Shown here one piece after another: positions 1 to 64,000 of a stretch of 64,000 nt of DNA (the stretch's first letter is position 1; every line of letters begins with the position of its first letter). The translations under genes were made by a program, and so were the position numbers. The stretch covers positions 558,001 to 622,000 of the forward strand of contig NZ_CP110136.1 in assembly GCF_025979705.1 (NCBI RefSeq), in the 5' to 3' direction. The DNA is from Hymenobacter sp. YIM 151858-1. Lineage in GTDB: Bacteria > Bacteroidota > Bacteroidia > Cytophagales > Hymenobacteraceae. Below the pieces are notes generated by a model. That model made no database searches and was not told where the DNA came from. It saw only the letters and a list, made by a program, of their open reading frames with translations.

Positions 1-335
1 CCGATCCGCTGCAGCGTGTCCTCCACCTGTTGCTGCTTGTACTGAAGCTGGGTTTCGTAGCCTAGGTGCTGCCACTTGCAGCCGCCGCAGGTGCCAAAGT
101 GCATGCAGAAGGGCTGCACGCGCAGCTCCGAGTACTTGTGAAAGTGCACGGGTACAGCCTCCAGAAAGCTCTTTTTCGACTTGGTGATGCGCAGGTCGAC
201 CACGTCGCCGGGCGCTACGCCCGACACGAAAATGACGAGGTTGTTGTGGCGCACGAGGCACTTGCCCTCGGCTACCATGTCTTGTATTACCACTTCGCGG
301 AGGTCCTCCGCGGGGATCTTCTTCGGATTGGGCAT
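1..335 (-). CDS. rlmD: 23S rRNA (uracil-C5)-methyltransferase RlmD/RumA, N-terminal part (3' end outside window)
   Basis: This is the first 111 codons of an RNA m5U methyltransferase of the TrmA/RlmD family, which methylates a uridine in 23S rRNA using SAM. The protein starts MPNPKKIPAEDL. Residues about 10-70 look like a TRAM RNA-binding domain. Then comes the iron-sulphur motif, with Cys77, Cys83 and Cys86 in a C-x5-C-x2-C arrangement (FCMHFGTCGGCKWQH). In the family a fourth cysteine and the Rossmann methyltransferase domain follow; they would lie beyond base 1. The start is the ATG at 333-335, the first in frame ahead of the TRAM domain. The cluster motif is diagnostic for the family, but the choice between RlmD and the closely related RlmC or TrmA is inference. 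Confidence 0.85.
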   Translation of the reverse strand, partial: MPNPKKIPAEDLREVVIQDMVAEGKCLVRHNNLVIFVSGVAPGDVVDLRITKSKKSFLEAVPVHFHKYSELRVQPFCMHFGTCGGCKWQHLGYETQLQYKQQQVEDTLQRI

Positions 336-601
336 TACTTGATTCACAAGCGCAAAGATAACCCACGGATTTTTGCGGATTTGCCGGAATGCATGGATTT
401 TAGGCTGCGCCTGCATCCTCGTACCAACCCTTGCCTTAACCCTTGAAGCCCAAGCGATATGCCGGGCCAATGAACCTAGGGCCGTTGTCCCACAGGGCGA
501 CTAACTGTTCTGCTCAAGCCAACGCTATTTGCTTGGCTCGAAACGAGCAGACGCGGCGACAGAACATGACCACTGCTAAGCCAATGACGACGCTACGCGA
601 C

Positions 602-2947
602 CTAGGGCGCCGCCAGGGCGGGCGAGGAACGCGGCATGAAAATCAGGGCATCGAACTCGCGGCGCAGATTGTGGCGGTTGAAAGGCGCTTTCGATTCGAA
701 AATGCCTACGTCGCGCAGCAGCAGGTTTTGATAGAGCCATTGCGTGCCGGGCGCCAGGGCGGGGCTGCGCACATCGAGCAACGACAACGGCAGCTTGGCC
801 GCATGAAAGTAGTACTCGTAGGTGCCCACCGGCGCGGCCGTGGCCTCGGCCCGCACAAAGGTGCTCGTGCTTTGGTCCTCGGCCCGAAACGAGCCTTCGT
901 GGAAAGCCATGCCCACGGCGAAATACGCCGGGCCGTAGGCGCGGCGCAGCCATTCGCCTAGGTTGCGCTCGGCGCCTTCGCCCTCGGCAGCTACGTGGGC
1001 GTTGTGCGCCCACACCGCCACCTTGGCGCCGGCCAGCTGCCCGCGCAGCCAGTGCACGTTTTCGGCCATGCAAGCATCGCGGTACGCACTGCCGAACACT
1101 TTTTTCAGGCTGATAAATGTGCTGTATTGCTCAATCAGGTGCAGCATCTGGCGCTGCCAGGCCACATCGGGCAGGTCGGTATCGTCGCGCAGTTTGCTTT
1201 GCATCTCGAAACCGCCGCGCAGCTCGGCCAGCTGGCTGCGCAGGGCTTGCAGCGCAGCACCTGGCCGGCTGTCGGCGGCAAACGGGTTCAGGGGCGATTC
1301 GCTTCGGCGCAGCTCTTTCACCTGGTTTTCGATGCGGGTGAGCAGGGCGTGCAGGTCGGTGCGCTTGGCGGGTACTTGCGCGCGCAAGTAGGCAATGGCG
1401 TCGTACGGGTGCTGCATATCCATGCCCAGCAGCTGAATTTTGGTGCTGGCGCGCTCGTTGTGGGTGCGCATCCATTGCACCAGCTCCAGCACCTCGGCGG
1501 TGTTCCACACACCTAGGCTCCGTACCAATTGGCGCACGTCGCCTTCGCCGGTGAGCACGTAGCGGTTGAGGGCCAGGCACGTGCCCATGTTGGCCTCCAG
1601 CACCAGCGCCCGCACGCCTTTTTGCTCTACCAGGTAGCGAAACAAACGGTGCTTTACCTGAAAAATCTCGCGCGAGCCGTGCGTTACCTCGCCCAGGCCG
1701 ATTACCTCGGCCGCGCCTACCAGCTGCCCAAAGGCCGCCAAATAGCGCACGTCGCCGCCATCGGGCTGCACGGTGCGCAGGGGCCGAGCGGCCTGGCGCA
1801 GCCACGCCAGCTCGGCCGCCGTGGGTAGGCCGGCCGCCCTAGGTGGCCGCGGGGTGTAGGGGCGCCCGTTAATAAGCAGCTGCACGTTGTCGATCCAAAT
1901 TGGCTCGCCGCCGTCGAGGCGCACGCCCAGGGCCAGTTGCTTCGCAAACGAGTTGTGCGAAATGGGCACCGAAAGCTCAAAGGCTTGCCAACCGTTGGCC
2001 GCCGGGGCGCCGGCAGTTACCGGCGTTGCCGAAAAGCTTTCGCGCTCACGAAACGGCCAACCAGAACGGTCGTCGTGGGTGAGCATGGCGTGGTAGAGCA
2101 CGAGAGGTTTATTGGTTGCCCGACCAGCTGAGTAACGCACGTGTCCGCGCACCACCAGCGTTTGGCCGTGCAGCGTATCGAGCGGCACTACGCCTAGGTA
2201 GGCGTAGGGGGCGGCAGCGCCCGGCACCGGCAGCAGCTGCAGGCTGGAGCGGCCGTTTTGGGCCAGCGTCGAATCGAGGCGCCAGCGGTACTGCGTGGGT
2301 GGGGTAGCGGTGGCGGGGCCGCGCCGCTCGAAATTCCAATCGGGCAACGGGGTGGTGGTGCTCAGCAGCAGCGGCTCGGTGCCTGGCAGGGGCGCATTGC
2401 GGTACGTGCGGCCGTTGTAGTGTACCTGCAAATCATCGAGCCAAACGGTGCCCTGGCCCCAAAACCGCAGGCCCAGCAGCAGCTGCTCGGCCTCCGCGCC
2501 CACGGGCAGCTGAATTTGCAGGCGCTGCCAATCGGCCGCAGGGGCAAGTTCGGCGGCGGGCGGGGTGTCGTGCGAGGCCAGATTGGCGCCGTGCCCGGCG
2601 GTTTGGGCGTGGGCGTAGAGCCACACTTTGCCAGCAAAGCCTTTGGTCCGTACCCAGCCCGTGATGGTAGCCGCGTGCCCGCGCAGCGAGTCGATGGGCT
2701 CGAGGGTGGTGTAAATGGCGGCGCCTACCGGCTCGGGGGCGCGGGTGGCATCAATCAGCAAACTGCCCCGGCCGTGTTTGGCTTGCGTGGTATCGATGGA
2801 AAGCCGGATGGCCTGACCACCCTTGTGCGCCCACAGCAGCAGCGGCTGCCGGCGGTTGGCATCGGGCTCGAAGCTAAGATTATGAATGGCCTGGCTTGCG
2901 GCTGGAAAACCGGTCAGCAACACGAGAAATAGTAGCACAAAACGCAT
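602..2947 (-). CDS. Secreted erythromycin esterase-family protein with N-terminal carbohydrate-binding-like domains
   Basis: A 781-residue exported protein. The start at 2947 gives a signal peptide (MRFVLLFLVLLTGFPAASQA); the frame can be extended to 3043, but that would run through a terminator hairpin. Two similar beta-rich segments (about residues 20-190 and 200-370) resemble jelly-roll carbohydrate-binding modules. The C-terminal ~370 residues match the erythromycin esterase family: GLGEVTHGSREIF, a LEAN motif, WMRTHN, LLGMD and a late WAHNAHVA motif carrying conserved His and Glu positions. Named members hydrolyse macrolide lactones, but most homologues in environmental bacteria have unknown substrates, so no resistance role is claimed. 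It probably acts outside the cytoplasm. Its stop codon TAG lies inside a CCTAGG palindrome. Confidence 0.8.
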   Translation of the reverse strand: MRFVLLFLVLLTGFPAASQAIHNLSFEPDANRRQPLLLWAHKGGQAIRLSIDTTQAKHGRGSLLIDATRAPEPVGAAIYTTLEPIDSLRGHAATITGWVRTKGFAGKVWLYAHAQTAGHGANLASHDTPPAAELAPAADWQRLQIQLPVGAEAEQLLLGLRFWGQGTVWLDDLQVHYNGRTYRNAPLPGTEPLLLSTTTPLPDWNFERRGPATATPPTQYRWRLDSTLAQNGRSSLQLLPVPGAAAPYAYLGVVPLDTLHGQTLVVRGHVRYSAGRATNKPLVLYHAMLTHDDRSGWPFRERESFSATPVTAGAPAANGWQAFELSVPISHNSFAKQLALGVRLDGGEPIWIDNVQLLINGRPYTPRPPRAAGLPTAAELAWLRQAARPLRTVQPDGGDVRYLAAFGQLVGAAEVIGLGEVTHGSREIFQVKHRLFRYLVEQKGVRALVLEANMGTCLALNRYVLTGEGDVRQLVRSLGVWNTAEVLELVQWMRTHNERASTKIQLLGMDMQHPYDAIAYLRAQVPAKRTDLHALLTRIENQVKELRRSESPLNPFAADSRPGAALQALRSQLAELRGGFEMQSKLRDDTDLPDVAWQRQMLHLIEQYSTFISLKKVFGSAYRDACMAENVHWLRGQLAGAKVAVWAHNAHVAAEGEGAERNLGEWLRRAYGPAYFAVGMAFHEGSFRAEDQSTSTFVRAEATAAPVGTYEYYFHAAKLPLSLLDVRSPALAPGTQWLYQNLLLRDVGIFESKAPFNRHNLRREFDALIFMPRSSPALAAP

Positions 2948-2990
2948 AGGGCCTAGGTACACGAATAAGTCGAGATTGGGCGCAAGCCCC

Positions 2991-3029
2991 AACAAAAAAA
3001 CGCCCCCGGTTGGGGGCGTTTTTTTGTTG
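2991..3029. terminator. Bidirectional intrinsic terminator
   Basis: A 7-bp G+C stem (CGCCCCC / GGGGGCG) with a GGTT loop is flanked by a run of seven A on the left and eight T on the right, so it can terminate in both directions. It lies between the stop of the 1393-residue T9SS protein and the start of the esterase-like gene, so the latter probably has its own promoter. Confidence 0.9.
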
Positions 3030-3049
3030 GTAGTGTCGAGCAACGCGTG

Positions 3050-6000
3050 TTAGCGCACCACCTCAAACCAGCCTTTGCTAATCTGGCCGTTGCTCTGCTT
3101 AAACTCGAAGTAGTACGTGCCGGCGGGTTGGCCATCGGCGCCCCAGGTGTTGCGGTAATTGCTGGTGCGGTACACCTCTTTGCCCCAACGGTTGAACACT
3201 GCGAAGCTGTTGCCGGGGTACAGCTCCACGCTCCGGATAAAGAACACGTCGTTGAGCCCGTCGCCGTTGGGCGTAATCACGTTGTAGAAACCGAGCTTGT
3301 TTTCGAACGCCGCATCAGCCTGGTTCGACCACGCCTGGCTGGCCTGCGCCTCCGCGCTGATGGCCTTGATGCGGAAGCCCTGGTTGAAGCCCGCCGCGCT
3401 GCTGGCAAAGCCGGCCGTGTAGGTGGGGCTGGCGGTGGCCGGCACGGTGGTCATCAGCTGCAACTGGCCGCCGTCGGCGGTGCGGTACACCTCGTAGCGG
3501 GCTACCGGGAAGCCCAGGTAGGCGCTCCAGCGCAGGGCAACTTTACCTTCGGTGCGGCCCTGGCCGGGCTCGGCGTTGGTAAGCTCCAGGCGCATGGTGG
3601 TGTGGTTGGTGCTGCTGAGGGTGGTGCCGCAGGCATTCACCAAATCGAGGCGGTACTCGTAGGCTTTGTCGTCGGTGTTTACGCCGGTGTCGGTGTAAGT
3701 AGCGGCTGTGTTGGCCACGGTGCCCACCTGCGCAAAGGCCGCCGTGCTGCCCGCGTCGCGGCGCATAATGCGTACTTGGTTGGGCGAGTTGGCGTTGTTG
3801 GGCACATTCAGCGCAAGCGTAATGCGGCGGTCGTCCTGCAAATCAACCGAGGCCGTGTTCAGCGCTACCGTAGCGTTATCGAGCACTACGCTGAAGCTGG
3901 CAGCGCAGCCCACGGCCGAGGTTTCGGTTACCGACACGCTGCGGGCCGTGGCGTTCGGGTCGAAATCGACCTGCACCCGCTCGGTGCCCTGGCCGCTTAC
4001 TACCGCGCCGCCCGTAATGGCCCACTGGTACGTGCTGCCCGGCGCCCCGGCCAGCGAATAACCCAGGCCGGCAAATGAGCCCGGGCACACGCTGCGCGGG
4101 CCCGTAACGGCGGCCGCCGTAAGCTGCGGCACCACCGTAAACTGCATGGTGGAGGCCACGCCGGTGCAGCCCAGGGCGTTGGTTTCGCGCACGGTTAGGG
4201 TGTAGCTGGTGGGGGCCGTAACCGCCGCCGGAGCCGGCACCGCGAACGTGGCCGTGGTACCCGCTGCGCTCAGCGCTACCGGGGCGCTGGTGCCTTGCTG
4301 CACCGTCCACTGGAAGGTGGAGGTGCTGGCGCCCGCCACCGAGAAGCTTACCGTGCCGGCGCCCGCGCACACGCGCCTAGGTCCGGCAATGGGTGCGGCG
4401 GCAGGGGAGGGCAGCACCGTTACGAATAAGGTATCGGAAGTACCCAGGCAGCGCACCGAACCCGGTTGGCTGGTTTCGGTTACCACGATCTTGCCCGTGC
4501 CGGGGCGCGTCCATTGCACTTGCAGCGTGGCTTGGTTGGTGCTCACCTGCGTGCCGCCAATAATTTGCCAGGCGTAGCTCGAGCCGTTGGTAAACTGGGT
4601 TTGGTACGTGAAGGGGCCATCCGTCTGGCACACGCGCGTGGGCCCGGTGGGGCGCTCGGTGGCCAGCAATTGATTGATGCGCACCGGAAACACCACCGTG
4701 TCGGACGAGCAGCCCTCCGCGTTCAGGCGAAACGCTTTCAGGCTGGCATTGGCGTTGGTGCTGCCCCAGTTTACGGTAACGCTGCCGGTGCCCTGGCCGC
4801 TGCCGATGGTGCCGCCCTCGATAAGCCACTGATACGCCGTGCCGCGCGGGTTGCGGATGCTGTAAGCCACTGCGCCGGCCTGCGGGCAAACGGAGCTACT
4901 GCCCTGAATAGCATCGGCCTCGGGGCGCGGGTTGATGCGCACCAGCACCGAGTCGCGGGCCGAGCAGCCCTGCGCCGTGGTGGCCGTGAGGTATAGCTTC
5001 AGCGTTTGAGCAGTGCTAACGGTAGGCGCCGTAAACGTAGGCTGGGCCGCGCCGGCGCTGCTCAGGCCCGCTGCCGGGCTCCACTGATAAGTGTAACCAC
5101 CTAGGGCCGCCGTGCCCAGGCGCACGCGCTGGTTGGCGCACACCGTTACGTCGGGGCCCGCATCGGCCGCGGCGGCGGGGTTCAGGGTAATTACCACCTG
5201 GCTGGCAGCGCTGCAGCCCTGCGGCGAGGTGGCCACCACCGTGTACGTAAGCGTTTGCGGGGCCAGGCCGGCGGCCAGCGTCTGGCTGAATACGGGCTGG
5301 GCCACCGTGGTGCTGCTCAGGCCCACGGCGGGGCTCCACTGGTAGGTGTAGCCCGTTACGGCTGCCGTACCTAAGGTGGTTTGCTCGCCCGAGCAAAGCG
5401 CCCGGTTGGCGCCCGCATTGGCCACCACGGCTGGGTTCACGGTTATCGTTACGCGCCCGTTGGAGCACTGCGCATTGGGCGAGGTTACGGTGTAGGTAGT
5501 GGTTTGGGTGGGCGACACCGTAATGCTGCTGCCCGTGTAGGTTTGCCCGCCGCCCGACCAAACGTACGACGTGGCGCCGCTGGCCGTAAGCGTTACCGAT
5601 TGGCCCGGGCAAATAGTCGGCGAGGAGGGCGTAACGCCCAGCGTAACCGCAGGCAGTATGTTGACGACGCTCGTGGCTGAGTCGCTCAGGCAGCCCAACG
5701 TGGAGCGGTTGCGCACCGAAACGCGCCCCTGGCCGCTGCCATTCCACAGCACCTGCACCGACGAGCCGTTGCTGGCGCCCTGAATAACCCCGCCCTGCAC
5801 GCGCCAGCTGTAACCGTTGGTGGGGGCCGGGCCGGTGGCGGTGTACGTGTACGTACGCGAAAGGTCGCAGAGCTCCTGGGTGCCCGTCAGGCCGGTGGGG
5901 GCTGTGGTTTTCGTCACGAAAATCTGAAACACCTCGGCCACGGTTTTGGAGCCGCAAGCCGCATCGGTAGCCGTTACGGCCACGTCGTAGGGGTTGGGGC

Positions 6001-7231
6001 GGGCTTCGCCGCAGCGGGGCGTGAAGCTGAACTGCCCGCTGGCGCTGCCGTTGCCCGATACGGTAACCGTGCCGGTGCTGGCGCCGGGCGCAATAGTGCC
6101 CGGCAAGCCGGCAAACGTGGCGTTAAAGCCGCCCGCGCCGTCGAGCAGGCCGCTGTTCACGCGCAGGCTCACGGGGTTGCCGTCGGCATCGGTGGCGCTC
6201 AGGTTAAAGTTCAGGGTCTGGCCCTCCTCAATGGTAAAGGCGCGCTGACCTAGGGTGGCCGGCGTAAACTGCGGACTCCGGTTGGGGGCGCAGGGCCGCA
6301 CCACCAGCTGCACGTCGCGGCGGGTGGTGCCCACCTGCACCTCGGTGCCGTTGATGCGCCGGTACTCTTTCACATCGATGGCGACTACGTACTTGCCCAT
6401 GGTGGTGGCCGCAAACCGGGCAATGCCGGTGCTGGCGTTGAGGGCAGCGTAGTTGCCGGCGCCGGGGCCAAACGGATTCACGGCGCTGTAGCCCGGCAGG
6501 TAATTAACCGGCACGGGCGGCAGCACAAAACTCGGGAACGGCGGGTTGCCGGCCGCCGGCGTGCCAAACGTGTAAATCAGCCGGTCGCCGTCGGCATCAA
6601 AAGCGTTGTTGATGAGGATAGTGGTATCGCCCTGGCACACCACCACCACCGCCGTATCCGAAAACACCGGCGAGGTATTCGGAATCAGCGGCGGGGCCAT
6701 TTCCGTGTACAACGACATGTTGGTATTGCCCGGGTTAACAATGTTGTTCACGTCGTTGTTGCGGGCAATGTCGCTGTAAAAGGCGTAGTAGCCATCAAAC
6801 GACACGGGCAGGTTTACCACGGCCGTGTACTTGGCCAGCGTAACCGGCACGTTGCCGCCCGGAATGGTGCAGCCGCCGGGCAGGCTCGGGTTGATGCGTA
6901 CCGTGCTGGTGCGCGGTATGCGCAGCAACCCCCCCGATGCCAACGGGCTGTTGATGGTGGTAAGCGGAATGCGGGCGTTGCCCTGCGACTTGTTGTAGAT
7001 GGATACCTCCACATCGGGCCGGCCCAGGCCGCTGGGCGTGGCCGGGCTGTCGGAGTTCACGTACACCACCACCGTCAGCTGGTAGCGAAACGGGGCGGCT
7101 TGCGGCCCGTTGGCATCCAGAAACTTGTACTGCATTTCGCCGCCGAGCAAGTGCGAACCTAGGGCGGAGCCCCCACTCAGCAAAACCAGTACAAACCACA
7201 AAGCTCCAAAGCGGAGTAAAGTTTTCATCAT
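3050..7231 (-). CDS. Giant gliding-motility-associated C-terminal domain protein (T9SS type B cargo)
   Basis: A secreted protein of about 1393 residues. The signal peptide (MMKTLLRFGALWFVLVLLSG) is followed by SHLLGGEMQYKF, a motif that commonly opens Bacteroidota proteins of this class. The middle holds beta-sandwich repeats of Ig/PKD-like type, with recurring CPGQSVTLTASG, ADAGPDVTVC and TYQW motifs. The last ~85 residues form the gliding-motility-associated (CHU_C, T9SS type B) domain: NVITPNGDGLNDVF, FNRWGKEVY, PAGTYYFEF. In the family this domain targets proteins to the type IX system for surface attachment or release. The start is ambiguous between ATGs at 7231 and 7228. The longer frame to 7276 is rejected because it crosses the preceding gene's terminator. 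Its binding target is unknown. Confidence 0.88.
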   Translation of the reverse strand: MMKTLLRFGALWFVLVLLSGGSALGSHLLGGEMQYKFLDANGPQAAPFRYQLTVVVYVNSDSPATPSGLGRPDVEVSIYNKSQGNARIPLTTINSPLASGGLLRIPRTSTVRINPSLPGGCTIPGGNVPVTLAKYTAVVNLPVSFDGYYAFYSDIARNNDVNNIVNPGNTNMSLYTEMAPPLIPNTSPVFSDTAVVVVCQGDTTILINNAFDADGDRLIYTFGTPAAGNPPFPSFVLPPVPVNYLPGYSAVNPFGPGAGNYAALNASTGIARFAATTMGKYVVAIDVKEYRRINGTEVQVGTTRRDVQLVVRPCAPNRSPQFTPATLGQRAFTIEEGQTLNFNLSATDADGNPVSLRVNSGLLDGAGGFNATFAGLPGTIAPGASTGTVTVSGNGSASGQFSFTPRCGEARPNPYDVAVTATDAACGSKTVAEVFQIFVTKTTAPTGLTGTQELCDLSRTYTYTATGPAPTNGYSWRVQGGVIQGASNGSSVQVLWNGSGQGRVSVRNRSTLGCLSDSATSVVNILPAVTLGVTPSSPTICPGQSVTLTASGATSYVWSGGGQTYTGSSITVSPTQTTTYTVTSPNAQCSNGRVTITVNPAVVANAGANRALCSGEQTTLGTAAVTGYTYQWSPAVGLSSTTVAQPVFSQTLAAGLAPQTLTYTVVATSPQGCSAASQVVITLNPAAAADAGPDVTVCANQRVRLGTAALGGYTYQWSPAAGLSSAGAAQPTFTAPTVSTAQTLKLYLTATTAQGCSARDSVLVRINPRPEADAIQGSSSVCPQAGAVAYSIRNPRGTAYQWLIEGGTIGSGQGTGSVTVNWGSTNANASLKAFRLNAEGCSSDTVVFPVRINQLLATERPTGPTRVCQTDGPFTYQTQFTNGSSYAWQIIGGTQVSTNQATLQVQWTRPGTGKIVVTETSQPGSVRCLGTSDTLFVTVLPSPAAAPIAGPRRVCAGAGTVSFSVAGASTSTFQWTVQQGTSAPVALSAAGTTATFAVPAPAAVTAPTSYTLTVRETNALGCTGVASTMQFTVVPQLTAAAVTGPRSVCPGSFAGLGYSLAGAPGSTYQWAITGGAVVSGQGTERVQVDFDPNATARSVSVTETSAVGCAASFSVVLDNATVALNTASVDLQDDRRITLALNVPNNANSPNQVRIMRRDAGSTAAFAQVGTVANTAATYTDTGVNTDDKAYEYRLDLVNACGTTLSSTNHTTMRLELTNAEPGQGRTEGKVALRWSAYLGFPVARYEVYRTADGGQLQLMTTVPATASPTYTAGFASSAAGFNQGFRIKAISAEAQASQAWSNQADAAFENKLGFYNVITPNGDGLNDVFFIRSVELYPGNSFAVFNRWGKEVYRTSNYRNTWGADGQPAGTYYFEFKQSNGQISKGWFEVVR

Positions 7232-7251
7232 ATAGTACCGAAGAGAGAAGC

Positions 7252-7303
7252 GAAAAAACGCGCCGGCGGCTGCCACCTGTTTGCTGAGTGGCAGCCGCCG
7301 GCG
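7252..7303 (-). terminator. Intrinsic terminator of the GEVED/PKD gene
   Basis: A perfect 16-bp stem (7261-7276 with 7288-7303) and an 11-nt loop, followed on the minus strand by CG and six T. It lies just downstream of the gene ending at 7310 and just upstream of the start of the next minus-strand gene, separating the two transcription units. Confidence 0.88.
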
Positions 7304-7309
7304 GCCGGA

Positions 7310-9541
7310 TTAATTGCGCACCACGCGCCGGGTAGCCTGCTCGCCGTTGGGGGCGGTAAGGCGCAGCAGGTAAACGCCCTGCGCCACGGCCGATAAATCG
7401 AGGGTAGCGGCTTTGGCAGCACCCAGCTGCACCACCTGCCGTTGCACCTCGCTACCTAGGAGGGTTTCGAGGGTGGCGGTGTAGGTACCCGTTGGGCCCG
7501 TGGGCAATTGCAGCGTCAGCTGGCCATCGGGCGTGGGGTTCGGGAAAACCGACAGGCTCGCCATGGCCTTCGACTCGCGGGCGGGCAGCGCCGAGGTGAT
7601 ATTAACCGAGTAGTCCTCCGTTTCGGAGTTTAGCTGGTTGGTGATGCACGGGAAGGCGAAGTTGGTGTTGAGGCGCATTACCACCCGCATGCGCGTAAAG
7701 CCGATGGTGGCAGGCGTGCCGGGCACTACAAAGGCGTTGGTGGTGGTGCCGTTGGTGGTAGCGTTCATCACCATTTCAACCGGGTCGAAGGTGCCGTCGC
7801 GGTTGTAGTCAATCCAGGCGGTTACGGTGCGGCCAAAGTTGGTGGAGGCCGCCACGCTCAGGGTATAGTTCAGGCCGGTGCGCAGGTCAATTACCTCGCG
7901 GGTGTAGTTGCCGTAGCCGCCGCTGTTGGCGCCCGAGGTGTTGCTGAACGGCGTGGTGAAATGCCCGCCGCTTACGCTCACGTTGGTTATCCAAACGCCC
8001 TGGTTGGTGCCGTTGGAGGCGCAATACTGCACGCACGGAACCGTAAGCGCAATGTTGCGCCGCTTCACCACCGTTTGCACGCCAAAGGCGTTAGTGGCTG
8101 TCAGGCTTACATCAAACACGCCCGATTTGGTATAGGTATGCGTCGGGTTTTGCTGGGTAGAGGTAGTGCCGTCGCCGAAGTTCCAGAGCCAGCTGGTGGG
8201 CGCGTTCTGGCTGTCGTCGGTAAAGCGCACCGTACTCGAGCAGGTGCCGGCGTAGTCGGAGCTGAACTCGGCCACGGGCGGCTGGGTGTTGGCCTGCACC
8301 AGCACGCTGTAGTCCTGGGTTTGGCCGTGCTGCAGGTTGGAGCAGGCGTTGAAAACCGAGCCCACAAAATCCGACATGATGCGCAGGCGCAGCGGCACGT
8401 TTTTGAGGGCCGAAACCGGAATGGCAATGGTGCCCTTTACCGGCGTAGCCTGGTTTAGCAACGTAAGCAGCAGCTCCGACGCCGCAAACTGCCCGTCGTT
8501 GTTGGCATCCAGCCACACGCGCGTGTCCTGGTTTTGGGTGCCCGTGCCAATGCTGATGGGGTAGCGGTTGCCTTCGGTGAGCGTTACTTTGCCCGTGCAG
8601 GTAAAGTCCTGGTAGCCAAGGTTGGAGTTGCTGGTAACGTTGCTGAGCGTACCCAGCTGCACCTGCGTAATGCCGTAGCCGCAGCAGGCATTGGTAGTTT
8701 GCGGCGTGCAGCTGGCCGCCACGGGCACCTGGTTATCGTAGCGGATGTAGTTGCTGCGCGTTACGGTGTTGGTGCCGGCGCTGTTGGTAGCGGTTAGGGT
8801 AACGCTATACGTGCCGGGTTGGGTGTAGCACTTGTTGGGGTTTTGCTGGGTAGAGGTAGTGCCGTCGCCGAAGCTCCAGAGCCAGCTGGTGGGCGCGTTG
8901 GTGCTTTGGTCGGTAAACTGCACGCAGCCCGAGCAGGTGGTGGTGCGGTCGGCCACGAGGGCCGCCACCGGTGCCTGCGTATTGGCCTGCAGCGTTACGC
9001 GGTAATCCTCGGTTTGGGAGTACTGCGAGGTCGAGCAGGGGGTAGGCTCGGTGGCATTCTCGTAATCGGCAGCTACGCGCATGCGCAGGGCCGTGCCAAG
9101 GGTTGCGCCGGCCGGCACGCGCACGGTGCCGCTCTGTACGTTTTTCCCCAACGAGCTGAACACCAGCTCGCCGCCGTTGCTGGTTGGCGTGTTGCTGAAC
9201 TGGCCGTCGTTGTTCAGGTCAATCCAAACGCGCACGTTCTCGTTTACCGAGCTGTTGGTACGTACCGCAATCGGGTAATCCTGGCCCACCACCAGGGTGG
9301 TGCCAAGCGTGCACGCGTAGTCGCGGTAGCCCTCCTGTACGCCCAGCGTTGTGTTGCTGATGTTCCCCAGCGTTACGTTGAAAATGCCCATGTTGAAGGC
9401 GTACGACGTGCTAGGTGCTGAGCCCGGCGTGCAGGCGCTTTGCGCCGCGGGGCATTGTGCTTGTACGCTTCCGGCCCAGAGCAAGGCCACGGGTAAAAAC
9501 CAAGCCGACGACCAGCGCCGCAGGCGTAGAGGTGTTGTCAT
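7310..9541 (-). CDS. Secreted GEVED/PKD-domain protein with T9SS type A sorting signal
   Basis: A 743-residue exported protein with an N-terminal signal peptide ([14 protein letters not shown]). It has three GEVED-type beta domains, each with an [12 protein letters not shown]-like calcium-loop motif and ending in a QTEDYRV or SETEDYSV motif. Two PKD-like domains lie between them, with [18 protein letters not shown] and [16 protein letters not shown]. The last ~75 residues are a T9SS type A sorting domain ([15 protein letters not shown] ... [13 protein letters not shown]). In the family such proteins are surface-exposed or secreted adhesin- or enzyme-like cargo; no catalytic domain is visible here. 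The two PKD copies are nearly identical at DNA level (about 8138-8190 and 8835-8890), which suggests internal duplication or homogenisation. Confidence 0.88.
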
Positions 9542-9667
9542 ATCAAAGCCGTAAAGGCAGGTACAATCTTTCCCCTAAATGTAGCGACTAAATGCAGCTG
9601 GACGTAACGTAAATGCAAGTTTGCCGTAGCCAGGCGGCTGCTACCCGGCCACCTCCCAAAAAGCCTG

Positions 9668-9675
9668 TAGCTTTG
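9668..9675 (+). promoter_or_regulatory. Possible Bacteroidota -7 promoter box for the SDR gene
   Basis: TAGCTTTG matches the Bacteroidota -7 consensus TAnnTTTG and lies 46 nt before the SDR start codon. No TTTG is seen at the usual -33 spacing, so this is a weak call. Confidence 0.35.
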
Positions 9676-9721
9676 CCGGGCTGCGCCTTCGCCAGGTGAA
9701 AGGCACAGCCAGCCACCAAGC

Positions 9722-10531
9722 ATGCAAGGAAAAGTAGTACTTATTACAGGCGGCACCTCGGGCATCGGCCAGGCGTGCGCCGTGGTTTTTGGGCGCGCCG
9801 GTGCCCGCATAGCCTTCACCGGCCGCGACGAAGCCCGTCTGCAGGAAACCAGCCAGCAGCTACAGGCGCTGGGCATCCGCAACCTGGCTATTCGGGCCGA
9901 TGTGGGCGACGAAGCCGATTGCCAGCGCGCCGTGGCCGAAACGGTGCAAGCGTTCGGGCAGCTCGATGTGCTGATCAACAATGCCGGCATTTCCATGCGC
10001 GCCACCTTTGCCGATGCTTCGGTGGAGGTAATCCGCAAGCTGATGCAAACGAACTTCTTCGGCACGGTTTACACTACCAAGTACGCCCTGCCCCACATCC
10101 AGCGCAACCGCGGCAGCATCGTGGGAATTTCGAGCATTGCGGGCTACCGTGGCCTGCCGGGCCGCACGGGCTATTCGGCCTCCAAGTTTGCCATGAACGG
10201 CTTCCTCGAATCGTTGCGCACCGAGCTCATGCCCCAGGGCGTGCACGTGCTCACGGCGTGCCCGGGCTTTACCGCATCCAACATCCGCAACACCGCTTTG
10301 GCCGCCGATGGCTCGCAGCAAGGCGAGTCGCCGCGCGACGAAGCCCGCATGATGACCAGCGAAGAAGTGGCCGACCACATCCTGCGCGCGGTGCAACAGC
10401 GGCGCCCTACACTGGTGCTTACCGGCAAAGGCAAGCTTACCGTGTTTCTGAACAAGTGGCTGCCCGCCAGCATTATGGATAAGCTGGTGCTCAACGAGTT
10501 CAAAAAAGAAAAGGACTCGCCGGTGCGGTAA
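9722..10531 (+). CDS. SDR family NAD(P)-dependent oxidoreductase
   Basis: A 269-residue classical short-chain dehydrogenase/reductase, a cytosolic Rossmann-fold oxidoreductase. The cofactor motif TGGTSGIG is at residues about 9-16, NNAG at about 88-91, a catalytic Ser in ISSIAG, and the active-site pair Tyr151 and Lys155 in YSASK. The C-terminus is extended relative to minimal SDRs and has a hydrophobic stretch (KLTVFLNKWLPASIMDKLV), as in DHRS7-like members. The substrate cannot be read from sequence. It stands alone, divergent from the GEVED protein, and is followed by a long hairpin. Confidence 0.9.
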   Translation: MQGKVVLITGGTSGIGQACAVVFGRAGARIAFTGRDEARLQETSQQLQALGIRNLAIRADVGDEADCQRAVAETVQAFGQLDVLINNAGISMRATFADASVEVIRKLMQTNFFGTVYTTKYALPHIQRNRGSIVGISSIAGYRGLPGRTGYSASKFAMNGFLESLRTELMPQGVHVLTACPGFTASNIRNTALAADGSQQGESPRDEARMMTSEEVADHILRAVQQRRPTLVLTGKGKLTVFLNKWLPASIMDKLVLNEFKKEKDSPVR

Positions 10532-10549
10532 GCCTACGTGCCGCATACC

Positions 10550-10596
10550 CCAAAGCCAAGCCGGCGCCCCTAGGTGGGGCGCCGGCTTGGCTTTGG
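10550..10596. terminator. Long hairpin after the SDR gene (probable transcription end)
   Basis: A perfect 21-bp inverted repeat (10550-10570 with 10576-10596) whose 5-nt loop is TAGGT, so a CCTAGG motif sits at the tip. No T-run follows on either strand. It separates the convergent SDR and TPR/SH3 genes and probably acts as a bidirectional transcription barrier. Confidence 0.6.
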
Positions 10597-10698
10597 CAGG
10601 ACTCATTAATTTTCGGCACCAACCCAATAGCACCCCGGGCCAGGCTGTTTCAGCCCCCAACGGGTGCTGCCCCGGGTAGCACCTAGGGTTGGTTCGGG

Positions 10699-11424
10699 CT
10701 AGTTGATGAGCACTAAATCGTGCTGCCGGATGTAGGCGGTACGGCCGCGCCAGAGCACCTTAATCCAGATATCTTCCCGCCCCTGCACCAGCAGCCGGTC
10801 GCCGGCGGCGGCGGTGCTCAGCCAGCTCGCGCCTGCGCTTGGCGCCGTCATGAGCACGGCCCGCGGCCTGCACACCAGGCCCGTAGCGGGCGTATCGAAC
10901 ACGTTCAGAAAGGCGCCTACCAGCACTAGGTACACGCCGTAGAGGAGCCACCACCCGCGCGCTGCACCTCTGCGGCGGAGCACCAGCAAGGTACCCGCCG
11001 CCACCGCAACCCCCAGCAAGCTTTGCAGCACCGTGGGGTAATAGCGGCGGAAAGTAAGCGCTACCTGCTGGCGCCACGTGCTTGGGTAGCCCGTGAGCCG
11101 GTGGGTTACGGCCAGCTCCGTCATTTTGCGCCACACGGCCGTGCTGGGGTAGTGCGCCTGGTACAGGTTGAGGTAGTACAGCGCCGAAGGGTACTGGTCG
11201 CGGCTTTCCTGCACCGCCGCCAGCCGCAGCAGCATTTGCGGGCTGGCTTGCCCTTGGCCAAGCACCTGTTTGTAAAGCTGGTATGCCTCCGCGGGCTTAC
11301 CCGCGTTGAAAAGAGAGTCGGCTTTTTTTGTGAGGAAAATTTGCTCCTGAGCCTGAGTTACTTGGCTGGAAAAAGCCCACAGGAGCCAAAAAAGCACGAC
11401 TTTTTTTGCCGAAAAGTTTGGCAT
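10699..11424 (-). CDS. BatE-like TPR and SH3 domain membrane protein
   Basis: A 241-residue protein with a signal peptide (VVLFWLLWAFSSQVTQA) and a short TPR region (ADSLFNAGKPAEAYQLYKQVLG ... YPSALYYLNLYQ). Two membrane segments follow (VLQSLLGVAVAAGTLLVL and WWLLYGVYLVLVGAFLNVF), then a bacterial SH3-like tail (DRLLVQGREDIWIKVLWRGRTAYIRQHDLVLI). This matches the layout of BatE of the Bat aerotolerance operons, but no batA-D genes are nearby, so the role is unknown. The start at 11424 is preferred because it begins directly at the signal peptide. The tRNA-Lys -33 box lies inside its first codons on the opposite strand. Confidence 0.7.
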   Translation of the reverse strand: MPNFSAKKVVLFWLLWAFSSQVTQAQEQIFLTKKADSLFNAGKPAEAYQLYKQVLGQGQASPQMLLRLAAVQESRDQYPSALYYLNLYQAHYPSTAVWRKMTELAVTHRLTGYPSTWRQQVALTFRRYYPTVLQSLLGVAVAAGTLLVLRRRGAARGWWLLYGVYLVLVGAFLNVFDTPATGLVCRPRAVLMTAPSAGASWLSTAAAGDRLLVQGREDIWIKVLWRGRTAYIRQHDLVLIN

Positions 11425-11449
11425 CAATAAATCCGACCTACTACTTTTG
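11417..11449 (+). promoter_or_regulatory. Bacteroidota-type promoter of tRNA-Lys
   Basis: TTTG at 11417-11420 and TACTTTTG at 11442-11449 match the Bacteroidota -33 TTTG and -7 TAnnTTTG elements with a 21-nt spacer. Transcription would begin near 11455, about 40 nt before the mature tRNA. The -33 box overlaps the beginning of the divergent TPR/SH3 gene. Confidence 0.7.
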
Positions 11450-11493
11450 TGCCACAATCAACGACAGCAGGTCGCTGAAACCACAAAGAAAAC

Positions 11494-11566
11494 GATTCTG
11501 TAGCTCAGCTGGTAGAGCAATACACTTTTAATGTATGGGTCCTGGGTTCGAATCCCAGCGGAATCA
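11494..11566 (+). tRNA. tRNA-Lys (anticodon UUU)
   Basis: A complete 73-nt cloverleaf. Acceptor stem GATTCTG pairs with CGGAATC (one T-G pair), D-stem GCTC/GAGC, anticodon stem ATACA/TGTAT with loop CTTTTAA (anticodon TTT), a 5-nt variable loop, T-stem CTGGG/CCCAG with loop TTCGAAT, and discriminator A. CCA is not encoded. An intrinsic terminator follows after 5 nt, so it is a single-gene transcript. Confidence 0.97.
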
Positions 11567-11571
11567 CTCCA

Positions 11572-11600
11572 AAGCCTCGCACTGCGGGGCTTTTTTGTTT
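11572..11600 (+). terminator. Intrinsic terminator of tRNA-Lys
   Basis: AAGCCTCGC / GCGGGGCTT stem with one T-G pair and a 3-nt loop, followed by TTTTTTGTTT. Confidence 0.92.
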
Positions 11601-11667
11601 AGCGCCTGTTTGGGGCAGCATTCGTAGCTGCTTTCATTCTCTGGAAGTAGCAATTACGCTCGGCTAC

Positions 11668-11704
11668 CAAAATACCCCGGCAGATTTACTGCCGGGGTAT
11701 TTTG
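11668..11704 (-). terminator. Terminator hairpin overlapping the end of a small membrane protein gene
   Basis: Stem CAAAATACCCCGGCAG / CTGCCGGGGTATTTTG with a short loop. On the minus strand the last codons of the 62-residue protein form the 5' arm, the TAA stop codon sits in the loop, and the 3' arm ends in TATTTTG. Confidence 0.8.
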
Positions 11705-11874
11705 GTATATCCGTAGCCGTTGTAAAAATCCCGGAAAGAGTAGTAGTCGGCTTGGCTGCCTGGGCTGAAAGTAGTGCGTGGCGCTGTACCGGGTTGCGCA
11801 TGCAATAGTGCTTTGTAAGCAACCAAGGCGCCTAGTGCGACAAGCACCAGAACCGCCAACAACAGGAGTAGCAT
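11686..11874 (-). CDS. Small single-pass membrane protein, unknown function
   Basis: A 62-residue protein. Residues 2-20 (LLLLLAVLVLVALGALVAY) form one strong membrane helix, followed by a short polar tail ending YNGYGYTKIPRQ. It is not recognised as a named family. Two points support a real gene: it ends exactly inside a minus-strand terminator, and it has a normal membrane-protein composition rather than the Arg/Ala/Pro-rich look of shadow frames here. It is divergent from ppsA. Confidence 0.6.
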   Translation of the reverse strand: MLLLLLAVLVLVALGALVAYKALLHAQPGTAPRTTFSPGSQADYYSFRDFYNGYGYTKIPRQ

Positions 11875-12291
11875 AGGGGTGGGGAAGTAGAAACGGGCTC
11901 CTGCTTTGTACGCGGGTTAAGACTTATTGTTGACGTTGGGAAGAGCGGTCTAGCGGCTTTTGATGCTTTGCTGCTGTTAAGCAAAGCCTGCCCCTGGTTA
12001 AGGTCTGTAATACGTTCGGCCTAGGGTAAGATGCTGGTTGGTTGAGCAGGGAAGGGGTGATGCCCAAGCATGATGTAAATCATGTAAGTGGCTGACATAA
12101 CTCGCTGTGATTGTATGGGTTGGTGGGGTAAATTGATTGCTATAGCCAGATGCCGGCGCGGCCCCTTTGAATCGGCCCCGGCATAGCTGCCCGGCGCCGC
12201 TGCCCCATGCGCTACCTAGGGCTGCTTCGCGCCGCAGTAGTGGGCGGGCAGCAACTTGTTTTCGGCACCTCAACTATTCCCCCATACTGCC
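11875..12291. other. Gene-free divergent intergenic region upstream of ppsA
   Basis: About 417 nt between the small membrane protein and ppsA. It holds two CCTAGG sites (12020 and 12215). No convincing -7 box, operator or structured leader was identified, although promoters for both flanking genes must lie here. A minus-strand frame at 11998-12273 has no recognisable features. Confidence 0.5.
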
Positions 12292-14715
12292 ATGTCACAC
12301 GAAGCTTACGCGCTTTTTTTCCGCGAGCTGGCCAACGATAAGGTTGCGCTGGTAGGAGGCAAAAATGCCTCCCTAGGTGAAATGTTCAACCGCCTCACCC
12401 CGCAGGGCATCAACGTGCCGAACGGCTTTGCCACCACCGCGGCGGCCTACTGGCTTTTCCTCGACGAGAACAACCTGCGCGAGCCGTTGGCCAGGCTTAT
12501 GGCGCAGGTAGACAAGCAGGAGTACAGCAATGTGCAGCAAATCGGCGCGCAGGCCCGCGAGCTGCTGCGCTCGGCCCGCATTCCGGCGCCGGTGGCTGCT
12601 TCTATTATTGATGCTTACCGCGAGCTATGCGCCTCCTACGACCGCGAAATACAAGTGGCCGTGCGCAGCAGCGCCACCGCCGAAGATTTGCCCACCGCCA
12701 GTTTTGCCGGCCAGCACGATTCGTTCTTGAACGTGCAGGGCGAACAGGCGCTGCTGCAGGCTTGCCTGCGGTGCTACGTGTCGCTGTTCAACGACCGCGC
12801 CATCAAGTACCGCCTGCAAAACGGCTTCGACCACTTACGCGTGGCATTGTCGGTGGGTGTGCAGAAGATGGTGCGCTCCGACCTCGCCTCGGCCGGCGTG
12901 GCTTTCACCATCGAGCCCGAAACCGGGCACGATAATTTTATTTACCTGACCGGCAGCTGGGGCCTGGGCGAAAACGTGGTGCAAGGCGCCGTCAACCCCG
13001 ACGAGTTTTACCTGTTCAAGCCCGCTTTGCGCGGCGGCTTTCGGGCGCTGGTTACCAAAAAGCTCGGCGACAAAGCCAAGACCATGCGCTACGTGGAGCA
13101 GGGCACCGGCATTGTAAACACCGATACTCCCGCCGAAAAGCAGTCGGTGTACGTGCTCACCGATGCCGAGGTGGAGCAGCTGGGCCGTTGGTTTTTGCAG
13201 ATTGAGGAGCACTACGGCATGCCCATGGACATTGAATGGGCCAAAGACGGGCACGATCAGCAGCTCTACATTGTGCAGGCCCGGCCCGAAACCATTCACC
13301 ACGGGCAGCGGGCGCTGCGCCTGCACGAGTACCACCTAACCGAAAAGCACAAGGTGCTGGCCACCGGCAAAGCCGTGGGCAACCAGATTGCCTCGGGCGT
13401 GGCGCGCATCATCAGCTCGCCGGCCGAAGGGCACCGCCTGCAGCAAGGCGAAATACTGGTAACCGACAGCACTAGTCCCGACTGGAACGTTATCCTGAAG
13501 AAAGCCGCCGTAATTGTAACCAATAAAGGCGGCCGCACCAGCCACGCCGCCATTGTAGCGCGCGAGCTGGGCCTCTCGGCCGTGGTGGGCACCCAAAACG
13601 CCACCGAGCAAATTCAGGACGGGCAGCTCATCACCGTGTCGTGCGCCGAGGGCGACGAAGGCAAGGTGTTCGATGGTAAGTTGGCCTGGCAGGAAACCGA
13701 AATCGACCTGGAGAAGGTGCAGCTGCCCAGCACCAAGCCCATGCTGATCCTGGCCGACCCCGACCGAGCCTTGCAGCTAGCCCGCTACCCCAGCCAGGGG
13801 GTGGGGCTGATGCGCATGGAGTTCGTCATCAACAACGCCATTCAAATTCACCCCATGGCCTTGGTGAAGTTTGATGAGCTGCAGGACTCGCAGGCGCGCG
13901 ACGTGATTGAGCAGCTTACTGCGCACTACGACAGCAAGCCGGCCTACTTTGTGGATAAGCTGGCGCAGGCCATTGGCTTTGTGGCCGCGGCCTTTTACCC
14001 GCGCGAGGTTATCGTGCGCATGAGCGACTTCAAGACCAACGAATACGCCAACCTCATTGGCGGGCAGCAGTTTGAGCCAAGTGAGGAAAACCCGATGCTG
14101 GGCTTCCGGGGTGCCTCGCGCTACTACAGCCCGCAGTACCGCGAGGGGTTCCGGCTGGAGTGCGAAGCCCTGAAGCGCGTGCGCTCCGAAATGGGCCTCA
14201 CCAACGTGAAAGCCATGATTCCGTTTTGCCGCACCGTGGCCGAGGGCCAGCAAGTGGTAGCCCTGATGGAGGAATTTGGCCTGAAGCGCGGCGACGACGG
14301 CCTGCAGATTTACGTAATGGCCGAAATCCCGAGCAACGTAATCCTGGCCGAAGACTTCGCGCAGGTGTTCGACGGCTTCTCCATCGGCTCGAACGACCTC
14401 ACGCAGCTTACCCTAGGTATCGACCGCGACTCCTCGATTGTGAGCCACTTGTTCGACGAGCGCAACGAGGCCGTTACGCGCATGCTCGCGCAGGTTATCC
14501 GCATCAGCAAAGCCTGCGGGCGGCCCATTGGCTTGTGCGGCCAAGCCCCCAGCGACTACCCCGCGTTTGCGCAGTTCTTGGTGGCGCAGGGTATCAACAG
14601 CATTTCCTTTACGCCCGATGCGCTGCTGAAAGGCATTGCCAACATGGTGCAGGCCGAGCAGGCCGTAGCCAACGGGCAAGTGGCCACGTCGCAAGAGCAA
14701 GCAGTGCCCGCCTAA
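12292..14715 (+). CDS. ppsA: Phosphoenolpyruvate synthase
   Basis: An 807-residue PEP synthase (pyruvate, water dikinase), which converts pyruvate and ATP to PEP, AMP and phosphate for gluconeogenesis; E. coli PpsA has 792 residues. The N-terminal ATP/pyruvate-binding domain begins LVGGKNASLGEM and includes the CQVAVRSSATAEDLP-like segment (QVAVRSSATAEDLP). The swivelling phosphohistidine domain has GGRTSHAAIVAREL with the phosphorylated His at about residue 418. The C-terminal TIM barrel has NDLTQLTLGIDRDS and GLCGQAPSDYP, with the catalytic Cys at about 750. The start is ATG 12292; the in-frame upstream ATG at 12256 adds a non-conserved stretch. It is monocistronic. Confidence 0.95.
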   Translation: MSHEAYALFFRELANDKVALVGGKNASLGEMFNRLTPQGINVPNGFATTAAAYWLFLDENNLREPLARLMAQVDKQEYSNVQQIGAQARELLRSARIPAPVAASIIDAYRELCASYDREIQVAVRSSATAEDLPTASFAGQHDSFLNVQGEQALLQACLRCYVSLFNDRAIKYRLQNGFDHLRVALSVGVQKMVRSDLASAGVAFTIEPETGHDNFIYLTGSWGLGENVVQGAVNPDEFYLFKPALRGGFRALVTKKLGDKAKTMRYVEQGTGIVNTDTPAEKQSVYVLTDAEVEQLGRWFLQIEEHYGMPMDIEWAKDGHDQQLYIVQARPETIHHGQRALRLHEYHLTEKHKVLATGKAVGNQIASGVARIISSPAEGHRLQQGEILVTDSTSPDWNVILKKAAVIVTNKGGRTSHAAIVARELGLSAVVGTQNATEQIQDGQLITVSCAEGDEGKVFDGKLAWQETEIDLEKVQLPSTKPMLILADPDRALQLARYPSQGVGLMRMEFVINNAIQIHPMALVKFDELQDSQARDVIEQLTAHYDSKPAYFVDKLAQAIGFVAAAFYPREVIVRMSDFKTNEYANLIGGQQFEPSEENPMLGFRGASRYYSPQYREGFRLECEALKRVRSEMGLTNVKAMIPFCRTVAEGQQVVALMEEFGLKRGDDGLQIYVMAEIPSNVILAEDFAQVFDGFSIGSNDLTQLTLGIDRDSSIVSHLFDERNEAVTRMLAQVIRISKACGRPIGLCGQAPSDYPAFAQFLVAQGINSISFTPDALLKGIANMVQAEQAVANGQVATSQEQAVPA

Positions 14716-15056
14716 ACCTGCCACCCCGACGCACCGATTGCCCCCGGGCACCTAGGCCAACCCTAGGTGCCCGAGGGGCGGGGGCTGATACGGAGCTAAT
14801 TGTAGCGCTTAACAGGCTGTGCAAAAGTGCGCTATGGGGTAGGCTGCTGCAGCGGAATGCGTGTGTTTGCGCATCCGCTGCCGCCTAGGTGAGCGGCTAA
14901 TTGTTGCTTGGCCGTTTGGTTTTGCCGATCTGTTTGCGGGGCTTTAGCGGGCTTATGATGCAGGGCAGTTTTGGTTGCGAAGCTTGCAGCCTGCACGGCG
15001 CAACAGATGGCTGCAGGGCTCGGCGTGGCCGGCGGCACCTTCAGTCTCTTTCGTGG
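14716..15056. other. Intergenic region with paired CCTAGG inverted repeat
   Basis: Between ppsA and the convergent usp gene. Two CCTAGG sites 5 nt apart (14751 and 14762) sit in the inverted repeat GCACCTAGG / CCCTAGGTGC, shortly after the ppsA stop. A minus-strand frame (14832-15059) is not convincing as a gene. Confidence 0.5.
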
Positions 15057-15103
15057 CAAAGGCCCGGCCCGCGCAGTGCAGCACTGCGCGGGCCGGGCCT
15101 TTG
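15057..15103. terminator. Very long perfect hairpin between convergent genes
   Basis: A perfect 23-bp inverted repeat (15057-15079 with 15081-15103) with a single central base, G+C rich and edged by AAA/TTT. It lies 17 nt past the stop codon of the usp gene and probably ends transcription from both sides. Confidence 0.75.
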
Positions 15104-15119
15104 CTTGCCGGATGATGCT

Positions 15120-16007
15120 TTAAGCTTCGGGCATTGCGCCGCTGTTGGCGGCGGGTTGTTTGGCGTGTTGCGCCTGCGGCTTGGGTTCGGTTACCGGAAC
15201 AACCATCATGGGCACCCGGGTGCGGGCCATTACCTGCGCCGTTACGCTCCGATGAAACACCTCGCTTAGGTAGCTGCGGCTGCGGGCCATAAGCAGTACG
15301 AGGTCGGCGCCTACGTCTTGCTGGGCTTCCATAATGCCCGTGGCGGCGCTTTTGTGCAGGTAGCCGCGCAGGCTGAGGCTGCGGTTGGGCGCCAGGCCGC
15401 TGTGCTGCACGGCCCGCAGCGCCCGGGTGCAGCCCGCGTTGTCCTCCACCTCCGATACGTACGCCACCGTCAGCTCCGTACCCATGTGGCGCAGCAGTGG
15501 CGTAACCACTTTGGCCGCTTCGGTGAGTTCGAAGGCTTCGCGGTCGGCGGCTACGAGCAGCTGTTGGGGTGGGTTGGGGGCGGTGCCCTCGGGCACCAGC
15601 AGCAGCGGCAGCTGCGCGGCCCGCAGCAGATCGAGGGTGGTGGCGCTCACCTGCTCGGGCGAGTTGTGGCTCGCCGCCGGCAAGCCCAGCACAAACACGG
15701 CCGGGTAGTAGCGCGCCGCCAGATCGGCCGCCACCGTGGGCAGCAAATCGGTGGTAACCTCCACCGTGGCCGGGACGCGCAGCTGGGCGGCCAGCTGCGC
15801 CAGCAGCGCCTCCGTATCGGCCGATTGCTCAAGCTCCTGGCGCCGCCAGGCTTCGCCGGCAAACACGTAGGGGTCGTAAAGCGAGGCGCGGTTGGCATGT
15901 AGCAGCACCAGCTGGCCTCCTTGGGCGCTGGCCAGCGCATCGGCGTACTGCAGCGCCGCCCGCGCAGGCGGGTAAAAGTTCGTCAGAACAATGAAGGTGG
16001 TGCCCAT
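15120..16007 (-). CDS. Universal stress protein with two UspA domains
   Basis: A 295-residue cytosolic protein built of two tandem UspA folds (about 1-145 and 146-285). The first opens TFIVLTNFYPPARAALQYA; the second opens LLVAADREAFELTEAAK and ends ARSRSYLSEVFHRSVTAQVMARTRVPMMVVP. The G-x2-G-x9-G(S/T) ATP-binding signature is not clearly conserved in either half, so ATP binding is uncertain. The C-terminus is a low-complexity Gln/Ala/Pro tail. Such proteins are usually stress-induced in Bacteroidota; no partner gene is adjacent. Confidence 0.85.
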   Translation of the reverse strand: MGTTFIVLTNFYPPARAALQYADALASAQGGQLVLLHANRASLYDPYVFAGEAWRRQELEQSADTEALLAQLAAQLRVPATVEVTTDLLPTVAADLAARYYPAVFVLGLPAASHNSPEQVSATTLDLLRAAQLPLLLVPEGTAPNPPQQLLVAADREAFELTEAAKVVTPLLRHMGTELTVAYVSEVEDNAGCTRALRAVQHSGLAPNRSLSLRGYLHKSAATGIMEAQQDVGADLVLLMARSRSYLSEVFHRSVTAQVMARTRVPMMVVPVTEPKPQAQHAKQPAANSGAMPEA

Positions 16008-16085
16008 GATGAAAAGCCAGGTAAGGGGGCAGGTGGAAAGGAGCGGAAACCTAGGCGCTGCGCCAGGCCTAAAAGGGCTGCGTGG

Positions 16086-16310
16086 TTAATAAGCGCTGCC
16101 GTACACGCCCAGGGCGTGGGCATTGCGCAGGCCCTCGGCTTCGGTCAGGGTGTCGTTGAGGCGGTGCTGACCTAGGGGCGAGGAGTAAGCCTCGGCCGTG
16201 GCAGCCCACGCCTGGCGGCCCGAATACTTGCCAAGCTGGCCGGAGCCGTGGTGCAAGGAGGCTGACCGCCCGGAGCGCGGGCGCAACGTCGGAGCAGTGC
16301 GGTAGTTCAT
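16086..16310 (-). CDS. Candidate small protein, unknown function
   Basis: A 74-residue frame starting MNYRTAPTLRPRSGRSASLH and ending ALGVYGSAY. The composition (Tyr, Gly, Ser, Leu, with a TLTEAEGLRNAHALGVYG tail) is less skewed than shadow frames here, and an AT-rich, promoter-like stretch lies about 120-190 bp upstream. Upstream in-frame ATGs exist (16397) but give an Arg/Gln-rich extension. No known family is recognised. Read 59 nt after the usp start on the same strand. Confidence 0.4.
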   Translation of the reverse strand: MNYRTAPTLRPRSGRSASLHHGSGQLGKYSGRQAWAATAEAYSSPLGQHRLNDTLTEAEGLRNAHALGVYGSAY

Positions 16311-16436
16311 AAGCGGCGAGGTAAGTGAAATGAAGCGAAGCCGAGCCTGTAGGTGCCGCCCTTGCAACTGCAGGCGGTGCACAAAGTGCAGTAGCAAGTT
16401 GCCTGGTATTCAGGGGGTATTGCATGACGTGCGTTA

Positions 16437-16500
16437 ATAAATATACTGACTTATATCATATTAAATATTAGCTTAATATTATTGTTGTGCTTGGTGTCGG
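16437..16500. promoter_or_regulatory. AT-rich island, probable promoter region
   Basis: About 60 bp of strongly AT-rich sequence in an otherwise GC-rich window. On the minus strand it contains TATATTTA, a near match to the TAnnTTTG -7 box. It lies upstream of the small minus-strand frame at 16086-16310. Confidence 0.35.
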
Positions 16501-16538
16501 CCGTTGTAAGCGCTTAAACTTAAGCGCAGTAGTGCCCG

Positions 16539-16582
16539 AGCAGCCCCGCCCGGGGCCGGGCTTGGCCCCGGGCGGGGCTGCT
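16539..16582. terminator. Long GC-rich hairpin
   Basis: A perfect 18-bp inverted repeat (16539-16556 with 16565-16582) with an 8-nt loop. A smaller palindrome GCGCTTAA/TTAAGCGC lies just left at 16510-16527. It sits downstream of a possible small membrane protein on the minus strand. No T-run follows. Confidence 0.5.
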
Positions 16583-16635
16583 TCGTAACGCCGGCTGCCG
16601 CGTACCTAAGCGCACCAAGTGCCTGCACGCGCGGC

Positions 16636-16737
16636 TTAGTAGATCCAGGGGCCGTTTTGGGCCGAGCGGTACTGGTGCCAGCTGATGGCGGCCAGCATCA
16701 GCACTACCAATGAAAACCAGAAGGTGGGGGTTACCAT
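16636..16737 (-). CDS. Candidate 33-residue membrane peptide
   Basis: A short frame beginning MVTPTFWFSLVVLMLAA and ending RSAQNGPWIY: one hydrophobic helix and a basic/aromatic tail. The frame stays open further upstream and could start earlier. It is followed 54 nt later by a strong hairpin. It is divergent from the P-type ATPase gene, and a link to it is only speculation. Confidence 0.35.
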   Translation of the reverse strand: MVTPTFWFSLVVLMLAAISWHQYRSAQNGPWIY

Positions 16738-16932
16738 GGCTATCAAAAGAAAAGAGGTGAACACTGCGCACAGTGGCCAACCGGCCAGCCGAAAGATGCG
16801 GCTACGCCATAGCCCATGGCAATGACGATGGTCAATGCAAATGGTGCTCAAAGTCAGGCGTACAGCTTCGCGCGGGTGCGATATTTCGGTGCCCGCAGCC
16901 CGCACTGCTACATCCGCTAAGCCGTTAGTTTT

Positions 16933-19464
16933 ATGCCCCCGTTGGTAACTCAGCCCGAAACTTTGCCCGCTGGCCTTTCGGCTGCCGAGGTGCAGCACCA
17001 GCGGCAGCGCTTCGGGCGCAACACGGTGGCGCAAGCCCAGCGCAGCAGCCTTTGGGCCAGCCTGCGCCGCCTGGCCGCCGAACCCATGTTTGTGCTGCTG
17101 GTGGTTACGGCGGGCCTGTATTTGCTGATGGGTAGCCGGGCCGAAGCCCTTACGCTGCTCGGGGCCACGGGGCTGGTGGCGGGCATTTCGCTGTACCAGG
17201 AAGCCCGGAGCGACCGGGCGCTGCAAGCCCTGAAAGCCCTGACGCAGCCGCGCGCTCGGGTACGGCGCCAAGGCAAGGAGCAAGAGCTGGCCGCCGAAGA
17301 AGTGGTGGTAGGCGACGTATTGGTAATTACCGAAGGCGAGCAGGTAGTGGCCGATGGCCTGCTGCTGCAAGCCCACGATTTGCTCACCGACGAGTCATTC
17401 CTGACCGGCGAGTCGCTGCCGGTGGCGAAGGCCGTCGACGGGGCGGAGCAGGTGTATGCGGGCTCTACCGTTGCGCGTGGCACCGCCGTGGCCCGGGTGG
17501 CAGCCGTGGGCGCACGCACGCGCCTCGGGCGCATCGGCGGGCTGATTGGCGAGGTACAGGCTCCCGCCACGCCGCTGCAAAGGCAAATTGCCCTGTTTGT
17601 GCGCCGCATGGCGCTGGTGGGCGGCGTGGCTTTTGCGCTGGTGTGGGCCTACAACTGGTGGGAGTCGGGCAGTGTGCTGCACGGGCTGCTGCACGGCCTT
17701 ACGCTGGCCATGGCCATTTTGCCCGAAGAAATTCCGGCGGCCCTGGCGGCTTTTATGGCCCTGGGTGCGTGGCGCCTGATGCGCAGCGGCATTCTCACCA
17801 AGCAACCCCAAACCGTCGAAACCCTCGGCTCGGCCACCGTTATCTGCGTCGATAAAACCGGCACGCTCACCCAAAACCGGATGGCGCTTACCCAGCTGTA
17901 CTGCCCCGGCCAAACGGCCCCCCGGGCCTTGGCTGCGCCCCCGCACCTAGGGCCCGCCGAAGCCGAGCTGCTGACCACGGCCATGTGGGCCAGCGAGCCG
18001 CAGCCCTTCGACCCGATGGAGCAAGCCGTGCACGCGGCTTATGCCGCCACCGCCGCCACCGACGAGCGGCCCGCCTACGCGCTGGTGCACGAGTACCCCC
18101 TGGGCGGGCAGCCTCTGCTCATGACGCACGTTTTCGCCAACGCCGCCGGCCGGCACATAGTAGCGGCCAAGGGTGCCCCCGAAGGGGTAATTGGCCGGTG
18201 CCAGCTGCCGCCCGCCGAGCGGGCCGCTGCCCTAGGTGCCCTGCAGCAAATGGCCGCGGCCGGCCTGCGCGTGTTGGGCGTGGCCAGCGCCGAGCTGAGT
18301 ACAGCCGACTACCCCGCCACCCAAGAGGAGTTTAAGTGGCGGTTCCGAGGCCTCGTGGGGTTCAGCGACCCGCCCAAAACCAGCACCGCGCCCGTACTGC
18401 AGCAGTTTTACCAGGCGGGCATTCAGGTAAAAATGATTACCGGCGACAACGCCCTGACCGCCGTGAGCATAGCCCGGCAGGTGGGCCTGCAGCAGCCCGA
18501 GCCGGTGCTAACCGGGGCCGAGGTAACGGCCATGCCCGCGGCCGAGCTGCGCCGGCGGGTAACGGGCGTCAATGTTTTCGCGCGCATGTTTCCTGAGGCC
18601 AAGCTGCGCGTGGTAGAAGCCCTGAAGGCCAACGGCGAAGTAGTAGCCATGACGGGCGACGGCGTAAACGACGCCCCCGCCCTCAAGGCCGCGCACATTG
18701 GCGTGGCCATGGGGCAGCGCGGCACCGAGCTGGCCCGCCAGGCCGCCGCCCTGGTGCTGCCCAACGACGAGCTGACGGGTATGGTAACGGCCATCGGTTT
18801 CGGGCGACGCATCTATGCGAACCTCAAGAAGGCCGTGCAGTACATCATCGCCATTCACATCCCGCTGATTTTGGCCGTGCTGGTGCCCTCGCTGCTGGGC
18901 TGGCAGTACCCGGTGCTGCTGGGGCCGGTGCACGTAATTTTTCTGGAGCTGCTGATGGGCCCTACCTGCTCCATCGTGTTCGAAAACGAGCCCATGGAAG
19001 CCGGCACCCTGCAGCAACCGCCGAGGCCCGTTACGGCCACCTTCATGTCGGTGCGCGAGCTGGGACTGAGCCTGGTGCAGGGTGGGGCAGTAGCATTGGG
19101 GGTACTGGGCCTGGGCTATTACGCGCAGGCGCAACAGGGGAGCGAGGCACTGGTGCGTACGGTGGTTTTCAGCACGCTTGTGCTGGCCAACGCCCTGCTT
19201 ACGGTGGTAAGCCGCTCGCGCCGCCACACGCTGCTTACCACGTGGCGCTACCGCAACGCCTTGCTGCTGCTGGCCCTGCTGATAACCCTAGGTGCCCTGG
19301 CGCTGTGCCAGGCGGTGCCGGCCCTGCGGCAGCTGTTTGTGCTGGTGCCGCTGGCGGGGGCACAATGGGCGGGCTGCGGGGCAGTAGCGGCTGCCTGTAC
19401 TTTGTGGTTCGAGCTGTACAAGGCATGGCGCTACCGGGCGTACGCCTCGGCGCTGGGCACCTAG
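16933..19464 (+). CDS. P-type cation-translocating ATPase (calcium/cation type)
   Basis: An 843-residue P2-type ATPase, an ATP-driven cation pump in the inner membrane. Visible landmarks are the actuator TGES motif (about residue 158), the membrane motif PEEIP (about 264, in place of the classical PEGLP), the phosphorylation motif DKTGTLT with Asp307, a short nucleotide-binding domain with KGAPEGV, and the hinge TGDGVNDAPALKAA (about 574). A C-terminal block of membrane helices follows. No N-terminal heavy-metal-binding domain is present. The ion is probably Ca2+ or another divalent cation, but PEEIP-type members are not well characterised. The stop codon TAG is part of CCTAGG. Confidence 0.9.
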   Translation: MPPLVTQPETLPAGLSAAEVQHQRQRFGRNTVAQAQRSSLWASLRRLAAEPMFVLLVVTAGLYLLMGSRAEALTLLGATGLVAGISLYQEARSDRALQALKALTQPRARVRRQGKEQELAAEEVVVGDVLVITEGEQVVADGLLLQAHDLLTDESFLTGESLPVAKAVDGAEQVYAGSTVARGTAVARVAAVGARTRLGRIGGLIGEVQAPATPLQRQIALFVRRMALVGGVAFALVWAYNWWESGSVLHGLLHGLTLAMAILPEEIPAALAAFMALGAWRLMRSGILTKQPQTVETLGSATVICVDKTGTLTQNRMALTQLYCPGQTAPRALAAPPHLGPAEAELLTTAMWASEPQPFDPMEQAVHAAYAATAATDERPAYALVHEYPLGGQPLLMTHVFANAAGRHIVAAKGAPEGVIGRCQLPPAERAAALGALQQMAAAGLRVLGVASAELSTADYPATQEEFKWRFRGLVGFSDPPKTSTAPVLQQFYQAGIQVKMITGDNALTAVSIARQVGLQQPEPVLTGAEVTAMPAAELRRRVTGVNVFARMFPEAKLRVVEALKANGEVVAMTGDGVNDAPALKAAHIGVAMGQRGTELARQAAALVLPNDELTGMVTAIGFGRRIYANLKKAVQYIIAIHIPLILAVLVPSLLGWQYPVLLGPVHVIFLELLMGPTCSIVFENEPMEAGTLQQPPRPVTATFMSVRELGLSLVQGGAVALGVLGLGYYAQAQQGSEALVRTVVFSTLVLANALLTVVSRSRRHTLLTTWRYRNALLLLALLITLGALALCQAVPALRQLFVLVPLAGAQWAGCGAVAAACTLWFELYKAWRYRAYASALGT

Positions 19465-19516
19465 GGCCCCGGCGCCAAGCAAGGGGCAAGGGCTGATGCA
19501 GACCCCGTGCTCAGGC

Positions 19517-20299
19517 TTAGCTTGGATGCGTTAGGCTTGCCGGTTCGTGGTCGAGGGCCTGGATTTGTGCCCGGTACTCGGCGGGCAGCAGGCCGGTTTT
19601 GGCCCACTGGCTGAGCTTGAGGTGCTGCGTGCGGCGGTACAGCGGCACTGCCGGGCGCAGCCACGGAAACCGGCCCAGCGGCAGCAAACGGCGCACCGGC
19701 GCGGGGGCTACCAGCAATTGGGCCTGCCGCAGCAATTGGTAGCGCAAGGGCCCCAGGTGGCGGCGGTACTGGCGGTAAAGGTCGGTGGTGAAGCGGCTGT
19801 GCTCGAGGTGCTCGGCGAGGTGCTGCTCGCGCATGGGCACCCACTCGGCGTAAGTGGCGGGCAGGCCGGGTATGCCCATGCGCCGGCCCACGCGCCCGAA
19901 CACGTCAAACACTTCTTCCTTTTCGGGCAGCGTGAGGGGGCGCTCCAGCAGCTCGTAGGCCCGGATGGAGTAATCGATCAGCATAAACAGCACGTCGCGG
20001 TAGGCCCAGTCGGGAATGGCGGCGCCGCGCTTGGCCTCCACGCCGGCATGAATGGCGGCAATGGTATCGATGGCGCGTTCGGCCGCTGCGCGCGGAGCAA
20101 ACACGATGCGGCGGGCGTACTCCACCGTCGAGAACAGCCGGGCCAGCGGATCGGCGGGCAGCCGCCCCGTGAAGTACAGCCAATCGATGGCCTTGTTGAG
20201 GGCAAACTCAGCCGCCGCGCCGGCAAACACAATGAGCACCGTGTCGGCTTTGCCCCAAATGGCGCGCACTACCGAGTGCCTGGCAACAAAATACTCCAT
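19517..20299 (-). CDS. Oxygenase MpaB family protein (DUF2236)
   Basis: A 260-residue protein of the MpaB/DUF2236 family. Features are the early IWGKADTVLIVFAGAAAEFA segment, a central RLFSTVEYARRIVFAPRAAAERAI segment, a His in AAIHAGVEAKRG, and a C-terminal REQHLAEHLEHSRFTTD region. Some fungal and bacterial family members are haem-dependent oxygenases, for example the latex-clearing proteins; the substrate here is unknown. Starts at 20299 (MEYFV) or 20305 (MGMEYFV) are equally plausible. It is convergent with the ATPase and divergent from the lacI-type gene. Confidence 0.75.
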   Translation of the reverse strand: MEYFVARHSVVRAIWGKADTVLIVFAGAAAEFALNKAIDWLYFTGRLPADPLARLFSTVEYARRIVFAPRAAAERAIDTIAAIHAGVEAKRGAAIPDWAYRDVLFMLIDYSIRAYELLERPLTLPEKEEVFDVFGRVGRRMGIPGLPATYAEWVPMREQHLAEHLEHSRFTTDLYRQYRRHLGPLRYQLLRQAQLLVAPAPVRRLLPLGRFPWLRPAVPLYRRTQHLKLSQWAKTGLLPAEYRAQIQALDHEPASLTHPS

Positions 20300-20511
20300 A
20301 CCCATGCAAAGCAAATTGCGGCGGCGCCGCGTTCAATCTGGCGCCGTACACCCGGCTATTTCAGCTAGTTTAGCATGTTTGCACCTAGGTACTGCTCCGG
20401 CGTACCCGTAAGTTTTATCTTGTATTCTGGCTTGCGTGTTTCCGAACCGGCTGCCGGTTATGAATTTTGCATACCCGACGTGCGGTTTTCTCTCGTGCGC
20501 CCCGTCCTCCT

Positions 20512-21570
20512 ATGTCAGCCAAAAAGCACCAAGCTTCTATCCGGGATATAGCCCGCCAGCTCAATCTGTCTACCTCCACCGTGTCGCGCGCGTTGTCCGA
20601 TCACAAAGACATCAGCGACGCCACCAAGGCGCGGGTGCAGCAGCTGGCGCAGGAGCTCAACTACCGGCCCAACCAGCTGGCCGCCGCCCTGCGCAAGGGC
20701 CGCAGCCAAACCATCGGCGTTATCGTGCCGCACATCAAAGGCTACTTTTTCCCGGCCGTGATGAACGGCATCGAGAAGGTGGCCACGCAGGAGGGCTTTA
20801 AGGTGATGATGTGCCAGAGCAACGAGGACCTGGGGCGCGAGCAGCAAAACGTAGAGGCCTTGCTCGACGCGCAGGTGGAGGGCATTTTGGTATCGGTATC
20901 GGCCACTACGTTCAAGGAAGTTGCCCACTTCGAGCAGGTGCGGCGCCACGGCACGCCGCTGGTCTTCTTCGACCGGGTGCCCGAGCTGGAGCAAAGCATG
21001 GCCGTTATCCTCGACGACTTTCAGGGCGCCTACCAGGCCACCACGCACCTCATCGAGCAGGGCTGCACGCGCATTGCCCACCTGGCCGGGCCGCAGCACC
21101 TCAACACCAGCCGCAACCGCTTTTTGGGCTACCGCGAGGCGTTGCAGGCCCACGGTTTGCCCTTCGACGAGCAGTGGGTGTTTTCGCTGCCCGCCCTCAC
21201 GCACGAGGCCGGTCGCCAGGCAATGCAGCACCTGCTGAGCCTCCAGGCCAACTTCGACGGCATCTTCGCCGCCTACGCCATCCCGACGGTAGGCGCTTTG
21301 GAGGTGCTGCGCGAGCACGGCCTGCGCGTGCCCCACGACGTGGCCCTCGACTGCTTCAGCAACGAGCCCTTTACGCTGATGACGCAGCCCCGCCTGACGG
21401 TGGTCGATCAGCGGGCCGAGCAAATGGGCGAAACCGCCGTGCGCCTGTTTTTGCAGCTGCTGAAGCGCGGCCCCGAGTACACGCCGCCCCACGTAATCCT
21501 GAAGCCCGAGCTGATCGTGCGCGAGTCGTCGTTGCCGCGCCCGCAGGAGCAAGTGCTGGCCCGGTTGTAA
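20512..21570 (+). CDS. LacI family transcriptional regulator (copy 1)
   Basis: A 352-residue LacI/GalR repressor. The N-terminal HTH is SIRDIARQLNLSTSTVSRALSD, followed by the hinge NYRPNQLAAALRKGRS. A periplasmic-binding-protein-like effector domain starts QTIGVIVPHIKGYFF, with FFDRVPE and HLIEQGCTRIAHLAGP. Effectors are typically sugars or nucleotides. No sugar-utilisation genes are adjacent, so it may act at a distance. It is clearly paralogous to the regulator at 27295-28332, sharing DVTKARVQ-like and LNYxPNxLAAALRKGRS segments. ATG 20512 is chosen because it starts at the conserved SAKKHQASIRDIA region. Confidence 0.92.
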   Translation: MSAKKHQASIRDIARQLNLSTSTVSRALSDHKDISDATKARVQQLAQELNYRPNQLAAALRKGRSQTIGVIVPHIKGYFFPAVMNGIEKVATQEGFKVMMCQSNEDLGREQQNVEALLDAQVEGILVSVSATTFKEVAHFEQVRRHGTPLVFFDRVPELEQSMAVILDDFQGAYQATTHLIEQGCTRIAHLAGPQHLNTSRNRFLGYREALQAHGLPFDEQWVFSLPALTHEAGRQAMQHLLSLQANFDGIFAAYAIPTVGALEVLREHGLRVPHDVALDCFSNEPFTLMTQPRLTVVDQRAEQMGETAVRLFLQLLKRGPEYTPPHVILKPELIVRESSLPRPQEQVLARL

Positions 21571-21594
21571 GCGTGTGGGCCGTTCCCTCGGCTG

Positions 21595-21620
21595 TCATTG
21601 CGAGCCAAGCGAAGCAATCG
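21595..21620. repeat. Short REP-like palindrome
   Basis: CATTGCGAGCCAAGCGAAGCAATC is an imperfect palindrome (ATTGCGAG ... GAAGCAAT) of a kind dispersed between bacterial genes. It lies 25 nt after the lacI-type stop codon. Confidence 0.5.
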
Positions 21621-21688
21621 GGCCTTGGCGGGGCACAACTGTACAGCCAGCGCTGAGCAAAAATGTACTTAGGGCGGTGTAGGGCGCC

Positions 21689-21911
21689 GTAGCGCGGACT
21701 TTGCAGTCCGCGTCCCCGGATAGTAAAATCAATCGTTGCCGGCAGCGCATGTAGCGCGGGCTTCAGCCCGCGTTTGTCAGAACGAAATCGTTGGGGTGAA
21801 ACCGCGCAGCACCACTCGTTCACGCCAACGCGGGCTGAAGCCCGCGCTACATTTCCCTAGGTCAACGATTAAATTACTATCCGGGAACGCGGACTACAAA
21901 GTCCGCGCTAC
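21689..21911. repeat. Large nested inverted-repeat element (TGTAGCGCGG family), copy A
   Basis: Two arms of about 85 nt (21689-21775 and 21826-21911) are inverted copies. The outer 38 nt match at 36 of 38 positions. Each arm contains two mini-hairpins: CGCGGACT/AGTCCGCG, then CGCGGGCT/AGCCCGCG. The ends read GTAGCGCGG. The ~50-nt centre holds no gene. It sits between the convergent lacI-type and amidohydrolase genes. The structure resembles REP/BIME-type or MITE-like elements; no transposase is encoded. Confidence 0.85.
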
Positions 21912-21928
21912 ATCGCGCTACTGCCGCG

Positions 21929-23374
21929 CTAATCCCGGTAGTTAAGCGCCGGCTTGCGGTTGCCGAGCAGGGGCTTGTACTGGTAGCTGTCCACATCTTG
22001 CTTGAACTCCTCTTTGGCCTGGCTAAGCAGGGCAGGGTTGGTGAACAGATCGAGGGCCGTCAGGGTCATCGTTTTGGCGGCTACCAACATGCCTTTCGTG
22101 CCGATTTCGGTGCCGCCGCACGCCACGGCCTGCCAGCTGTGCGCGGCGGTGCCGGGCACCCACGTGGCGGCCTCCAGGCCCACGGTGGGCACGGCGTAGC
22201 TTACATCGCCCACATCGGTGCTGCCGCCGCCCTCGTGCATGGTGTAGGGCCCGATGCCGGCCGCGGCCTCGAGCGGCGGGGCCGGAAACCCGAACGATGC
22301 CTGAATTTTGCGCCCGAACTCCTGCTCCTGCGAGGTGTATTGCACGCCGCCCACGCGCTCAAGGTTTTGCTGCAGGGCTTTCGCCAGGGTTTCGTTGAGC
22401 AGCAAATCGTGGGTGCCGCCAATGATTTCGTACTCCATGGTGGTGCCGGTGCCCAGTGCGGCACCTTCGGCGGCCTTCACCACGCGGTTGAAAATGGCGG
22501 CCACCTCGTCCTTTTTGGGGTGGCGCACATAGTAATACACCTCGGCGTAATCGGGCACCACGTTGGGCGCTTTGCCGCCGCTGGTAATTACGTAGTGAAT
22601 GCGGGTTTCCTGCGGCACGTGTTCGCGCATCAGATTTACCATGTGGTTCATGGCTTCCACAGCATCGAGGCCGCTGCGGCCGCGCTCGGGCGCCATGGCC
22701 GCGTGCGCCGACACTCCCCGGAAGCGAAACTTGGCCGATGAGTTGGCCAGGTAATTATTGAGCATGGTGCGGTTTTCGTTGGCGGGGTGCCAGTGCACCA
22801 CGGCATCCACGTCCTTAAAAAGCCCGTCGCGCACCATGTATACCTTGCCGCTGCCGCCCTCTTCGGCGGGCGTGCCATACACCCGGATGGTGCCTTTCAG
22901 CTTGTGCTGCTGCAGCAATTTCTTCAGCTCGATGCCCGCCGCCACGCTGGCCGCCCCAAACAAGTGGTGCCCGCAGCCGTGGCCCGCGTCGCGGCCCGCC
23001 ACGGCCTGCTTGGCCGGGGTGGCCTGCTGCGAAAGGCCCGGCAGCGCGTCGAACTCAGCCAAAATGCCAATTACCGGTTCGCCGCTGCCGTAGCTGGCCA
23101 CAAATGCCGTCGGAATTTCGGCCACGCCGGCCTGCACGCTGAAACCGTTGGCGCGCAGGGTTTTCTGCAGCAGGGCCGAGCTGCGGGTTTCTTTGTAGCC
23201 TACCTCGGCAAAATCCCAGATCTGCAGGGCCACTTTGCGGTACTCGGCGTAGCTGCCCTCCAGGTCTTTCAGGGCCTGTTGTTTCAGGGCTTCCACGGGA
23301 GTGGTATCGGCCGGGCCCGAGGCCGCGGTGAGCAGCAGCGTGCCCAGCAACAGCGCGGCGGTAGCATTTCGCAT
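21929..23374 (-). CDS. Secreted M20-family amidohydrolase (AbgB-like)
   Basis: A 481-residue metal-dependent amidohydrolase with a signal peptide (MRNATAALLLGTLLLTAASG). M20 landmarks are FAEVGYKETRSS, GILAEFDALPG, DAGHGCGHHLFG (metal ligands, where many M20D members have GHACGHD), GTPAEEGGSGK and the dimerisation-domain HAAMAPERGRSGLDAVEAM. A second catalytic-domain half with MHEGGGSTDVGDVSYAVPT closes the site. It is most like AbgB, the p-aminobenzoyl-glutamate hydrolase subunit, but exported, so a dipeptide or N-acyl amino acid substrate is inferred. The shorter start is used because it opens the signal peptide; 23410 is the longest option. Confidence 0.88.
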   Translation of the reverse strand: MRNATAALLLGTLLLTAASGPADTTPVEALKQQALKDLEGSYAEYRKVALQIWDFAEVGYKETRSSALLQKTLRANGFSVQAGVAEIPTAFVASYGSGEPVIGILAEFDALPGLSQQATPAKQAVAGRDAGHGCGHHLFGAASVAAGIELKKLLQQHKLKGTIRVYGTPAEEGGSGKVYMVRDGLFKDVDAVVHWHPANENRTMLNNYLANSSAKFRFRGVSAHAAMAPERGRSGLDAVEAMNHMVNLMREHVPQETRIHYVITSGGKAPNVVPDYAEVYYYVRHPKKDEVAAIFNRVVKAAEGAALGTGTTMEYEIIGGTHDLLLNETLAKALQQNLERVGGVQYTSQEQEFGRKIQASFGFPAPPLEAAAGIGPYTMHEGGGSTDVGDVSYAVPTVGLEAATWVPGTAAHSWQAVACGGTEIGTKGMLVAAKTMTLTALDLFTNPALLSQAKEEFKQDVDSYQYKPLLGNRKPALNYRD

Positions 23375-23560
23375 GTGGTGCAGGAAGATTAAGAGCTGAA
23401 AAAGGAGCAAGCAAAGCGGGCGGCGGCGCTCAAATTAGCGGAAACGCAGCAGCATTCGGCAGCGGCCGCCTGCCGCGCTGCTCCACGGCGCCAGGCACCT
23501 AGGGCCAGGAATGGCTGCCATCAGCCGCAAGCCAGCATACCACCTAGGCGCAGAAGAATA

Positions 23561-23666
23561 TGTAGCGCGGAAATCCGTTCCGCGACGCGCTGCAGGCGCG
23601 TATGTGGTTCTGCGCTTTATTGCATACGCGCTCAAGGCGCGTCGTGGAACGGATTTCCGCGCTACA
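23561..23666. repeat. Large inverted-repeat element (TGTAGCGCGG family), copy B
   Basis: Thirty-nt arms (23561-23590 and 23637-23666) match at 29 of 30 positions as an inverted pair, beginning and ending TGTAGCGCGG. An inner pair GCGCGTATG / CATACGCGC nests inside. It lies in the divergent promoter region between the amidohydrolase and the antiporter. It shares termini with copy A, but the inner sequence differs (CGGAAATCCGTTCCGCG versus CGGACTTTGCAGTCCGCG). Confidence 0.85.
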
Positions 23667-23770
23667 AAAGCTCTTGACTAAACCCTGGGCCGGTTGGCCG
23701 CTTCGCCCGAAAGTACGTAGGTAAGCGCGTCGCACTGCTGCTTACGGGCAGCAAAACCACACCGCCGTCG

Positions 23771-25060
23771 ATGTCGCTTTATCCTGTTTTGCTGGCTGTG
23801 CTGGGCATAGCCATTCTGGGGGTTTCCTGGCTGCCTTCGTTGCTCGCCAAGTATCCGCTTTCGTATCCCGTGCTGTTCATCGCCTTCGGGCTGGGCGTGT
23901 ATTTGCTGCCCCTCGATTGGCCCGCGGCCGAGCCGCTGCTGCACAAGCCGCTGGTAACGCACTTGTCCGAAATCTGCGTGATTGTGGCCCTTACGGGCAC
24001 CGGGCTCAAAATCGACCGGCCTTTTTCCGTCCGAACGTGGCGCACGCCCTTGCTGCTGGTGTTGGTGCTGATGATTTTGAGCATCGGGGGGCTTACGGCC
24101 GTGGCCTGGGGCGTGGCGGGCCTGAGCGTGGCCTCGGCGCTGCTGCTGGCCGCAGCCCTGGCGCCCACCGACCCCGTGCTGGCCGGCGACGTGCAGGTGG
24201 GCGACCCCGGCGAAGGCCGCGAAGACAACGTGCGGTTTTCCCTGACCGGCGAGGCCGGCCTGAACGACGGCCTGGCCTTCCCGTTCGTGTACCTGGCCAT
24301 TGCCCTGCTGCCCGCGGCCGAGCCGCTTTCCGAGCGGGTGCTGCAGTGGGCCTGGTACGATGTGCTGTACCGCACGGCGGCGGGCATTGGGGTGGGGTGG
24401 CTGTCGGGCAAGCTGCTGTCGTACCTGATCTTCAACCTGCCTAAGCAAATCAGCATCAAGCCCAGCGGTTACGGCTTTGTGGCTCTGGCTATTACGCTTA
24501 CCAGCTACGGCCTTACAGAGCTGCTGCACGGCTACGGTTTCCTGGCTGTGTTTGTGGCGGCCATTACGGTGCGCAGCCGCGAGCGGAAGCACGAGTACCA
24601 CCGCCAGATGCACGCCTTCACCGACCAGATGGAGCGCGTGCTGATCGTGATTATTCTGGTGTTGTTCGGCGGCAGCCTGGCCAGCGGCCTGCTGAAACCG
24701 CTAACCTGGCCGGGCGCGGCCGTGGGGGTGCTGCTGGTGTTGGTAATCAGGCCGTTGGCGGGCTACCTCACGCTGCTCGGCGATAAGCAGGTAAACCGGG
24801 CCGAGCGGTGGGTTATTGCCTTCTTCGGCATCCGCGGCATCGGCTCGGTTTTCTACCTGAGCTTTGGCCTGGAGAAAGGCCAGTTCGACCACGCCGAGGA
24901 GCTGTGGGCCATTTTGGGTTTCAGTATGTTGCTTTCGATAACCCTGCACGGGGTGCTGGCCACGCCCGTGATGAACTGGCTCGACCGCCGGCACGGCCGC
25001 CCCACCGCCGAGGAGCACGAGCAGCAGCTGGAAGAAGCCGAAACCCAGGCCGCCGACTAA
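23771..25060 (+). CDS. Cation:proton antiporter (CPA1/NhaP-like)
   Basis: A 429-residue polytopic membrane protein with about 12 hydrophobic segments, an Na+(K+)/H+ exchanger of the CPA1 group. Diagnostic residues are in ALAPTDPVLAGDVQVG and LTGEAGLNDGLAFPFVYLA, the latter with the Asn-Asp pair that forms the ion-binding site. A late GIRGIGSVFYLSFGLE segment is also typical. The Gln/Glu-rich C-terminus (EEHEQQLEEAETQ) is cytosolic. It has a single-gene layout; its promoter region carries repeat copy B. Confidence 0.92.
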   Translation: MSLYPVLLAVLGIAILGVSWLPSLLAKYPLSYPVLFIAFGLGVYLLPLDWPAAEPLLHKPLVTHLSEICVIVALTGTGLKIDRPFSVRTWRTPLLLVLVLMILSIGGLTAVAWGVAGLSVASALLLAAALAPTDPVLAGDVQVGDPGEGREDNVRFSLTGEAGLNDGLAFPFVYLAIALLPAAEPLSERVLQWAWYDVLYRTAAGIGVGWLSGKLLSYLIFNLPKQISIKPSGYGFVALAITLTSYGLTELLHGYGFLAVFVAAITVRSRERKHEYHRQMHAFTDQMERVLIVIILVLFGGSLASGLLKPLTWPGAAVGVLLVLVIRPLAGYLTLLGDKQVNRAERWVIAFFGIRGIGSVFYLSFGLEKGQFDHAEELWAILGFSMLLSITLHGVLATPVMNWLDRRHGRPTAEEHEQQLEEAETQAAD

Positions 25061-25153
25061 ATGCCGCGCTGGCTCGGGGCCGCCCCGGCCAGTGCCGCGC
25101 ACCAAGCGCCGCCCTAGGTGCCGCGGCCCGAAACGGCGGCCGGCACCTAGGAC

Positions 25154-26068
25154 TCACGACAACGGCTCGGGAGCGGCGGTGCCGGCGGGCTTGCTGCCGT
25201 CGTGCGGCAGCGGGATAAACGCGTGGTTGTCGGTGGGCGGCAGGGCAATGCGGCCGGCCTGCCAGTCGGCCTTGGCCTGCTCAATCCGCTCGCGCCTCGA
25301 CGACACGAAGTTCCACCAGATAAACCGCTCGCCTAGGTGTTCGCCGCCCAGCAGCATCAGGGTGCTGGCTTCGCGGGCGCGCACCACGGGGTCCTGGCCC
25401 GCCGAAAACACCAGCAGCTGGCCCGCCGTGTAGGTGCGGCCGCTTACCTCCAGGCTGCCTTTGGCCACGTAGGCGCCGCGCTCGGCGTGGCCTTGCGGCA
25501 GGCCAAACCGGGCGCCGGGCTGCAGCACCACGTGCAGGTAAAACAACGGCGAGTGCGTGCGCACCGCGTTGTGCAGGCCGTAGGCGTGGCCGGCAATCAG
25601 GCGCATCCACACGCCCGTATCCGTAAACACGGGCAGCTCGTGGGGCTGGTAGTTCACGAAGGAGGGCGCGGTTTCCTCGTCGGCAGCGGGCAGGGCTACC
25701 CACGTTTGAATCATTTCGAGGTTTCCGCCAGCCAGCGCCGCCGGGTCTTCAAACCGCTCGGAGTGCGCAATGCCGCTGCCGGCCGTCATCCAGTTTACCT
25801 CGCCGGGCCTGATGATTTGCTCCACGCCCAGGCTGTCGCGGTGCGTAACCTGCCCGCCAAACAGGTAGCTCACCGTCGAAAGGCCGATGTGCGGGTGCGG
25901 CAGCACATCGAGGTTGGGCAGCTGCTCAGGGGCCAGGTTCACGGGCCCCGCGTGGTCCATAAAAATAAACGGCCCCACCATACGGCGCATCCGAAAGGGC
26001 AGAATCCGGCGCACGTTGAACCCGGCACTGATAGCGGCCGGGCGGGCATCAATCACTAAATCGAGCAT
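25154..26068 (-). CDS. Pirin family protein
   Basis: A 304-residue bicupin. The N-terminal cupin has LPHPHIGLSTVSYLFGGQVTHRDS and SGIAHSERF, which together supply the three His and one Glu iron ligands known from human pirin and YhhW. The C-terminal cupin begins FYLHVVLQPGARFGLPQ. Bacterial pirins are reported as quercetin dioxygenases or redox-linked regulators; the role here is unknown. It is cytosolic and monocistronic. A CCTAGG site lies 8 nt beyond the stop codon. Confidence 0.92.
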   Translation of the reverse strand: MLDLVIDARPAAISAGFNVRRILPFRMRRMVGPFIFMDHAGPVNLAPEQLPNLDVLPHPHIGLSTVSYLFGGQVTHRDSLGVEQIIRPGEVNWMTAGSGIAHSERFEDPAALAGGNLEMIQTWVALPAADEETAPSFVNYQPHELPVFTDTGVWMRLIAGHAYGLHNAVRTHSPLFYLHVVLQPGARFGLPQGHAERGAYVAKGSLEVSGRTYTAGQLLVFSAGQDPVVRAREASTLMLLGGEHLGERFIWWNFVSSRRERIEQAKADWQAGRIALPPTDNHAFIPLPHDGSKPAGTAAPEPLS

Positions 26069-26190
26069 GGCGGCAGGTAGTTTGGGTGCGGCAAAGCCAG
26101 CATTTTGGGCTGGGCCGACAGCTTAATCTACAAATACTTACCACACGGCCGGCCACCAACTAGCACCGCACGCCGCCCGGGGCGCAAGCC

Positions 26191-26802
26191 CTAGGTGCCT
26201 GGGGCTAAACCAAAGGTGGCAGCCAACTGCCGGCACTCGGCATGGCGTGGGCAGCTCAGCAGGTGGTCGTTTACCAGGCCGGCAGTTTGCATCAGGTTGT
26301 AGCACGTGGCGGGGCCGGTCATCATAAAGCCGCGGCGCTTCAGCTCTTTGCTCAGGGCTTCGCTGGCGGGCGTTGAGAGCGGGGGCGGGTTGGCGGCGGT
26401 GCGCTGGTTATCGAGCGGCTGCCCGCCTACAAACCCATAGAAAAACCGCAGCAGCCCTAGGTCGCCGCCGAGCTCCTGGCGCAGTTGCAGCCAGGCCCGG
26501 GCGTTTTGCACGGTGGCCTCCAGCTTGCGGCGGTTGCGCAAAATGCGCGGGTTGTGCAGCAGCTCCTCCACGTCGTCGGGCCCGAAGCGGGCCAGGCGCT
26601 CGGGCTCGAAATTGGCCAGCAGCTCCCGGAACGCCTCGCGCCGCTTCAGCACCACCGGAAAATCGAAGCCGATCTGGAAGGAGTGGAGCACGAGGTACTC
26701 GAACAGGATGCCGGCATCGGCCACGGGTTCGCCCCATTCGTGGTCGTGGAACGCGCGCATTTGCGGATTGAGGTCGGCCCAGGGGCAAGGGTTGGCGGCC
26801 AT
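26191..26802 (-). CDS. tag: DNA-3-methyladenine glycosylase I
   Basis: A 203-residue Tag glycosylase, which removes 3-methyladenine from alkylated DNA in base-excision repair. It aligns along its length with E. coli Tag: CPWADLNPQMRAFHDHEWGEP at the start, VVLKRREAFRELLANFEP, NPRILRNRRKLEATVQNARA, SKELKRRGFMMTGPATCYNLMQTAGLVNDH. The zinc site is conserved (Cys6, His near 17-19, and His and Cys in the C-terminal VNDHLLSC). The usual Trp in the LSW segment is Phe (GFDFPVV). The stop TAG lies in CCTAGG. Confidence 0.93.
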   Translation of the reverse strand: MAANPCPWADLNPQMRAFHDHEWGEPVADAGILFEYLVLHSFQIGFDFPVVLKRREAFRELLANFEPERLARFGPDDVEELLHNPRILRNRRKLEATVQNARAWLQLRQELGGDLGLLRFFYGFVGGQPLDNQRTAANPPPLSTPASEALSKELKRRGFMMTGPATCYNLMQTAGLVNDHLLSCPRHAECRQLAATFGLAPGT

Positions 26803-26980
26803 GCGGCAGGGGGTAGGTGCTGGTATTTAACCCCGGCCGCGGCTTTGGGGTTATGCGCCGCGGGCCGCTTTTCGGGCTTGGCGCGGCCCGCTTAACCCGG
26901 CCGCCCCAACGAAACAGGCTCAGCTGCTGCGCAGTACCGGGCGCGGCCGGGCAGGGGAACCTATCTTTCGGCAGAAGGCT

Positions 26981-26988
26981 TATCTTGC
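26981..26988 (+). promoter_or_regulatory. Possible -7 box immediately before a start codon
   Basis: TATCTTGC lies 4 nt before the ATG at 26993; a second near match, TATCTTTC, is at 26962-26969. If used, transcription would start at or a few nt before the start codon, giving a leaderless or very short leader mRNA. Confidence 0.3.
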
Positions 26989-26992
26989 CGAT

Positions 26993-27265
26993 ATGTCTTA
27001 CGAAGTAGCCAACCTCTCCCTGGCCGAAGCCACGCAGCTGGAGCCTGTTTTGCACTACGCCATTTGCATCGACGCCGACAACCGCCCCGGCAACCACGTG
27101 GGCGACTGGCCGGAAGAAGGCAAGGTGTACCCCGTGCGCCTGGTTACCAGCAAGCTCGAAGGCATGGAGCTGGTGCACGTGCTTGGTTTTCAGGCCGAAG
27201 CGCCTTACTACAATGCCTTTGCGCCCCACCGCTTTGCCGTGGTGGCCGAAGTTTTTCTGAACTAA
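26993..27265 (+). CDS. Conserved-looking small protein, unknown function
   Basis: A 90-residue soluble protein (MSYEVANLSLAEATQLEPVL ... FAVVAEVFLN). The pattern of alternating hydrophobic residues and loops (ICIDADNRPGNHVGDWPEEGKVYPVRLV) suggests a small beta-rich fold, perhaps SH3- or OB-like. No named family is recognised. It is divergent from tag and convergent with the second lacI-type gene. Composition is balanced and clearly protein-like. Confidence 0.75.
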   Translation: MSYEVANLSLAEATQLEPVLHYAICIDADNRPGNHVGDWPEEGKVYPVRLVTSKLEGMELVHVLGFQAEAPYYNAFAPHRFAVVAEVFLN

Positions 27266-27294
27266 CCCCCCGGCGGTAGCGCGCCGGCGGCCAC

Positions 27295-28332
27295 CTAGGC
27301 CGCCGGCACCCGCTCCGACGACTCGCGGATGAGAAGCTCGGGCTGCAGCGTAATCTGCCGGCCCGTCGGCTTCTCATCGTTTTCGTTTTGGGCCATCAGC
27401 TCCAGCAGCAGGTGCACCGCCGTGCGGCCCATTTCCTCGCAGCGCTGATCGACCGACGTGAGCTGCGGCTCGGTAAGCGACGAAAACAGCTCGTTGCTGA
27501 AGCCCGCCAGCGCCACGTTGTTGGGCACGCGCAGGCCGTGCTGCTTTAGCACCTGCATGGCCCCCACCAACGACAAATCATTGGCCGCAAACACGGCATC
27601 GAGCTGCGGCGCCTGTTGCAGCAGCTGCTCCATGCCGTCGTGGCCGTCCTGCATCGAGAGGTTCGAGAAGTGCACCAGCGCCTCGTTGTAGGCAATGCCG
27701 TGGGCCTGCAGGGCTGCCTGGTAGCCGCGGTAGCGGTTCTGGCAAATGTTCACGTGCTGCGGGCCGCCCAGGTGCGCAATGTGCGTGCAGCCCTGCTCAA
27801 TCAGGTGCGATACGGCCTGGTAGGCGCCCTGGTAATCGTCGAGCACCACGGCGCTGGCCTCGGGCGTTTCCACCACGCGGTCGAAAAACACCAGCGGAAT
27901 ATTGCGCCGGCGCACCTCGTCGAAGTGGCTGAAGTCGCGCGTGGTCAGCGACACCGATACCAGAATACCATCTACCTGCGCGTTGAGCAGCGTGGCAAGG
28001 TTCTTTTTTTCGTGGGCCTCGTTTTCGTTCGACTGGCAGATCATCACGTTGAAGCCGGCCAGGTTGGCAATGGTTTCGATGCCCTTAAGCACCAGGGCGA
28101 AGAAGTGCCCATCGATGTGCGGCACCACCACACCTAGGGTATTGCTGCGGCCCTTGCGCAAAGCCGCGGCCAGGTGGTTGGGCTGGTAGTTGAGCTGCTT
28201 GGCCAGTTCCCACACCCGCTTTTTGGTAGCGTCGCTGATGGCGGGGTGGTTGTTTAGCACCCGCGAGATGGTGGAAACCGACAGGTTGAGCTGCTTGGCG
28301 AGGTCAGAGATGGAAGCGCGACGAGTAGCCAC
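27295..28332 (-). CDS. LacI family transcriptional regulator (copy 2)
   Basis: A 345-residue LacI/GalR repressor. HTH SISDLAKQLNLSVSTISRVLNNHPAISDATKK (given here in two parts: SISDLAKQLNLSVSTISRV and LNNHPAISDATKK), hinge NYQPNHLAAALRKGRS, effector domain from NTLGVVVPHIDGHFF. It shares obvious paralogy with the regulator at 20512-21570, for example HLIEQGCTHIAHLGGPQHVN against HLIEQGCTRIAHLAGPQHLN. A perfect LacI-type operator palindrome lies 188 bp upstream, consistent with autoregulation. The stop TAG is inside CCTAGG. Confidence 0.92.
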   Translation of the reverse strand: MATRRASISDLAKQLNLSVSTISRVLNNHPAISDATKKRVWELAKQLNYQPNHLAAALRKGRSNTLGVVVPHIDGHFFALVLKGIETIANLAGFNVMICQSNENEAHEKKNLATLLNAQVDGILVSVSLTTRDFSHFDEVRRRNIPLVFFDRVVETPEASAVVLDDYQGAYQAVSHLIEQGCTHIAHLGGPQHVNICQNRYRGYQAALQAHGIAYNEALVHFSNLSMQDGHDGMEQLLQQAPQLDAVFAANDLSLVGAMQVLKQHGLRVPNNVALAGFSNELFSSLTEPQLTSVDQRCEEMGRTAVHLLLELMAQNENDEKPTGRQITLQPELLIRESSERVPAA

Positions 28333-28519
28333 TGGGGAGTGCTAAATAAGAAATGAGCCCGCAAGTTCGGCGAAAACGGGCACTGATGCGGCATGGCTTC
28401 GCCGGAGCCAGACTTGCAAGTAACAACAAGTATTACCGGCACCTGGGTTCGGGCTGTGTTACAGAACAATGGCGCCCCTGGCGAAAGCACTTGGCGCGAA
28501 GAAGCTGGCAGATGTTTTA

Positions 28520-28533
28520 TGCAAACGTTTGCA
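28520..28533. promoter_or_regulatory. LacI-family operator TGCAAACGTTTGCA
   Basis: A perfect 14-bp palindrome with the central CG and the A/T-flanked half-site (GCAAACG) typical of LacI/GalR-family operators. It sits in the divergent region, 188 bp from the lacI-type start at 28332 and 154 bp from the HTH gene start at 28687, so it could control either or both. Confidence 0.8.
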
Positions 28534-28686
28534 CAGAATAATTAAGTCGCATACATTTGGCAAGTGAGCTACCGCTCCCGCCCGAGGTATGGGCCGCAAA
28601 TGCCTCGTTCGGGTGGTGCCCGCACCTACCGACCCTTGTGTCTTTCCCACCCAAAACACATCGTTAGCCTTTAGTCACTGTTACCA

Positions 28687-29163
28687 ATGGGCCGTCAGCG
28701 TTACACCTTACAGCTTACCCGCAAGCAACAGGCATACCTAGCCGATTTTGTCAGCTCCGAAACGCTTTCCAAGCAGCAGCGCAACCGCGCCTTGGTGCTG
28801 CAGCATTGGTTGGCCAACCACTCGGCCCAGGAGTCGGCCGAAACACTGGGCCTGAGCATCGACCGCGTGTACAGCATGCGCCGGGCCTTTACGCAGCAGG
28901 GCTTCCGGGGCTACCTGCACGAGGTGCCGCGCTGCGGCGCCCCCAACAAGCTCACGCCCGAGCTGGAGTTGTTGCTGCGCAAGCTTACGCAGGGGCAAGG
29001 CCCCGCCAAAGGCAAGCGCTGGACGCTGGCTTTGCTCGCGCAGCGCATTGTTGAGCTCGGCCATACCGACCGTATTTGCACCCTCACGGTGCACAAGGCC
29101 CTGAAGCGCATCCGCACCACGGCGCCCGCGCCGCAGCGCACCGCGCTAAGCCAGGCCGCCTAA
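28687..29163 (+). CDS. Helix-turn-helix protein related to the IS630 transposase N-terminus
   Basis: A 158-residue protein. RNRALVLQHWLANHSAQESAETLGLSIDRVYSMRRAF (about residues 38-74, quoted in pieces: RNRALVLQHWLANHS, AQESAETLGLSIDRVYSMRR) is a homeodomain-like HTH. GFRGYLHEVPRCGAPNKLTPE and a second winged helix (RWTLALLAQRIVELG ... LTVHKALKRI) follow. This order is that of the DNA-binding half of IS630/Tc1-type transposases, but the DDE catalytic domain is absent and no terminal repeats are visible. It may be a domesticated transcription factor or a truncated transposase. The clean, intact frame and own promoter region favour domestication, which is inference. Confidence 0.75.
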   Translation: MGRQRYTLQLTRKQQAYLADFVSSETLSKQQRNRALVLQHWLANHSAQESAETLGLSIDRVYSMRRAFTQQGFRGYLHEVPRCGAPNKLTPELELLLRKLTQGQGPAKGKRWTLALLAQRIVELGHTDRICTLTVHKALKRIRTTAPAPQRTALSQAA

Positions 29164-29192
29164 CTTTCTCCTCGCCAAGCCGCCGATACTGG

Positions 29193-29345
29193 CTACATCC
29201 GTTGCCAGGCTTCCAGCAGGAGGGCAATCAGCGGAATAAGCATGCCCGCACCCACGGTAGCAATGCTAACCCAGGCTGGCAACGTGCGGTCGGCATGTTC
29301 GTGGTGGCGCAACCGGTAGCGCTCTACGATAAAGGTATGATGCAT
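29193..29345 (-). CDS. Candidate 50-residue membrane protein
   Basis: A short frame with ATG at 29345 and TAG at 29193-29195, encoding MHHTFIVERYRLRHHEHADR, then TLPAWVSIATVGAGML and IPLIALLLEAWQRM. A charged N-terminus is followed by one membrane helix. A strongly AT-rich, promoter-like stretch lies immediately upstream (29361-29410). It is convergent with the HTH gene, 29 nt from its stop. Confidence 0.5.
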   Translation of the reverse strand: MHHTFIVERYRLRHHEHADRTLPAWVSIATVGAGMLIPLIALLLEAWQRM

Positions 29346-29450
29346 GGCACAGGTCGGTTAGCGTGGGATATTATGATAATATAAACATAAAATTTAACTA
29401 TAAACCGATGTAGCTGGAATTTTCAGCTGGTCGGTACTTCCAGACTACCC

Positions 29451-29504
29451 CGAAACCCGACGCCCCGCGGCCTGCAATTGCAGGCCGCGGGGCGTCGGGT
29501 TTCG
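29451..29504. repeat. 54-bp perfect palindrome
   Basis: A perfect inverted repeat of 27 + 27 nt centred on CAATTG (29451-29477 with 29478-29504), outermost CGAAACCCGACG. It lies 23 nt beyond the stop codon of elaA. It could form a very stable hairpin or cruciform. No T-run follows, so simple intrinsic termination is not assured. Confidence 0.9.
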
Positions 29505-29526
29505 GGTCAGCTGCTTCGGCAGGCAC

Positions 29527-29976
29527 CTAGGGCCGCAGCATATGAATGTGTTCGATGCCGTCTTCGAGGTAAATATCGTCGAGCTGCTCGAAGCCAAAGC
29601 TGCTGTAGAAGGCCCGCAAGTAGTACTGCGCCCCGATTTTGATGGGTTGCGCACCAAACAGCGCCTCGCATTGGGCAATGGCCTGGCGCATCAGCTCGCG
29701 GCCCAGGCCGTAGCGGCGGTACTTCGGGCTGACGACCACGCGCCCAATGCTGGCTTGCTCGTAGGAGCGCCCGGCCTCGAACAAACGGGCATAGGCCGCC
29801 AGCTCGCCGGCCGGGGAGTAGCCCAGCAAGTGTAACGCCTGCTGATCCAGTCCATCAATGTCCTGAAAAGCGCAGGTTTGCTCCACCACAAATACCTCGC
29901 TGCGCAGCTGCAGCAGGGCATACAATTCGGCTAATGCCAGCTCGGCAAAGGGCTTGGTGCTCCAGGTAAGGGTCAT
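29527..29976 (-). CDS. elaA: GNAT family N-acetyltransferase, ElaA type
   Basis: A 149-residue acetyltransferase of the ElaA subgroup. LYALLQLRSEVFVVEQTCAF is the hallmark N-terminal segment, followed by QDIDGLDQQALHLLGY, the acetyl-CoA motif A region SIGRVVVSPKYRRYGLGRELM, and the C-terminal FYSSFGFEQLDDIYLEDGIEHIHM. It aligns over its full length with E. coli ElaA. The acceptor substrate is unknown for the family. The start at 29976 is chosen because homologues begin close to this Met. The stop TAG lies in CCTAGG. Confidence 0.92.
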   Translation of the reverse strand: MTLTWSTKPFAELALAELYALLQLRSEVFVVEQTCAFQDIDGLDQQALHLLGYSPAGELAAYARLFEAGRSYEQASIGRVVVSPKYRRYGLGRELMRQAIAQCEALFGAQPIKIGAQYYLRAFYSSFGFEQLDDIYLEDGIEHIHMLRP

Positions 29977-30074
29977 AGCATCGGAATGAGGCCGCAAAGG
30001 TAGGCGCCCGGCGGTGGTTTGGTTGCGCCGGGCGCAAGCGGCACTGCATTTACCCCAAGCCCCGGGCCGCCCCG

Positions 30075-31058
30075 CTACTGCACCAGCAATGGCTGGGTCA
30101 GGCGCTGCCCATCGAGGCTAAGCTGGCACACGTACATGCCTGCAGCCAGGCCCGCGGGGCTAAAGCGCAGCGCGTAGTTGCCGGCGGGGCGGGGGGCATC
30201 GAGCAGTACGGCTACCTCGCGGCCGGCCATATCGAGCACGGCCAGCCGCACGTGGGCACTGCGGGTAAGCACAAACGGCAGCACGGCGCCCTCGGCGGCC
30301 ACGGGGTTGGGGTAAGCGCCTTGCAGCTGCGCCCAGGTGGCGGCGTTGCGGCGCGTGCTGGTTACCACCGAGGTGGTCGGCACGGGGTCGTTGGCCTCCA
30401 CGGCGTTGGTCGAACCTAGGGTGCCGGCCGGGCCGCCCGGCACTTGGTTGGCCACGGTTTGGCCCGTCACGTTTTCAAACTTAAAATAGGCCAGCAAATC
30501 GGCCGGGGGCACGGCCACGCCGCTTTGCATATCGAGCAGGATTTCTTCGCTGCGGTCGTCCTTCCACACCATCACCTCGTCGATAAACCCTTCCCAACCC
30601 ATGTCGTCGGTGTTGTAGCCGATGCCCAGGTTGTTGGCGGTGGGCAACGTCCAGGGGGCTTTGGTGGAGGTGGCTACCTGGGTGCCGTTTACGAACAGGG
30701 CGCCGTTGGCGCCGTCCCAGGTGTAGGCCACGTGCGTCCAGGTGCGCAGGGGCACCGCGCCCCCGGCGGCCACGTTGAACAGCTCCAGCTGGCCCAGCGC
30801 GTTCACGCCAAACCAGGGCGTGTCGTCGCCGAACTCCATAATGGTGTGGTGGCCTTTGCCCGTGGCGAAACTCGCGCCGGTGTAGTACACCCACGCCTCG
30901 AGGCTAAGGGCGCCGTTGGGCACCAGCAACGGCACCGATACTTTCGACGACTTGCTGCTGGTGAAACCCAGAAACTGGCCGCCTTGCTGGGCGAAGCTGC
31001 TGAAGGACAGAATTGTACTTAGCAAGCCTATGAAGGTAATGCGCAGAGGTGTTGGCAT
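30075..31058 (-). CDS. LamG-domain secreted protein with T9SS type A sorting signal
   Basis: A 327-residue exported protein. A signal peptide (TFIGLLSTILSFSSFAQQ) precedes a concanavalin-A-like LamG domain (about 25-200) with LSLEAWVYYTG, WTHVAYTWDGANGALFVNGTQV and GFIDEVMVWKDDRS. A linker leads to the T9SS type A sorting domain (about 245-327: AYPNPVAAEG ... LAAGMYVCQLSLDGQ). LamG domains usually bind glycans or proteins; there is no catalytic domain. It is probably a surface-bound or released binding protein. Confidence 0.88.
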   Translation of the reverse strand: MPTPLRITFIGLLSTILSFSSFAQQGGQFLGFTSSKSSKVSVPLLVPNGALSLEAWVYYTGASFATGKGHHTIMEFGDDTPWFGVNALGQLELFNVAAGGAVPLRTWTHVAYTWDGANGALFVNGTQVATSTKAPWTLPTANNLGIGYNTDDMGWEGFIDEVMVWKDDRSEEILLDMQSGVAVPPADLLAYFKFENVTGQTVANQVPGGPAGTLGSTNAVEANDPVPTTSVVTSTRRNAATWAQLQGAYPNPVAAEGAVLPFVLTRSAHVRLAVLDMAGREVAVLLDAPRPAGNYALRFSPAGLAAGMYVCQLSLDGQRLTQPLLVQ

Positions 31059-31279
31059 AGAATGCAGCGTAGGTGGTTGGAATAATCTTTAAACGGGTGC
31101 GCGGCAGTTGTGTTTTGTGGTTAAAATATTTAACCGCAGCGCGTTGGCCGCAGGCTTTGCCAGGTGCCGAATGGGCCTGCGAAGCCATCAGGCACGAGCG
31201 TTTGCTACCGGCAGTTTGCCACTACGATGCAATAGCATTATTGCGGCAGCAGCTCGGCGGTGCGGCTCGGGGTTGCGAG

Positions 31280-31858
31280 CTATTGCCCTAGGTGCAGCGA
31301 AGCCAGATAAGCCGCCAGCTGGGCGGTGGGCATGCCTTCCAGCGTCAGCAGGGCCTCGTATGGGTCGCCGGGCAGCTGCAGCAGGTGGGCAAAGGCCGGT
31401 TCGGTTTTCAGGCCCTGCTGCTTCAGGTGGTGCACGGCTGCGTGCCAGGCCGGGCCGCCGGCCTGCAGCACCGCATGCTCTATCACCAGGTGACGGTAGG
31501 CGTGCTGCTGCCGCACGGGCAGCCCCTGGCCAAACACCTCAACGGCAAACCCACCGTACCAAAACCCGCAAACCACCGAAGGCACCCCGCGCACCAGCTT
31601 GTGCTTCAGGCGGTAGTGGTGGTGGTGGGCATAGGTTTGCTGAAGCAAGGCCACGAACTGCGGCTGCCCGGGTTGGGGTACTTCGCAAATAATATCCAGG
31701 TCGCTGGCGGGTGTGTCGAGGCCCAGCGGCACGGTGCCGGCCATCACGGGCCCGTAGGCCGCCAGCAACTGCCACAAGCCCAGTTGCCGCACCACCGCGT
31801 GGGCTTGCTGCTGGCGCGGGTTGCCGGTGGCGAGGTAGCGCAGGTCGTGCCAGTTCAT
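31280..31858 (-). CDS. DUF4269 protein, nucleotidyltransferase-like
   Basis: A 192-residue protein. Residues about 40-60, AGTVPLGLDTPASDLDIICE, have the G-x-(P)-x(n)-S-DLDI pattern of nucleotidyltransferase-like folds, as in the DUF4269 family. YRLKHKLVRGVPSVVCGFWYGGFAVEVFGQ and a C-terminal His-rich KQQGLKTEPAFAHLL segment are also characteristic of DUF4269. Biochemical function is unknown for the family; the acidic pair hints at metal and nucleotide binding. It is a cytosolic single gene. Confidence 0.8.
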   Translation of the reverse strand: MNWHDLRYLATGNPRQQQAHAVVRQLGLWQLLAAYGPVMAGTVPLGLDTPASDLDIICEVPQPGQPQFVALLQQTYAHHHHYRLKHKLVRGVPSVVCGFWYGGFAVEVFGQGLPVRQQHAYRHLVIEHAVLQAGGPAWHAAVHHLKQQGLKTEPAFAHLLQLPGDPYEALLTLEGMPTAQLAAYLASLHLGQ

Positions 31859-31984
31859 GGGCAGTGCCGATTGGTACAGTGTATGGCGCAGGTGCTACCC
31901 GCAGCAGGCAGCGGCAGGCTCCCGGCGCGGCGGCTGCAGTTTTCACCTAGGGCGGGGGCGGGGCTGCTACCAGCCGAAAGCCGC

Positions 31985-33064
31985 TTAGCGCGCTTTGCCT
32001 GCGGCCGAGCGGCAAACTCCGTGAATAAAAGTCAGCTTTTCAACCACCTTCGGCGGAATCACAAAGGGGTACGAATCGGGCAGGCCCATGCTGCGGTTGA
32101 GGCTGTTGAGGGCCAGCGTAAGCGGTAGCCATTGCTCCATAATTCGGTCGAAGCTAGCCTCGGTGTAGGGGTCGTGGGTGATTTCGGCGGTAAGGTTATC
32201 GTCGGCTTCGGCTACCTGCGGCCGCACCCGTAGGCCAAAGGCCGAGGCGGTTTGCAGCGTGTCGATGATGTGCAGGTAATGGGCCCAGGTTTCGGCCCAG
32301 TCTTCCCAGGGGTGCGTGGTGGCGTACGCGCTGATGAACTCCTGCTGCCAGTTGGCGGGCGGGCCCTGGTCGTAGTGTGTTTTCAGGCTGGCGCCGTAAT
32401 CGGCGCGCTCGTCGCCGAACAGCTTCCGGAAGGGCTCCAGGTTGGGCGTGTTGTCGATGAGGCGGTCGAAGTAATAATGGCCCACCTCGTGCCGAAAGTG
32501 GCCCAGCACGGTGCGGTACACCTCGTCCATGTTGCGGCGGGCCATTTCGCGCTCCACGTCGTCGGCCTCGGCAATGTTAATGGTAATCAGGCCGTTGTCG
32601 TGCCCGGTCATTACCTTTTCGCCTTTGGGCTTTTGCGCGTCCGAGAGAAAATCGAACGCCAGTCCGGTATCGGCGTTGTCGGTTTTGCTGACCACCGGCA
32701 GTTGCAACTGCAACAAGCTGTAAACCAGGCGGTGCTTAGCCCGTTCGAGGGTGCGCCAACGCTCCAGGTGCTCGGGCTCGTCGAGCTTGGGTATGGTTTG
32801 GTTGAGCGAGCAGGCTTTGCACAGCGCATCGGGGCTTGCGGCCGGCAACAACCAGTTGCATACGTCGTGGGCGTGGTTGGCGCAGTACTTATAATTGGTG
32901 CCCTCGGGCTGGCCGCACTGCTTAAATTGCTGGTGGGGTTGCGGATACAGGGCCACTACTTGCTGCTGCTCCAGCACAAAACCCAGCGGGTTGTGGCACT
33001 GCTCGCACTTATCGTTCTCGAAGTATACCACTTGCCCGCAGTGCGTGCATTTGAAAAGCTTCAT
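31985..33064 (-). CDS. Zinc-ribbon metallopeptidase linked to the ATP-grasp/alpha-E locus
   Basis: A 359-residue protein. The N-terminal zinc ribbon has Cys6, Cys9, Cys20 and Cys23 (FKCTHCGQ ... KCEQCHNP), with further Cys/His pairs (CNWLLP, CKACS) up to about residue 90. The peptidase part carries the gluzincin motif HEVGHYYFDRL and a downstream EDWAETWAHYLHI segment that may supply the third ligand. It matches the putative zinc-binding metallopeptidase family that recurs beside circularly permuted ATP-grasp, alpha-E and transglutaminase genes. It is transcribed divergently from that operon with a 485-nt shared upstream region. Substrate unknown; processing of the ligase product is an inference. 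Confidence 0.82.
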   Translation of the reverse strand: MKLFKCTHCGQVVYFENDKCEQCHNPLGFVLEQQQVVALYPQPHQQFKQCGQPEGTNYKYCANHAHDVCNWLLPAASPDALCKACSLNQTIPKLDEPEHLERWRTLERAKHRLVYSLLQLQLPVVSKTDNADTGLAFDFLSDAQKPKGEKVMTGHDNGLITINIAEADDVEREMARRNMDEVYRTVLGHFRHEVGHYYFDRLIDNTPNLEPFRKLFGDERADYGASLKTHYDQGPPANWQQEFISAYATTHPWEDWAETWAHYLHIIDTLQTASAFGLRVRPQVAEADDNLTAEITHDPYTEASFDRIMEQWLPLTLALNSLNRSMGLPDSYPFVIPPKVVEKLTFIHGVCRSAAGKAR

Positions 33065-33549
33065 GCGCTGAGATGGTTAGCAGGGCCGGTGCCGTTTGCC
33101 GCGGCCGGCCCCCGTGGGCTGATTACAACGGGGCACCGCGGGCTTGGGTTGGAGCGCTCTGCTGCCCTCGTTCGCGAGCGTGGCAAATACCTAGGGTGTA
33201 TAAGGAAAATTACATAACATGCCCTAGGTATAAATGACCGCCCGTAAGTACATAACCACCTGCGTACCTAACGTCGGCTTAGGCACCTGCGCAAGCGGAT
33301 AGGGGTTTTTGAGTAATTGGGTAGGGTTTTCAGGCGAGCTTATAGCAGCGCCTAACCACCAAATAAGCAACCTGCTACGAGCCGATACGTGCTTGCCCGG
33401 GCTTGCTGGTCAGCATTAAATCAACAGCCGGTTATTTATAAAATACAACTTAACGGCACCGCAGTCGTAAGCGGAGGTGTGCCAGCCCGGGTGCCCCTGC
33501 GGGGGCTGGGCTGCGGCAGTTGCCGTGCGCTGGCTACTTACCCCTACTT
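33065..33549. other. Shared divergent promoter region of the ATP-grasp locus
   Basis: 485 nt without a gene. Two CCTAGG sites (33190 and 33223) bracket a 27-bp AT-rich stretch (TGTATAAGGAAAATTACA...). A second AT-rich patch lies near 33430-33450 (TTATTTATAAAATACAAC). No defined operator was recognised. The region must hold promoters for the zinc peptidase and for the ATP-grasp operon. Confidence 0.5.
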
Positions 33550-35010
33550 ATGCAATACAACTCCCTGCTGCAAGCCTACCAGGAGCAGCCCAACGTTTGG
33601 GACGAAATGTTTCACACGGAGCAGGTTCGTCCGGAGTACCAGAAATTCGTGGCCGCCATCGAGAACCTGCCCGGCACCGAGATGACGCGCAAAGACGAGC
33701 TGGCCAAAAAGCTCTTCATGAGCCAGGGCATCACGTTTACGGTGTACAACAGCGGCGAAGGCATCGAGAAGATTTTCCCCTTCGATATCATTCCGCGCAT
33801 CATTCAGCACCAGGAATGGCTGCACATCGAGGCCGGCATCAAGCAGCGGCTGCGGGCGCTCAATATCTTTCTGAAGGACATTTACCACGACCAGTTCATC
33901 ATCAAGGACGGCCTCATTCCGGCTCAGCTGATTTACTCGTGCCCGCAGTTTTTGCGCGAGATGATGAATGTGCAGGTGCCCTACGACATCTACACCCACA
34001 TTGCGGGCGTGGACTTGATCCGCGACGCCGACGGCCAGTTTTACGTGCTCGAAGACAACTTGCGCACGCCCTCGGGGGTGTCGTACATGCTCGAAAACCG
34101 CAGCATTACCTCGCGCATCTTCCCCGATTTGCTGCCCAAAAACAACGTGCAGCCCGTCAAGAACTACCCCAACCTGCTGTTTCGCAACCTGCTGGCCCTA
34201 GGTAACCGCCACGCCAGCGACCCAACGGTGGTGCTGCTCTCGCCGGGCATCTACAACTCGGCCTACTTCGAGCACGCTACGCTGGCCCGCCTGATGGGCA
34301 TTGAGCTGGTGGAGGGCGGCGACCTGGTGGTGCACAACCACCACGTGTTCATGAAAACCACCCGCGGCCTCAAGCAGGTAGATGTGATTTACCGCCGCGT
34401 CGACGACGAGTTTATCGACCCCCTGGTGTTCCGGCCCGATAGCATGCTGGGCGTGCCAGGCCTGTACGCCGCCTACCGCAAAGGCAACGTGGCCATCGTA
34501 AACGCCATGGGCAATGGCGTGGCCGACGACAAAGCCGTGTACGCCTACGTGCCGCAGATGATCCGGTACTACCTGGGCGAAGAGCCCATTCTGAAGACCG
34601 TGCCCACGTACCAAATGAGCAACCCCGAGCACCGCCAGCTGGTGTTCGACAGCATGGAGCGCATGGTCATCAAAAAGACCAACGAGTCGGGCGGGTACGG
34701 CATGCTCATCGGCAGCAGCGCCACTGAAGAGCAGATGCAGAGCTTCCGGGAAGCCATCGGGGCCGATCCGCGCAGCTACATTGCCCAGCCCATCATCAGT
34801 CTTTCTTCCACGCCCTGCTACATCAACGGGGTGCTGCAGCCGCGCCGCGTCGATTTGCGGCCTTTCGCGCTCTACGGCCCTTCGGGCATCGATATTGTGC
34901 CCGGCGGCCTTACGCGCGTAGCCTTGCAGGAAGGCTCGCTGGTGGTAAACTCCTCGCAGGGCGGCGGCAGCAAAGATACCTGGGTGCTAGGGCCCACGGC
35001 GAATGAGTGA
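33550..35010 (+). CDS. Circularly permuted type 2 ATP-grasp protein (DUF404/DUF407)
   Basis: A 486-residue member of the circularly permuted ATP-grasp family. Typical segments are FPFDIIPRIIQHQEW, IEAGIKQRLRALNIFLKDIY, HIAGVDLIRDADGQFYVLED and LRTPSGVSYMLENR. Then come a central RxDDEFIDPL region, NESGGYGMLIGSSA and a C-terminal QPRRVDLRPFALYG and VPGGLTRVALQEGS. ATP-grasp enzymes form C-N bonds through acyl phosphates. This class is predicted to make a peptide or amide product with the alpha-E and transglutaminase partners, none with a confirmed product. It is the first gene of the operon. ATG 33550 fits the family N-terminus (MQYNSLLQAY). Confidence 0.93.
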   Translation: MQYNSLLQAYQEQPNVWDEMFHTEQVRPEYQKFVAAIENLPGTEMTRKDELAKKLFMSQGITFTVYNSGEGIEKIFPFDIIPRIIQHQEWLHIEAGIKQRLRALNIFLKDIYHDQFIIKDGLIPAQLIYSCPQFLREMMNVQVPYDIYTHIAGVDLIRDADGQFYVLEDNLRTPSGVSYMLENRSITSRIFPDLLPKNNVQPVKNYPNLLFRNLLALGNRHASDPTVVLLSPGIYNSAYFEHATLARLMGIELVEGGDLVVHNHHVFMKTTRGLKQVDVIYRRVDDEFIDPLVFRPDSMLGVPGLYAAYRKGNVAIVNAMGNGVADDKAVYAYVPQMIRYYLGEEPILKTVPTYQMSNPEHRQLVFDSMERMVIKKTNESGGYGMLIGSSATEEQMQSFREAIGADPRSYIAQPIISLSSTPCYINGVLQPRRVDLRPFALYGPSGIDIVPGGLTRVALQEGSLVVNSSQGGGSKDTWVLGPTANE

Positions 35011-35080
35011 GTGAGTAGATGCGTGATGCTCGTTCTGCGGCAATCACTCATGCACTCATTCACTCATCCACTCATTCACT
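35001..35080. repeat. 8-bp tandem repeat with inverted partner between ATP-grasp and alpha-E genes
   Basis: CACTCATN is repeated four and a half times at 35045-35080. The complementary AATGAGTGAGTGAGT is at 35002-35016, and includes the last two codons and the stop of the ATP-grasp gene. The mRNA could therefore fold into a stem of variable register between the two cistrons. Confidence 0.8.
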
Positions 35081-35089
35081 ATTTCACCG

Positions 35090-36028
35090 ATGCTAAGCCG
35101 CGTTGCCGATACCCTTTACTGGATGGCCCGCTACATGGAGCGTACCCAGGCCATGTTGCAGGTTATCCGGGTTCATTACCAAACCTCGCAGGACAACCCC
35201 ACCGATTTCAGCTGGCGCCCGGTGCTGTACAGCTACGGCAACCTCGCGGCCCCCGAGCTGGCCGCCATCGAGCGCGACACGCCCCGGGTGCTGGAGCGCT
35301 TGCTGCTCGACAAGAACAACCCGGGCTCGGTGCTGAACAACGTGCTGCAGGCCCGCGAAAACGCCCGCGCCGTGCAAGACCACATTACCCAGGAGGTGTG
35401 GCAGTGCCTCAACGACTTTTACCACGCTACCCGCGGCGGCGAGGCCGTGCTGCAGATCCGGCAGGGCGACCCGCTCTCGGGCATCGATGCCTTGATGCGC
35501 AACGGGCTGGTATACATTGGCGCGGTGCAAAACACCATGCCCCGCGACGAAAGCTACGGCTACCTGAGCATGGGCAAGCTGCTGGAGCGCGCGTTCCAGA
35601 CGGCCGACATCCTGCGCATCAGCTGGCTGGGCATCGCCGAAAAAAACCAGCCCGACGGCGAGGCGGCCGAGCTGCGCCACCTTACGCAGGCCGTATCGGG
35701 GCAGGAGCTGTACCTGCGCACCAACCGCGGCAACTTCAACCCCGAAAGCGTGCTGCAGTTTGTGCTGCACAACCCGCACTTTACGCACTCGCTCACCTCG
35801 TGCCTCAACCGGCTGAGCTGGTATTTCGAGCGCCTGAAAACCGATAGCCAGCCCAAAAGCCACCAGGAGCTGGAGTTTATGATCGGGCGGCTGAGCAGCC
35901 AGGTAAAGTACACCCGCGTGGCGGCGGCCCGGCCCGAGCAGCTCAACGCGTTTTTGCTGGAGGTGCGCAAAGCCCTGCTCGACATAGCCGTGGCCCTCGG
36001 TAAACATTTCTTTGGAAGAAGCCAGTAG
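35090..36028 (+). CDS. Alpha-E domain protein (DUF403)
   Basis: A 312-residue all-helical protein of the alpha-E family. The signature start MLSRVADTLYWMARYMERTQ is followed by conserved SVLNNVLQARENARAVQD, QEVWQCLNDFY and a C-terminal FERLKTDSQP segment. It is encoded 79 nt after the ATP-grasp gene and 5 nt before the transglutaminase gene, the standard order for this locus. The family is proposed to work with the ATP-grasp ligase, but no activity is assigned. Confidence 0.93.
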   Translation: MLSRVADTLYWMARYMERTQAMLQVIRVHYQTSQDNPTDFSWRPVLYSYGNLAAPELAAIERDTPRVLERLLLDKNNPGSVLNNVLQARENARAVQDHITQEVWQCLNDFYHATRGGEAVLQIRQGDPLSGIDALMRNGLVYIGAVQNTMPRDESYGYLSMGKLLERAFQTADILRISWLGIAEKNQPDGEAAELRHLTQAVSGQELYLRTNRGNFNPESVLQFVLHNPHFTHSLTSCLNRLSWYFERLKTDSQPKSHQELEFMIGRLSSQVKYTRVAAARPEQLNAFLLEVRKALLDIAVALGKHFFGRSQ

Positions 36029-36033
36029 CACCC

Positions 36034-37026
36034 ATGCCCGCCTACAACATCAAGCACATTACGCGCTATACCTACGCCTCCGAGGTTATCGATTGTGCCA
36101 ACCAGATTATGCTGTACCCGATTGAGGACGAGCGGCTGGAGGTGCTGCGCCACGAGCTGACCGTGGTACACGACTCGGGCGAGCGGCAGCCCACGGCCAT
36201 TGGCACCTACACCGATTGCTTCGGCAACACGGTGGGGGTGTTCACGGTGCTGCAGCCCCACACGGTGCTCGTCATCGAGTCGGAAAAGCAGGTGGTGACC
36301 CGGCCCGTGGCGCTGCCCCCCGACGACGTGCCGGCCGAGCAGCAGTGGAAGCACTTGCGCACGTTGGCAACCAACCCGGCGTTCATCGATTTTATGGCGC
36401 CGGAGGATTTCCCCTCGGCCCAGGAGGTCCAAAACACGCTCAGCCCGTTGGTAAGCTTCGCCAGCACGCCGCTGCAAAACGCGCAGGCGCTGTCGGCGTA
36501 CGTGTACAATAACTTTCTGTACCAGAAGGGCATAACCAACGTGGAAACCCCCGCCGAGGAAATATGGCGGCTGAAGGCCGGCGTGTGCCAGGATTTTGCC
36601 CACATCCTGCTGGCCATGCTGCGCCTGTTTGGGATACCGGCCCGCTACGTAAGCGGCTACGTGTGCCCCCGCGACGAAACCGTGCGCGGCACCGGGGCTA
36701 CCCACGCCTGGGTGGAGGCGTACATCCCGTTTTACGGCTGGCTGGGCCTCGATCCGACGAACAATTGCCTGGTGAGCGACGGGCACGTGCGCATTGCCCT
36801 CGGGCGCAGCTTTGCCGATTGCACCCCCGTGAAAGGCACCTACAAAGGCAGCGGCAGCCACAAGCTTTCGGTGGCGGTACACATCGAGAGCAGCCAGCCC
36901 GAGCAGGCCAAACAGGCCTTGGCGCTGCCCCTGGCCCCGCAGGAGGCGCGCGATGCGGACGCCCCCGTTAACTCGTACCGCCACCACCTCGAGCAGCAAC
37001 AGCAGCAACAGCAGCAACAGCAATAG
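36034..37026 (+). CDS. Transglutaminase-like cysteine peptidase/ligase with polyglutamine tail
   Basis: A 330-residue protein of the bacterial transglutaminase-like family. The N-terminal beta domain starts YNIKHITRYTYASEVIDCANQ. The catalytic triad is Cys185 (AGVCQDFAH), His224 (GATHAWVEAY) and Asp near 239 (GLDPTNN). GIPARYVSGYVCPRDE is typical. No signal peptide is present. It ends in ten consecutive Gln (36994-37023), encoded by a 9-nt CAGCAACAG repeat, which is unusual for the family. It is the third gene of the ATP-grasp/alpha-E operon and may cleave or ligate the amide product. Confidence 0.92.
   Translation: MPAYNIKHITRYTYASEVIDCANQIMLYPIEDERLEVLRHELTVVHDSGERQPTAIGTYTDCFGNTVGVFTVLQPHTVLVIESEKQVVTRPVALPPDDVPAEQQWKHLRTLATNPAFIDFMAPEDFPSAQEVQNTLSPLVSFASTPLQNAQALSAYVYNNFLYQKGITNVETPAEEIWRLKAGVCQDFAHILLAMLRLFGIPARYVSGYVCPRDETVRGTGATHAWVEAYIPFYGWLGLDPTNNCLVSDGHVRIALGRSFADCTPVKGTYKGSGSHKLSVAVHIESSQPEQAKQALALPLAPQEARDADAPVNSYRHHLEQQQQQQQQQQ
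36994..37023 (+). repeat. CAG/CAA microsatellite encoding a Gln10 tail
   Basis: Three copies of CAGCAACAG plus one CAA directly before the TAG stop codon. Slippage would change tail length without breaking the frame. Confidence 0.9.
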
Positions 37027-37124
37027 GGCCGCCAGGCTTGGGAGGGGGGCCGCTGCCCTAGGTCCAGAAATTAGCCGCAACCTCGACAGCCGCGGGCAGG
37101 GGCGGCGCCGTATGCAGGCATATA

Positions 37125-37132
37125 TAACTTTG
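37125..37132 (+). promoter_or_regulatory. -7 promoter box TAACTTTG abutting the AI-2E transporter start codon
   Basis: A perfect TAnnTTTG match ending 7 nt before the ATG at 37140. With usual spacing, transcription would begin almost at the start codon, giving a leaderless or near-leaderless mRNA. No TTTG is present at -33. Confidence 0.5.
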
Positions 37133-37139
37133 CCCGCAT

Positions 37140-38231
37140 ATGTCGCTGCAAAACCTTTCCTTGCGCCGCTCCAACGAGGTGCTGCTGCTCTTTGTGCTGA
37201 GCGTGGTGGTGCTGTACTTCGGGCGGGTATTTCTGATTCCGCTGGTGTTTGCGGCGGTGCTGGCCATGCTGCTGGCCCCCGTGGCGCGGCGGCTCGAGCG
37301 GTGGCACCTAGGGCGGGTAGGGGCGGCGCTGCTGTGCGTGCTGCTGTTGCTGGCGTTTGTGGGCGGCTGCATTTTCATCATCGGGGTGCAGGCGGCCAAC
37401 ATTTCGGAGCAGTTGCCCCAAATTCAGCAAAAGCTGCAGCAGCTGCTGGCCCAGGCCCAGCACTGGATTCAGCAGCAGTTTGGGGTAGCGCCGGCCCAGC
37501 AGATTAAGTTTGTGCAGGAGCAGGTAAGCCGGCTGGCCCAATCGGCCAACCAGTTTCTTACCATGTCGCTCAAGGGCATCGGCGGGCTGCTGAGCGGCTT
37601 TGTGCTGGTGTTGCTGTACTTGTTTTTCCTGATTTGGGGCCGCGATAAACTGCGGAAGTTCTTTTTGCAGCTCGGCCCCGCCGAGCGCCGTGCCGAAGTA
37701 GGCCAGGTGCTCGACGACATCACCAAGGTGGCCGGCCAGTACCTCTCGGGGCGGCTGCTGTCGATGCTGTTTCTGGCCGTGTTCTACGGTGTGGGCTTTT
37801 CCATCGTCGGGCTGAAAAACGCCTTGCTGCTAAGCCTGATTGCGGTGCTGCCCACGCTCATACCGTACGTGGGGGCCTTTGTGGGCGCGTTTTTTCCGCT
37901 GACCATGGCCCTGGTGAGCGGCACCTCGGGGCAAATGCTGCCGGTGGCGGGCGTGCTGGTGGCCGCCCAGGTAATCGACAACAACATCATCGAGCCGCTG
38001 GTAATGGGGTCGCAGCTCAACCTGAGCCCCATCTTCACCATCATTGCCATCGTAATCGGCGAGCTGCTGTGGGGCATACCGGGCATGATTCTGTTTGAGC
38101 CCATCCTGGCCGTAATCCGGATTGTGTGCGCCCACGTGCCGGCCCTGCACCCCTACGCCTTTCTGCTCGAAGACGAAGTGGCCGAGCCGCGCTGGGTAGG
38201 GCGCATCAAGCAGCTGGTGCAGCGCAAGTAA
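37140..38231 (+). CDS. AI-2E family transporter
   Basis: A 363-residue inner-membrane protein of the AI-2E (TqsA/PerM/YdiK) family. Two pairs of helices flank a periplasmic amphipathic region rich in Gln and Leu (about residues 85-140, NISEQLPQIQQKLQQLLAQ). The C-terminal helices contain GYSIVGLKNALLL-like sequence (GVGFSIVGLKNALLL), VLPTLIPYVGAFVGAFFP and QVIDNNIIEPLVMGSQLNLSP, the strongest family signature. Members include exporters of quorum signals and Na+/H+ antiporters, so substrate is open. It has its own promoter, 113 nt after the transglutaminase gene. Confidence 0.92.
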   Translation: MSLQNLSLRRSNEVLLLFVLSVVVLYFGRVFLIPLVFAAVLAMLLAPVARRLERWHLGRVGAALLCVLLLLAFVGGCIFIIGVQAANISEQLPQIQQKLQQLLAQAQHWIQQQFGVAPAQQIKFVQEQVSRLAQSANQFLTMSLKGIGGLLSGFVLVLLYLFFLIWGRDKLRKFFLQLGPAERRAEVGQVLDDITKVAGQYLSGRLLSMLFLAVFYGVGFSIVGLKNALLLSLIAVLPTLIPYVGAFVGAFFPLTMALVSGTSGQMLPVAGVLVAAQVIDNNIIEPLVMGSQLNLSPIFTIIAIVIGELLWGIPGMILFEPILAVIRIVCAHVPALHPYAFLLEDEVAEPRWVGRIKQLVQRK

Positions 38232-38313
38232 TAAGGTGCATAAACACCCAGGGCACTGCCGGCGCTTATCAGCAGTGCCCTAGGTCGGGAGCAAGTGCCT
38301 GGGGCCGATGGGG

Positions 38314-39042
38314 TTACTTTACCCCGTCGATGGCCTTTTGCATGAAGCCGGCAATGTTGGGGTGAGAAAGGGCATGGAACACGACTTTGCCTTCCTTATC
38401 GAGCACCACATTGGTGGGGAAGGCCCGCACGCCGTACCGCTGCGCCAGCGCCCGGGCGCCGGGTATGTGGGCGTAGGCAAACGGGTTATCCTTGGTAAAC
38501 TTCTGAATGGCGAATTTCTCGTCGAGGGCCACGGCCAGAAACACCACGTCCGGGCGCTGGGCGTTTTGCTCCACCAGGCGGTTCAGGTCGGGTATTTCGC
38601 GGCGGCAGGGCGGGCAGCCGATAAACCAGAAGTTGAGCACCACCACCTTGCCGAGCAGCTCCTTGCTGTCGTACTTCCGGCCATTGATGTCCCACACCTT
38701 AAATGGCGCCATGGCCTGGCCGGTTTTGAAAAACGGGCTTTCCGCGGGCGGGGGCATGCGGGCCAGCTGCGCCGCCCGCTCCTCGGGGCTTTGGGGCAGC
38801 ACCACAAACACCGGGTTGGCCGGCGAGTAATTAGGCGCAGGCGTCAGCTTAAACTCACCCGATGCTACCAGGCCGCTCCACACCTGGTACGGCAGGCGCT
38901 GGCCTTCGGCATCGGTCACCACGGAGTTCTGATCGACCCGAACGCGCTGCGGCGCGGCTGCGGTAGTTGGTGGGGTTTCTTGCGCAGCAACCAGGCCGCA
39001 ACCGGCCAGCAGCAAGCCGAGCGTAAGTACAAATTGCTTCAT
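38314..39042 (-). CDS. TlpA-like thiol-disulfide lipoprotein
   Basis: A 242-residue envelope thioredoxin-fold protein. The N-terminus is a lipoprotein signal (LGLLLAGC, lipidated Cys15). A ~100-residue N-terminal extension is followed by a TlpA/ResA thioredoxin domain with VVLNFWFIGCPPCRREIPDLN; the active site CPPC is as in ResA-like proteins. The cis-Pro motif GVRAFPTNVVLDKEGK is present. It is probably a periplasmic reductant for cytochrome c maturation or surface protein folding. Single gene, convergent with the AI-2E transporter. Confidence 0.9.
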   Translation of the reverse strand: MKQFVLTLGLLLAGCGLVAAQETPPTTAAAPQRVRVDQNSVVTDAEGQRLPYQVWSGLVASGEFKLTPAPNYSPANPVFVVLPQSPEERAAQLARMPPPAESPFFKTGQAMAPFKVWDINGRKYDSKELLGKVVVLNFWFIGCPPCRREIPDLNRLVEQNAQRPDVVFLAVALDEKFAIQKFTKDNPFAYAHIPGARALAQRYGVRAFPTNVVLDKEGKVVFHALSHPNIAGFMQKAIDGVK

Positions 39043-39166
39043 CGATGCAATGCTAGCTATTGATAAAAAGAAGGTTGTGGCTTGGCTGCCGCGCCGCAGC
39101 TACCAACGCGCCCGGTACGGCTACCGCCCAGCCAGGCGCAGCCACGCGCCTAGGTGCCAGCGCCGC

Positions 39167-39619
39167 TCACGACAGCAAGCGGGCCTGCTGCGCGGCTTTG
39201 ATAAGCGCCGGGGCATTTTTGAGCGTGGCCAGGGCAACCTCCTTGGCGGCTTGCTTTACCTCGTCGCGGTGGATGTCGCGAATTTCCTCCTGCACCAGCT
39301 CGGTTAGCGTTTGCACGGCCTGGCTGAGCGCTTGCCGGCGCGGCCGCTCGGTGCGCAACTCGGCCAGGGCCTCGGCCACGTGGGCCTGCATGTTTTTGCG
39401 CCGGATATGAAATACCGACTCCTGCGCCAATTGCCGCTGCACCGAGTTGAGCAACGTTACCAGCGGCAGCAGCTTGCAGGCCCCGCTAATCATTGCCCGG
39501 TTGAGCCGGTCGGGGTGCGGGGCCGCGTCGGCGGGGGCGGCCAGCACCGGGCCCGGCTCCGGCACGGACTGAAGCTCGAGGGCCTCGTGGTAATAGTGGG
39601 GTTTATCGGCTGAAAGCAT
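39167..39619 (-). CDS. Helical protein of unknown function
   Basis: A 150-residue soluble protein. A Pro/Ala-rich N-terminal 40 residues is followed by predicted long helices (LNRAMISGACKLLPLVTLLN, EALAELRTERPRRQALSQAV, TELVQEEIRDIHRDEVKQAA). No signal peptide, metal motif or named family was recognised. Reads as a genuine protein, with heptad-like hydrophobic spacing. CCTAGG sites flank it at 39149 and 39622. Confidence 0.65.
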   Translation of the reverse strand: MLSADKPHYYHEALELQSVPEPGPVLAAPADAAPHPDRLNRAMISGACKLLPLVTLLNSVQRQLAQESVFHIRRKNMQAHVAEALAELRTERPRRQALSQAVQTLTELVQEEIRDIHRDEVKQAAKEVALATLKNAPALIKAAQQARLLS

Positions 39620-39873
39620 GGCCTAGGTGGCAGCGGGATAGTTGCGCCGCCAAGGTAGCAAGCCCACGCAATTTTATGGTAAGGTGTGGGGTTGGTTTGC
39701 CGTGCGAGCTACGCCGCGGGGGCCGCGGCCGCAGGCCCTAGGTGCACTGGGGGCCGCTAAGCCGGGCAGCTCCGTGCTGGTACGGGTTTTTAGTATAGAT
39801 GAATTGCAATACTTGTAGGTAGTAGGACAAATCCCTAGGTTGGCAGTACCGCACCGCTGCCTACCACCACCTT

Positions 39874-40128
39874 ATGTCCATGTTCAAAGCTCTGCTGCTT
39901 GCCAGTTTGCTGTGGGCTGGGGCGCCCGCCCCGGCCGCACGGCAAGCCTACATAACCCGCCCGGCCGCCACAGCGCAAACCGTGTATGTGTGCGTCAGCA
40001 AATCGTCGGTGGCGTACCACGCATCCGACGATTGCCCGGGCCTGAACCGCTGCACGCACGAGGTGCGCGCCATGGCCGTGGGGGCAGCGCAGGAAATGGG
40101 CAAGCGCGCCTGCCAGAAGTGCTACTAA
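39874..40128 (+). CDS. Small secreted Cys/His-rich protein
   Basis: An 84-residue exported protein with a signal peptide (MFKALLLASLLWAGAPAPAA). The mature part has VYVCVSKSSVAYHASDDCPGLNRCTHEV (quoted in parts: VYVCVSKSSVAYH, DDCPGLNRCTHEV) and ends MGKRACQKCY. The spacing YH-x4-DC-x2-L-x2-C and C-x2-C recurs in small Bacteroidota proteins, and the conserved Cys and His could bind a metal or form disulfides. Function unknown. A strong terminator follows. Confidence 0.75.
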   Translation: MSMFKALLLASLLWAGAPAPAARQAYITRPAATAQTVYVCVSKSSVAYHASDDCPGLNRCTHEVRAMAVGAAQEMGKRACQKCY

Positions 40129-40154
40129 CCCCGCACGCCCCGGGCACCTAGGGC

Positions 40155-40200
40155 CACGCACAAAAAAGGGCGAACCGCTGGGTTCGCCCTTTTTGCGTGC
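40155..40200. terminator. Bidirectional intrinsic terminator
   Basis: Stem AAAGGGCGAACC / GGTTCGCCCTTT with a GCTG loop, extended by A-rich and T-rich arms (CGCACAAAAAA and TTTTTGCGTG). It serves the convergent small Cys/His protein and lipoprotein metallopeptidase genes. Confidence 0.93.
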
Positions 40201-40217
40201 TGGCAGCCAGGTTGTTG

Positions 40218-41393
40218 CTACATCACCAGCTGGGGCAGTTGCGCGTCGAACAGCCTGGCAAACTCCTGCGGGCTCAGGATGTGGCCCTGCTTCTGGGCGT
40301 TGTTGGCCAGGCTGTAGCCCCACTCGGCGGCAGCCATGCGCTGCGCCGGCGTGCCGTGGTGCCCGTCGCTGGTAAAGGCACAGTCGCCGATGTTGAAGAA
40401 CACCTCCAGGAACAAGCGTACGCGCTTCCACTGCATGGCGGCGCCGCGGGCGTGCGAGAGGTAGTAAGCCGAGTAGGCATCGGCCATCAGCTCGGTGCGG
40501 CGGGTTGCCTCGGGGCTTTCCACATCGCCGAACAAATTGAGCGCAAACTGAATCTGGTGGCCGAACTCGTGAGCCAGGATGGCTTGCGGGGCCACGTCGC
40601 CAAAGCCAATGGCCGTGTAGCCTTCCATGATGCCGTCGCCCATCACGATTTTATCCGGAATGGTAGCGAAGGGCGGGTAGTCGAAGCCATCGAGGGCAAA
40701 CGCGTTGAAGGTAAAGATGGGGTGGGTGCCGTCGCGGAACTGCGGTATCTGGTCGGCGAGCAGGGCCACAATCTGGGCCAGCGTAGCGGCGGTGGTTTTG
40801 CTGACGCCGTAGGCCGCCTCGTAGGTTTTGGCAATTTTGGTTTGGTCGAGCAGCACGTTGCCGTGCATGGCCACCATCACCATTTCGCCCGATTCAATCG
40901 TCCAGAAACGGCGCAGGTCCTTAAACGATTTGGTGAGGCGCTGGCTGTACTCGCCGTTCTGGCCAAAGCTTTGGTTGGCCGAGCTGTTCTCGAACACGAA
41001 GGCGTAGTACGAGGGCAGGTTCAGCATGTCGTACCGGATGGCGTAGTTAATCACCTGCCGGTTCCAGTCGGATAGCTGCCCGTCGAGCCACAGGTTCAGG
41101 GGCGTGCTGTCGTCGCAGGGGGTGGGCTCAACGGCCAGCAGGCGCTGGGCCAAATCGCGGTACTGCGGATCGGTTTGCAGCAGCCGCGCCGAGCGTTGCT
41201 GCAGTTTTTCCTCGACCCCGGCCGGCAAAGTAGCCCGCAGCTGCTCAACGCGCTCGATAGTCGCCGCCGCCGAGAGCTGTGCCGATTGCGTGGTTGCCAC
41301 CGGCGCAACCGTGCTATCAGCCTCTTTCTGGCAACCCGTGAGCAGGGTAAACGAAGCGGCAACGCAGGCCAGCAATAGCTTTACTTGTTTCAT
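40218..41393 (-). CDS. Lipoprotein zinc metallopeptidase (HEFGH type)
   Basis: A 391-residue lipoprotein with signal and lipobox (SFTLLTGCQKE, Cys21). The C-terminal half carries the zincin motif AILAHEFGHQIQFAL, followed by RRTELMADAYSAYYLSHARG, in which Glu/Asp probably completes the zinc site. A late FTSDGHHGTPAQRMAAAEWG segment is also typical of the putative neutral zinc metallopeptidase group. It is probably anchored in the outer membrane or periplasm. Start 41393 is chosen for the lipoprotein signal. Substrate unknown. Confidence 0.85.
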   Translation of the reverse strand: MKQVKLLLACVAASFTLLTGCQKEADSTVAPVATTQSAQLSAAATIERVEQLRATLPAGVEEKLQQRSARLLQTDPQYRDLAQRLLAVEPTPCDDSTPLNLWLDGQLSDWNRQVINYAIRYDMLNLPSYYAFVFENSSANQSFGQNGEYSQRLTKSFKDLRRFWTIESGEMVMVAMHGNVLLDQTKIAKTYEAAYGVSKTTAATLAQIVALLADQIPQFRDGTHPIFTFNAFALDGFDYPPFATIPDKIVMGDGIMEGYTAIGFGDVAPQAILAHEFGHQIQFALNLFGDVESPEATRRTELMADAYSAYYLSHARGAAMQWKRVRLFLEVFFNIGDCAFTSDGHHGTPAQRMAAAEWGYSLANNAQKQGHILSPQEFARLFDAQLPQLVM

Positions 41394-41575
41394 ACAAACG
41401 GATGGGAAGGTGAAACGAAAGGGTATAGTAAGGCGTGGCCCGGCTGTAGGGTGTCGGTACAACCGGGGTATGTGCTAATCCCAATGCGGCTAGTGCTCCT
41501 GGTGGAAGAGGTGTTCTAAAGTATGATTAAGTATAATAATATCATAGCAAAATCTTATTTGATGTTGATTGAATG

Positions 41576-41778
41576 TTTGTACCGACTGCCAGGCAATGCG
41601 GTCAGGCCCTCTTCGAGGGTGGCTGCCGAACGTAACGCTACTCCGCGGACGCCCGAGCTTAAAACCTGCTTCACTACCGGGCTAAGGCTTTTGGGCACCA
41701 AAATTGCGCGCAGCTGGCAGCGGCTAGTCCACAATCCATAGCTCCACCCAAAAGCCCAGGGTTTTGCCCTGGGCTTTT
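41576..41778 (+). ncRNA. Candidate small RNA ending at an orphan terminator
   Basis: An AT-rich promoter-like stretch (41518-41578) is followed by about 170 nt without a coding frame of quality, containing a CCCTC/GAGGG hairpin, then a strong terminator. No annotated gene on either strand would otherwise use that terminator. No known RNA family was recognised. The assignment and strand are inference only. Confidence 0.3.
41750..41778. terminator. Orphan intrinsic terminator
   Basis: A perfect 12-bp stem AAAAGCCCAGGG / CCCTGGGCTTTT with a TTTTG loop. It is symmetrical, so it could act in either direction. No neighbouring gene runs into it. Confidence 0.8.
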
Positions 41779-42441
41779 GCTTTGCGGGCTGGGCCATAGG
41801 GCCCACGCGGATAACGGGCACGGCTTCAGCGCAGAATGGGGCCTGATGCTAACGTATGCGGCAGCTTTGCCGGGCACAGGAAAGCCCGGCACCTGCCGCG
41901 TGGCGTAGTTACCGGGCTCGTCTGGGGGCGAAACGGGTTTGCCTCGTTTCGCGGTAGGCACAGGGAAGCCGTTCGTTGTTTTCCATGCCCAACAAAGCAT
42001 TTCCTGCGGGTCGGCCGTTAGGCCACCGGAAGGGGGCAGGGCTTGCAGTTCGCTCCTGAAGCAAACCCCTAGCAAGACCTTGGCCGGTTGGTTTCCGGGA
42101 ACCAACCAAGGCTTGCTACCGGGCGGCGCCCGGGTAAGCACCCCTTACGGATGCTGCAAAACTGTAAGGCCAACATTAACCGCGGATTAAGTTCGTATTA
42201 GAAGTTATTAACGGCGCACCAACGGGCTGCGGAGCTGGTGCTGTGTTAGCTTACGGGCCGTTGCCCCGGCACGAGCTGCGGCAGGTGGCCGATGCCACAG
42301 CTACCCGGAGTTGTTTTTGGGCTCAAGCACCTTGGCGCGGCGGCAACTGCCGGCCCAGTGAGCTGGCTTAAGCGAAGCACCAGAGCCAGTACCTAGGGCC
42401 CGCGCGGCCTCACTTCGCGCGCCCGGCTATATCTTCCGGCC

Positions 42442-43161
42442 ATGAGACCCTTGCCTGAGCTTGTTCCCGTACTCGTGTTTCTTGGCCTGGGCATGGGCTA
42501 CAGCTACCGGGCACGTAAGCTCACGGCAGCGGGCGTATGGGCGGGCGGGGTGCTGGGCCTGCTCATCTTTTTGGGCACCGGCTACCTAGGGCTGAGCTTG
42601 CTGGCCCTTTTTTTCGGGCTTGGCACCGCGGCTTCGGCCTGGCGCGTGGCCGACAAACGCCGGCTGGGTTTGGCCGAAGAAAACCGCGGCCAGCGCACCG
42701 CCGGGCAGGTGCTGGCCAATGCCGGGGTGGCGGGCGTGCTCGGGTTGCTTAGCTGGGCGCTTCCGGAGTTTGCGCCCCTGGGTACCCTTATGCTGGCCGG
42801 CGCCTTCGCCTCGGCCACCGCCGATACGCTGTCCTCCGAGCTGGGCAATGTGTACGGCAGCCGCTACGTCAACGTCCTCACCCTGCGCCCCGACACCCGC
42901 GGCGAAAACGGCGTGATTAGTATCGAGGGTACGCTGCTCGGCGCGGCCGGCAGCGGCGTAATCGTGCTGGTTTATTGCCTGGCCGAAGGGTGGGGGCCCT
43001 GGGCCTGGTGGCTGCTGCTGGCCGGCACCACCGGCAACCTCACCGACTCGGTGCTGGGCGCCACCCTGGAGCGGCGCGGCCGCTTATCCAACGACGTGGT
43101 AAACAGTCTCAACACGCTGGTGGGCGCTATGGTAGCGGCGGCCTGTTCCCTGATTTGGTAA
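42442..43161 (+). CDS. DUF92 family membrane protein
   Basis: A 239-residue protein with about six membrane helices. Family landmarks are KLTAAGVWAGGVLGLLIFLG, FFGLGTAASAWRVADKRRLGLAEENRGQRTAGQVLANAGVAG (in pieces: KRRLGLAEENRGQRTAGQV), ASATADTLSSELGNVYG, GENGVISIEGTLLGAAGS and a C-terminal SNDVVNSLNTLVGA. DUF92 includes the TMEM19 proteins and the plant phytyl-phosphate kinase VTE6, so a prenyl-phosphate kinase role is possible but not shown for bacteria. A TATCTTCC -7-like box lies 4 nt before the start. Confidence 0.88.
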   Translation: MRPLPELVPVLVFLGLGMGYSYRARKLTAAGVWAGGVLGLLIFLGTGYLGLSLLALFFGLGTAASAWRVADKRRLGLAEENRGQRTAGQVLANAGVAGVLGLLSWALPEFAPLGTLMLAGAFASATADTLSSELGNVYGSRYVNVLTLRPDTRGENGVISIEGTLLGAAGSGVIVLVYCLAEGWGPWAWWLLLAGTTGNLTDSVLGATLERRGRLSNDVVNSLNTLVGAMVAAACSLIW

Positions 43162-43303
43162 CCGTTTCTGCATCCCATTGCGCAGAACCCCGGCCCCGTG
43201 CCTGGTCGCGGCCGCGGATGACCTAGGGGCAGTCAAGCCGGGTAGGAGAGGTGTTGGCCAAGGCGCACGGCAGGAGGCCAGGCTGTTTCTGAAAAGGATG
43301 ATA

Positions 43304-43420
43304 CGATTATGCCGAGCTTGTCGAAGCATGACCGTTTTGCTGCGGTGGTTATCTGGCGAAGCGGCAGGGATGCTTCGACACGCGGACGCCAGATGAGCAT
43401 GACGTGCAAGAAACGCGACA
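43304..43420. repeat. Dispersed-type inverted repeat (TGTCGAAGCAT)
   Basis: TGTCGAAGCAT near 43319 and ATGCTTCGACA near 43370 form an 11-bp inverted pair, with GCCGAGCT and GAGCATGACG flanks. This resembles repeats found in multiple copies between genes of many bacteria. No gene is present. Confidence 0.55.
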
Positions 43421-43487
43421 TTACTTTTCAGGCATAAGTCATTTCTGGCCCCGAACGCTTTCTAAATAGTTCAGGAAATAAACAAGC

Positions 43488-43537
43488 ACTTTGTATTGCA
43501 AAGTATCGGTTCAATACATTGCTTTGTATCGCAAAGT
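43488..43537. promoter_or_regulatory. Double palindromic operator and probable promoter of the ABC-peptidase operon
   Basis: ACTTTGTATTGCAAAGT (43488-43504) and GCTTTGTATCGCAAAGT (43521-43537) are two near-identical interrupted palindromes with centres 33 bp apart, about three helical turns. A TTTG inside the first site (43490-43493) and TACATTGC (43515-43522) have the 21-nt spacing of a Bacteroidota promoter, so a bound dimer pair would cover it. The regulator (perhaps GntR or PadR type) is not encoded in this window. Confidence 0.7.
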
Positions 43538-43667
43538 TCTTTCAACAGTTTTTCGACCTTCGGCGCAGCCTAGCTAATTAAGCTAACTCAACGCTAAGTG
43601 CTGGCGCCCGTTCGCTGGCTGATTTGCCCTTGCCCACACCTCGACTTCACCCGCCTGCTGAGTTATT

Positions 43668-44579
43668 ATGGAATTACGGATACGCAATGTCTCAAAGAGC
43701 TACGGCAACGGGGTGCAAGCCCTGCAAAACGTGTCGCTGACCATCCCGGCGGGCATGTACGGGCTGCTGGGCCCGAACGGGGCGGGCAAGAGCACGCTCA
43801 TGCGCACGCTCGCCACCCTGCAGCAGCCCGATGCCGGCACCATCCACCTAGGCGACCTCGACGTGCTGCACCAGCCGGAGCAGGTGCGCCAGACCTTGGG
43901 CTACCTGCCGCAGGAGTTCGGCGTGTACCCCAAAGCCCGGGCCGAAGAGCTGCTCGATTATTTCGCAATCCTCAAGGGCATCAGCAACCAAAGCGAGCGG
44001 CGCCAGGTGGTGGAGGCGTTGCTGCGGCAAACCAACCTCTGGGACGTGCGCCGCCAAAAATTAGGCGGCTTTTCGAGCGGCATGAAGCAGCGCTTCGGCG
44101 TGGCCGTGGCCTTGCTGGGCAAGCCTAGGTTGCTGATCGTAGACGAGCCCACGGCCGGCCTCGACCCGGCCGAGCGCGTGCGCTTCCTGAACCTGCTCAG
44201 CGAGCTGGGCGAAAACAGCGTCGTCATCCTCTCCACCCACATCGTGGAGGACGTGGCCGAGCTCTGCACGCGCATGGCCATCATCAACCAGGGCCGCATT
44301 TTGCTCGAAGCCGAGCCGCTGCACGCCGTCGAGCAGCTGCAGGGCCGCATCTGGCGCCGCATAGTGGAGAAGAGCGTCCTGGCCCGGATCGAGCAGGAGC
44401 ATAGCGTAATTTCCACCAAGCTGCTCAGCGGCCGCACGCTGGTGCACGTGTATAGCGAGGCGGCGCCCGGCGCGGGCTTCGAGCCCGTGGCGCCCGACCT
44501 GGAGGACGTGTACTTCAGCACCATGGCCGGGCATTTCGGTCCGCACGTTGCCGAACCGATGCAGGCCGTACGCTCATGA
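43668..44579 (+). CDS. ABC transporter ATP-binding protein
   Basis: A 303-residue ABC ATPase of the ABC-2 export type. Walker A GPNGAGKST (about 36-44), Q-loop region LGYLPQEFGVYP, signature FSSGMKQRFG, Walker B LLIVDEPTAGLDP and the H-loop LSTHIVEDV are all intact. A ~80-residue C-terminal domain ends DLEDVYFSTMAG, as in NatA/CcmA-like exporters. Its stop overlaps the next start (ATGA), so translation is coupled to the first permease-peptidase fusion. It presumably energises both downstream permeases. Confidence 0.95.
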   Translation: MELRIRNVSKSYGNGVQALQNVSLTIPAGMYGLLGPNGAGKSTLMRTLATLQQPDAGTIHLGDLDVLHQPEQVRQTLGYLPQEFGVYPKARAEELLDYFAILKGISNQSERRQVVEALLRQTNLWDVRRQKLGGFSSGMKQRFGVAVALLGKPRLLIVDEPTAGLDPAERVRFLNLLSELGENSVVILSTHIVEDVAELCTRMAIINQGRILLEAEPLHAVEQLQGRIWRRIVEKSVLARIEQEHSVISTKLLSGRTLVHVYSEAAPGAGFEPVAPDLEDVYFSTMAGHFGPHVAEPMQAVRS

Positions 44580-47500
44580 AGTTCTGGGCGATTTACCGCT
44601 TCGAGCTAGTATACCAGCTCCGCCGTCCATGGCCCTGGCTGTTTGTGGTGGTGCTGCTCGGACTCAATTTTCTGATGACGCGCGACGGCTCCGTAGCCGA
44701 GGTGCTATACTCCGAATTTTACCTGAACTCGCCGTTCGCCGTAGCCAAAACCACGGTGTTCGGCAGCCTGGTGTGGCTGGTAATGGCCGCCGCAATTGCC
44801 GGCGATGCGGCCGCGCGCGACGTGCAAACGCGCATGCACCCCTTGCTCTACACCACGCCCATCAGCAAGGCACAGTACCTAGGGGGCAGGTTTTTGGCCG
44901 CGCTGGTGCTCAACGCGCTTATTCTGCTGGCGGTGCAGGCCGGTATCGTGCTGGGCGTGTACCTGCCCGGCGTCGATGCGGAGCTGATCGGCCCGTTTCG
45001 GCCAGCGGCCTTTCTGGGTGCGTACGGCCTGATTGCTTTGCCCAACGCCTTGGCAGCTACTGCCATTCAGTTTGGGCTGGCTGCGCGTACGGGCCGCGCC
45101 ATGGCCAGCTACTTCGGCAGCTTTCTGATTGTGTTCATGGGGTTTTTCGTGGCCTCCATGCTGCTGTTCAAGCGCAGCCTGGGCTCCCTGCTCGACCCCA
45201 TCGGCATCCGCTTCGTGGTGGAGGACATGGCGCACCTCTGGACGCCGGCCGAGAAAAACGGGCGCCTGCTCGCGCTGGAGGGTACGCTCCTTACCAACCG
45301 CTTGCTTTGGCTAGGCCTTGCGGTAGTTGCTGGCATGCTTACCTACTTAAGCTTTCGGTTCGCGCACCGCACCGAAAGCAGCTGGCTGAGTTGGTTCCGA
45401 AAACGCTCCAGATCAGCCGACACAGCCGGGCCTGCCCGCCTAGGTATTGCCGCCAGCACGCCGGTAGTAGTACCGCAGGTGCGCCAGCATTTCGGTCCGG
45501 CTACGCACGTGCGCCAGCTTTTGGCCGTAGCCTCCGATTCGTTCCGGGTGATCGTGACGAGCTGGGCCGGGCTGGCCATGCTGATTGCGCTGCCGCTCCT
45601 CACGGTGCCCGTGGTGCTCGATCAGATGTCGTCGAACGGGGTGCCGCTGGTGCCTACTACAGCGTTGGTGGTTAAGCAACTAACTGCCTCGCTGGCCGAT
45701 GAGCTGAGCCGCTGGGTTGTTGTGCCTTTCCTGATCGTGTACTTCGCCGGCGAGCTGGTGTGGCGCGAAAGGGATGCCCGCGTAAACGAAATCACCGACG
45801 CCATGCCAAGCTCCGAGTGGGCCTCCTTCCTTGGCAAATACCTAGGGCTTGGTGGTGTGCTGCTCGTGTTTATGGCTTTGCTGGCCGGGGCCGGCATGCT
45901 TGCCCAAGCCACCCAGGGCTACCAAAACTTTGAGGTAGCGCTGTACCTAAAAACCTTGTTCGGGCTGCAGCTGCCCGAGTACCTGCTTTTTGCTATGCTG
46001 GCCTTGGTGGTGCACGTGGTAGTCGATCAGAAATACGTTGGGCACCTGGTTGCCATCCTGGCTTTTGTATTCATCACGCTGGCCTCGCTGTTCGGCATCG
46101 AGCACAACCTGCTTATCTACGGGGCGGGGCCGGGGTGGTCGTATACCGAGATGAGCGGTTTCGGCAGCTCCCTAGGTCCGTGGCTGTGGTTTAAGCTGTA
46201 CTGGGCTGCCTGGGCATTGCTGCTGGCCGTGGCGGCGCGGCTGCTGTGGGCGCGCGGCAAGGAAAACAACCTAGGGCTGCGGCTGCAGATAGCACGGCGT
46301 CGGTTTACGCGCGGTACGGCCGTAACGGCTGGCATTGCTGCGGTGCTGGTGCTGGGCCTAGGTGGGTTTATCTTCTACAACACCAACGTGCTGAACAAGT
46401 ACAAAACCGCTGCCGAAGGCCAAACGCGCAGCGCCGAGTACGAGCGGCGCTTTGCCCGGTACGCCCACCGCCCGCAGCCGCAGCGCACCGCCGCCAGCTT
46501 GCGCGTGGAGATATATCCTGAGCGGCAAGCAGCCGATATTCGGGGTACCTACCGCCTTGTCAACCGCAGCGCCGTTGCCATCGATTCCGTTCACGTGGCC
46601 ACGGCGCCGGGTGTCGAAACGGATGTAATTACGTTCGACCGGCCCGCCACCCGCGTGCTGGCCGATAAGGAGCTTTACCAGCATATCTACGCCCTGCACC
46701 AGCCGCTGCAGCCCGGCGATTCGCTGCAACTCAACTTCCGGGTGCAGGTGGCGCCGCGGGGCTTCCGCGAAAATGGCGTCGATGGTTCGGTAGTAGCCAA
46801 TGGCACCTACTTCAGCAACACTTGGCTGCCAACCATTGGCTACCAGGCAAGCCGCGAACTCGTCAATGCCGGCGAGCGGCGGGCACACGGCCTGGCACCG
46901 CGCCCGGTAATTGCCTCGCTCTACAACACGGCCGCCCGCGGCACACACGGCGAAGGCACTGCCTTCGAGGCCGTAGTGGGTACCGCCCCCGACCAAGTAG
47001 CCGTGGCGCCGGGGGCGCTGCGCCGCACCTGGGCCGAAGGCGGGCGCCGCTACTTCCGCTACGCAACCGATGCACCAATCGGCGGCGAGTGGGGCTTCTT
47101 CTCGGCCAAGTACGCCTTGCATCAGGAGCAATGGCAGAACCCCGATAAGCCTGGGCAAGTGGTTGCCATTCAGCTCTACCACCACCCTAAGCACACGGCG
47201 CACCTAGGGCGCGTGCTGGCAAGTGCTAAGGCTTCGCTGGATTACTACACCAAGCAGTTCGGGCCGTACCGCTACAAGCACCTTAGCATTGTGGAGCGGC
47301 CAGGCCTGGGTACGGGCATGCACGCCGATGCCAGCATGATTTCGCACGGCGAAGGATTCACCTTCTGGAACCCCGAAAACACCCCCGGCAGCCACGACCA
47401 CCCTTACGCCATTGTAGCCCACGAAATGGCCCACCAATGGACGGTGCCCTACGCCGCCGTGGAGGGTGCCCCGGTGATGTCGGAGAGCCTGGCCTGGTAC

Positions 47501-48163
47501 TACGGCCTGAAGTTGGTGGAGCACGCCAAAGGCCCCGAGCACCTGCAACACCTGCTGGGCTACATGCGGCAGCCCTACCCGTACCCGGTTATCCGGCGCG
47601 GCGAACCGCTGTTGCGCGGCCTCGACCCGTACATGTCGTACCGCAAAGGGCCCTTTGTGCTCTATGCCCTGAGCGAGTACCTAGGGGAGGAGCCGGTTAA
47701 TGCCGCGCTGCGCCGCCTGCTCGAAAAGCATCGGCAAGCCGATGCCCCGCTGGCCACCACGCTCGATTTGTACCGCGAGCTGCGCGCCGTTACGCCCGAC
47801 TCGCTCCGGCCGCTGCTGCACGATTTGTTTGAGGTGAATACGTTTTGGGAGCTGAAAACCGAGCGCGCCACCGCCAGGCAAACCCCGGCAGGCACTTGGC
47901 AGGTAGCCCTCGAAGTACGCGCCCGCAAAATGGTGGTGGATAGCGCCGGCACCGAAACCGAAGTACCCATGAACGATGTGGTGGAGGTTGGTGCTTCCGC
48001 GGCCGACAACAAGCCGCTGTACCGGCACAAGCACCGCCTGCGCACGGGCCGGCAAACCGTCACGTTCACGGTACCTCAGCAGCCATTGCGCGCCGGTATC
48101 GACCCCAACCACTTGCTGCCCGACCTGAAGCCCGAAGACAATACCGCCGATATCAAGCCATGA
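44576..48163 (+). CDS. ABC-2 permease fused to M1 family peptidase (copy 1)
   Basis: A 1195-residue membrane protein. Residues about 1-300 form a first ABC-2-like permease block (RPWPWLFVVVLLGLNFL; AAIAGDAAARDVQTRMHPLL), about 310-620 a second block with LPEYLLFAMLALVVHVVV. After the last helix (VLVLGLGGFIFYNTNVLNKY) comes an extracytoplasmic M1 gluzincin domain (about 640-1195) with HEMAHQW starting at His949 and a downstream Glu in VMSESLAWYY. The HExxH to Glu spacing is 16 residues, against 18 in classical M1 enzymes. Similar fusions are known in Bacteroidota but their substrate is unknown. Overlaps both neighbours by 4 nt (ATGA). Confidence 0.9.
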   Translation: MKFWAIYRFELVYQLRRPWPWLFVVVLLGLNFLMTRDGSVAEVLYSEFYLNSPFAVAKTTVFGSLVWLVMAAAIAGDAAARDVQTRMHPLLYTTPISKAQYLGGRFLAALVLNALILLAVQAGIVLGVYLPGVDAELIGPFRPAAFLGAYGLIALPNALAATAIQFGLAARTGRAMASYFGSFLIVFMGFFVASMLLFKRSLGSLLDPIGIRFVVEDMAHLWTPAEKNGRLLALEGTLLTNRLLWLGLAVVAGMLTYLSFRFAHRTESSWLSWFRKRSRSADTAGPARLGIAASTPVVVPQVRQHFGPATHVRQLLAVASDSFRVIVTSWAGLAMLIALPLLTVPVVLDQMSSNGVPLVPTTALVVKQLTASLADELSRWVVVPFLIVYFAGELVWRERDARVNEITDAMPSSEWASFLGKYLGLGGVLLVFMALLAGAGMLAQATQGYQNFEVALYLKTLFGLQLPEYLLFAMLALVVHVVVDQKYVGHLVAILAFVFITLASLFGIEHNLLIYGAGPGWSYTEMSGFGSSLGPWLWFKLYWAAWALLLAVAARLLWARGKENNLGLRLQIARRRFTRGTAVTAGIAAVLVLGLGGFIFYNTNVLNKYKTAAEGQTRSAEYERRFARYAHRPQPQRTAASLRVEIYPERQAADIRGTYRLVNRSAVAIDSVHVATAPGVETDVITFDRPATRVLADKELYQHIYALHQPLQPGDSLQLNFRVQVAPRGFRENGVDGSVVANGTYFSNTWLPTIGYQASRELVNAGERRAHGLAPRPVIASLYNTAARGTHGEGTAFEAVVGTAPDQVAVAPGALRRTWAEGGRRYFRYATDAPIGGEWGFFSAKYALHQEQWQNPDKPGQVVAIQLYHHPKHTAHLGRVLASAKASLDYYTKQFGPYRYKHLSIVERPGLGTGMHADASMISHGEGFTFWNPENTPGSHDHPYAIVAHEMAHQWTVPYAAVEGAPVMSESLAWYYGLKLVEHAKGPEHLQHLLGYMRQPYPYPVIRRGEPLLRGLDPYMSYRKGPFVLYALSEYLGEEPVNAALRRLLEKHRQADAPLATTLDLYRELRAVTPDSLRPLLHDLFEVNTFWELKTERATARQTPAGTWQVALEVRARKMVVDSAGTETEVPMNDVVEVGASAADNKPLYRHKHRLRTGRQTVTFTVPQQPLRAGIDPNHLLPDLKPEDNTADIKP

Positions 48164-51100
48164 AGTTCCGGAGCATCTTTCGCTACGAGTTCCGCTACCA
48201 GCTGGGGCACGTAAGCACGTGGCTGTTTTTTGCGGTGCTGCTGCTGTTTCCGTTGCTGCTGACCAAGCTCGGCACTCCTTCCGATGGCACCTACAACAAC
48301 GGTCCGGCATCCATTGCCTTTTTCACGGTATTCGGCAACGTGGTTTGGCTGCTGATGGCCGGGGCCATTAGCGGCGACGCTGCCGCGCGCGATGTGCAAA
48401 CGCGCATGCACCCTTTGCTCTACACCACGCCCGTGAGCAAGGCCAAGTACCTGGGCGGGCGCTTTCTGGCGGCCTTCGCGCTCAATGCACTGCTGCTGCT
48501 GATTGTGCAAGTCGGGCTGATATTGGGTTTTTACACGCCCGGCTGGAAATCCCAGTTGCTCGGTCCGTTTCTGCCCGTAGCTTACCTCACGGCTTACGCC
48601 TTTCTGGCGCTGCCCATTGCCTTTGTGGGCACCGCCGTACAGTTCTGCCTGGCCCAGCTCAACGGGCGCGGCATGGGCAGCTACGTCGGCAGCGTGCTGC
48701 TGTTCATCACCTCGCATTTTATCGTGATGATTGCCGCCAAGGCCGTGGGCTGGTGGGATTTAACCAAGCTGCTCGACCTCGTAGGGTTTGCCAGCATTGT
48801 AAGCGGCCAGATTGAAACCTGGACGACCGCGGAAAAGAACACGCGGCTTATCGAGCTGGCGGGTTTGTTCGGCTGGAACCGCATGCTGTGGCTTGGACTT
48901 GCCGCCGGCGTACTTGCCTTCACCTACCACGGCTTCCGGTTTGGCAACCCTGCCGTTAGCCGCGGGTGGGCGCCCTTCAAACGCCGGGCAAAAGCAACAA
49001 GCGCAACGCCCGCGGCAGCCCCGTCGCTGGCTAGCCGCCCGGTTACGTTGCCGCAGGTTAGCCGCACGTTCGGTTTCGCTACCGATGTGCGCCAAACCCT
49101 GGCCGTAGCGTGGTCGTCGTTTGGCAAGGTGGCCCGCAGCCGCATTGGCCTGCCGGTGGTGGCGCTTATTGCCCTAGGTTCGGCACTGGTCGGGTCGGAG
49201 TTCATGGAGCAGAACAGCATTCCCATCTTCCCAACCACCCAGCAGGTCGTTGATTTCCTGACCACGCCGCTGGGCAATGTCAAAACGCCCTGGATTGTGC
49301 TGCCGCTGCTCATCATGTACTTCGCCGGCGAGCTGGTGTGGCGCGAGCGAGAGGCCGGCCTCAGCGAAATTTCCGACGCGGCCCCCGTATCGGAGTGGGC
49401 GTTGTTAGTGGGCAAATTTCTAGGCCTGAGCCTGCTGATTGCCACCTGGATGCTGATCCTGCTGCTGGGCGGCATGCTGCTGCAGCTCATCCTGGGGTAC
49501 GATAAGTTCGAAGTAGGCTTGTACCTGCAGGCGCTGTTCGGGCTGCAGCTGCCCGAGTACCTGCTTTTTGCCATGCTGGCCTTGGTGGTGCACGTGGTAG
49601 TCAACCAAAAATACCTAGGGCACTTGGTGCTGTTGCTGGTGCTGGGCTTCATGGGCTTTGCCGCCAAGCTTGGGGTGCACCACAACCTGCTGGTTTTTGG
49701 CGCCGCGCCCGATTGGTGGTACACCGACATCCGAGGCTTCGGCAGCTCCCTAGGTCCGTGGGTGTGGTTTAAGCTGTACTGGGCGGCGTGGGCATTGCTG
49801 CTGGCCGTGGCGGCGCGGCTGCTGTGGGCACGCGGCAAGGAAAACGACTTAGGCGCCCGAAACCAACTGGCGCGTAGCCGCTTTACGCCCGCAACCGCCG
49901 CCACAGCCGCGGTGGCAGGCGGGCTGGTGCTGGGCCTAGGTGGGTTTATCTTCTACAACACCAACGTGCTGAACAAGTACAAAACCGCTGCCGATGTAAC
50001 CGAGCAGCGTGCTGAGTACGAACGACGTTATGCCCGGTACGCCGATGTGCTGCAGCCGCAAGTAGCTGGTGCCAAGCTGCGTGTGGAGCTGTACCCCGAG
50101 CGGCAGGAAGTAACGATTCAGGGTACCTACCGCCTCGTCAACCGCAGCACGTTGGCTCTTGACACCATTCACTTAGCCCCCGCCCTAGGTGCCGAAACCA
50201 GCGCCGTGTCGTTTGGTAGGCCTGCCAAGCAAGTGCTGAACGATGATGAGCACGGCCACCGCATTTACACCCTTCAGCAACCGCTGCAGCCCGGCGACTC
50301 CCTGCGGCTGAGCTTTCGGGTTGATGGCAAGCCCAAGGGTTTCACCAACAACGGCAGCACAGCTTTGGTAGAGGCCAACGGTACCTACCTGATGAGCCAG
50401 GATGTGCTGCCCGCCATTGGCTATCAGCCCCTGCGCGAACTGCGCGAGGCCAGCGCCCGCAAGCAATACGGGCTCAGCGTGCGCCCCGAAATTCCGTCGC
50501 TCTACGATGTGGCCGCCCGCCAGAAATCAACGCGCGGCGACTGGATGACTTTTGACGCGGTAGTTGGCACCGCTGCCGAGCAAGTGGCTGTGGCCCCCGG
50601 CACGCTGCGCCGCACCTGGGCGGAAGGCGGGCGCCGCTACTTCCATTTCGTTACCGATGCGCCCACTCAAAACCAGGCGGCGTTCTTCTCGGCCAACTAC
50701 GCGGTGCGCAACGTGCAGTGGCACAACCCCAAGCTGGCCAACAGCAAACCCGTCGCCATCAGCCTCTACTACTTTCCGGGGCACACGGCCAACGTGGAGC
50801 GCATGTTGCGTAGCGTGCGGGCTTCGCTTGATTACTACACCGAGCAGTTCGGCCCCTACTCGTATGGCCACCTCACCATCATCGAGCGGGCCGGCACCGA
50901 GGGCGAGCTGAACGCCGAAGCCAGCACCATCGACTACGGCGAGCAGTTTGCCCTGATGAACCCCGACGACAGCCCGCGCGGCTTCGATCTGCCGTACTAC
51001 GTGCTGGCCCACGAGGTAGCGCACCAGTTTGGCCTGGGCTTCGCAAGCGTTGAAGGTGCGCCTTTCCTGGCCGAGGGCCTGGCGGTGTACTCGGGCATGC

Positions 51101-51807
51101 AGGTGCTCGAAAAGAACTACGGCTACGGCCACCTGCGCCGCTACCTCAGCTTTTTGCGCCAGTCGTACGAGGTGCCACGCTCCCGCGCCATGGTGCCTTT
51201 GCTGCGGGCCAACAATGCCTTTATGGGCTACCGCAAAGGCCCGCTGGCGCTGTACGCGCTCAGCAAATACATCGGCAAAGAGCAGGTGAACACTGCGCTT
51301 CGGGAGCTGAAACGGAAGCACAGCTCGAAGCAGCCACCGCTGCCCACCACCCTCGATTTGTACCGCGAGATAAAGGCCGTTACGCCCGATTCGCTCCACT
51401 ACTTGCTGCACGACCTGTTCGAGGCCAACACTTACTGGGAGCTGAAAACCGAGCAGGCCGCCGCGGTGCAAACCAAAACCGGCAACTGGCAGGTAACGCT
51501 AGATGTGCAGGCGCACAAAGTAGTAATCGACAGCACCGGCGCCCGGCACGAGCAACCCATGAATGATTGGGTGGAAATAGGGGTAATTGCCCCGCGCGGG
51601 AAGGATGAGGACTATGGCAAGCCGCTGTACCTGCAAAAGCACCGCGTCCGCTCCGGCCACCAGACGATTCAGGTAACCGTGCCCAGCAAACCCGCCCGCG
51701 CCGGCATCGATCCGTACCTGTTACTCGTGGATTTGGATGGCGACAACAACGTGGAGGATGTTAAGACAGCTTCTTCGGTTATGGCCCGGCAAACAGGCAA
51801 CAAGTAG
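48160..51807 (+). CDS. ABC-2 permease fused to M1 family peptidase (copy 2)
   Basis: A 1215-residue paralogue of the preceding protein with the same architecture: two permease blocks (AGAISGDAAARDVQTRMHPLL; LPEYLLFAMLALVVHVVV), then GLGGFIFYNTNVLNKYKTAA, then an M1 domain with HEVAHQFG starting at His951 and Glu in FLAEGLAVYSG, again with 16-residue spacing. It starts in the ATGA overlap with copy 1. Patches of near-identical DNA with copy 1 suggest gene conversion. The two copies plus one ATPase imply a heterodimeric exporter whose halves each carry an external peptidase (inference). Confidence 0.9.
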   Translation: MKFRSIFRYEFRYQLGHVSTWLFFAVLLLFPLLLTKLGTPSDGTYNNGPASIAFFTVFGNVVWLLMAGAISGDAAARDVQTRMHPLLYTTPVSKAKYLGGRFLAAFALNALLLLIVQVGLILGFYTPGWKSQLLGPFLPVAYLTAYAFLALPIAFVGTAVQFCLAQLNGRGMGSYVGSVLLFITSHFIVMIAAKAVGWWDLTKLLDLVGFASIVSGQIETWTTAEKNTRLIELAGLFGWNRMLWLGLAAGVLAFTYHGFRFGNPAVSRGWAPFKRRAKATSATPAAAPSLASRPVTLPQVSRTFGFATDVRQTLAVAWSSFGKVARSRIGLPVVALIALGSALVGSEFMEQNSIPIFPTTQQVVDFLTTPLGNVKTPWIVLPLLIMYFAGELVWREREAGLSEISDAAPVSEWALLVGKFLGLSLLIATWMLILLLGGMLLQLILGYDKFEVGLYLQALFGLQLPEYLLFAMLALVVHVVVNQKYLGHLVLLLVLGFMGFAAKLGVHHNLLVFGAAPDWWYTDIRGFGSSLGPWVWFKLYWAAWALLLAVAARLLWARGKENDLGARNQLARSRFTPATAATAAVAGGLVLGLGGFIFYNTNVLNKYKTAADVTEQRAEYERRYARYADVLQPQVAGAKLRVELYPERQEVTIQGTYRLVNRSTLALDTIHLAPALGAETSAVSFGRPAKQVLNDDEHGHRIYTLQQPLQPGDSLRLSFRVDGKPKGFTNNGSTALVEANGTYLMSQDVLPAIGYQPLRELREASARKQYGLSVRPEIPSLYDVAARQKSTRGDWMTFDAVVGTAAEQVAVAPGTLRRTWAEGGRRYFHFVTDAPTQNQAAFFSANYAVRNVQWHNPKLANSKPVAISLYYFPGHTANVERMLRSVRASLDYYTEQFGPYSYGHLTIIERAGTEGELNAEASTIDYGEQFALMNPDDSPRGFDLPYYVLAHEVAHQFGLGFASVEGAPFLAEGLAVYSGMQVLEKNYGYGHLRRYLSFLRQSYEVPRSRAMVPLLRANNAFMGYRKGPLALYALSKYIGKEQVNTALRELKRKHSSKQPPLPTTLDLYREIKAVTPDSLHYLLHDLFEANTYWELKTEQAAAVQTKTGNWQVTLDVQAHKVVIDSTGARHEQPMNDWVEIGVIAPRGKDEDYGKPLYLQKHRVRSGHQTIQVTVPSKPARAGIDPYLLLVDLDGDNNVEDVKTASSVMARQTGNK

Positions 51808-52118
51808 CGACTTTATGCTTACTCAATTCCTGCACAACAACTTACGAAGGGAACACCGTGCTGCGGCTGTGCCCAGCCAGCACTACCACCTAGGGGTGCG
51901 TCAATCATGGCCGTGGTGAAAAAGTGTGGTACAAAAGCTGAACGGCGCAAGCCAGCAGGCGGGCGTGCCACCGCCTGCCGACAGCCGAGAGCGGACAGGT
52001 TTCCGAAAGCGGCACCTTGCTGGTGTCCACAATCGGAGGCATTTAGGTAAACTGGAACGGGACCAGGAAGAGGGTTCACTTCATTGCCCTCGTGGCCCTG
52101 CCTTGTTGACCCGTTTGT
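51808..52118. other. Gene-free segment between the ABC operon and a recombinase remnant
   Basis: About 310 nt. A CCTAGG is at 51890, the last before a 7.5-kb stretch without any. Open frames here lack recognisable protein features. No terminator hairpin was recognised after the ABC operon. Confidence 0.45.
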
Positions 52119-52560
52119 ATGCATTTTGGCTATACCCGCGTCTTGGCCAAAGAACAACAGCTCGATGCCCAAACTCGACCATCTCAAGGCCGCAGGAATC
52201 AACCACCTATCTCAGGAAAAGCCAGCGGCACCACCACACAACGGCTGGTGCTCACCTAGTTACGGGTTGCCCTGCGCGCCGGCGAAACCGTGGCCGTAGC
52301 TCGCGTGAACCGGCTAGGCCGCAACAGCGCCCACATCATGCAGGCGGTGGCCGACCTGCACGCCCGGCAGGTGCGTTTCGCACCCCCACACGTGGGCACC
52401 AACACGGCCAAGCCCGCCGGGTGCGGGCATCTTCGCTGCGCTGGCCGAGCACGGCCGCGAAAACATCCGTAACCGGGCCATGACGGGCATCATCTTGCCT
52501 AAGGAGCAGGCACCTGAGCCGCCGCCCGGGGCACGCTGCGAGGCCGGTCAGGTTGCAGGT
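52119..52560 (+). pseudogene. Decayed serine recombinase (resolvase/invertase family)
   Basis: Reading across frames restores a serine recombinase. The first frame gives MHFGYTRVLAKEQQLDAQ (family start GYARVS...Q..LD.Q, with the catalytic Ser position now Leu). A shift gives LDHLKAAGINHLSQEK; another gives ASGTTTQRLVLT, a TAG stop, then LRAGETVAVARVNRLGRNSA and HIMQAVADLHARQVRF; a last shift gives GIFAALAEHGRENIRNRAMTG. At least three frameshifts, one stop and the lost catalytic Ser show it is inactive. The C-terminal DNA-binding part is not clear. Confidence 0.85.
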
Positions 52561-52701
52561 CCCACCGGCCGCTGGTATGTCCGTGTTCAAACCGTGGCCG
52601 CCACAGGCATCAGCTAGTCGAGCGGCAAGCGCTACCGGCGGCAGTTGGCCCCGTAAGCCGGTGCCGCAGCACGGCGTGGCTGTCGGGGATAAACCGGCCA
52701 A

Positions 52702-55700
52702 TCATGCAGGCGGTTGAGCAGGCAAGGGCAGGCGGATGCGCACGTAGGCACCCCCGGTGGGGGCGTTGCCTGTTTCCAGCTGGCCCCCAAGCAAGGCCAC
52801 CCGGTCGCGGATGCTGCGCAGGCCAAGCCCGGGGCGGTTTGTGGCGGCCGGGGCAAAACCCGCGCCGTTGTCTTCTACCCGCAGCAGCACCCAGCCCGGA
52901 GTGGTTTCCAGCTCCAGCGTAGCCGCCGTGGCACCGTGGGCGTGCTTAACAATGTTTTGGACCAGCTCCTGCGCAATGCGGTAGAGGGCCAACTCGAGGG
53001 CGGGCGTCAGCGGAGCTGCATCCTGATCAAGTTCGACGTGGCTGCGCAAGTGCAAATGCGGGGTGCTCATCTTGCGCCCGATGTCGTGCAGGGCCGCCGA
53101 CAAGCCGAACTCTTCCAGCGCCATGGGCACGAGCTCGTGCGAGAGGGCCCGCGTTTGGTGAATGGCCTCGCTTAGCAGCTTGTCGGCCTCGGCGCTGGCA
53201 GCGGCCAGGGCGGGGGCCGACCCCAGCAGCGGGGCGCGAAGTTGGTCGAGGCGCAGCTTGGTGGCGTAAAGAATTTGGCCGATGCCGTTGTGCAGGCTTT
53301 CGGCCAGGCGCTTGCGCTCGGCCTCCTGAGCGGCCTGAACGGCCTGAAACAAAGCCAGTTGCTGCGTCAGACGCAGGCGCAGGTTGTCGGCTTCAAGGCG
53401 CTGCAGCTCGCTAATATCCAGATCCACGCCCAGCACGCGTGCGGGCTGTCCGGCTTCGTCGGGCAGCGCCACGGCTTTTAAGCGCACCGTTTTAATTTCG
53501 CCGGCTACGCGCAGGCGCAGCGTTTCCTCAAAGCCTTCGCCGGCCCGGAGTAGGCGCACCAAGTTTTCGGCCCGGTCCCGATTCTCGTCCAGCACAGCCC
53601 CGAGGTAGTAGTCGGGCGACACGGCGCTGCCCACGGGCAAGCCGAACAGGTGGTACATGCCTTCGGACCAGCGCAAGGTGCCGGTAGCCAGCTCGTAGTC
53701 CCAGCTGCCGAGGCCGGCCACGGCTTCGGCCTGCTCCAAGAGGCGCAGGTTGCGCAGGCGCTCCTGCTCAGCCCGCTTGCGGGGGGTGATGTCTTCGCCG
53801 ATGACCAGCACGCCGTCGTCGCCGAGCTTGGTGGCGTTGGAACGGAACCAGCCCGTGAGCGTACCGTCGGCGTAAGACAGCTCCCGGTCGTCCCGCTCAC
53901 CGGTTTCGATTACGCGGCGGTAAGAGGGCAGCAAGCCTCCGCTTTCCACCTCAGGAAACAATTCCGAATAGCGCCGGCCCACCAGCTGCCGCCCACCGGC
54001 TACTTGTTCGGCGGCGGGGTTGACGAAGATGTACTCCAGATCCACGATGCGCCCCTGCTTGTCGCGCACGGCCTTGAAAGCGCACACAAAGAAGGTAAGG
54101 GCCTCGGCAATGGCGTGCAGCAGGTCGCGGTTTTCCTGCAGCTGCTGGGTGCGCCGCGCCACACGTTCCTCCAGTTGGGCGTTGAGCTGGGCCAGTTGAG
54201 CCTCGCTGGTGCGCAGGCCTTCCTCGGCCTGCTTGCGGGCGGTAATGTCGAAGTTAACGCCTGCCCCGCGCACGGGCCGGCCCTGGTCATCGAAATAGAA
54301 GCGCCCGTGGCAGGCCATCCAATGGATGCTGCCGTCGGCCCAGCGCACCCGCACCTCAAACTGCAGTTCGCCCGTTTCCAGCGCGCGGGCAAAGCCGGCG
54401 TCGAATGCCGCCCGGTCGTCTTCCAGCACGTGGTGGCGGGCAATTTCCTGTCCCCAGGCAGACTGCGAGCTATCGTAACCGAAAATTTGGTCGTGGCGCA
54501 AGCTGCGGTAGCTTGAAGGGTCGTTGGTCAGGTCCAGGTACCAGGTGCCCATCTCGGCCGCTTCCACGGCGATTTGCAGCCGCTCCTGCGCGTCGTGCAG
54601 GGCGGCTTCGGCACGGGCGCGTTCCACGGCGGCCCAGGTGCGCTCAGCGGCTTCCTGTATCAGCGCCACGTCGTCGCCGCTCCACTTGCGCGGGGTTAGG
54701 TGCTGCGCGGCGAAGGAGGCCACCCAGCGTCCTTCTTTGAGGAGCGGCACGGCCAGCAAGGCCGCCAGGTTCACCGCCCGGCACTCGGCGCGCGCCGCCT
54801 CGCTTAGGTTCGGGTCGGTTTCGGCGTCGGCGATGCGCACCAGTCGGCCGGCGCGCAGCTCCTGGCCCGCCCAGCCAAAATCCTCCACCCGGCCGCGGCC
54901 GATGAGCGGTGGCACGCCTTCGCGCACGTAGTTGTCGGCCACCACCCAGTGCTCGTAGTCCGGCTCAATGTCGACGTAATACACGCGGTCGGCCGCCAGA
55001 AATTCGCCCAGCACGCGCATCGCCGCCCGCTGCATGGCCACCGGGTCGGCGAGCGGGCGCAGCGCGTCGCTGAGCTGCAGCAGAAACGCCTGCCGCTGCT
55101 CGTGGCGCTTGCGCTCGGTGATGTCGTTGAACACGCCGGCCACCCGGCGGCTCCCGGGCCCGCCTACGCGCGTGCACTGCATGGTGAACCAGCGGTCGAG
55201 GTGGGCCTGGTAGCCTTCGGTGTGGAGCGGCTCGCCGGTTTGGTACACGCGGGTCAGGGCGTCGAGCCAGCTTTGCTCGAGGTTCGGCATCAGTTCGCTG
55301 GCCTTCCGGCCGTTGGCGTCGGCCAGCCCGGTGTGCCGGGCGAAGGCGCCGTTTGTTTCCCGGTAGACGAGGTCCACCACCTGCTCATGCTCATTCACCA
55401 CCAGCTCCTGGAGGCAGAAGCTTTCGTCGATGGATTCGAATATGGTGCGGTATTTTGCTTCCGACTCGCGCAGGGCTTCCTCGGCGCGGGCACGTTCCAG
55501 CCGCAGCCACACCCGGGCCGCCACCTCCTGCAGCAGCCCGATGTCGTCGGGCGCCCATGCGCCTGGCTCGGAACGGCACACGCCCAGGTCAAACAGCCAG
55601 CGCCCCTCAGCCACGTAGGGCGTATTCACCAGCGCCCGGACGCCGATGGCGCGGTATGCCGCGGCCTGCGCGGCCGGGCGCTGGCCGTCGTCTACGTCGC

Positions 55701-58700
55701 TGACAATCATGGGCTGGCCCGCCGCCAGCCGCTGGTTGTCTTCCTCGGTGTGGAAGGTGGCCAGAGGATACGTGCCGGTCATGGTTGGCAGCCCGGCCGG
55801 GTGGGCGTGGTGCAACACGGTGCACTCTCCGGCTTCCGCGTCGACGGCGACGCAGAAGCAGTGCACCAGCTGCAAGTGCTCGGTCAGGCGCTGGCCCGCC
55901 AGCTCCATTACCTCCTCCACGGTGCTCAGCGGCGCGAAGTCGCTCATCAGGCCGGCTATAAACGCCAGGTTCGCCTCGCGGCGCTTGCGCTCGGTGATGT
56001 CGCGGAACACGACGGCAATAAGCGGGCTGCCCTCGCTACCGACGCGCGCATAGTACAGGCTAAACCAGCGGTCCGTGTCGGCGTGGTAGTCTTCCATCCG
56101 TTCGCCAACGCCGGTTTGGTACACGCGGGTGAGGGTGTCCATCCACGGCAGCTCTGTGTTGGGAAACAGCTCGCTGGCTTTGCGGCCGACGACATCTCGC
56201 GCGCCCGACTGCCGCGCAAAGGCGGGGTTGGCCTCGTGGTAGAGGATGTCGACCGCCTGGCCCCGTTCGTCCAGGAGTACCTCGTAGAGCGCGAAGCCCT
56301 CGTCGATGTTCTCGAACAGGGTGCGGTATTTTTCTTCCGAGGCGCGCAGGGCGGCTTCGGCGCGGGCGCGCTCGATGCGTGGGAACACACGGGCCGTAAT
56401 TTCCTGCAGCAGCCCGATTTCGTCGGGTCGCCACTCCCGGGGCTCACGGCTGGTAACGGCGATATGCCCCACCCATTTTCCCTCCTGCAGAAAGGGGACG
56501 GTTACAAAACTACCGACCTGAATGCTGGCGTAACTCTCCGCGTTGCTGCGCTCGTCTTGGGCGGTGTTGCGCATGATGAACACCTCGCCGGCGCGCTGCG
56601 ACTGACGGTATTCTTCGGTGAGGTACTCGTCCAACCGGTAGCTTTGTTTCAGGCTTTGCACCTCGGCGGCCGACCAGCCTTGGTTAACCGTTAGTATTCC
56701 CCCGATGTCGTCGACATCCACAAAATAACAGCCCGATAATGCGAGATAGGCTCCAACGCGCTTGGTAACTGCCTGCATGATGTCGTCGGACGCGGAGAGC
56801 ACGGACAAGTCGTGGCTGACCTCGGCCAGCAAAGCGACGTTTAACTCGCGGCGCTTGCGTTCGGTGACGTCGTTGAAGAGCACGCCCACCTGCCGGGCTT
56901 CGGCCGGCCCGATGCGGAAGGCGTGCGCATCAAACCAGCGCCCGAGCTGGTCGACGTGGTACTCCAGGCGCTCGGCCTGCCCGGTGCGGGCTACGCGGCC
57001 ATACACCTCAAACCAGCGCGGCTCCAGGTCGGGCACCAGCTCGCGCACGGTTTTGCCCCGGGCCTCGGCCGGCAGGCCCGAGTGCTGCACAAACGCCGGG
57101 TTGAACTCCAAGTAGCGGAAATCGACGGCGTGCTGCCCGGTTTCATCGAAGAGCAGCTGCAGCCGGCAGAAGCCCTGGGTGGTGGCCGCCAGCAGGGCGT
57201 GGTAGTTGTCGGTGGCTTGGCGGGCCAGCTCGTCCTTAAGGCGCAGGATTTCGGCTTCGGCCTGTTGGCGCTCGGTCACATCTTCCCAGGTGTGCACCAG
57301 CCGTTCGCCGTCGAGCGGGGTGTTGGTAATGGCAAACCACATTTGGCGGCCCCGGAACTGGGCTTCGTGGACGTAGCTGTTGCGCTGGCCGGTTTCGAGG
57401 ACTTCGCGGAAATGTGGGAGTTGCACCCGAGCGTTTTTGCCGTGTTCGGTGAAGAGCCGGCCGGTGACGTCTTCGCCCAGCATGTCGCGGCTGGCCCGGT
57501 TGATGTACTCGTGCACGAAATCCACGACGGCACCGGCTTCGTTGCGCACGGCCCGGTACACGGCAATGCCGATGTGGGGCGCGTCGATGACGTCCTGGAG
57601 CAAGGTTTTGCTTTCGCGCAGCTCCTGTTCGGCCTGTTTGCGGGCGGTGATGTTGCGGGTGGTGGTGGCCACGCCGTCGTCGAGCTTGACCACCGATTGG
57701 TAAAACCAGCCGTCGAACTGCTCGTGCCGGTAGTGCCGCTCGCGCTGGTCGGGCACGCCGGTTTCGAGCACCTGCCGAAAAGTGTCGAAAATGCCTTCTT
57801 CGATGACGCCGGGGTTACGCTGGCACAGGCGCTGGCCGATGACGTTGCCGTACACCTGCTCAGCGGCGGCGTTGTTCAGCACCCAAGTGAAATCGACTAC
57901 CTGGCCCTGCTCGTCGCGCACGGCCTCGAACACCTGTACCAAATCCAGGGAGCTGTCGATACTGCGGCGCAGCAGCGCCTGGTTTTGTTGCAAGGCCTGC
58001 TCGGCCTGCACCCGCTCGGTAACGTCCTGCACCAGCCCGCGCAGCCCGGTGGGGGTGCCAGCTGCGTCGCAGCGCACCTCGCCGTGGGCTTCGAGGGTGC
58101 GCCACTGCCCGTCGGTGCGGCGGATGCGGCGTCGGTAGGTATAGGGCTGCCGGGTAGCCACGGCCTGGTCGAGCACCTGACGCACAGCGGCCGCGTCGTC
58201 GGGATGCGAACGGGCGTCGATGACCTCCAGCGTGACCTCAAAGGATTGGGGCTCTTCGCCGAAGAGGTGGTACAGGCCGTCGGAAAAGTAAAAGCTTCCC
58301 GTCGTGAGGCCAGCCTCGTAGGAGCCCATGTGGGCCACAGATTCCATGTCGAGCAGCAGCTGGCTGCTGCGCTGCTGAGTGGCCTGGGCGCGGTGGCGGT
58401 CCGTAACATCCTCCCAGAACACCCAGCGCTGCCCGGCCGGGGCGGGGCCCAGGCGCAAGCTCACCCATTGCCGGGCGTGGGGCAGCCACACGTCGGGCGG
58501 CGTATCGCCCGCGGCCAGCAGCCGTTCCAGAGCGGTGGCCAGAGCGGGCGGCAGGGGTGCCTGGGCGAGGGATTGACCGAGTAGGGCGTCGGGTTGGGCC
58601 TTGCACCAGCGGGCCGCCATCGGGTTGACGCGGCAGATGATGCCGTCTTGGTTGAGCACAAGCACGCCCCAGGGCAGCGCGTCGAGCAGCGCGGTGCAGT

Positions 58701-58755
58701 CGGACGGCGCTTCGGGGAATAAAGCGTCGGGCGGAAAGGGTGGAGGCGTGACCAT
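52702..58755 (-). CDS. Giant cytosolic multi-PAS/GAF sensor histidine kinase
   Basis: A 2017-residue kinase without signal peptide or membrane helices. Approximate order: five PAS domains (20-640), GAF, PAS, GAF, PAS, GAF (640-1370), a PAS with PAC (1385-1500), a coiled coil (1500-1540), two more PAS (1540-1775), then a HisKA_3-type dimerisation domain with ERKRLAESLHNGIGQ (phospho-acceptor His1822) and a HATPase with LVQNIVKHAHG and VEDNGAGFAP. This is the NarX/DesK-like kinase class, which usually pairs with a LuxR-type response regulator; none is in the window. Start 58755 begins at the first PAS; the frame extends to 58851. It contains no CCTAGG, unlike its neighbours. Confidence 0.92.
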   Translation of the reverse strand: MVTPPPFPPDALFPEAPSDCTALLDALPWGVLVLNQDGIICRVNPMAARWCKAQPDALLGQSLAQAPLPPALATALERLLAAGDTPPDVWLPHARQWVSLRLGPAPAGQRWVFWEDVTDRHRAQATQQRSSQLLLDMESVAHMGSYEAGLTTGSFYFSDGLYHLFGEEPQSFEVTLEVIDARSHPDDAAAVRQVLDQAVATRQPYTYRRRIRRTDGQWRTLEAHGEVRCDAAGTPTGLRGLVQDVTERVQAEQALQQNQALLRRSIDSSLDLVQVFEAVRDEQGQVVDFTWVLNNAAAEQVYGNVIGQRLCQRNPGVIEEGIFDTFRQVLETGVPDQRERHYRHEQFDGWFYQSVVKLDDGVATTTRNITARKQAEQELRESKTLLQDVIDAPHIGIAVYRAVRNEAGAVVDFVHEYINRASRDMLGEDVTGRLFTEHGKNARVQLPHFREVLETGQRNSYVHEAQFRGRQMWFAITNTPLDGERLVHTWEDVTERQQAEAEILRLKDELARQATDNYHALLAATTQGFCRLQLLFDETGQHAVDFRYLEFNPAFVQHSGLPAEARGKTVRELVPDLEPRWFEVYGRVARTGQAERLEYHVDQLGRWFDAHAFRIGPAEARQVGVLFNDVTERKRRELNVALLAEVSHDLSVLSASDDIMQAVTKRVGAYLALSGCYFVDVDDIGGILTVNQGWSAAEVQSLKQSYRLDEYLTEEYRQSQRAGEVFIMRNTAQDERSNAESYASIQVGSFVTVPFLQEGKWVGHIAVTSREPREWRPDEIGLLQEITARVFPRIERARAEAALRASEEKYRTLFENIDEGFALYEVLLDERGQAVDILYHEANPAFARQSGARDVVGRKASELFPNTELPWMDTLTRVYQTGVGERMEDYHADTDRWFSLYYARVGSEGSPLIAVVFRDITERKRREANLAFIAGLMSDFAPLSTVEEVMELAGQRLTEHLQLVHCFCVAVDAEAGECTVLHHAHPAGLPTMTGTYPLATFHTEEDNQRLAAGQPMIVSDVDDGQRPAAQAAAYRAIGVRALVNTPYVAEGRWLFDLGVCRSEPGAWAPDDIGLLQEVAARVWLRLERARAEEALRESEAKYRTIFESIDESFCLQELVVNEHEQVVDLVYRETNGAFARHTGLADANGRKASELMPNLEQSWLDALTRVYQTGEPLHTEGYQAHLDRWFTMQCTRVGGPGSRRVAGVFNDITERKRHEQRQAFLLQLSDALRPLADPVAMQRAAMRVLGEFLAADRVYYVDIEPDYEHWVVADNYVREGVPPLIGRGRVEDFGWAGQELRAGRLVRIADAETDPNLSEAARAECRAVNLAALLAVPLLKEGRWVASFAAQHLTPRKWSGDDVALIQEAAERTWAAVERARAEAALHDAQERLQIAVEAAEMGTWYLDLTNDPSSYRSLRHDQIFGYDSSQSAWGQEIARHHVLEDDRAAFDAGFARALETGELQFEVRVRWADGSIHWMACHGRFYFDDQGRPVRGAGVNFDITARKQAEEGLRTSEAQLAQLNAQLEERVARRTQQLQENRDLLHAIAEALTFFVCAFKAVRDKQGRIVDLEYIFVNPAAEQVAGGRQLVGRRYSELFPEVESGGLLPSYRRVIETGERDDRELSYADGTLTGWFRSNATKLGDDGVLVIGEDITPRKRAEQERLRNLRLLEQAEAVAGLGSWDYELATGTLRWSEGMYHLFGLPVGSAVSPDYYLGAVLDENRDRAENLVRLLRAGEGFEETLRLRVAGEIKTVRLKAVALPDEAGQPARVLGVDLDISELQRLEADNLRLRLTQQLALFQAVQAAQEAERKRLAESLHNGIGQILYATKLRLDQLRAPLLGSAPALAAASAEADKLLSEAIHQTRALSHELVPMALEEFGLSAALHDIGRKMSTPHLHLRSHVELDQDAAPLTPALELALYRIAQELVQNIVKHAHGATAATLELETTPGWVLLRVEDNGAGFAPAATNRPGLGLRSIRDRVALLGGQLETGNAPTGGAYVRIRLPLPAQPPA

Positions 58756-59429
58756 GCTTAGCAAGCGAAACAAAAGGCTCCGCCACTCAAGTGTACGACA
58801 CTTTTGCCGGCTCAGGCAAGCGCCACGGTAGCAAGCCGGAGCGTAGCGCAAAGGGCTATGCCAGCATTGCGGCTGATTAGGCGAACACGGGCTTGGCGAC
58901 TTTGCAGGCTCCTGGCCGCCACGTAGTCAAGGCTAGCAAGGCGTTGGGCAAGGCAGTTGCCGACGTTCGGCGTGTGGCTGCATCAGCTGAATTTGGCAAT
59001 GGGCGCGTGATAAGCGTGCATGGCCAAGTGCAGATTTATTTCCGGCGCATCGAAGAGCCGCTTCAGCAACAGCCTCGACGCTTTTTAGGCACTGGTTTAC
59101 TCTTACTGCGGGTAGCCCAACTCCTTGTGCCCACCCAAAAAGGAATGGGGTGAGCCAGCGCCCCAAAGTGGGCCGCCGCTGCACGCCGGAGAGGCTTCCA
59201 GGCAGAAGGGCATCCGCTTGGGGCTCCGGAGCTGCGCCTACCGAAGGCACCGGTCGTTCCGGCAGTCGTGGGGCCCACCACCGCCCAAGCGAGGGCAGCT
59301 CAGCATTCCCGCATACATCTTTCTGCCTTACAGTGGGCGTCCCAAGCCCGTCCATTTGTTTGACCTTCGCACCAAATTTTTAACCAAGCGCAATCACGCT
59401 CACTCTACTGATGACTTGTTCGGCGGCAC
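58756..59429. other. Gene-free region upstream of the giant kinase
   Basis: About 670 nt. Several short open frames on both strands (for example 58893-59153 plus and 58933-59355 minus) have skewed composition and no domain. It presumably holds the kinase promoter. It lacks CCTAGG throughout, as does the kinase gene. No transposase remnant was identified with confidence. Confidence 0.5.
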
Positions 59430-60080
59430 CTAGGCTTTCTTCTTCCACTTGATGGTGCAACCAATGGCTTTGGTAGAAGTAGTTTGCACGGGCTGGCCGG
59501 CCAGCAGTTGCGCCATGGCCGTTTCCACGTAACGTTCGGTGGCGGCGCTGCCGTCTTCGGTGTTGTTGTCGATTGCGCCGATGTACGCCACCTTAAAATC
59601 CTGACCCGAGCGCTGCAGTATGTACACGTGCGGGGTGCGGGTAGCGCCGTAGGTGCGGGCCACGTTCTGGGTTTCGTCGAACAAGTAGGGGAAAGCGTAC
59701 TTCTTCTCGGTGGCGCGTTCCTGCATTTTCTCGAACGAGTCGCCGGGGGCAATTTGCGGGTCGTTGGGGTTGATGGCCACTACCGGATAACCCTGCGAGG
59801 CGTATTTCTGGTGCAGGGCCATAATGCGCGATTCGTAGGCTTGGGCGTAGGGGCAAGTGTTGCAGGTGAACACCACGATGTAGCCTTTGGCGCCGGCGTT
59901 GCTGGCCAACGACATCGTTTTGCCATCCACGTTCTTCAGCTTGAAATCTATGGCTTTGTCGCCAACCTTGTAGCCTTCATCGGGGCCAGGGCCGGGGCCG
60001 GGAGTGCGCATGTAGGTGCTAAAGCCGACTATCAGAGCCAGCACCAACAGCAGGGGGAGGATGTACGCTGCTTTCTTCAT
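59430..60080 (-). CDS. Membrane-anchored thioredoxin-fold (redoxin) protein
   Basis: A 216-residue protein with an N-terminal anchor helix (AAYILPLLLVLALIVGFSTY), then an AhpC/redoxin-like thioredoxin fold. YIVVFTCNTCPYAQAYESRI holds the active-site C-N-T-C pair, VVAINPNDPQIAPGDSFEKM follows, and GATRTPHVYILQ supplies the cis-Pro. A C-terminal extension contains an additional Cys (AIGCTIKWKKK). Redox or peroxide-scavenging function in the periplasm is inferred. It is 42 nt downstream of the TlpA-like gene, in one operon. The stop TAG lies in CCTAGG. Confidence 0.88.
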   Translation of the reverse strand: MKKAAYILPLLLVLALIVGFSTYMRTPGPGPGPDEGYKVGDKAIDFKLKNVDGKTMSLASNAGAKGYIVVFTCNTCPYAQAYESRIMALHQKYASQGYPVVAINPNDPQIAPGDSFEKMQERATEKKYAFPYLFDETQNVARTYGATRTPHVYILQRSGQDFKVAYIGAIDNNTEDGSAATERYVETAMAQLLAGQPVQTTSTKAIGCTIKWKKKA

Positions 60081-60122
60081 GGGTTGTTTGGGTTGTGAGA
60101 GAGGTTGACAACAAAAACGGAC

Positions 60123-60614
60123 CTAGGTCCGCACAAACGGGCGCAATGCCTGGGTTAGCTCGGCTTCGGTAAGCTGCTTCTCGAAGGAAGCGCGCAGCTT
60201 GCGCTTGTTATTGACGAGCAGCGTAAACGGCAGCGCACCCGACCACTTTGGGTCTACCTTATCAATGTAAGCATTGGCATCGGTTTCGTTGAGCAGCCAC
60301 ACCGTAGAAGCCAGGCGCTGCTGCTTCACGAAAGGCTTCACCTTCTGCTCGAGCTTCGATGGAAAATCGAGGCTAACGAGCAGCACCCGCACTTTTTGGT
60401 TGGCATACCGCGCCCGCACTTTCTCGAAGTGCGGCAGCTCCTCGATGCACGGCTTGCACCACGTAGCCCAAAAGTTGATGACGTAGGTGGTGTCGGTGGG
60501 GCGGGCCAGCACGCGCTGCAAGGCGGGTAGCTTTACTACCGATACCTTTTGGGCCCAAGCCGGAGCGGCACCTAGGCAGAGTAGTAACAGAAACAGAATA
60601 CGCAAACGGTTCAT
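60123..60614 (-). CDS. Periplasmic TlpA/ResA-like thiol-disulfide oxidoreductase
   Basis: A 163-residue exported thioredoxin-fold protein. Signal peptide RILFLLLLCLGAAPAWA, active site VINFWATWCKPCIEELPHFE (WCKPC) and cis-Pro loop GALPFTLLVNNKRK. It is first in a two-gene operon with the redoxin-like gene. Start 60614 begins directly at the signal peptide; an upstream in-frame ATG (60695) adds a non-conserved stretch. Likely a periplasmic disulfide reductant. The stop TAG lies in CCTAGG. Confidence 0.9.
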   Translation of the reverse strand: MNRLRILFLLLLCLGAAPAWAQKVSVVKLPALQRVLARPTDTTYVINFWATWCKPCIEELPHFEKVRARYANQKVRVLLVSLDFPSKLEQKVKPFVKQQRLASTVWLLNETDANAYIDKVDPKWSGALPFTLLVNNKRKLRASFEKQLTEAELTQALRPFVRT

Positions 60615-60848
60615 GGGCAATTGCCTAGGTGGTGGCAGAAGGAGGTAGTAAAACAAGACACCGCGTCGGCAGAAGTGTTGCGCGGTAGCCTGCACGGGAG
60701 CATAGCTTCACCATAATTTATGCAAGTTGGCCAATTCGCCACTGCACGGCATGCTGCTAACCTCCCGCCTTTGCAAACCGATGCGGGCACCTAGGGCGTA
60801 TAGACGAGGCAAGCCCTGGGTTGGGGCTGCTGTTTATGGCGCGTGCTT

Positions 60849-61769
60849 ATGAATGCTGTTCGGTGGCTTATGCTGATGGTTGCGCTAACCGCGCCTTTGT
60901 TGCTGCTTGTAGCCAACGAGTACGCCGTGGCACGGCCCAGCCGCCGCACGGCCGACATTGCTTACGTAGCCGCCAACGCGCCCGACTTCGACGCCGAACG
61001 GCACCGGCTGGATGTGTACGCCCCCCGTCGGCGGGCCGCAGCTGGGCACCCGGTGGTAGTATTCATCCACGGGGGCAACTGGAACAGCGGCCGCAAAGAA
61101 ATTTACCGCTTTATCGGGCGGCACCTCACTAAGCAAGGCGTAGTGGCCGTGGTTATCAACTACCGACTTTCGCCGCAGGTGCAGGTACCCGCCATGGCCA
61201 ACGACTGTGCCCGCGCCGTGCTGTGGACCAAAGAACACATCAAGGAGTTTGGTGGCGACCCTGAGCGCATCTATCTGATGGGCCATTCGGCCGGAGGCGG
61301 ATTAGCCGCCCTGCTCGCCACCAACAATGCGCTCTTCGCCCAGCTAGGTCTGAAAGAAAACCCCGTACGCGGCGTCATCCTCAACGACCCCGCCGGCCTG
61401 AACATGTACTCGTACTTGCTGAAGAAGCAGTACCCCGACGACTCGCAGTACATGGTGGCTTTCGGCAACAAGCCCGAAGGCTGGCGGCAGGTGTCGCCGT
61501 ACTACTACCTCACGCCCAAAAGTCCGCCGTTTCTCATCTTCGTGGGCGGCGAAACCTACGGCTCCATTGCCAGTAGCAGCGAGGATTTTCGGCAGCGGCT
61601 GACGGAGTTGGGCCACCGGCCGGGCTTTACCGTGATGGAGGGCAAAAAGCACGTGCCCATGGTGCTGCAGCTGTATTGGAAAAACAACCTGATTTACCGG
61701 CAACTGCTGCCCTTTGTGGGGGCTAAGCCACAGCCCGAGCACCTAGGTTCTGCCCAGGGCCAACCCTAG
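60849..61769 (+). CDS. Alpha/beta hydrolase (carboxylesterase-like, BD-FAE/HSL type)
   Basis: A 306-residue hydrolase. An N-terminal hydrophobic segment (WLMLMVALTAPLLLLVANEY) is either a signal peptide or a membrane anchor. The fold carries the oxyanion motif VVVFIHGGNWNSG and the nucleophile elbow GHSAGG with Ser147. A likely Asp and His follow in PPFLIFVGGETYG and GKKHVPMV; the acid residue is not certain. It resembles acyl-glycan or short-chain esterases. ATG 60849 is used; a GTG lies 6 nt earlier. The TAG stop lies in a CCTAGG. Confidence 0.88.
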   Translation: MNAVRWLMLMVALTAPLLLLVANEYAVARPSRRTADIAYVAANAPDFDAERHRLDVYAPRRRAAAGHPVVVFIHGGNWNSGRKEIYRFIGRHLTKQGVVAVVINYRLSPQVQVPAMANDCARAVLWTKEHIKEFGGDPERIYLMGHSAGGGLAALLATNNALFAQLGLKENPVRGVILNDPAGLNMYSYLLKKQYPDDSQYMVAFGNKPEGWRQVSPYYYLTPKSPPFLIFVGGETYGSIASSSEDFRQRLTELGHRPGFTVMEGKKHVPMVLQLYWKNNLIYRQLLPFVGAKPQPEHLGSAQGQP

Positions 61770-61781
61770 GTGCGCAGCGGC

Positions 61782-64000
61782 TTACTGCACTAGCTTCTCG
61801 GCCCGAAACACGTCGTCGGCGGCTTGCAGGAGCTTGGCGCGCAGCTTGGGATTGTAGTTGGGGTGCGCCTGCAGAAAGCTCCGGACTGTGGCCGCTGCGC
61901 TGGCCGTCTGGTAATTACCTAGGGTAGCCTGCAGCCAGGAGTAGGGGAAGAAGATGTCGCCGGTCAGCTGAATTTCTTCGAGCAGCTCGAGGCTTTGCGG
62001 CAGGTACTTCTCGGAGGTGCGCTGGCGCAAGGGGTGGTGCAGCGCACCTAGGGCCGAAAGCACCCACGCTTCCTTTTCGCGGTTGTGCTCGTCGCGCAGC
62101 GAGGCGAAAAACGCGTCGCGGGTGGCCACGTCGGGCGAGAGGGCGGGCATCAAAAACTGCAGGCGCTTTTGGCGGTCGGGGTTTTTGATGCGGGCCAGTT
62201 GCTTGGTCAGAATCTGTGGATCGGCAGCGTAGTCGCGCACGGCCAGCGCCTGCGCCAGCGAGGTGTAATCGTCTTCGGTAAGCGTAACGCCAGTAGGGGC
62301 CTGCTGCTTGTCCCAAACCTGGTACAGGCGCTGCTGGGCAGCGGGTGTGAGGGCAACCGATTGGTAGCTCTTGAACAGCAGCTTGCGGATGTTGGCCGAC
62401 GAGTTTTGCGACATGGTACGCCACAAGTCAGCTTCGAGCGCCGGGGCAAGTGCAGAGCGTTCTTCAGGCTTCAGCAGCTTCCAGTAGATGTCGGAAAGCT
62501 GGCCGGTGAGCAGCTTCAGGTTCAGCTCTTCGATTTCGAGGGGAAGCTGTTGGCGGTACAGGTCGAGGAGCTGACGCGGGGGCAGCACCCGGCCGTTGAG
62601 CATGTTCTCGTAAAGGCTGATGTAGGCCGCGGCCCGCGCCACCGGGTTCGGCAGTTTGCCTAGGTTGGGCAGCAGCTGCTTATCGATGGGGAACACCCCG
62701 TAACCTAGGCCCGAGGAGTTGAACAAGACAAACGCCGGAGCTGGTTGGCCAGCCGCTTCCGCCAACTGCACCTGCCGCTCGTTCATGTTTACGGTCAGCT
62801 CCTTGCTGGTGCCGTTGGGGTATACCAGCAGCACCTCGAACACCTGCGGCCACAGGCGGTCGGAGTTGTCTTCGGCGCGCTGCGTGAGTTCGAGCTGGCT
62901 GATTTTGCCGCCTTGGGTTTGCAGCTTGTAATCAATGACGGGGCGGCCAGGCTGGTTTACCCACACCTGGTTCCAGGCCTGCAAATCGGCGGGCGTGCGG
63001 CGGTCGAGGATGCTGATGAGGTCGGGCCAGGTGGCGTTGCCGTGGGCGTAGGTGCGCAAGTATTCCTGCAAGCCCTGCCGGAAAGCTTCTTCGCCCATCA
63101 GCCGCTCGAGCTGCCGCATCATAATGGGCGCCTTGTGGTAGATGATGTTGCCGTAGAGCGAGCCGGCATCCTGCAGGTTGTTGAGCTCCTGCCGAATGGG
63201 GTTGGCGCCCTGGGTGCGGTCGATGCCGTACGCGGCCGGGAAGTGGTCGGTCACGAACTTGAGGTCGTAGTTGGAGCCCTCTACGGCCACCTGCGTGATT
63301 TTATCGGCCATGAAGTTGGCAAACACCTCCTTCATCCACACGTCGTTAAACCACTGCATCGTCACCAGGTCGCCAAACCACATGTGGGCGGTTTCGTGGG
63401 CGATGAGCGAGGAGCGGGCAATCTTCTGATCCTGCGTGGCGCCTTCGTCGAGGAACAGCGTGGAGGCTTTGTAGTCAATGGCGCCCACGTGCTCCATGCC
63501 GCCGTACTGAAAGTCGGGAATGGCCGCGAAATCGAACTTGCGGAAGGGGTACGGAATGCCCGTGTACGCCTCCATGAACTTCAGCGCATCGGCATGAATC
63601 TGGAAGATCGGGCCTAGGCTAAGCTGCAGTTTGCTGGGGTCGGTTTCGCGGTGCAACAGCTGCATGGTGCGCCCACCCGCCTCGCGCGACAACCGCGTGA
63701 ACTTGCCCGCCACAAACGAGAACAAGTAGGTGCTGATGGTGTCGGAAGGGGCGAAGCGGTAGGTTTTGGTACCGGCCGTGGTTGTGGAATCCTGCACCGG
63801 TCCGTTGGCCAAGGCTTGCCAACCCTGCGGCACCGTAAGCTGCAGCTGAAAGCTGGCCTTCAGGTTGGGCTGATCGAACACCGGGAACACCGTGCGGGCG
63901 CGGTCGGGCACCAGCAAGGTGTAGAGGAAATCGTCGGAGCGGTTCAGCGACAAATCACCGGCTACAAACTCAATCTGCACGGTATTCGGGCCGCGCTTGA
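61782..64000 (-). CDS. M1 family aminopeptidase (5' end outside window)
   Basis: The C-terminal ~739 residues of an aminopeptidase N-like enzyme; coding continues past base 64000 (the frame reads KRGPNTVQIEF at the edge). The exopeptidase motif is GGMEH, where classical enzymes have GAMEN or GGMEN. The zinc site is intact: HETAHMWFGDL with the third ligand Glu in WMKEVFANF, spaced by the classical 18 residues. A C-terminal ERAP1-like helical domain fills the last ~300 residues. Hydrolysis of N-terminal amino acids from peptides is the family activity. Convergent with the hydrolase gene, 12 nt apart. Confidence 0.93.
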   Translation of the reverse strand, partial: KRGPNTVQIEFVAGDLSLNRSDDFLYTLLVPDRARTVFPVFDQPNLKASFQLQLTVPQGWQALANGPVQDSTTTAGTKTYRFAPSDTISTYLFSFVAGKFTRLSREAGGRTMQLLHRETDPSKLQLSLGPIFQIHADALKFMEAYTGIPYPFRKFDFAAIPDFQYGGMEHVGAIDYKASTLFLDEGATQDQKIARSSLIAHETAHMWFGDLVTMQWFNDVWMKEVFANFMADKITQVAVEGSNYDLKFVTDHFPAAYGIDRTQGANPIRQELNNLQDAGSLYGNIIYHKAPIMMRQLERLMGEEAFRQGLQEYLRTYAHGNATWPDLISILDRRTPADLQAWNQVWVNQPGRPVIDYKLQTQGGKISQLELTQRAEDNSDRLWPQVFEVLLVYPNGTSKELTVNMNERQVQLAEAAGQPAPAFVLFNSSGLGYGVFPIDKQLLPNLGKLPNPVARAAAYISLYENMLNGRVLPPRQLLDLYRQQLPLEIEELNLKLLTGQLSDIYWKLLKPEERSALAPALEADLWRTMSQNSSANIRKLLFKSYQSVALTPAAQQRLYQVWDKQQAPTGVTLTEDDYTSLAQALAVRDYAADPQILTKQLARIKNPDRQKRLQFLMPALSPDVATRDAFFASLRDEHNREKEAWVLSALGALHHPLRQRTSEKYLPQSLELLEEIQLTGDIFFPYSWLQATLGNYQTASAAATVRSFLQAHPNYNPKLRAKLLQAADDVFRAEKLVQ

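Follow-up and report, generated by a model that had tools for sequence, protein, structure and literature searches.

The 64,000-base stretch of a Hymenobacter chromosome analysed here (the window) raises the question of what maintains one hexamer, CCTAGG, at high frequency, and whether it is the highly iterated palindrome that a preliminary description of the sequence took it to be. Iterated words are established in other bacteria, as uptake tags in the Neisseriaceae and Pasteurellaceae and as HIP1 in cyanobacteria. Our recount gave exactly 85 copies, the number that had been estimated by hand and far above 20-25. The Markov expectations are 21.5, 14.5, 10.3 and 14.7 at orders 0, 1, 2 and 3, so that the expectation of about 22 given earlier is reproduced at order 0, and orders 1-3 give lower values (10.3-14.7). 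CCTAGG has the top z value among hexamers with an expectation above 3 at both order 2 and order 3. The order-4 expectation of 73 is circular, because CTAG in the window lies mostly inside CCTAGG (85 of 113). The CTAG total falls short of the order-0 and order-1 expectations (217 and 174) and not of that at order 2 (117), since CCTAGG props it up. Genome-wide there are 5,325 copies in 4.62 Mb, compared with 75 of the reversed control GGATCC, and a survey of 200 genomes of the family found 9 with high and 4 with intermediate CCTAGG counts. The Markov expectations, the genome-wide count and the survey together rule out chance or base composition as the source of the excess.

The enriched word is not a palindrome in this clade, contrary to the preliminary description. 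An A before or a T after CCTAGG, not both, is found in 80 of the 85 window copies, which read as ACCTAGG not followed by T (42 forward, 38 reverse), and five copies have other flanks. The two flanks occur together 11 times in 304 kb of this genome (G000), where 88 would be expected, and 18 times in G199, where 186 would be. In clade A (G000, G199 and G210, the last being Solirubrum puertoriconensis) the word is the oriented motif ACCTAGGS, of which only the six-base core is symmetric, whereas the flanks are independent and symmetric in G256 (Hymenobacter cavernae), G357 and G235. A second box, GSTSCC, sits 23-28 bases upstream of ACCTAGGS. With at least 3 of 4 bases matching, it accompanies 24-33% of the copies in noncoding DNA and 13-18% of those in coding DNA; the corresponding figures are 6% for random positions and 3-8% for Leu-Gly positions that are unconverted. 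The chromosome is shown to bear an oriented bipartite motif of about 37 bp, GSTSCC, 19 bases and GGCACCTAGGSC, in thousands of copies, with CCTAGG as its core. A hairpin between the two boxes is not favoured, as pairing would need G at -27 and the enriched base there is C. Most one-base variants of the 8-mer are near or below Markov expectation; changes at the final position are an exception, and a small number of other variants are modestly in excess, ACCAAGGC for example (64 vs 38 expected).

The preliminary description had also placed the core in the Leu-Gly frame, and all seven of its examples (957, 2193, 6249, 12372, 14412, 18231 and 46171) fit. They include the oriented copies at 957..962 (-) in gene 602-3043(-), 6249..6254 (+) in gene 3050-7276(-), 12372..12377 (-) in gene 12256-14715(+) for a PEP-utilising enzyme, 18231..18236 (-) in gene 16933-19464(+) for a cation ATPase, and 46171..46176 (-) in gene 44576-48163(+). 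Judged on simple gene calls, 43 of 47 in-gene window sites are in the frame xxC CTA GGx and 4 in CCT AGG, and 38 sites lie outside genes or cross a gene end; in 304 kb of this genome the Leu-Gly frame accounts for 194 of 218 coding sites. The reported concentration of CTA before GGN was likewise confirmed: CTA makes up 50-65% of leucine codons able to complete CCTAGG and 2-11% elsewhere (495/773 vs 33/712 in G199). The third base of glycine codons moves to G or T, whichever the flank requires, and preferred contexts are almost fully converted, for instance Asn-Leu-Gly in 22 of 22 cases in G256. Density is higher in noncoding (3.1-3.6 per kb) than in coding DNA (0.8-1.2 per kb), and highest between convergent genes (5.3-7.5 per kb). 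Codon preference as the cause is ruled out, because the clade A genomes show elevated CTA solely at positions where this codon makes up the word, and noncoding DNA has the greater density of sites. No one type of mutation, deamination for example, is likely to be the whole cause, because codon choice, the basis for this inference in place of observed substitutions, shifts also to bases needing transversions. The force that keeps the motif is shown to act at individual sites, inside as well as outside genes.

Several sites in the window lie at gene ends. The core provides the TAG stop codon at 8 sites (601, 19460, 26190, 27294, 29526, 59429, 60122 and 61765), the first being the forward copy at 601..606 that ends gene 602-3043(-). 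A close inverted pair at 14751..14767, just 3' of gene 12256-14715(+), could form a terminator-like hairpin. Two inverted pairs with a spacing of 33 lie at 25113..25151, between the convergent genes 23771-25060(+) and 25154-26068(-), and at 33190..33228, between the divergent genes 31985-33064(-) and 33520-35010(+). The longest motif-free stretch (7.5 kb, 51895..59428) is mostly occupied by gene 52702-58851(-) for a 2,049-aa PAS/GAF histidine kinase. Oriented pairs not more than 60 bp apart are inverted in 31 cases vs 4 that are not, and those further apart in 250 vs 235, counts that leave out 8 close and 104 distant pairs in which one member was ambiguous. Clade A shares with DUS and USS genomes both the inverted pairs and the enrichment at the ends of genes. 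Spacing is near random beyond about 200 bp. Potential sites within 200 bp of another copy are used less (odds ratio 0.57, p 6e-8), with the same direction in 8 of 8 genomes, and one of four control codon sets is likewise lower near a copy.

The motif is a chromosomal one. Its density is 1.2-1.4 per kb in the three clade A genomes, and the oriented word, at about 1 per kb, is divided almost evenly between the strands (105/110 in G000, likewise in five G199 stretches). Five secondary contigs (C2 and C3 of G000, C2-C4 of G199; one whole, the others sampled in part), three of them with conjugation genes, have 0.0-0.11 per kb, and a piece of a Druantia island has no copy in 20 kb. This rarity in acquired or mobile DNA, again as for DUS and USS, has an exception in G357: one of two secondary contigs has a background density (0.05 per kb), and C6 (16 of 66 kb) is above it at 0.37 per kb. 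The Druantia island, with its Vsr, appears to be eroding the motif in this genome, and a Vsr-type change of CTWGG to CCWGG seems to be taking place there.

Among relatives, CCTAGG is switched on or off between sister species. Other lineages spell the same core as AASCTAGGT, CCCTAGGG or TGGCCTAG, and unrelated oriented words, TTGCCCCCCA or TTTATACTT, are found in other members of the family, so that dialects exist among related species. TTGCCCCCCA has 969-1,172 copies in 4 of 200 genomes and not more than 30 in the other 196, the exact word having a density of only about 0.2 per kb. By hand count, 23 of the 50 genomes sampled from genus g3 have more than 500 copies of TTTATACTT on each strand, and this word reaches about 4,300 copies with forward equal to reverse. 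An oriented word with a density close to 1 per kb was not apparent in the low relatives, for which G074 and G195 (60 kb each), G202 (40 kb) and G206, G214, G218 and G328 (20 kb each) were inspected, nor in loci of 21 kb from Adhaeribacter and Rufibacter. In species whose nucleotide identity is 86%, 59-75% of sites are identical, a conservation that CCATGG and a few other control words equal; from G210 to G000, the step on which Vsr erosion acts, 6 of the 19 control words are conserved at least as well as the motif. Retention in G000 depends on the flanks, copies with wrong flanks having been lost in 6 of 8 cases and those with right flanks in 14 of 65, with gain and loss polarised on three genomes with no outgroup.

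We tentatively suggest that oriented words particular to each lineage serve as chromosomal "passwords" in a family of Bacteroidota, respelled or lost between sisters and read by a pilus-independent self-recognition system, for uptake or otherwise. By analogy with the Neisseriaceae and Pasteurellaceae, a sequence-specific machine might favour tag-bearing DNA, so that tagged alleles would spread by molecular drive as DUS and USS do; change or loss of receptor specificity would then give new dialects and tag-free sisters. Such an explanation is plausible, if somewhat short of probable. The ATPase family of type IV pili and type II secretion (PF00437) is absent from 27 of 27 genomes, with the control matching in 14 of 14 known genomes, which rejects pilus-based uptake. 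Because of this absence the receptor would be of another kind, at a guess an outer-membrane DNA importer of Bacteroidota, and the mechanism is one that we only infer. Riemerella columbina is another member of the Bacteroidota. This species is reported, in a passage heading, to favour its own DNA (PMC7965970). Our searches, which for the broader queries covered titles and the starts of abstracts, found no literature on a methylome, a DNA uptake sequence or CCTAGG in Hymenobacter. Besides the lack of PF00437, the near-complete conversion of preferred contexts, the interference range of only about 200 bp, the control words conserved equally and the count in G357 C6 speak against uptake tags, as do the symmetric flanks in G256, G357 and G235, the strand imbalance in single stretches of other relatives and the lower use near a copy in one of four spacing controls. 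One-base variants are mostly not enriched here, unlike in DUS genomes, where they outnumber exact copies according to one study (PMC3630211).

The almost full conversion of preferred contexts, the scarcity of enriched variants and the near-random spacing beyond about 200 bp are what biased repair would give, in which an enzyme that nicks or repairs DNA at specific sites corrects mismatches toward the motif by gene conversion and positions one step away drift in. For HIP1 a comparable model has been put forward (PMC4390886), and the reverse case, the Vsr-type conversion, seems active in the same genome. We nevertheless consider biased repair unlikely: fewer copies near another copy are unexpected for a purely local enzyme, resident contigs are mostly without the motif, unless recently acquired, and no candidate enzyme was found. 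The chromosome-organising protein named in the preliminary description is possible as a cause, and binding sites of a nucleoid or segregation factor, each under weak selection, would agree with the bipartite anatomy of about 37 bp, the chromosomal distribution, the redundancy within 200 bp and the flank-dependent retention. For such a protein, fast on/off switching between sisters and unrelated words within one family would be unusual, and we regard this origin as improbable.

The methyltransferase put forward in the preliminary description fares less well. An orphan enzyme recognising the word, as for the methylation-linked palindromes of cyanobacteria, would suit the symmetric flanks in lineage C and in G235, and the density and patchiness resemble those of HIP sequences (PMC4390886). 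The word is oriented in this clade, and no family among PF01555, PF00145, PF07669 and PF02086 matches all 13 carriers. G199, despite 5,678 copies, has no match to PF01555, PF00145 or PF02086 (E <= 0.001), and its weak PF07669 match is an MmeI-type enzyme, encoded amid motif-bearing genes and found also in two low relatives. MmeI-family Type IIL/IIG restriction-modification enzymes recognise oriented words, and this conserved enzyme was an attractive candidate with an oriented target. It was rejected, as variation in its target domain does not follow that of the motif among nine homologs: the domains differ between the motif-sharing G000 and G199 (57% identity, other parts 95-98%) and are near-identical (96%) in G235 and G357, which do not share the motif. 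A shared methyltransferase is therefore unsupported among the families searched, and we judge a cognate orphan enzyme quite doubtful. Least probable is a Chi- or KOPS-like signal for recombination or chromosome translocation, since such signals are strand-biased and, short, oriented, enriched and lineage-specific as the words are, G000 and five stretches of G199 carry them in nearly the same number on either strand. One 140-kb stretch each of G361 (29/56) and G256 (36/18) is imbalanced, though a broader word of G256 is in balance (212/195).

A family with several unrelated oriented words, on/off sisters and thousands of sites offers a natural experiment on how such words originate, spread and die, and comparison of sister genomes lets a reader protein be sought. 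If the tags govern uptake, they would to our knowledge be the first pilus-independent uptake code; if they do not, a strong unexplained force acts on synonymous sites, raising CTA use from about 5% to 64% in G199.

With the MmeI-family Type IIL/IIG enzymes the motif shares an oriented word, and differs in that the target domain here does not track it. With HIP1 and the alternate HIPs of cyanobacteria it shares a density of about 1 per kb, patchiness and replacement of the word between species, which occurs in some cyanobacterial species (PMC4390886); those words are palindromic with a cognate methyltransferase, whereas the word here is oriented in G000, G199 and G210 and has no cognate among the families tested. 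From DUS and USS it differs in the absence of PF00437 in 27 genomes, the upstream second box, the small excess of one-base variants and the use of up to all possible synonymous sites in some contexts. The shared features are orientation, thousands of copies, inverted pairs at terminators and dialects, as given for DUS (PMC3630211), and DNA uptake sequences are the closest counterpart of the motif.

The window, G000:C1:558001-622000, holds exactly 85 copies of CCTAGG, in agreement with the roughly 85 claimed in the preliminary description and above the Markov expectations of 21.5, 14.5, 10.3 and 14.7 (orders 0 to 3), and the whole genome (G000; 4.62 Mb, three contigs) holds 5,325, compared with 75 for the reversed control word GGATCC, so that the word is over-represented genome-wide as well. 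The Leu-Gly reading claimed for coding copies is borne out, since 43 of the 47 copies within called genes of the window lie as xxC CTA GGx and 4 as CCT AGG; in eight window copies the TAG serves as stop codon for a called gene. The concentration of CTA before GGN is likewise real. Leucine before glycine in the related genome G199 is encoded by CTA in 495/773 cases after a C-ending codon and in 33/712 after other codons (G000: 194/389 and 17/380), and before non-Gly residues CTA accounts for 4.7-4.9% of leucines in G199. The Gly codon follows a flank rule, being mostly GGG or GGC after xAC and mostly GGT after xCC or xGC, and in Hymenobacter cavernae, which uses a different spelling (dialect) of the word, Asn-Leu-Gly was converted in 22 of 22 instances. 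Most one-base variants of the motif are without enrichment. A single mutation type is an unlikely cause of the motif, because the preferred third bases require both transversions and transitions. Biased repair as the force behind it is plausible, though less likely than the tag-like reading given below.

The flanks show that the word is oriented in clade A (G000, G199 and G210), where its earlier description as a palindrome therefore fails. Among 373 sites in 304 kb of G000 the flank pairs C..T, A..G, G..T and A..C occur 115, 108, 56 and 37 times, A..T just 11 times against 88 expected under independence, and C or G on both sides only 19 times, with the same pattern in G199 (815 sites) and G210 (199 sites). 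An A before or a T after is thus present, seldom together, and ACCTAGG is the enriched word in the three genomes, its next base being G or C, at times A and almost never T; 80 of the 85 window copies match it (42 forward, 38 reverse). In orientation-aligned copies GGC is enriched directly ahead of the A. A second box, GSTSCC, lies at -28 to -23, with G at -28, T at -26 and C at -24 (z 5.8, 6.5 and 10.0 in G000; 8.6, 8.8 and 9.1 in G199); in G210, which has fewer sites, T at -26 is the only box base above z 4. At least three of four box bases accompany 33% (G000), 29% (G199) and 24% (G210) of noncoding copies and, in the same order, 18, 17 and 13% of coding ones; random positions reach 6%, and xAC-Leu-Gly positions without CTA 4, 3 and 8% (n = 47, 60 and 12).

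The closest named relative found is Solirubrum puertoriconensis (Cytophagales according to NCBI), with 90% identity in one protein and a locus coinciding with G210; the H. cavernae locus coincides with G256, and we infer that the family sampled is Hymenobacteraceae. Of 194 evenly sampled genomes of the order, G000 included, only G000 exceeds 1,349 copies. Among other families of the order, G043 and G150 have 1,349 and 1,138 copies with the control also raised (610 and 546), and G014 has 807 with a control of 62. Within the family (200 genomes), nine have 5,325-8,806 copies, four are intermediate (1,209-2,331) and the remaining 187 have at most 888; of eight sampled genomes of the window's genus three are high and five low (123-249). 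In a midpoint-rooted tree of 20 genomes, built from five concatenated proteins of one syntenic region, the 13 rich or intermediate carriers form four groups with low genomes interspersed: A (G000, G199, G210), B (G235, G314, G361), C (G256, G355, G357) and the intermediate D (G339, G340, G348, G349).

The groups differ in dialect. Group C uses A[CG]CTAGGT, preceded by As in G256, and group B uses CCCTAGGG in G235 and CCCTAGGT alongside others in G314 and G361. The group D word is TGGCCTAG (111 copies per 120 kb of G348), to which CCTAGG is incidental. Other iterated words were found in two Hymenobacter loci (AATTTGCCCCCCA, with TGCCCCCC at 15 and 9 copies per 21 kb) and in a Pontibacter locus (TTTATACTT, with TATACTT at 29 copies per 21 kb). 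Genome-wide, exact TTGCCCCCCA reaches 969-1,172 copies (about 0.2 per kb) in 4 of 200 genomes and at most 30 elsewhere, and a hand count of the table puts TTTATACTT above 500 on each strand in 23 of the 50 genomes sampled from genus g3, with a maximum of about 4,300 in total, a few intermediates and forward counts close to reverse. The 27 genomes rich in either word and the 13 CCTAGG carriers do not overlap. The low relatives G074 (60 kb read) and G202 (40 kb read) have local repeats (TAGAGACG in G074, loci L090, L199 and L200; AGTTGTC-type in G202, loci L075 and L203) but show no oriented word at a density approaching 1 per kb. TGCGCA and TGCGCGA are mildly (about 2- to 4-fold) over-represented in many sampled genomes, motif-rich and motif-poor alike, and conservation of TGCGCA almost equals that of CCTAGG. 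GATC is near-absent at L079, L081 and L084 of G235, G314 and G361 (0-1 per 20 kb; 17-48 in the other 17 sampled genomes), and GGATCC occurs fewer than ten times genome-wide in many genomes of genus g2.

With genes called simply from open frame and GC3, clade A carries 3.1-3.6 copies per kb in noncoding DNA, 0.8-1.2 inside genes and 5.3-7.5 between convergent genes. That the motif serves as binding sites of a chromosome protein is plausible, though again less likely than the tag-like reading. Spacing is near random. Candidate sites with another copy within 200 bp are used less (odds ratio 0.57, z -5.4), in the same direction in 8/8 genomes and individually significant in two; in G199 three control codon sets out of four showed the opposite trend and one (glutamate) the same. 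Oriented pairs at most 60 bp apart are inverted in 31/35 cases and distant pairs in 250/485, after removal of pairs with an ambiguous member (8 close, 104 distant). Strand counts are near equal in six G000 and G199 stretches, 84/66 in G210 and 67/54 in G314, and are unbalanced in G361 (29/56) and in the longer G256 stretch (36/18). The motif is at background level in the sampled parts of the secondary contigs C2 (100 of 158 kb) and C3 (80 of 101 kb) of G000 and C2 and C3 (20 kb each) and C4 (whole, 11 kb) of G199; C2 and C6 of G357 have 0.05 and 0.37 per kb. Ten proteins from such contigs and the island described below were scanned; three of them, each from a different contig (G000 C2, G000 C3 and G199 C3), are conjugation proteins.

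Identical sites among the clade A genomes amount to 59-75%, at 86% nucleotide identity. Control words were conserved at least as well as CCTAGG in 1/20 cases from G000 to G199 (GGATCC, one site), 3/20 in reverse, 1/19 from G000 to G210, 6/19 in reverse and 0/20 from G199 to G210. A three-way alignment of about 95 kb showed CCTAGG to be the most net-lost hexamer in G000 (28 lost, 6 gained), and Vsr-type repair was suspected because 22 of the 28 losses led to CCCAGG or its complement. Vsr (PF03852) has a match in G000, 11 kb from a cytosine methylase, and none in G199 and G210. The island G000:C1:3010001-3030000 (L128) scores as Druantia type II, with DruE, DruF, DruM (cytosine methylase) and Vsr, and has no CCTAGG in its 20 kb. 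In G000 CTTGG became CCTGG in 26/113 and CTAGG became CCAGG in 23/207 cases, compared with 0/178 for CTCGG, 0/119 for CTGGG and 3.0% for the remaining contexts; the rates for CTTGG and CTAGG in the sisters were 0-5.3%. This spectrum fits very-short-patch (Vsr-type) repair, and the CTWGG to CCWGG change, confined to G000 among the aligned stretches, appears to erode the motif as such repair would. Among G000 sites, losses were rarer with the right flanks (14/65) than with wrong ones (6/8; p 0.004, small numbers), which suggests that the motif is still maintained there; in the sisters the difference was not significant.

Candidate readers were sought by profile searches in 27 genomes, 13 of them carriers and 14 low, and none of PF01555, PF00145, PF07669 and PF02086 matches all carriers, PF07669 being absent from carriers G210 and G349. 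An MmeI-type enzyme, which in G199 is situated among motif-bearing genes, was compared in G000, G199, G235, G314, G340, G348, G357 and the low G202 and G218 (L144:3398-6958 and homologs at L124 and L204-L210), with Pfam domains run for two of the nine; its nuclease and methylase motifs are intact in all nine. The target-recognition domain diverges between sisters (G000/G199, G202/G218), the rest being 95-99% identical. As a motif reader the enzyme was rejected, because this domain differs where the motif is shared (57% identity between G000 and G199, remainder 95-98%) and is nearly the same where it is not (96% between G235 and G357).

The motif was compared with the HIP1 words of cyanobacteria (PMC4390886), to which it had been likened, and with the DUS/USS of Neisseriaceae and Pasteurellaceae (PMC3630211). 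Membership of the former fails on palindromy in clade A and on the four methylase families tested. All DUS/USS anatomical features tested were found in clade A, but no member of the pilus/type II secretion ATPase family occurs in any of the 27 genomes. For these reasons, and with no claim to identity as a DUS, our analysis suggests that the motif works like a DUS-type tag.
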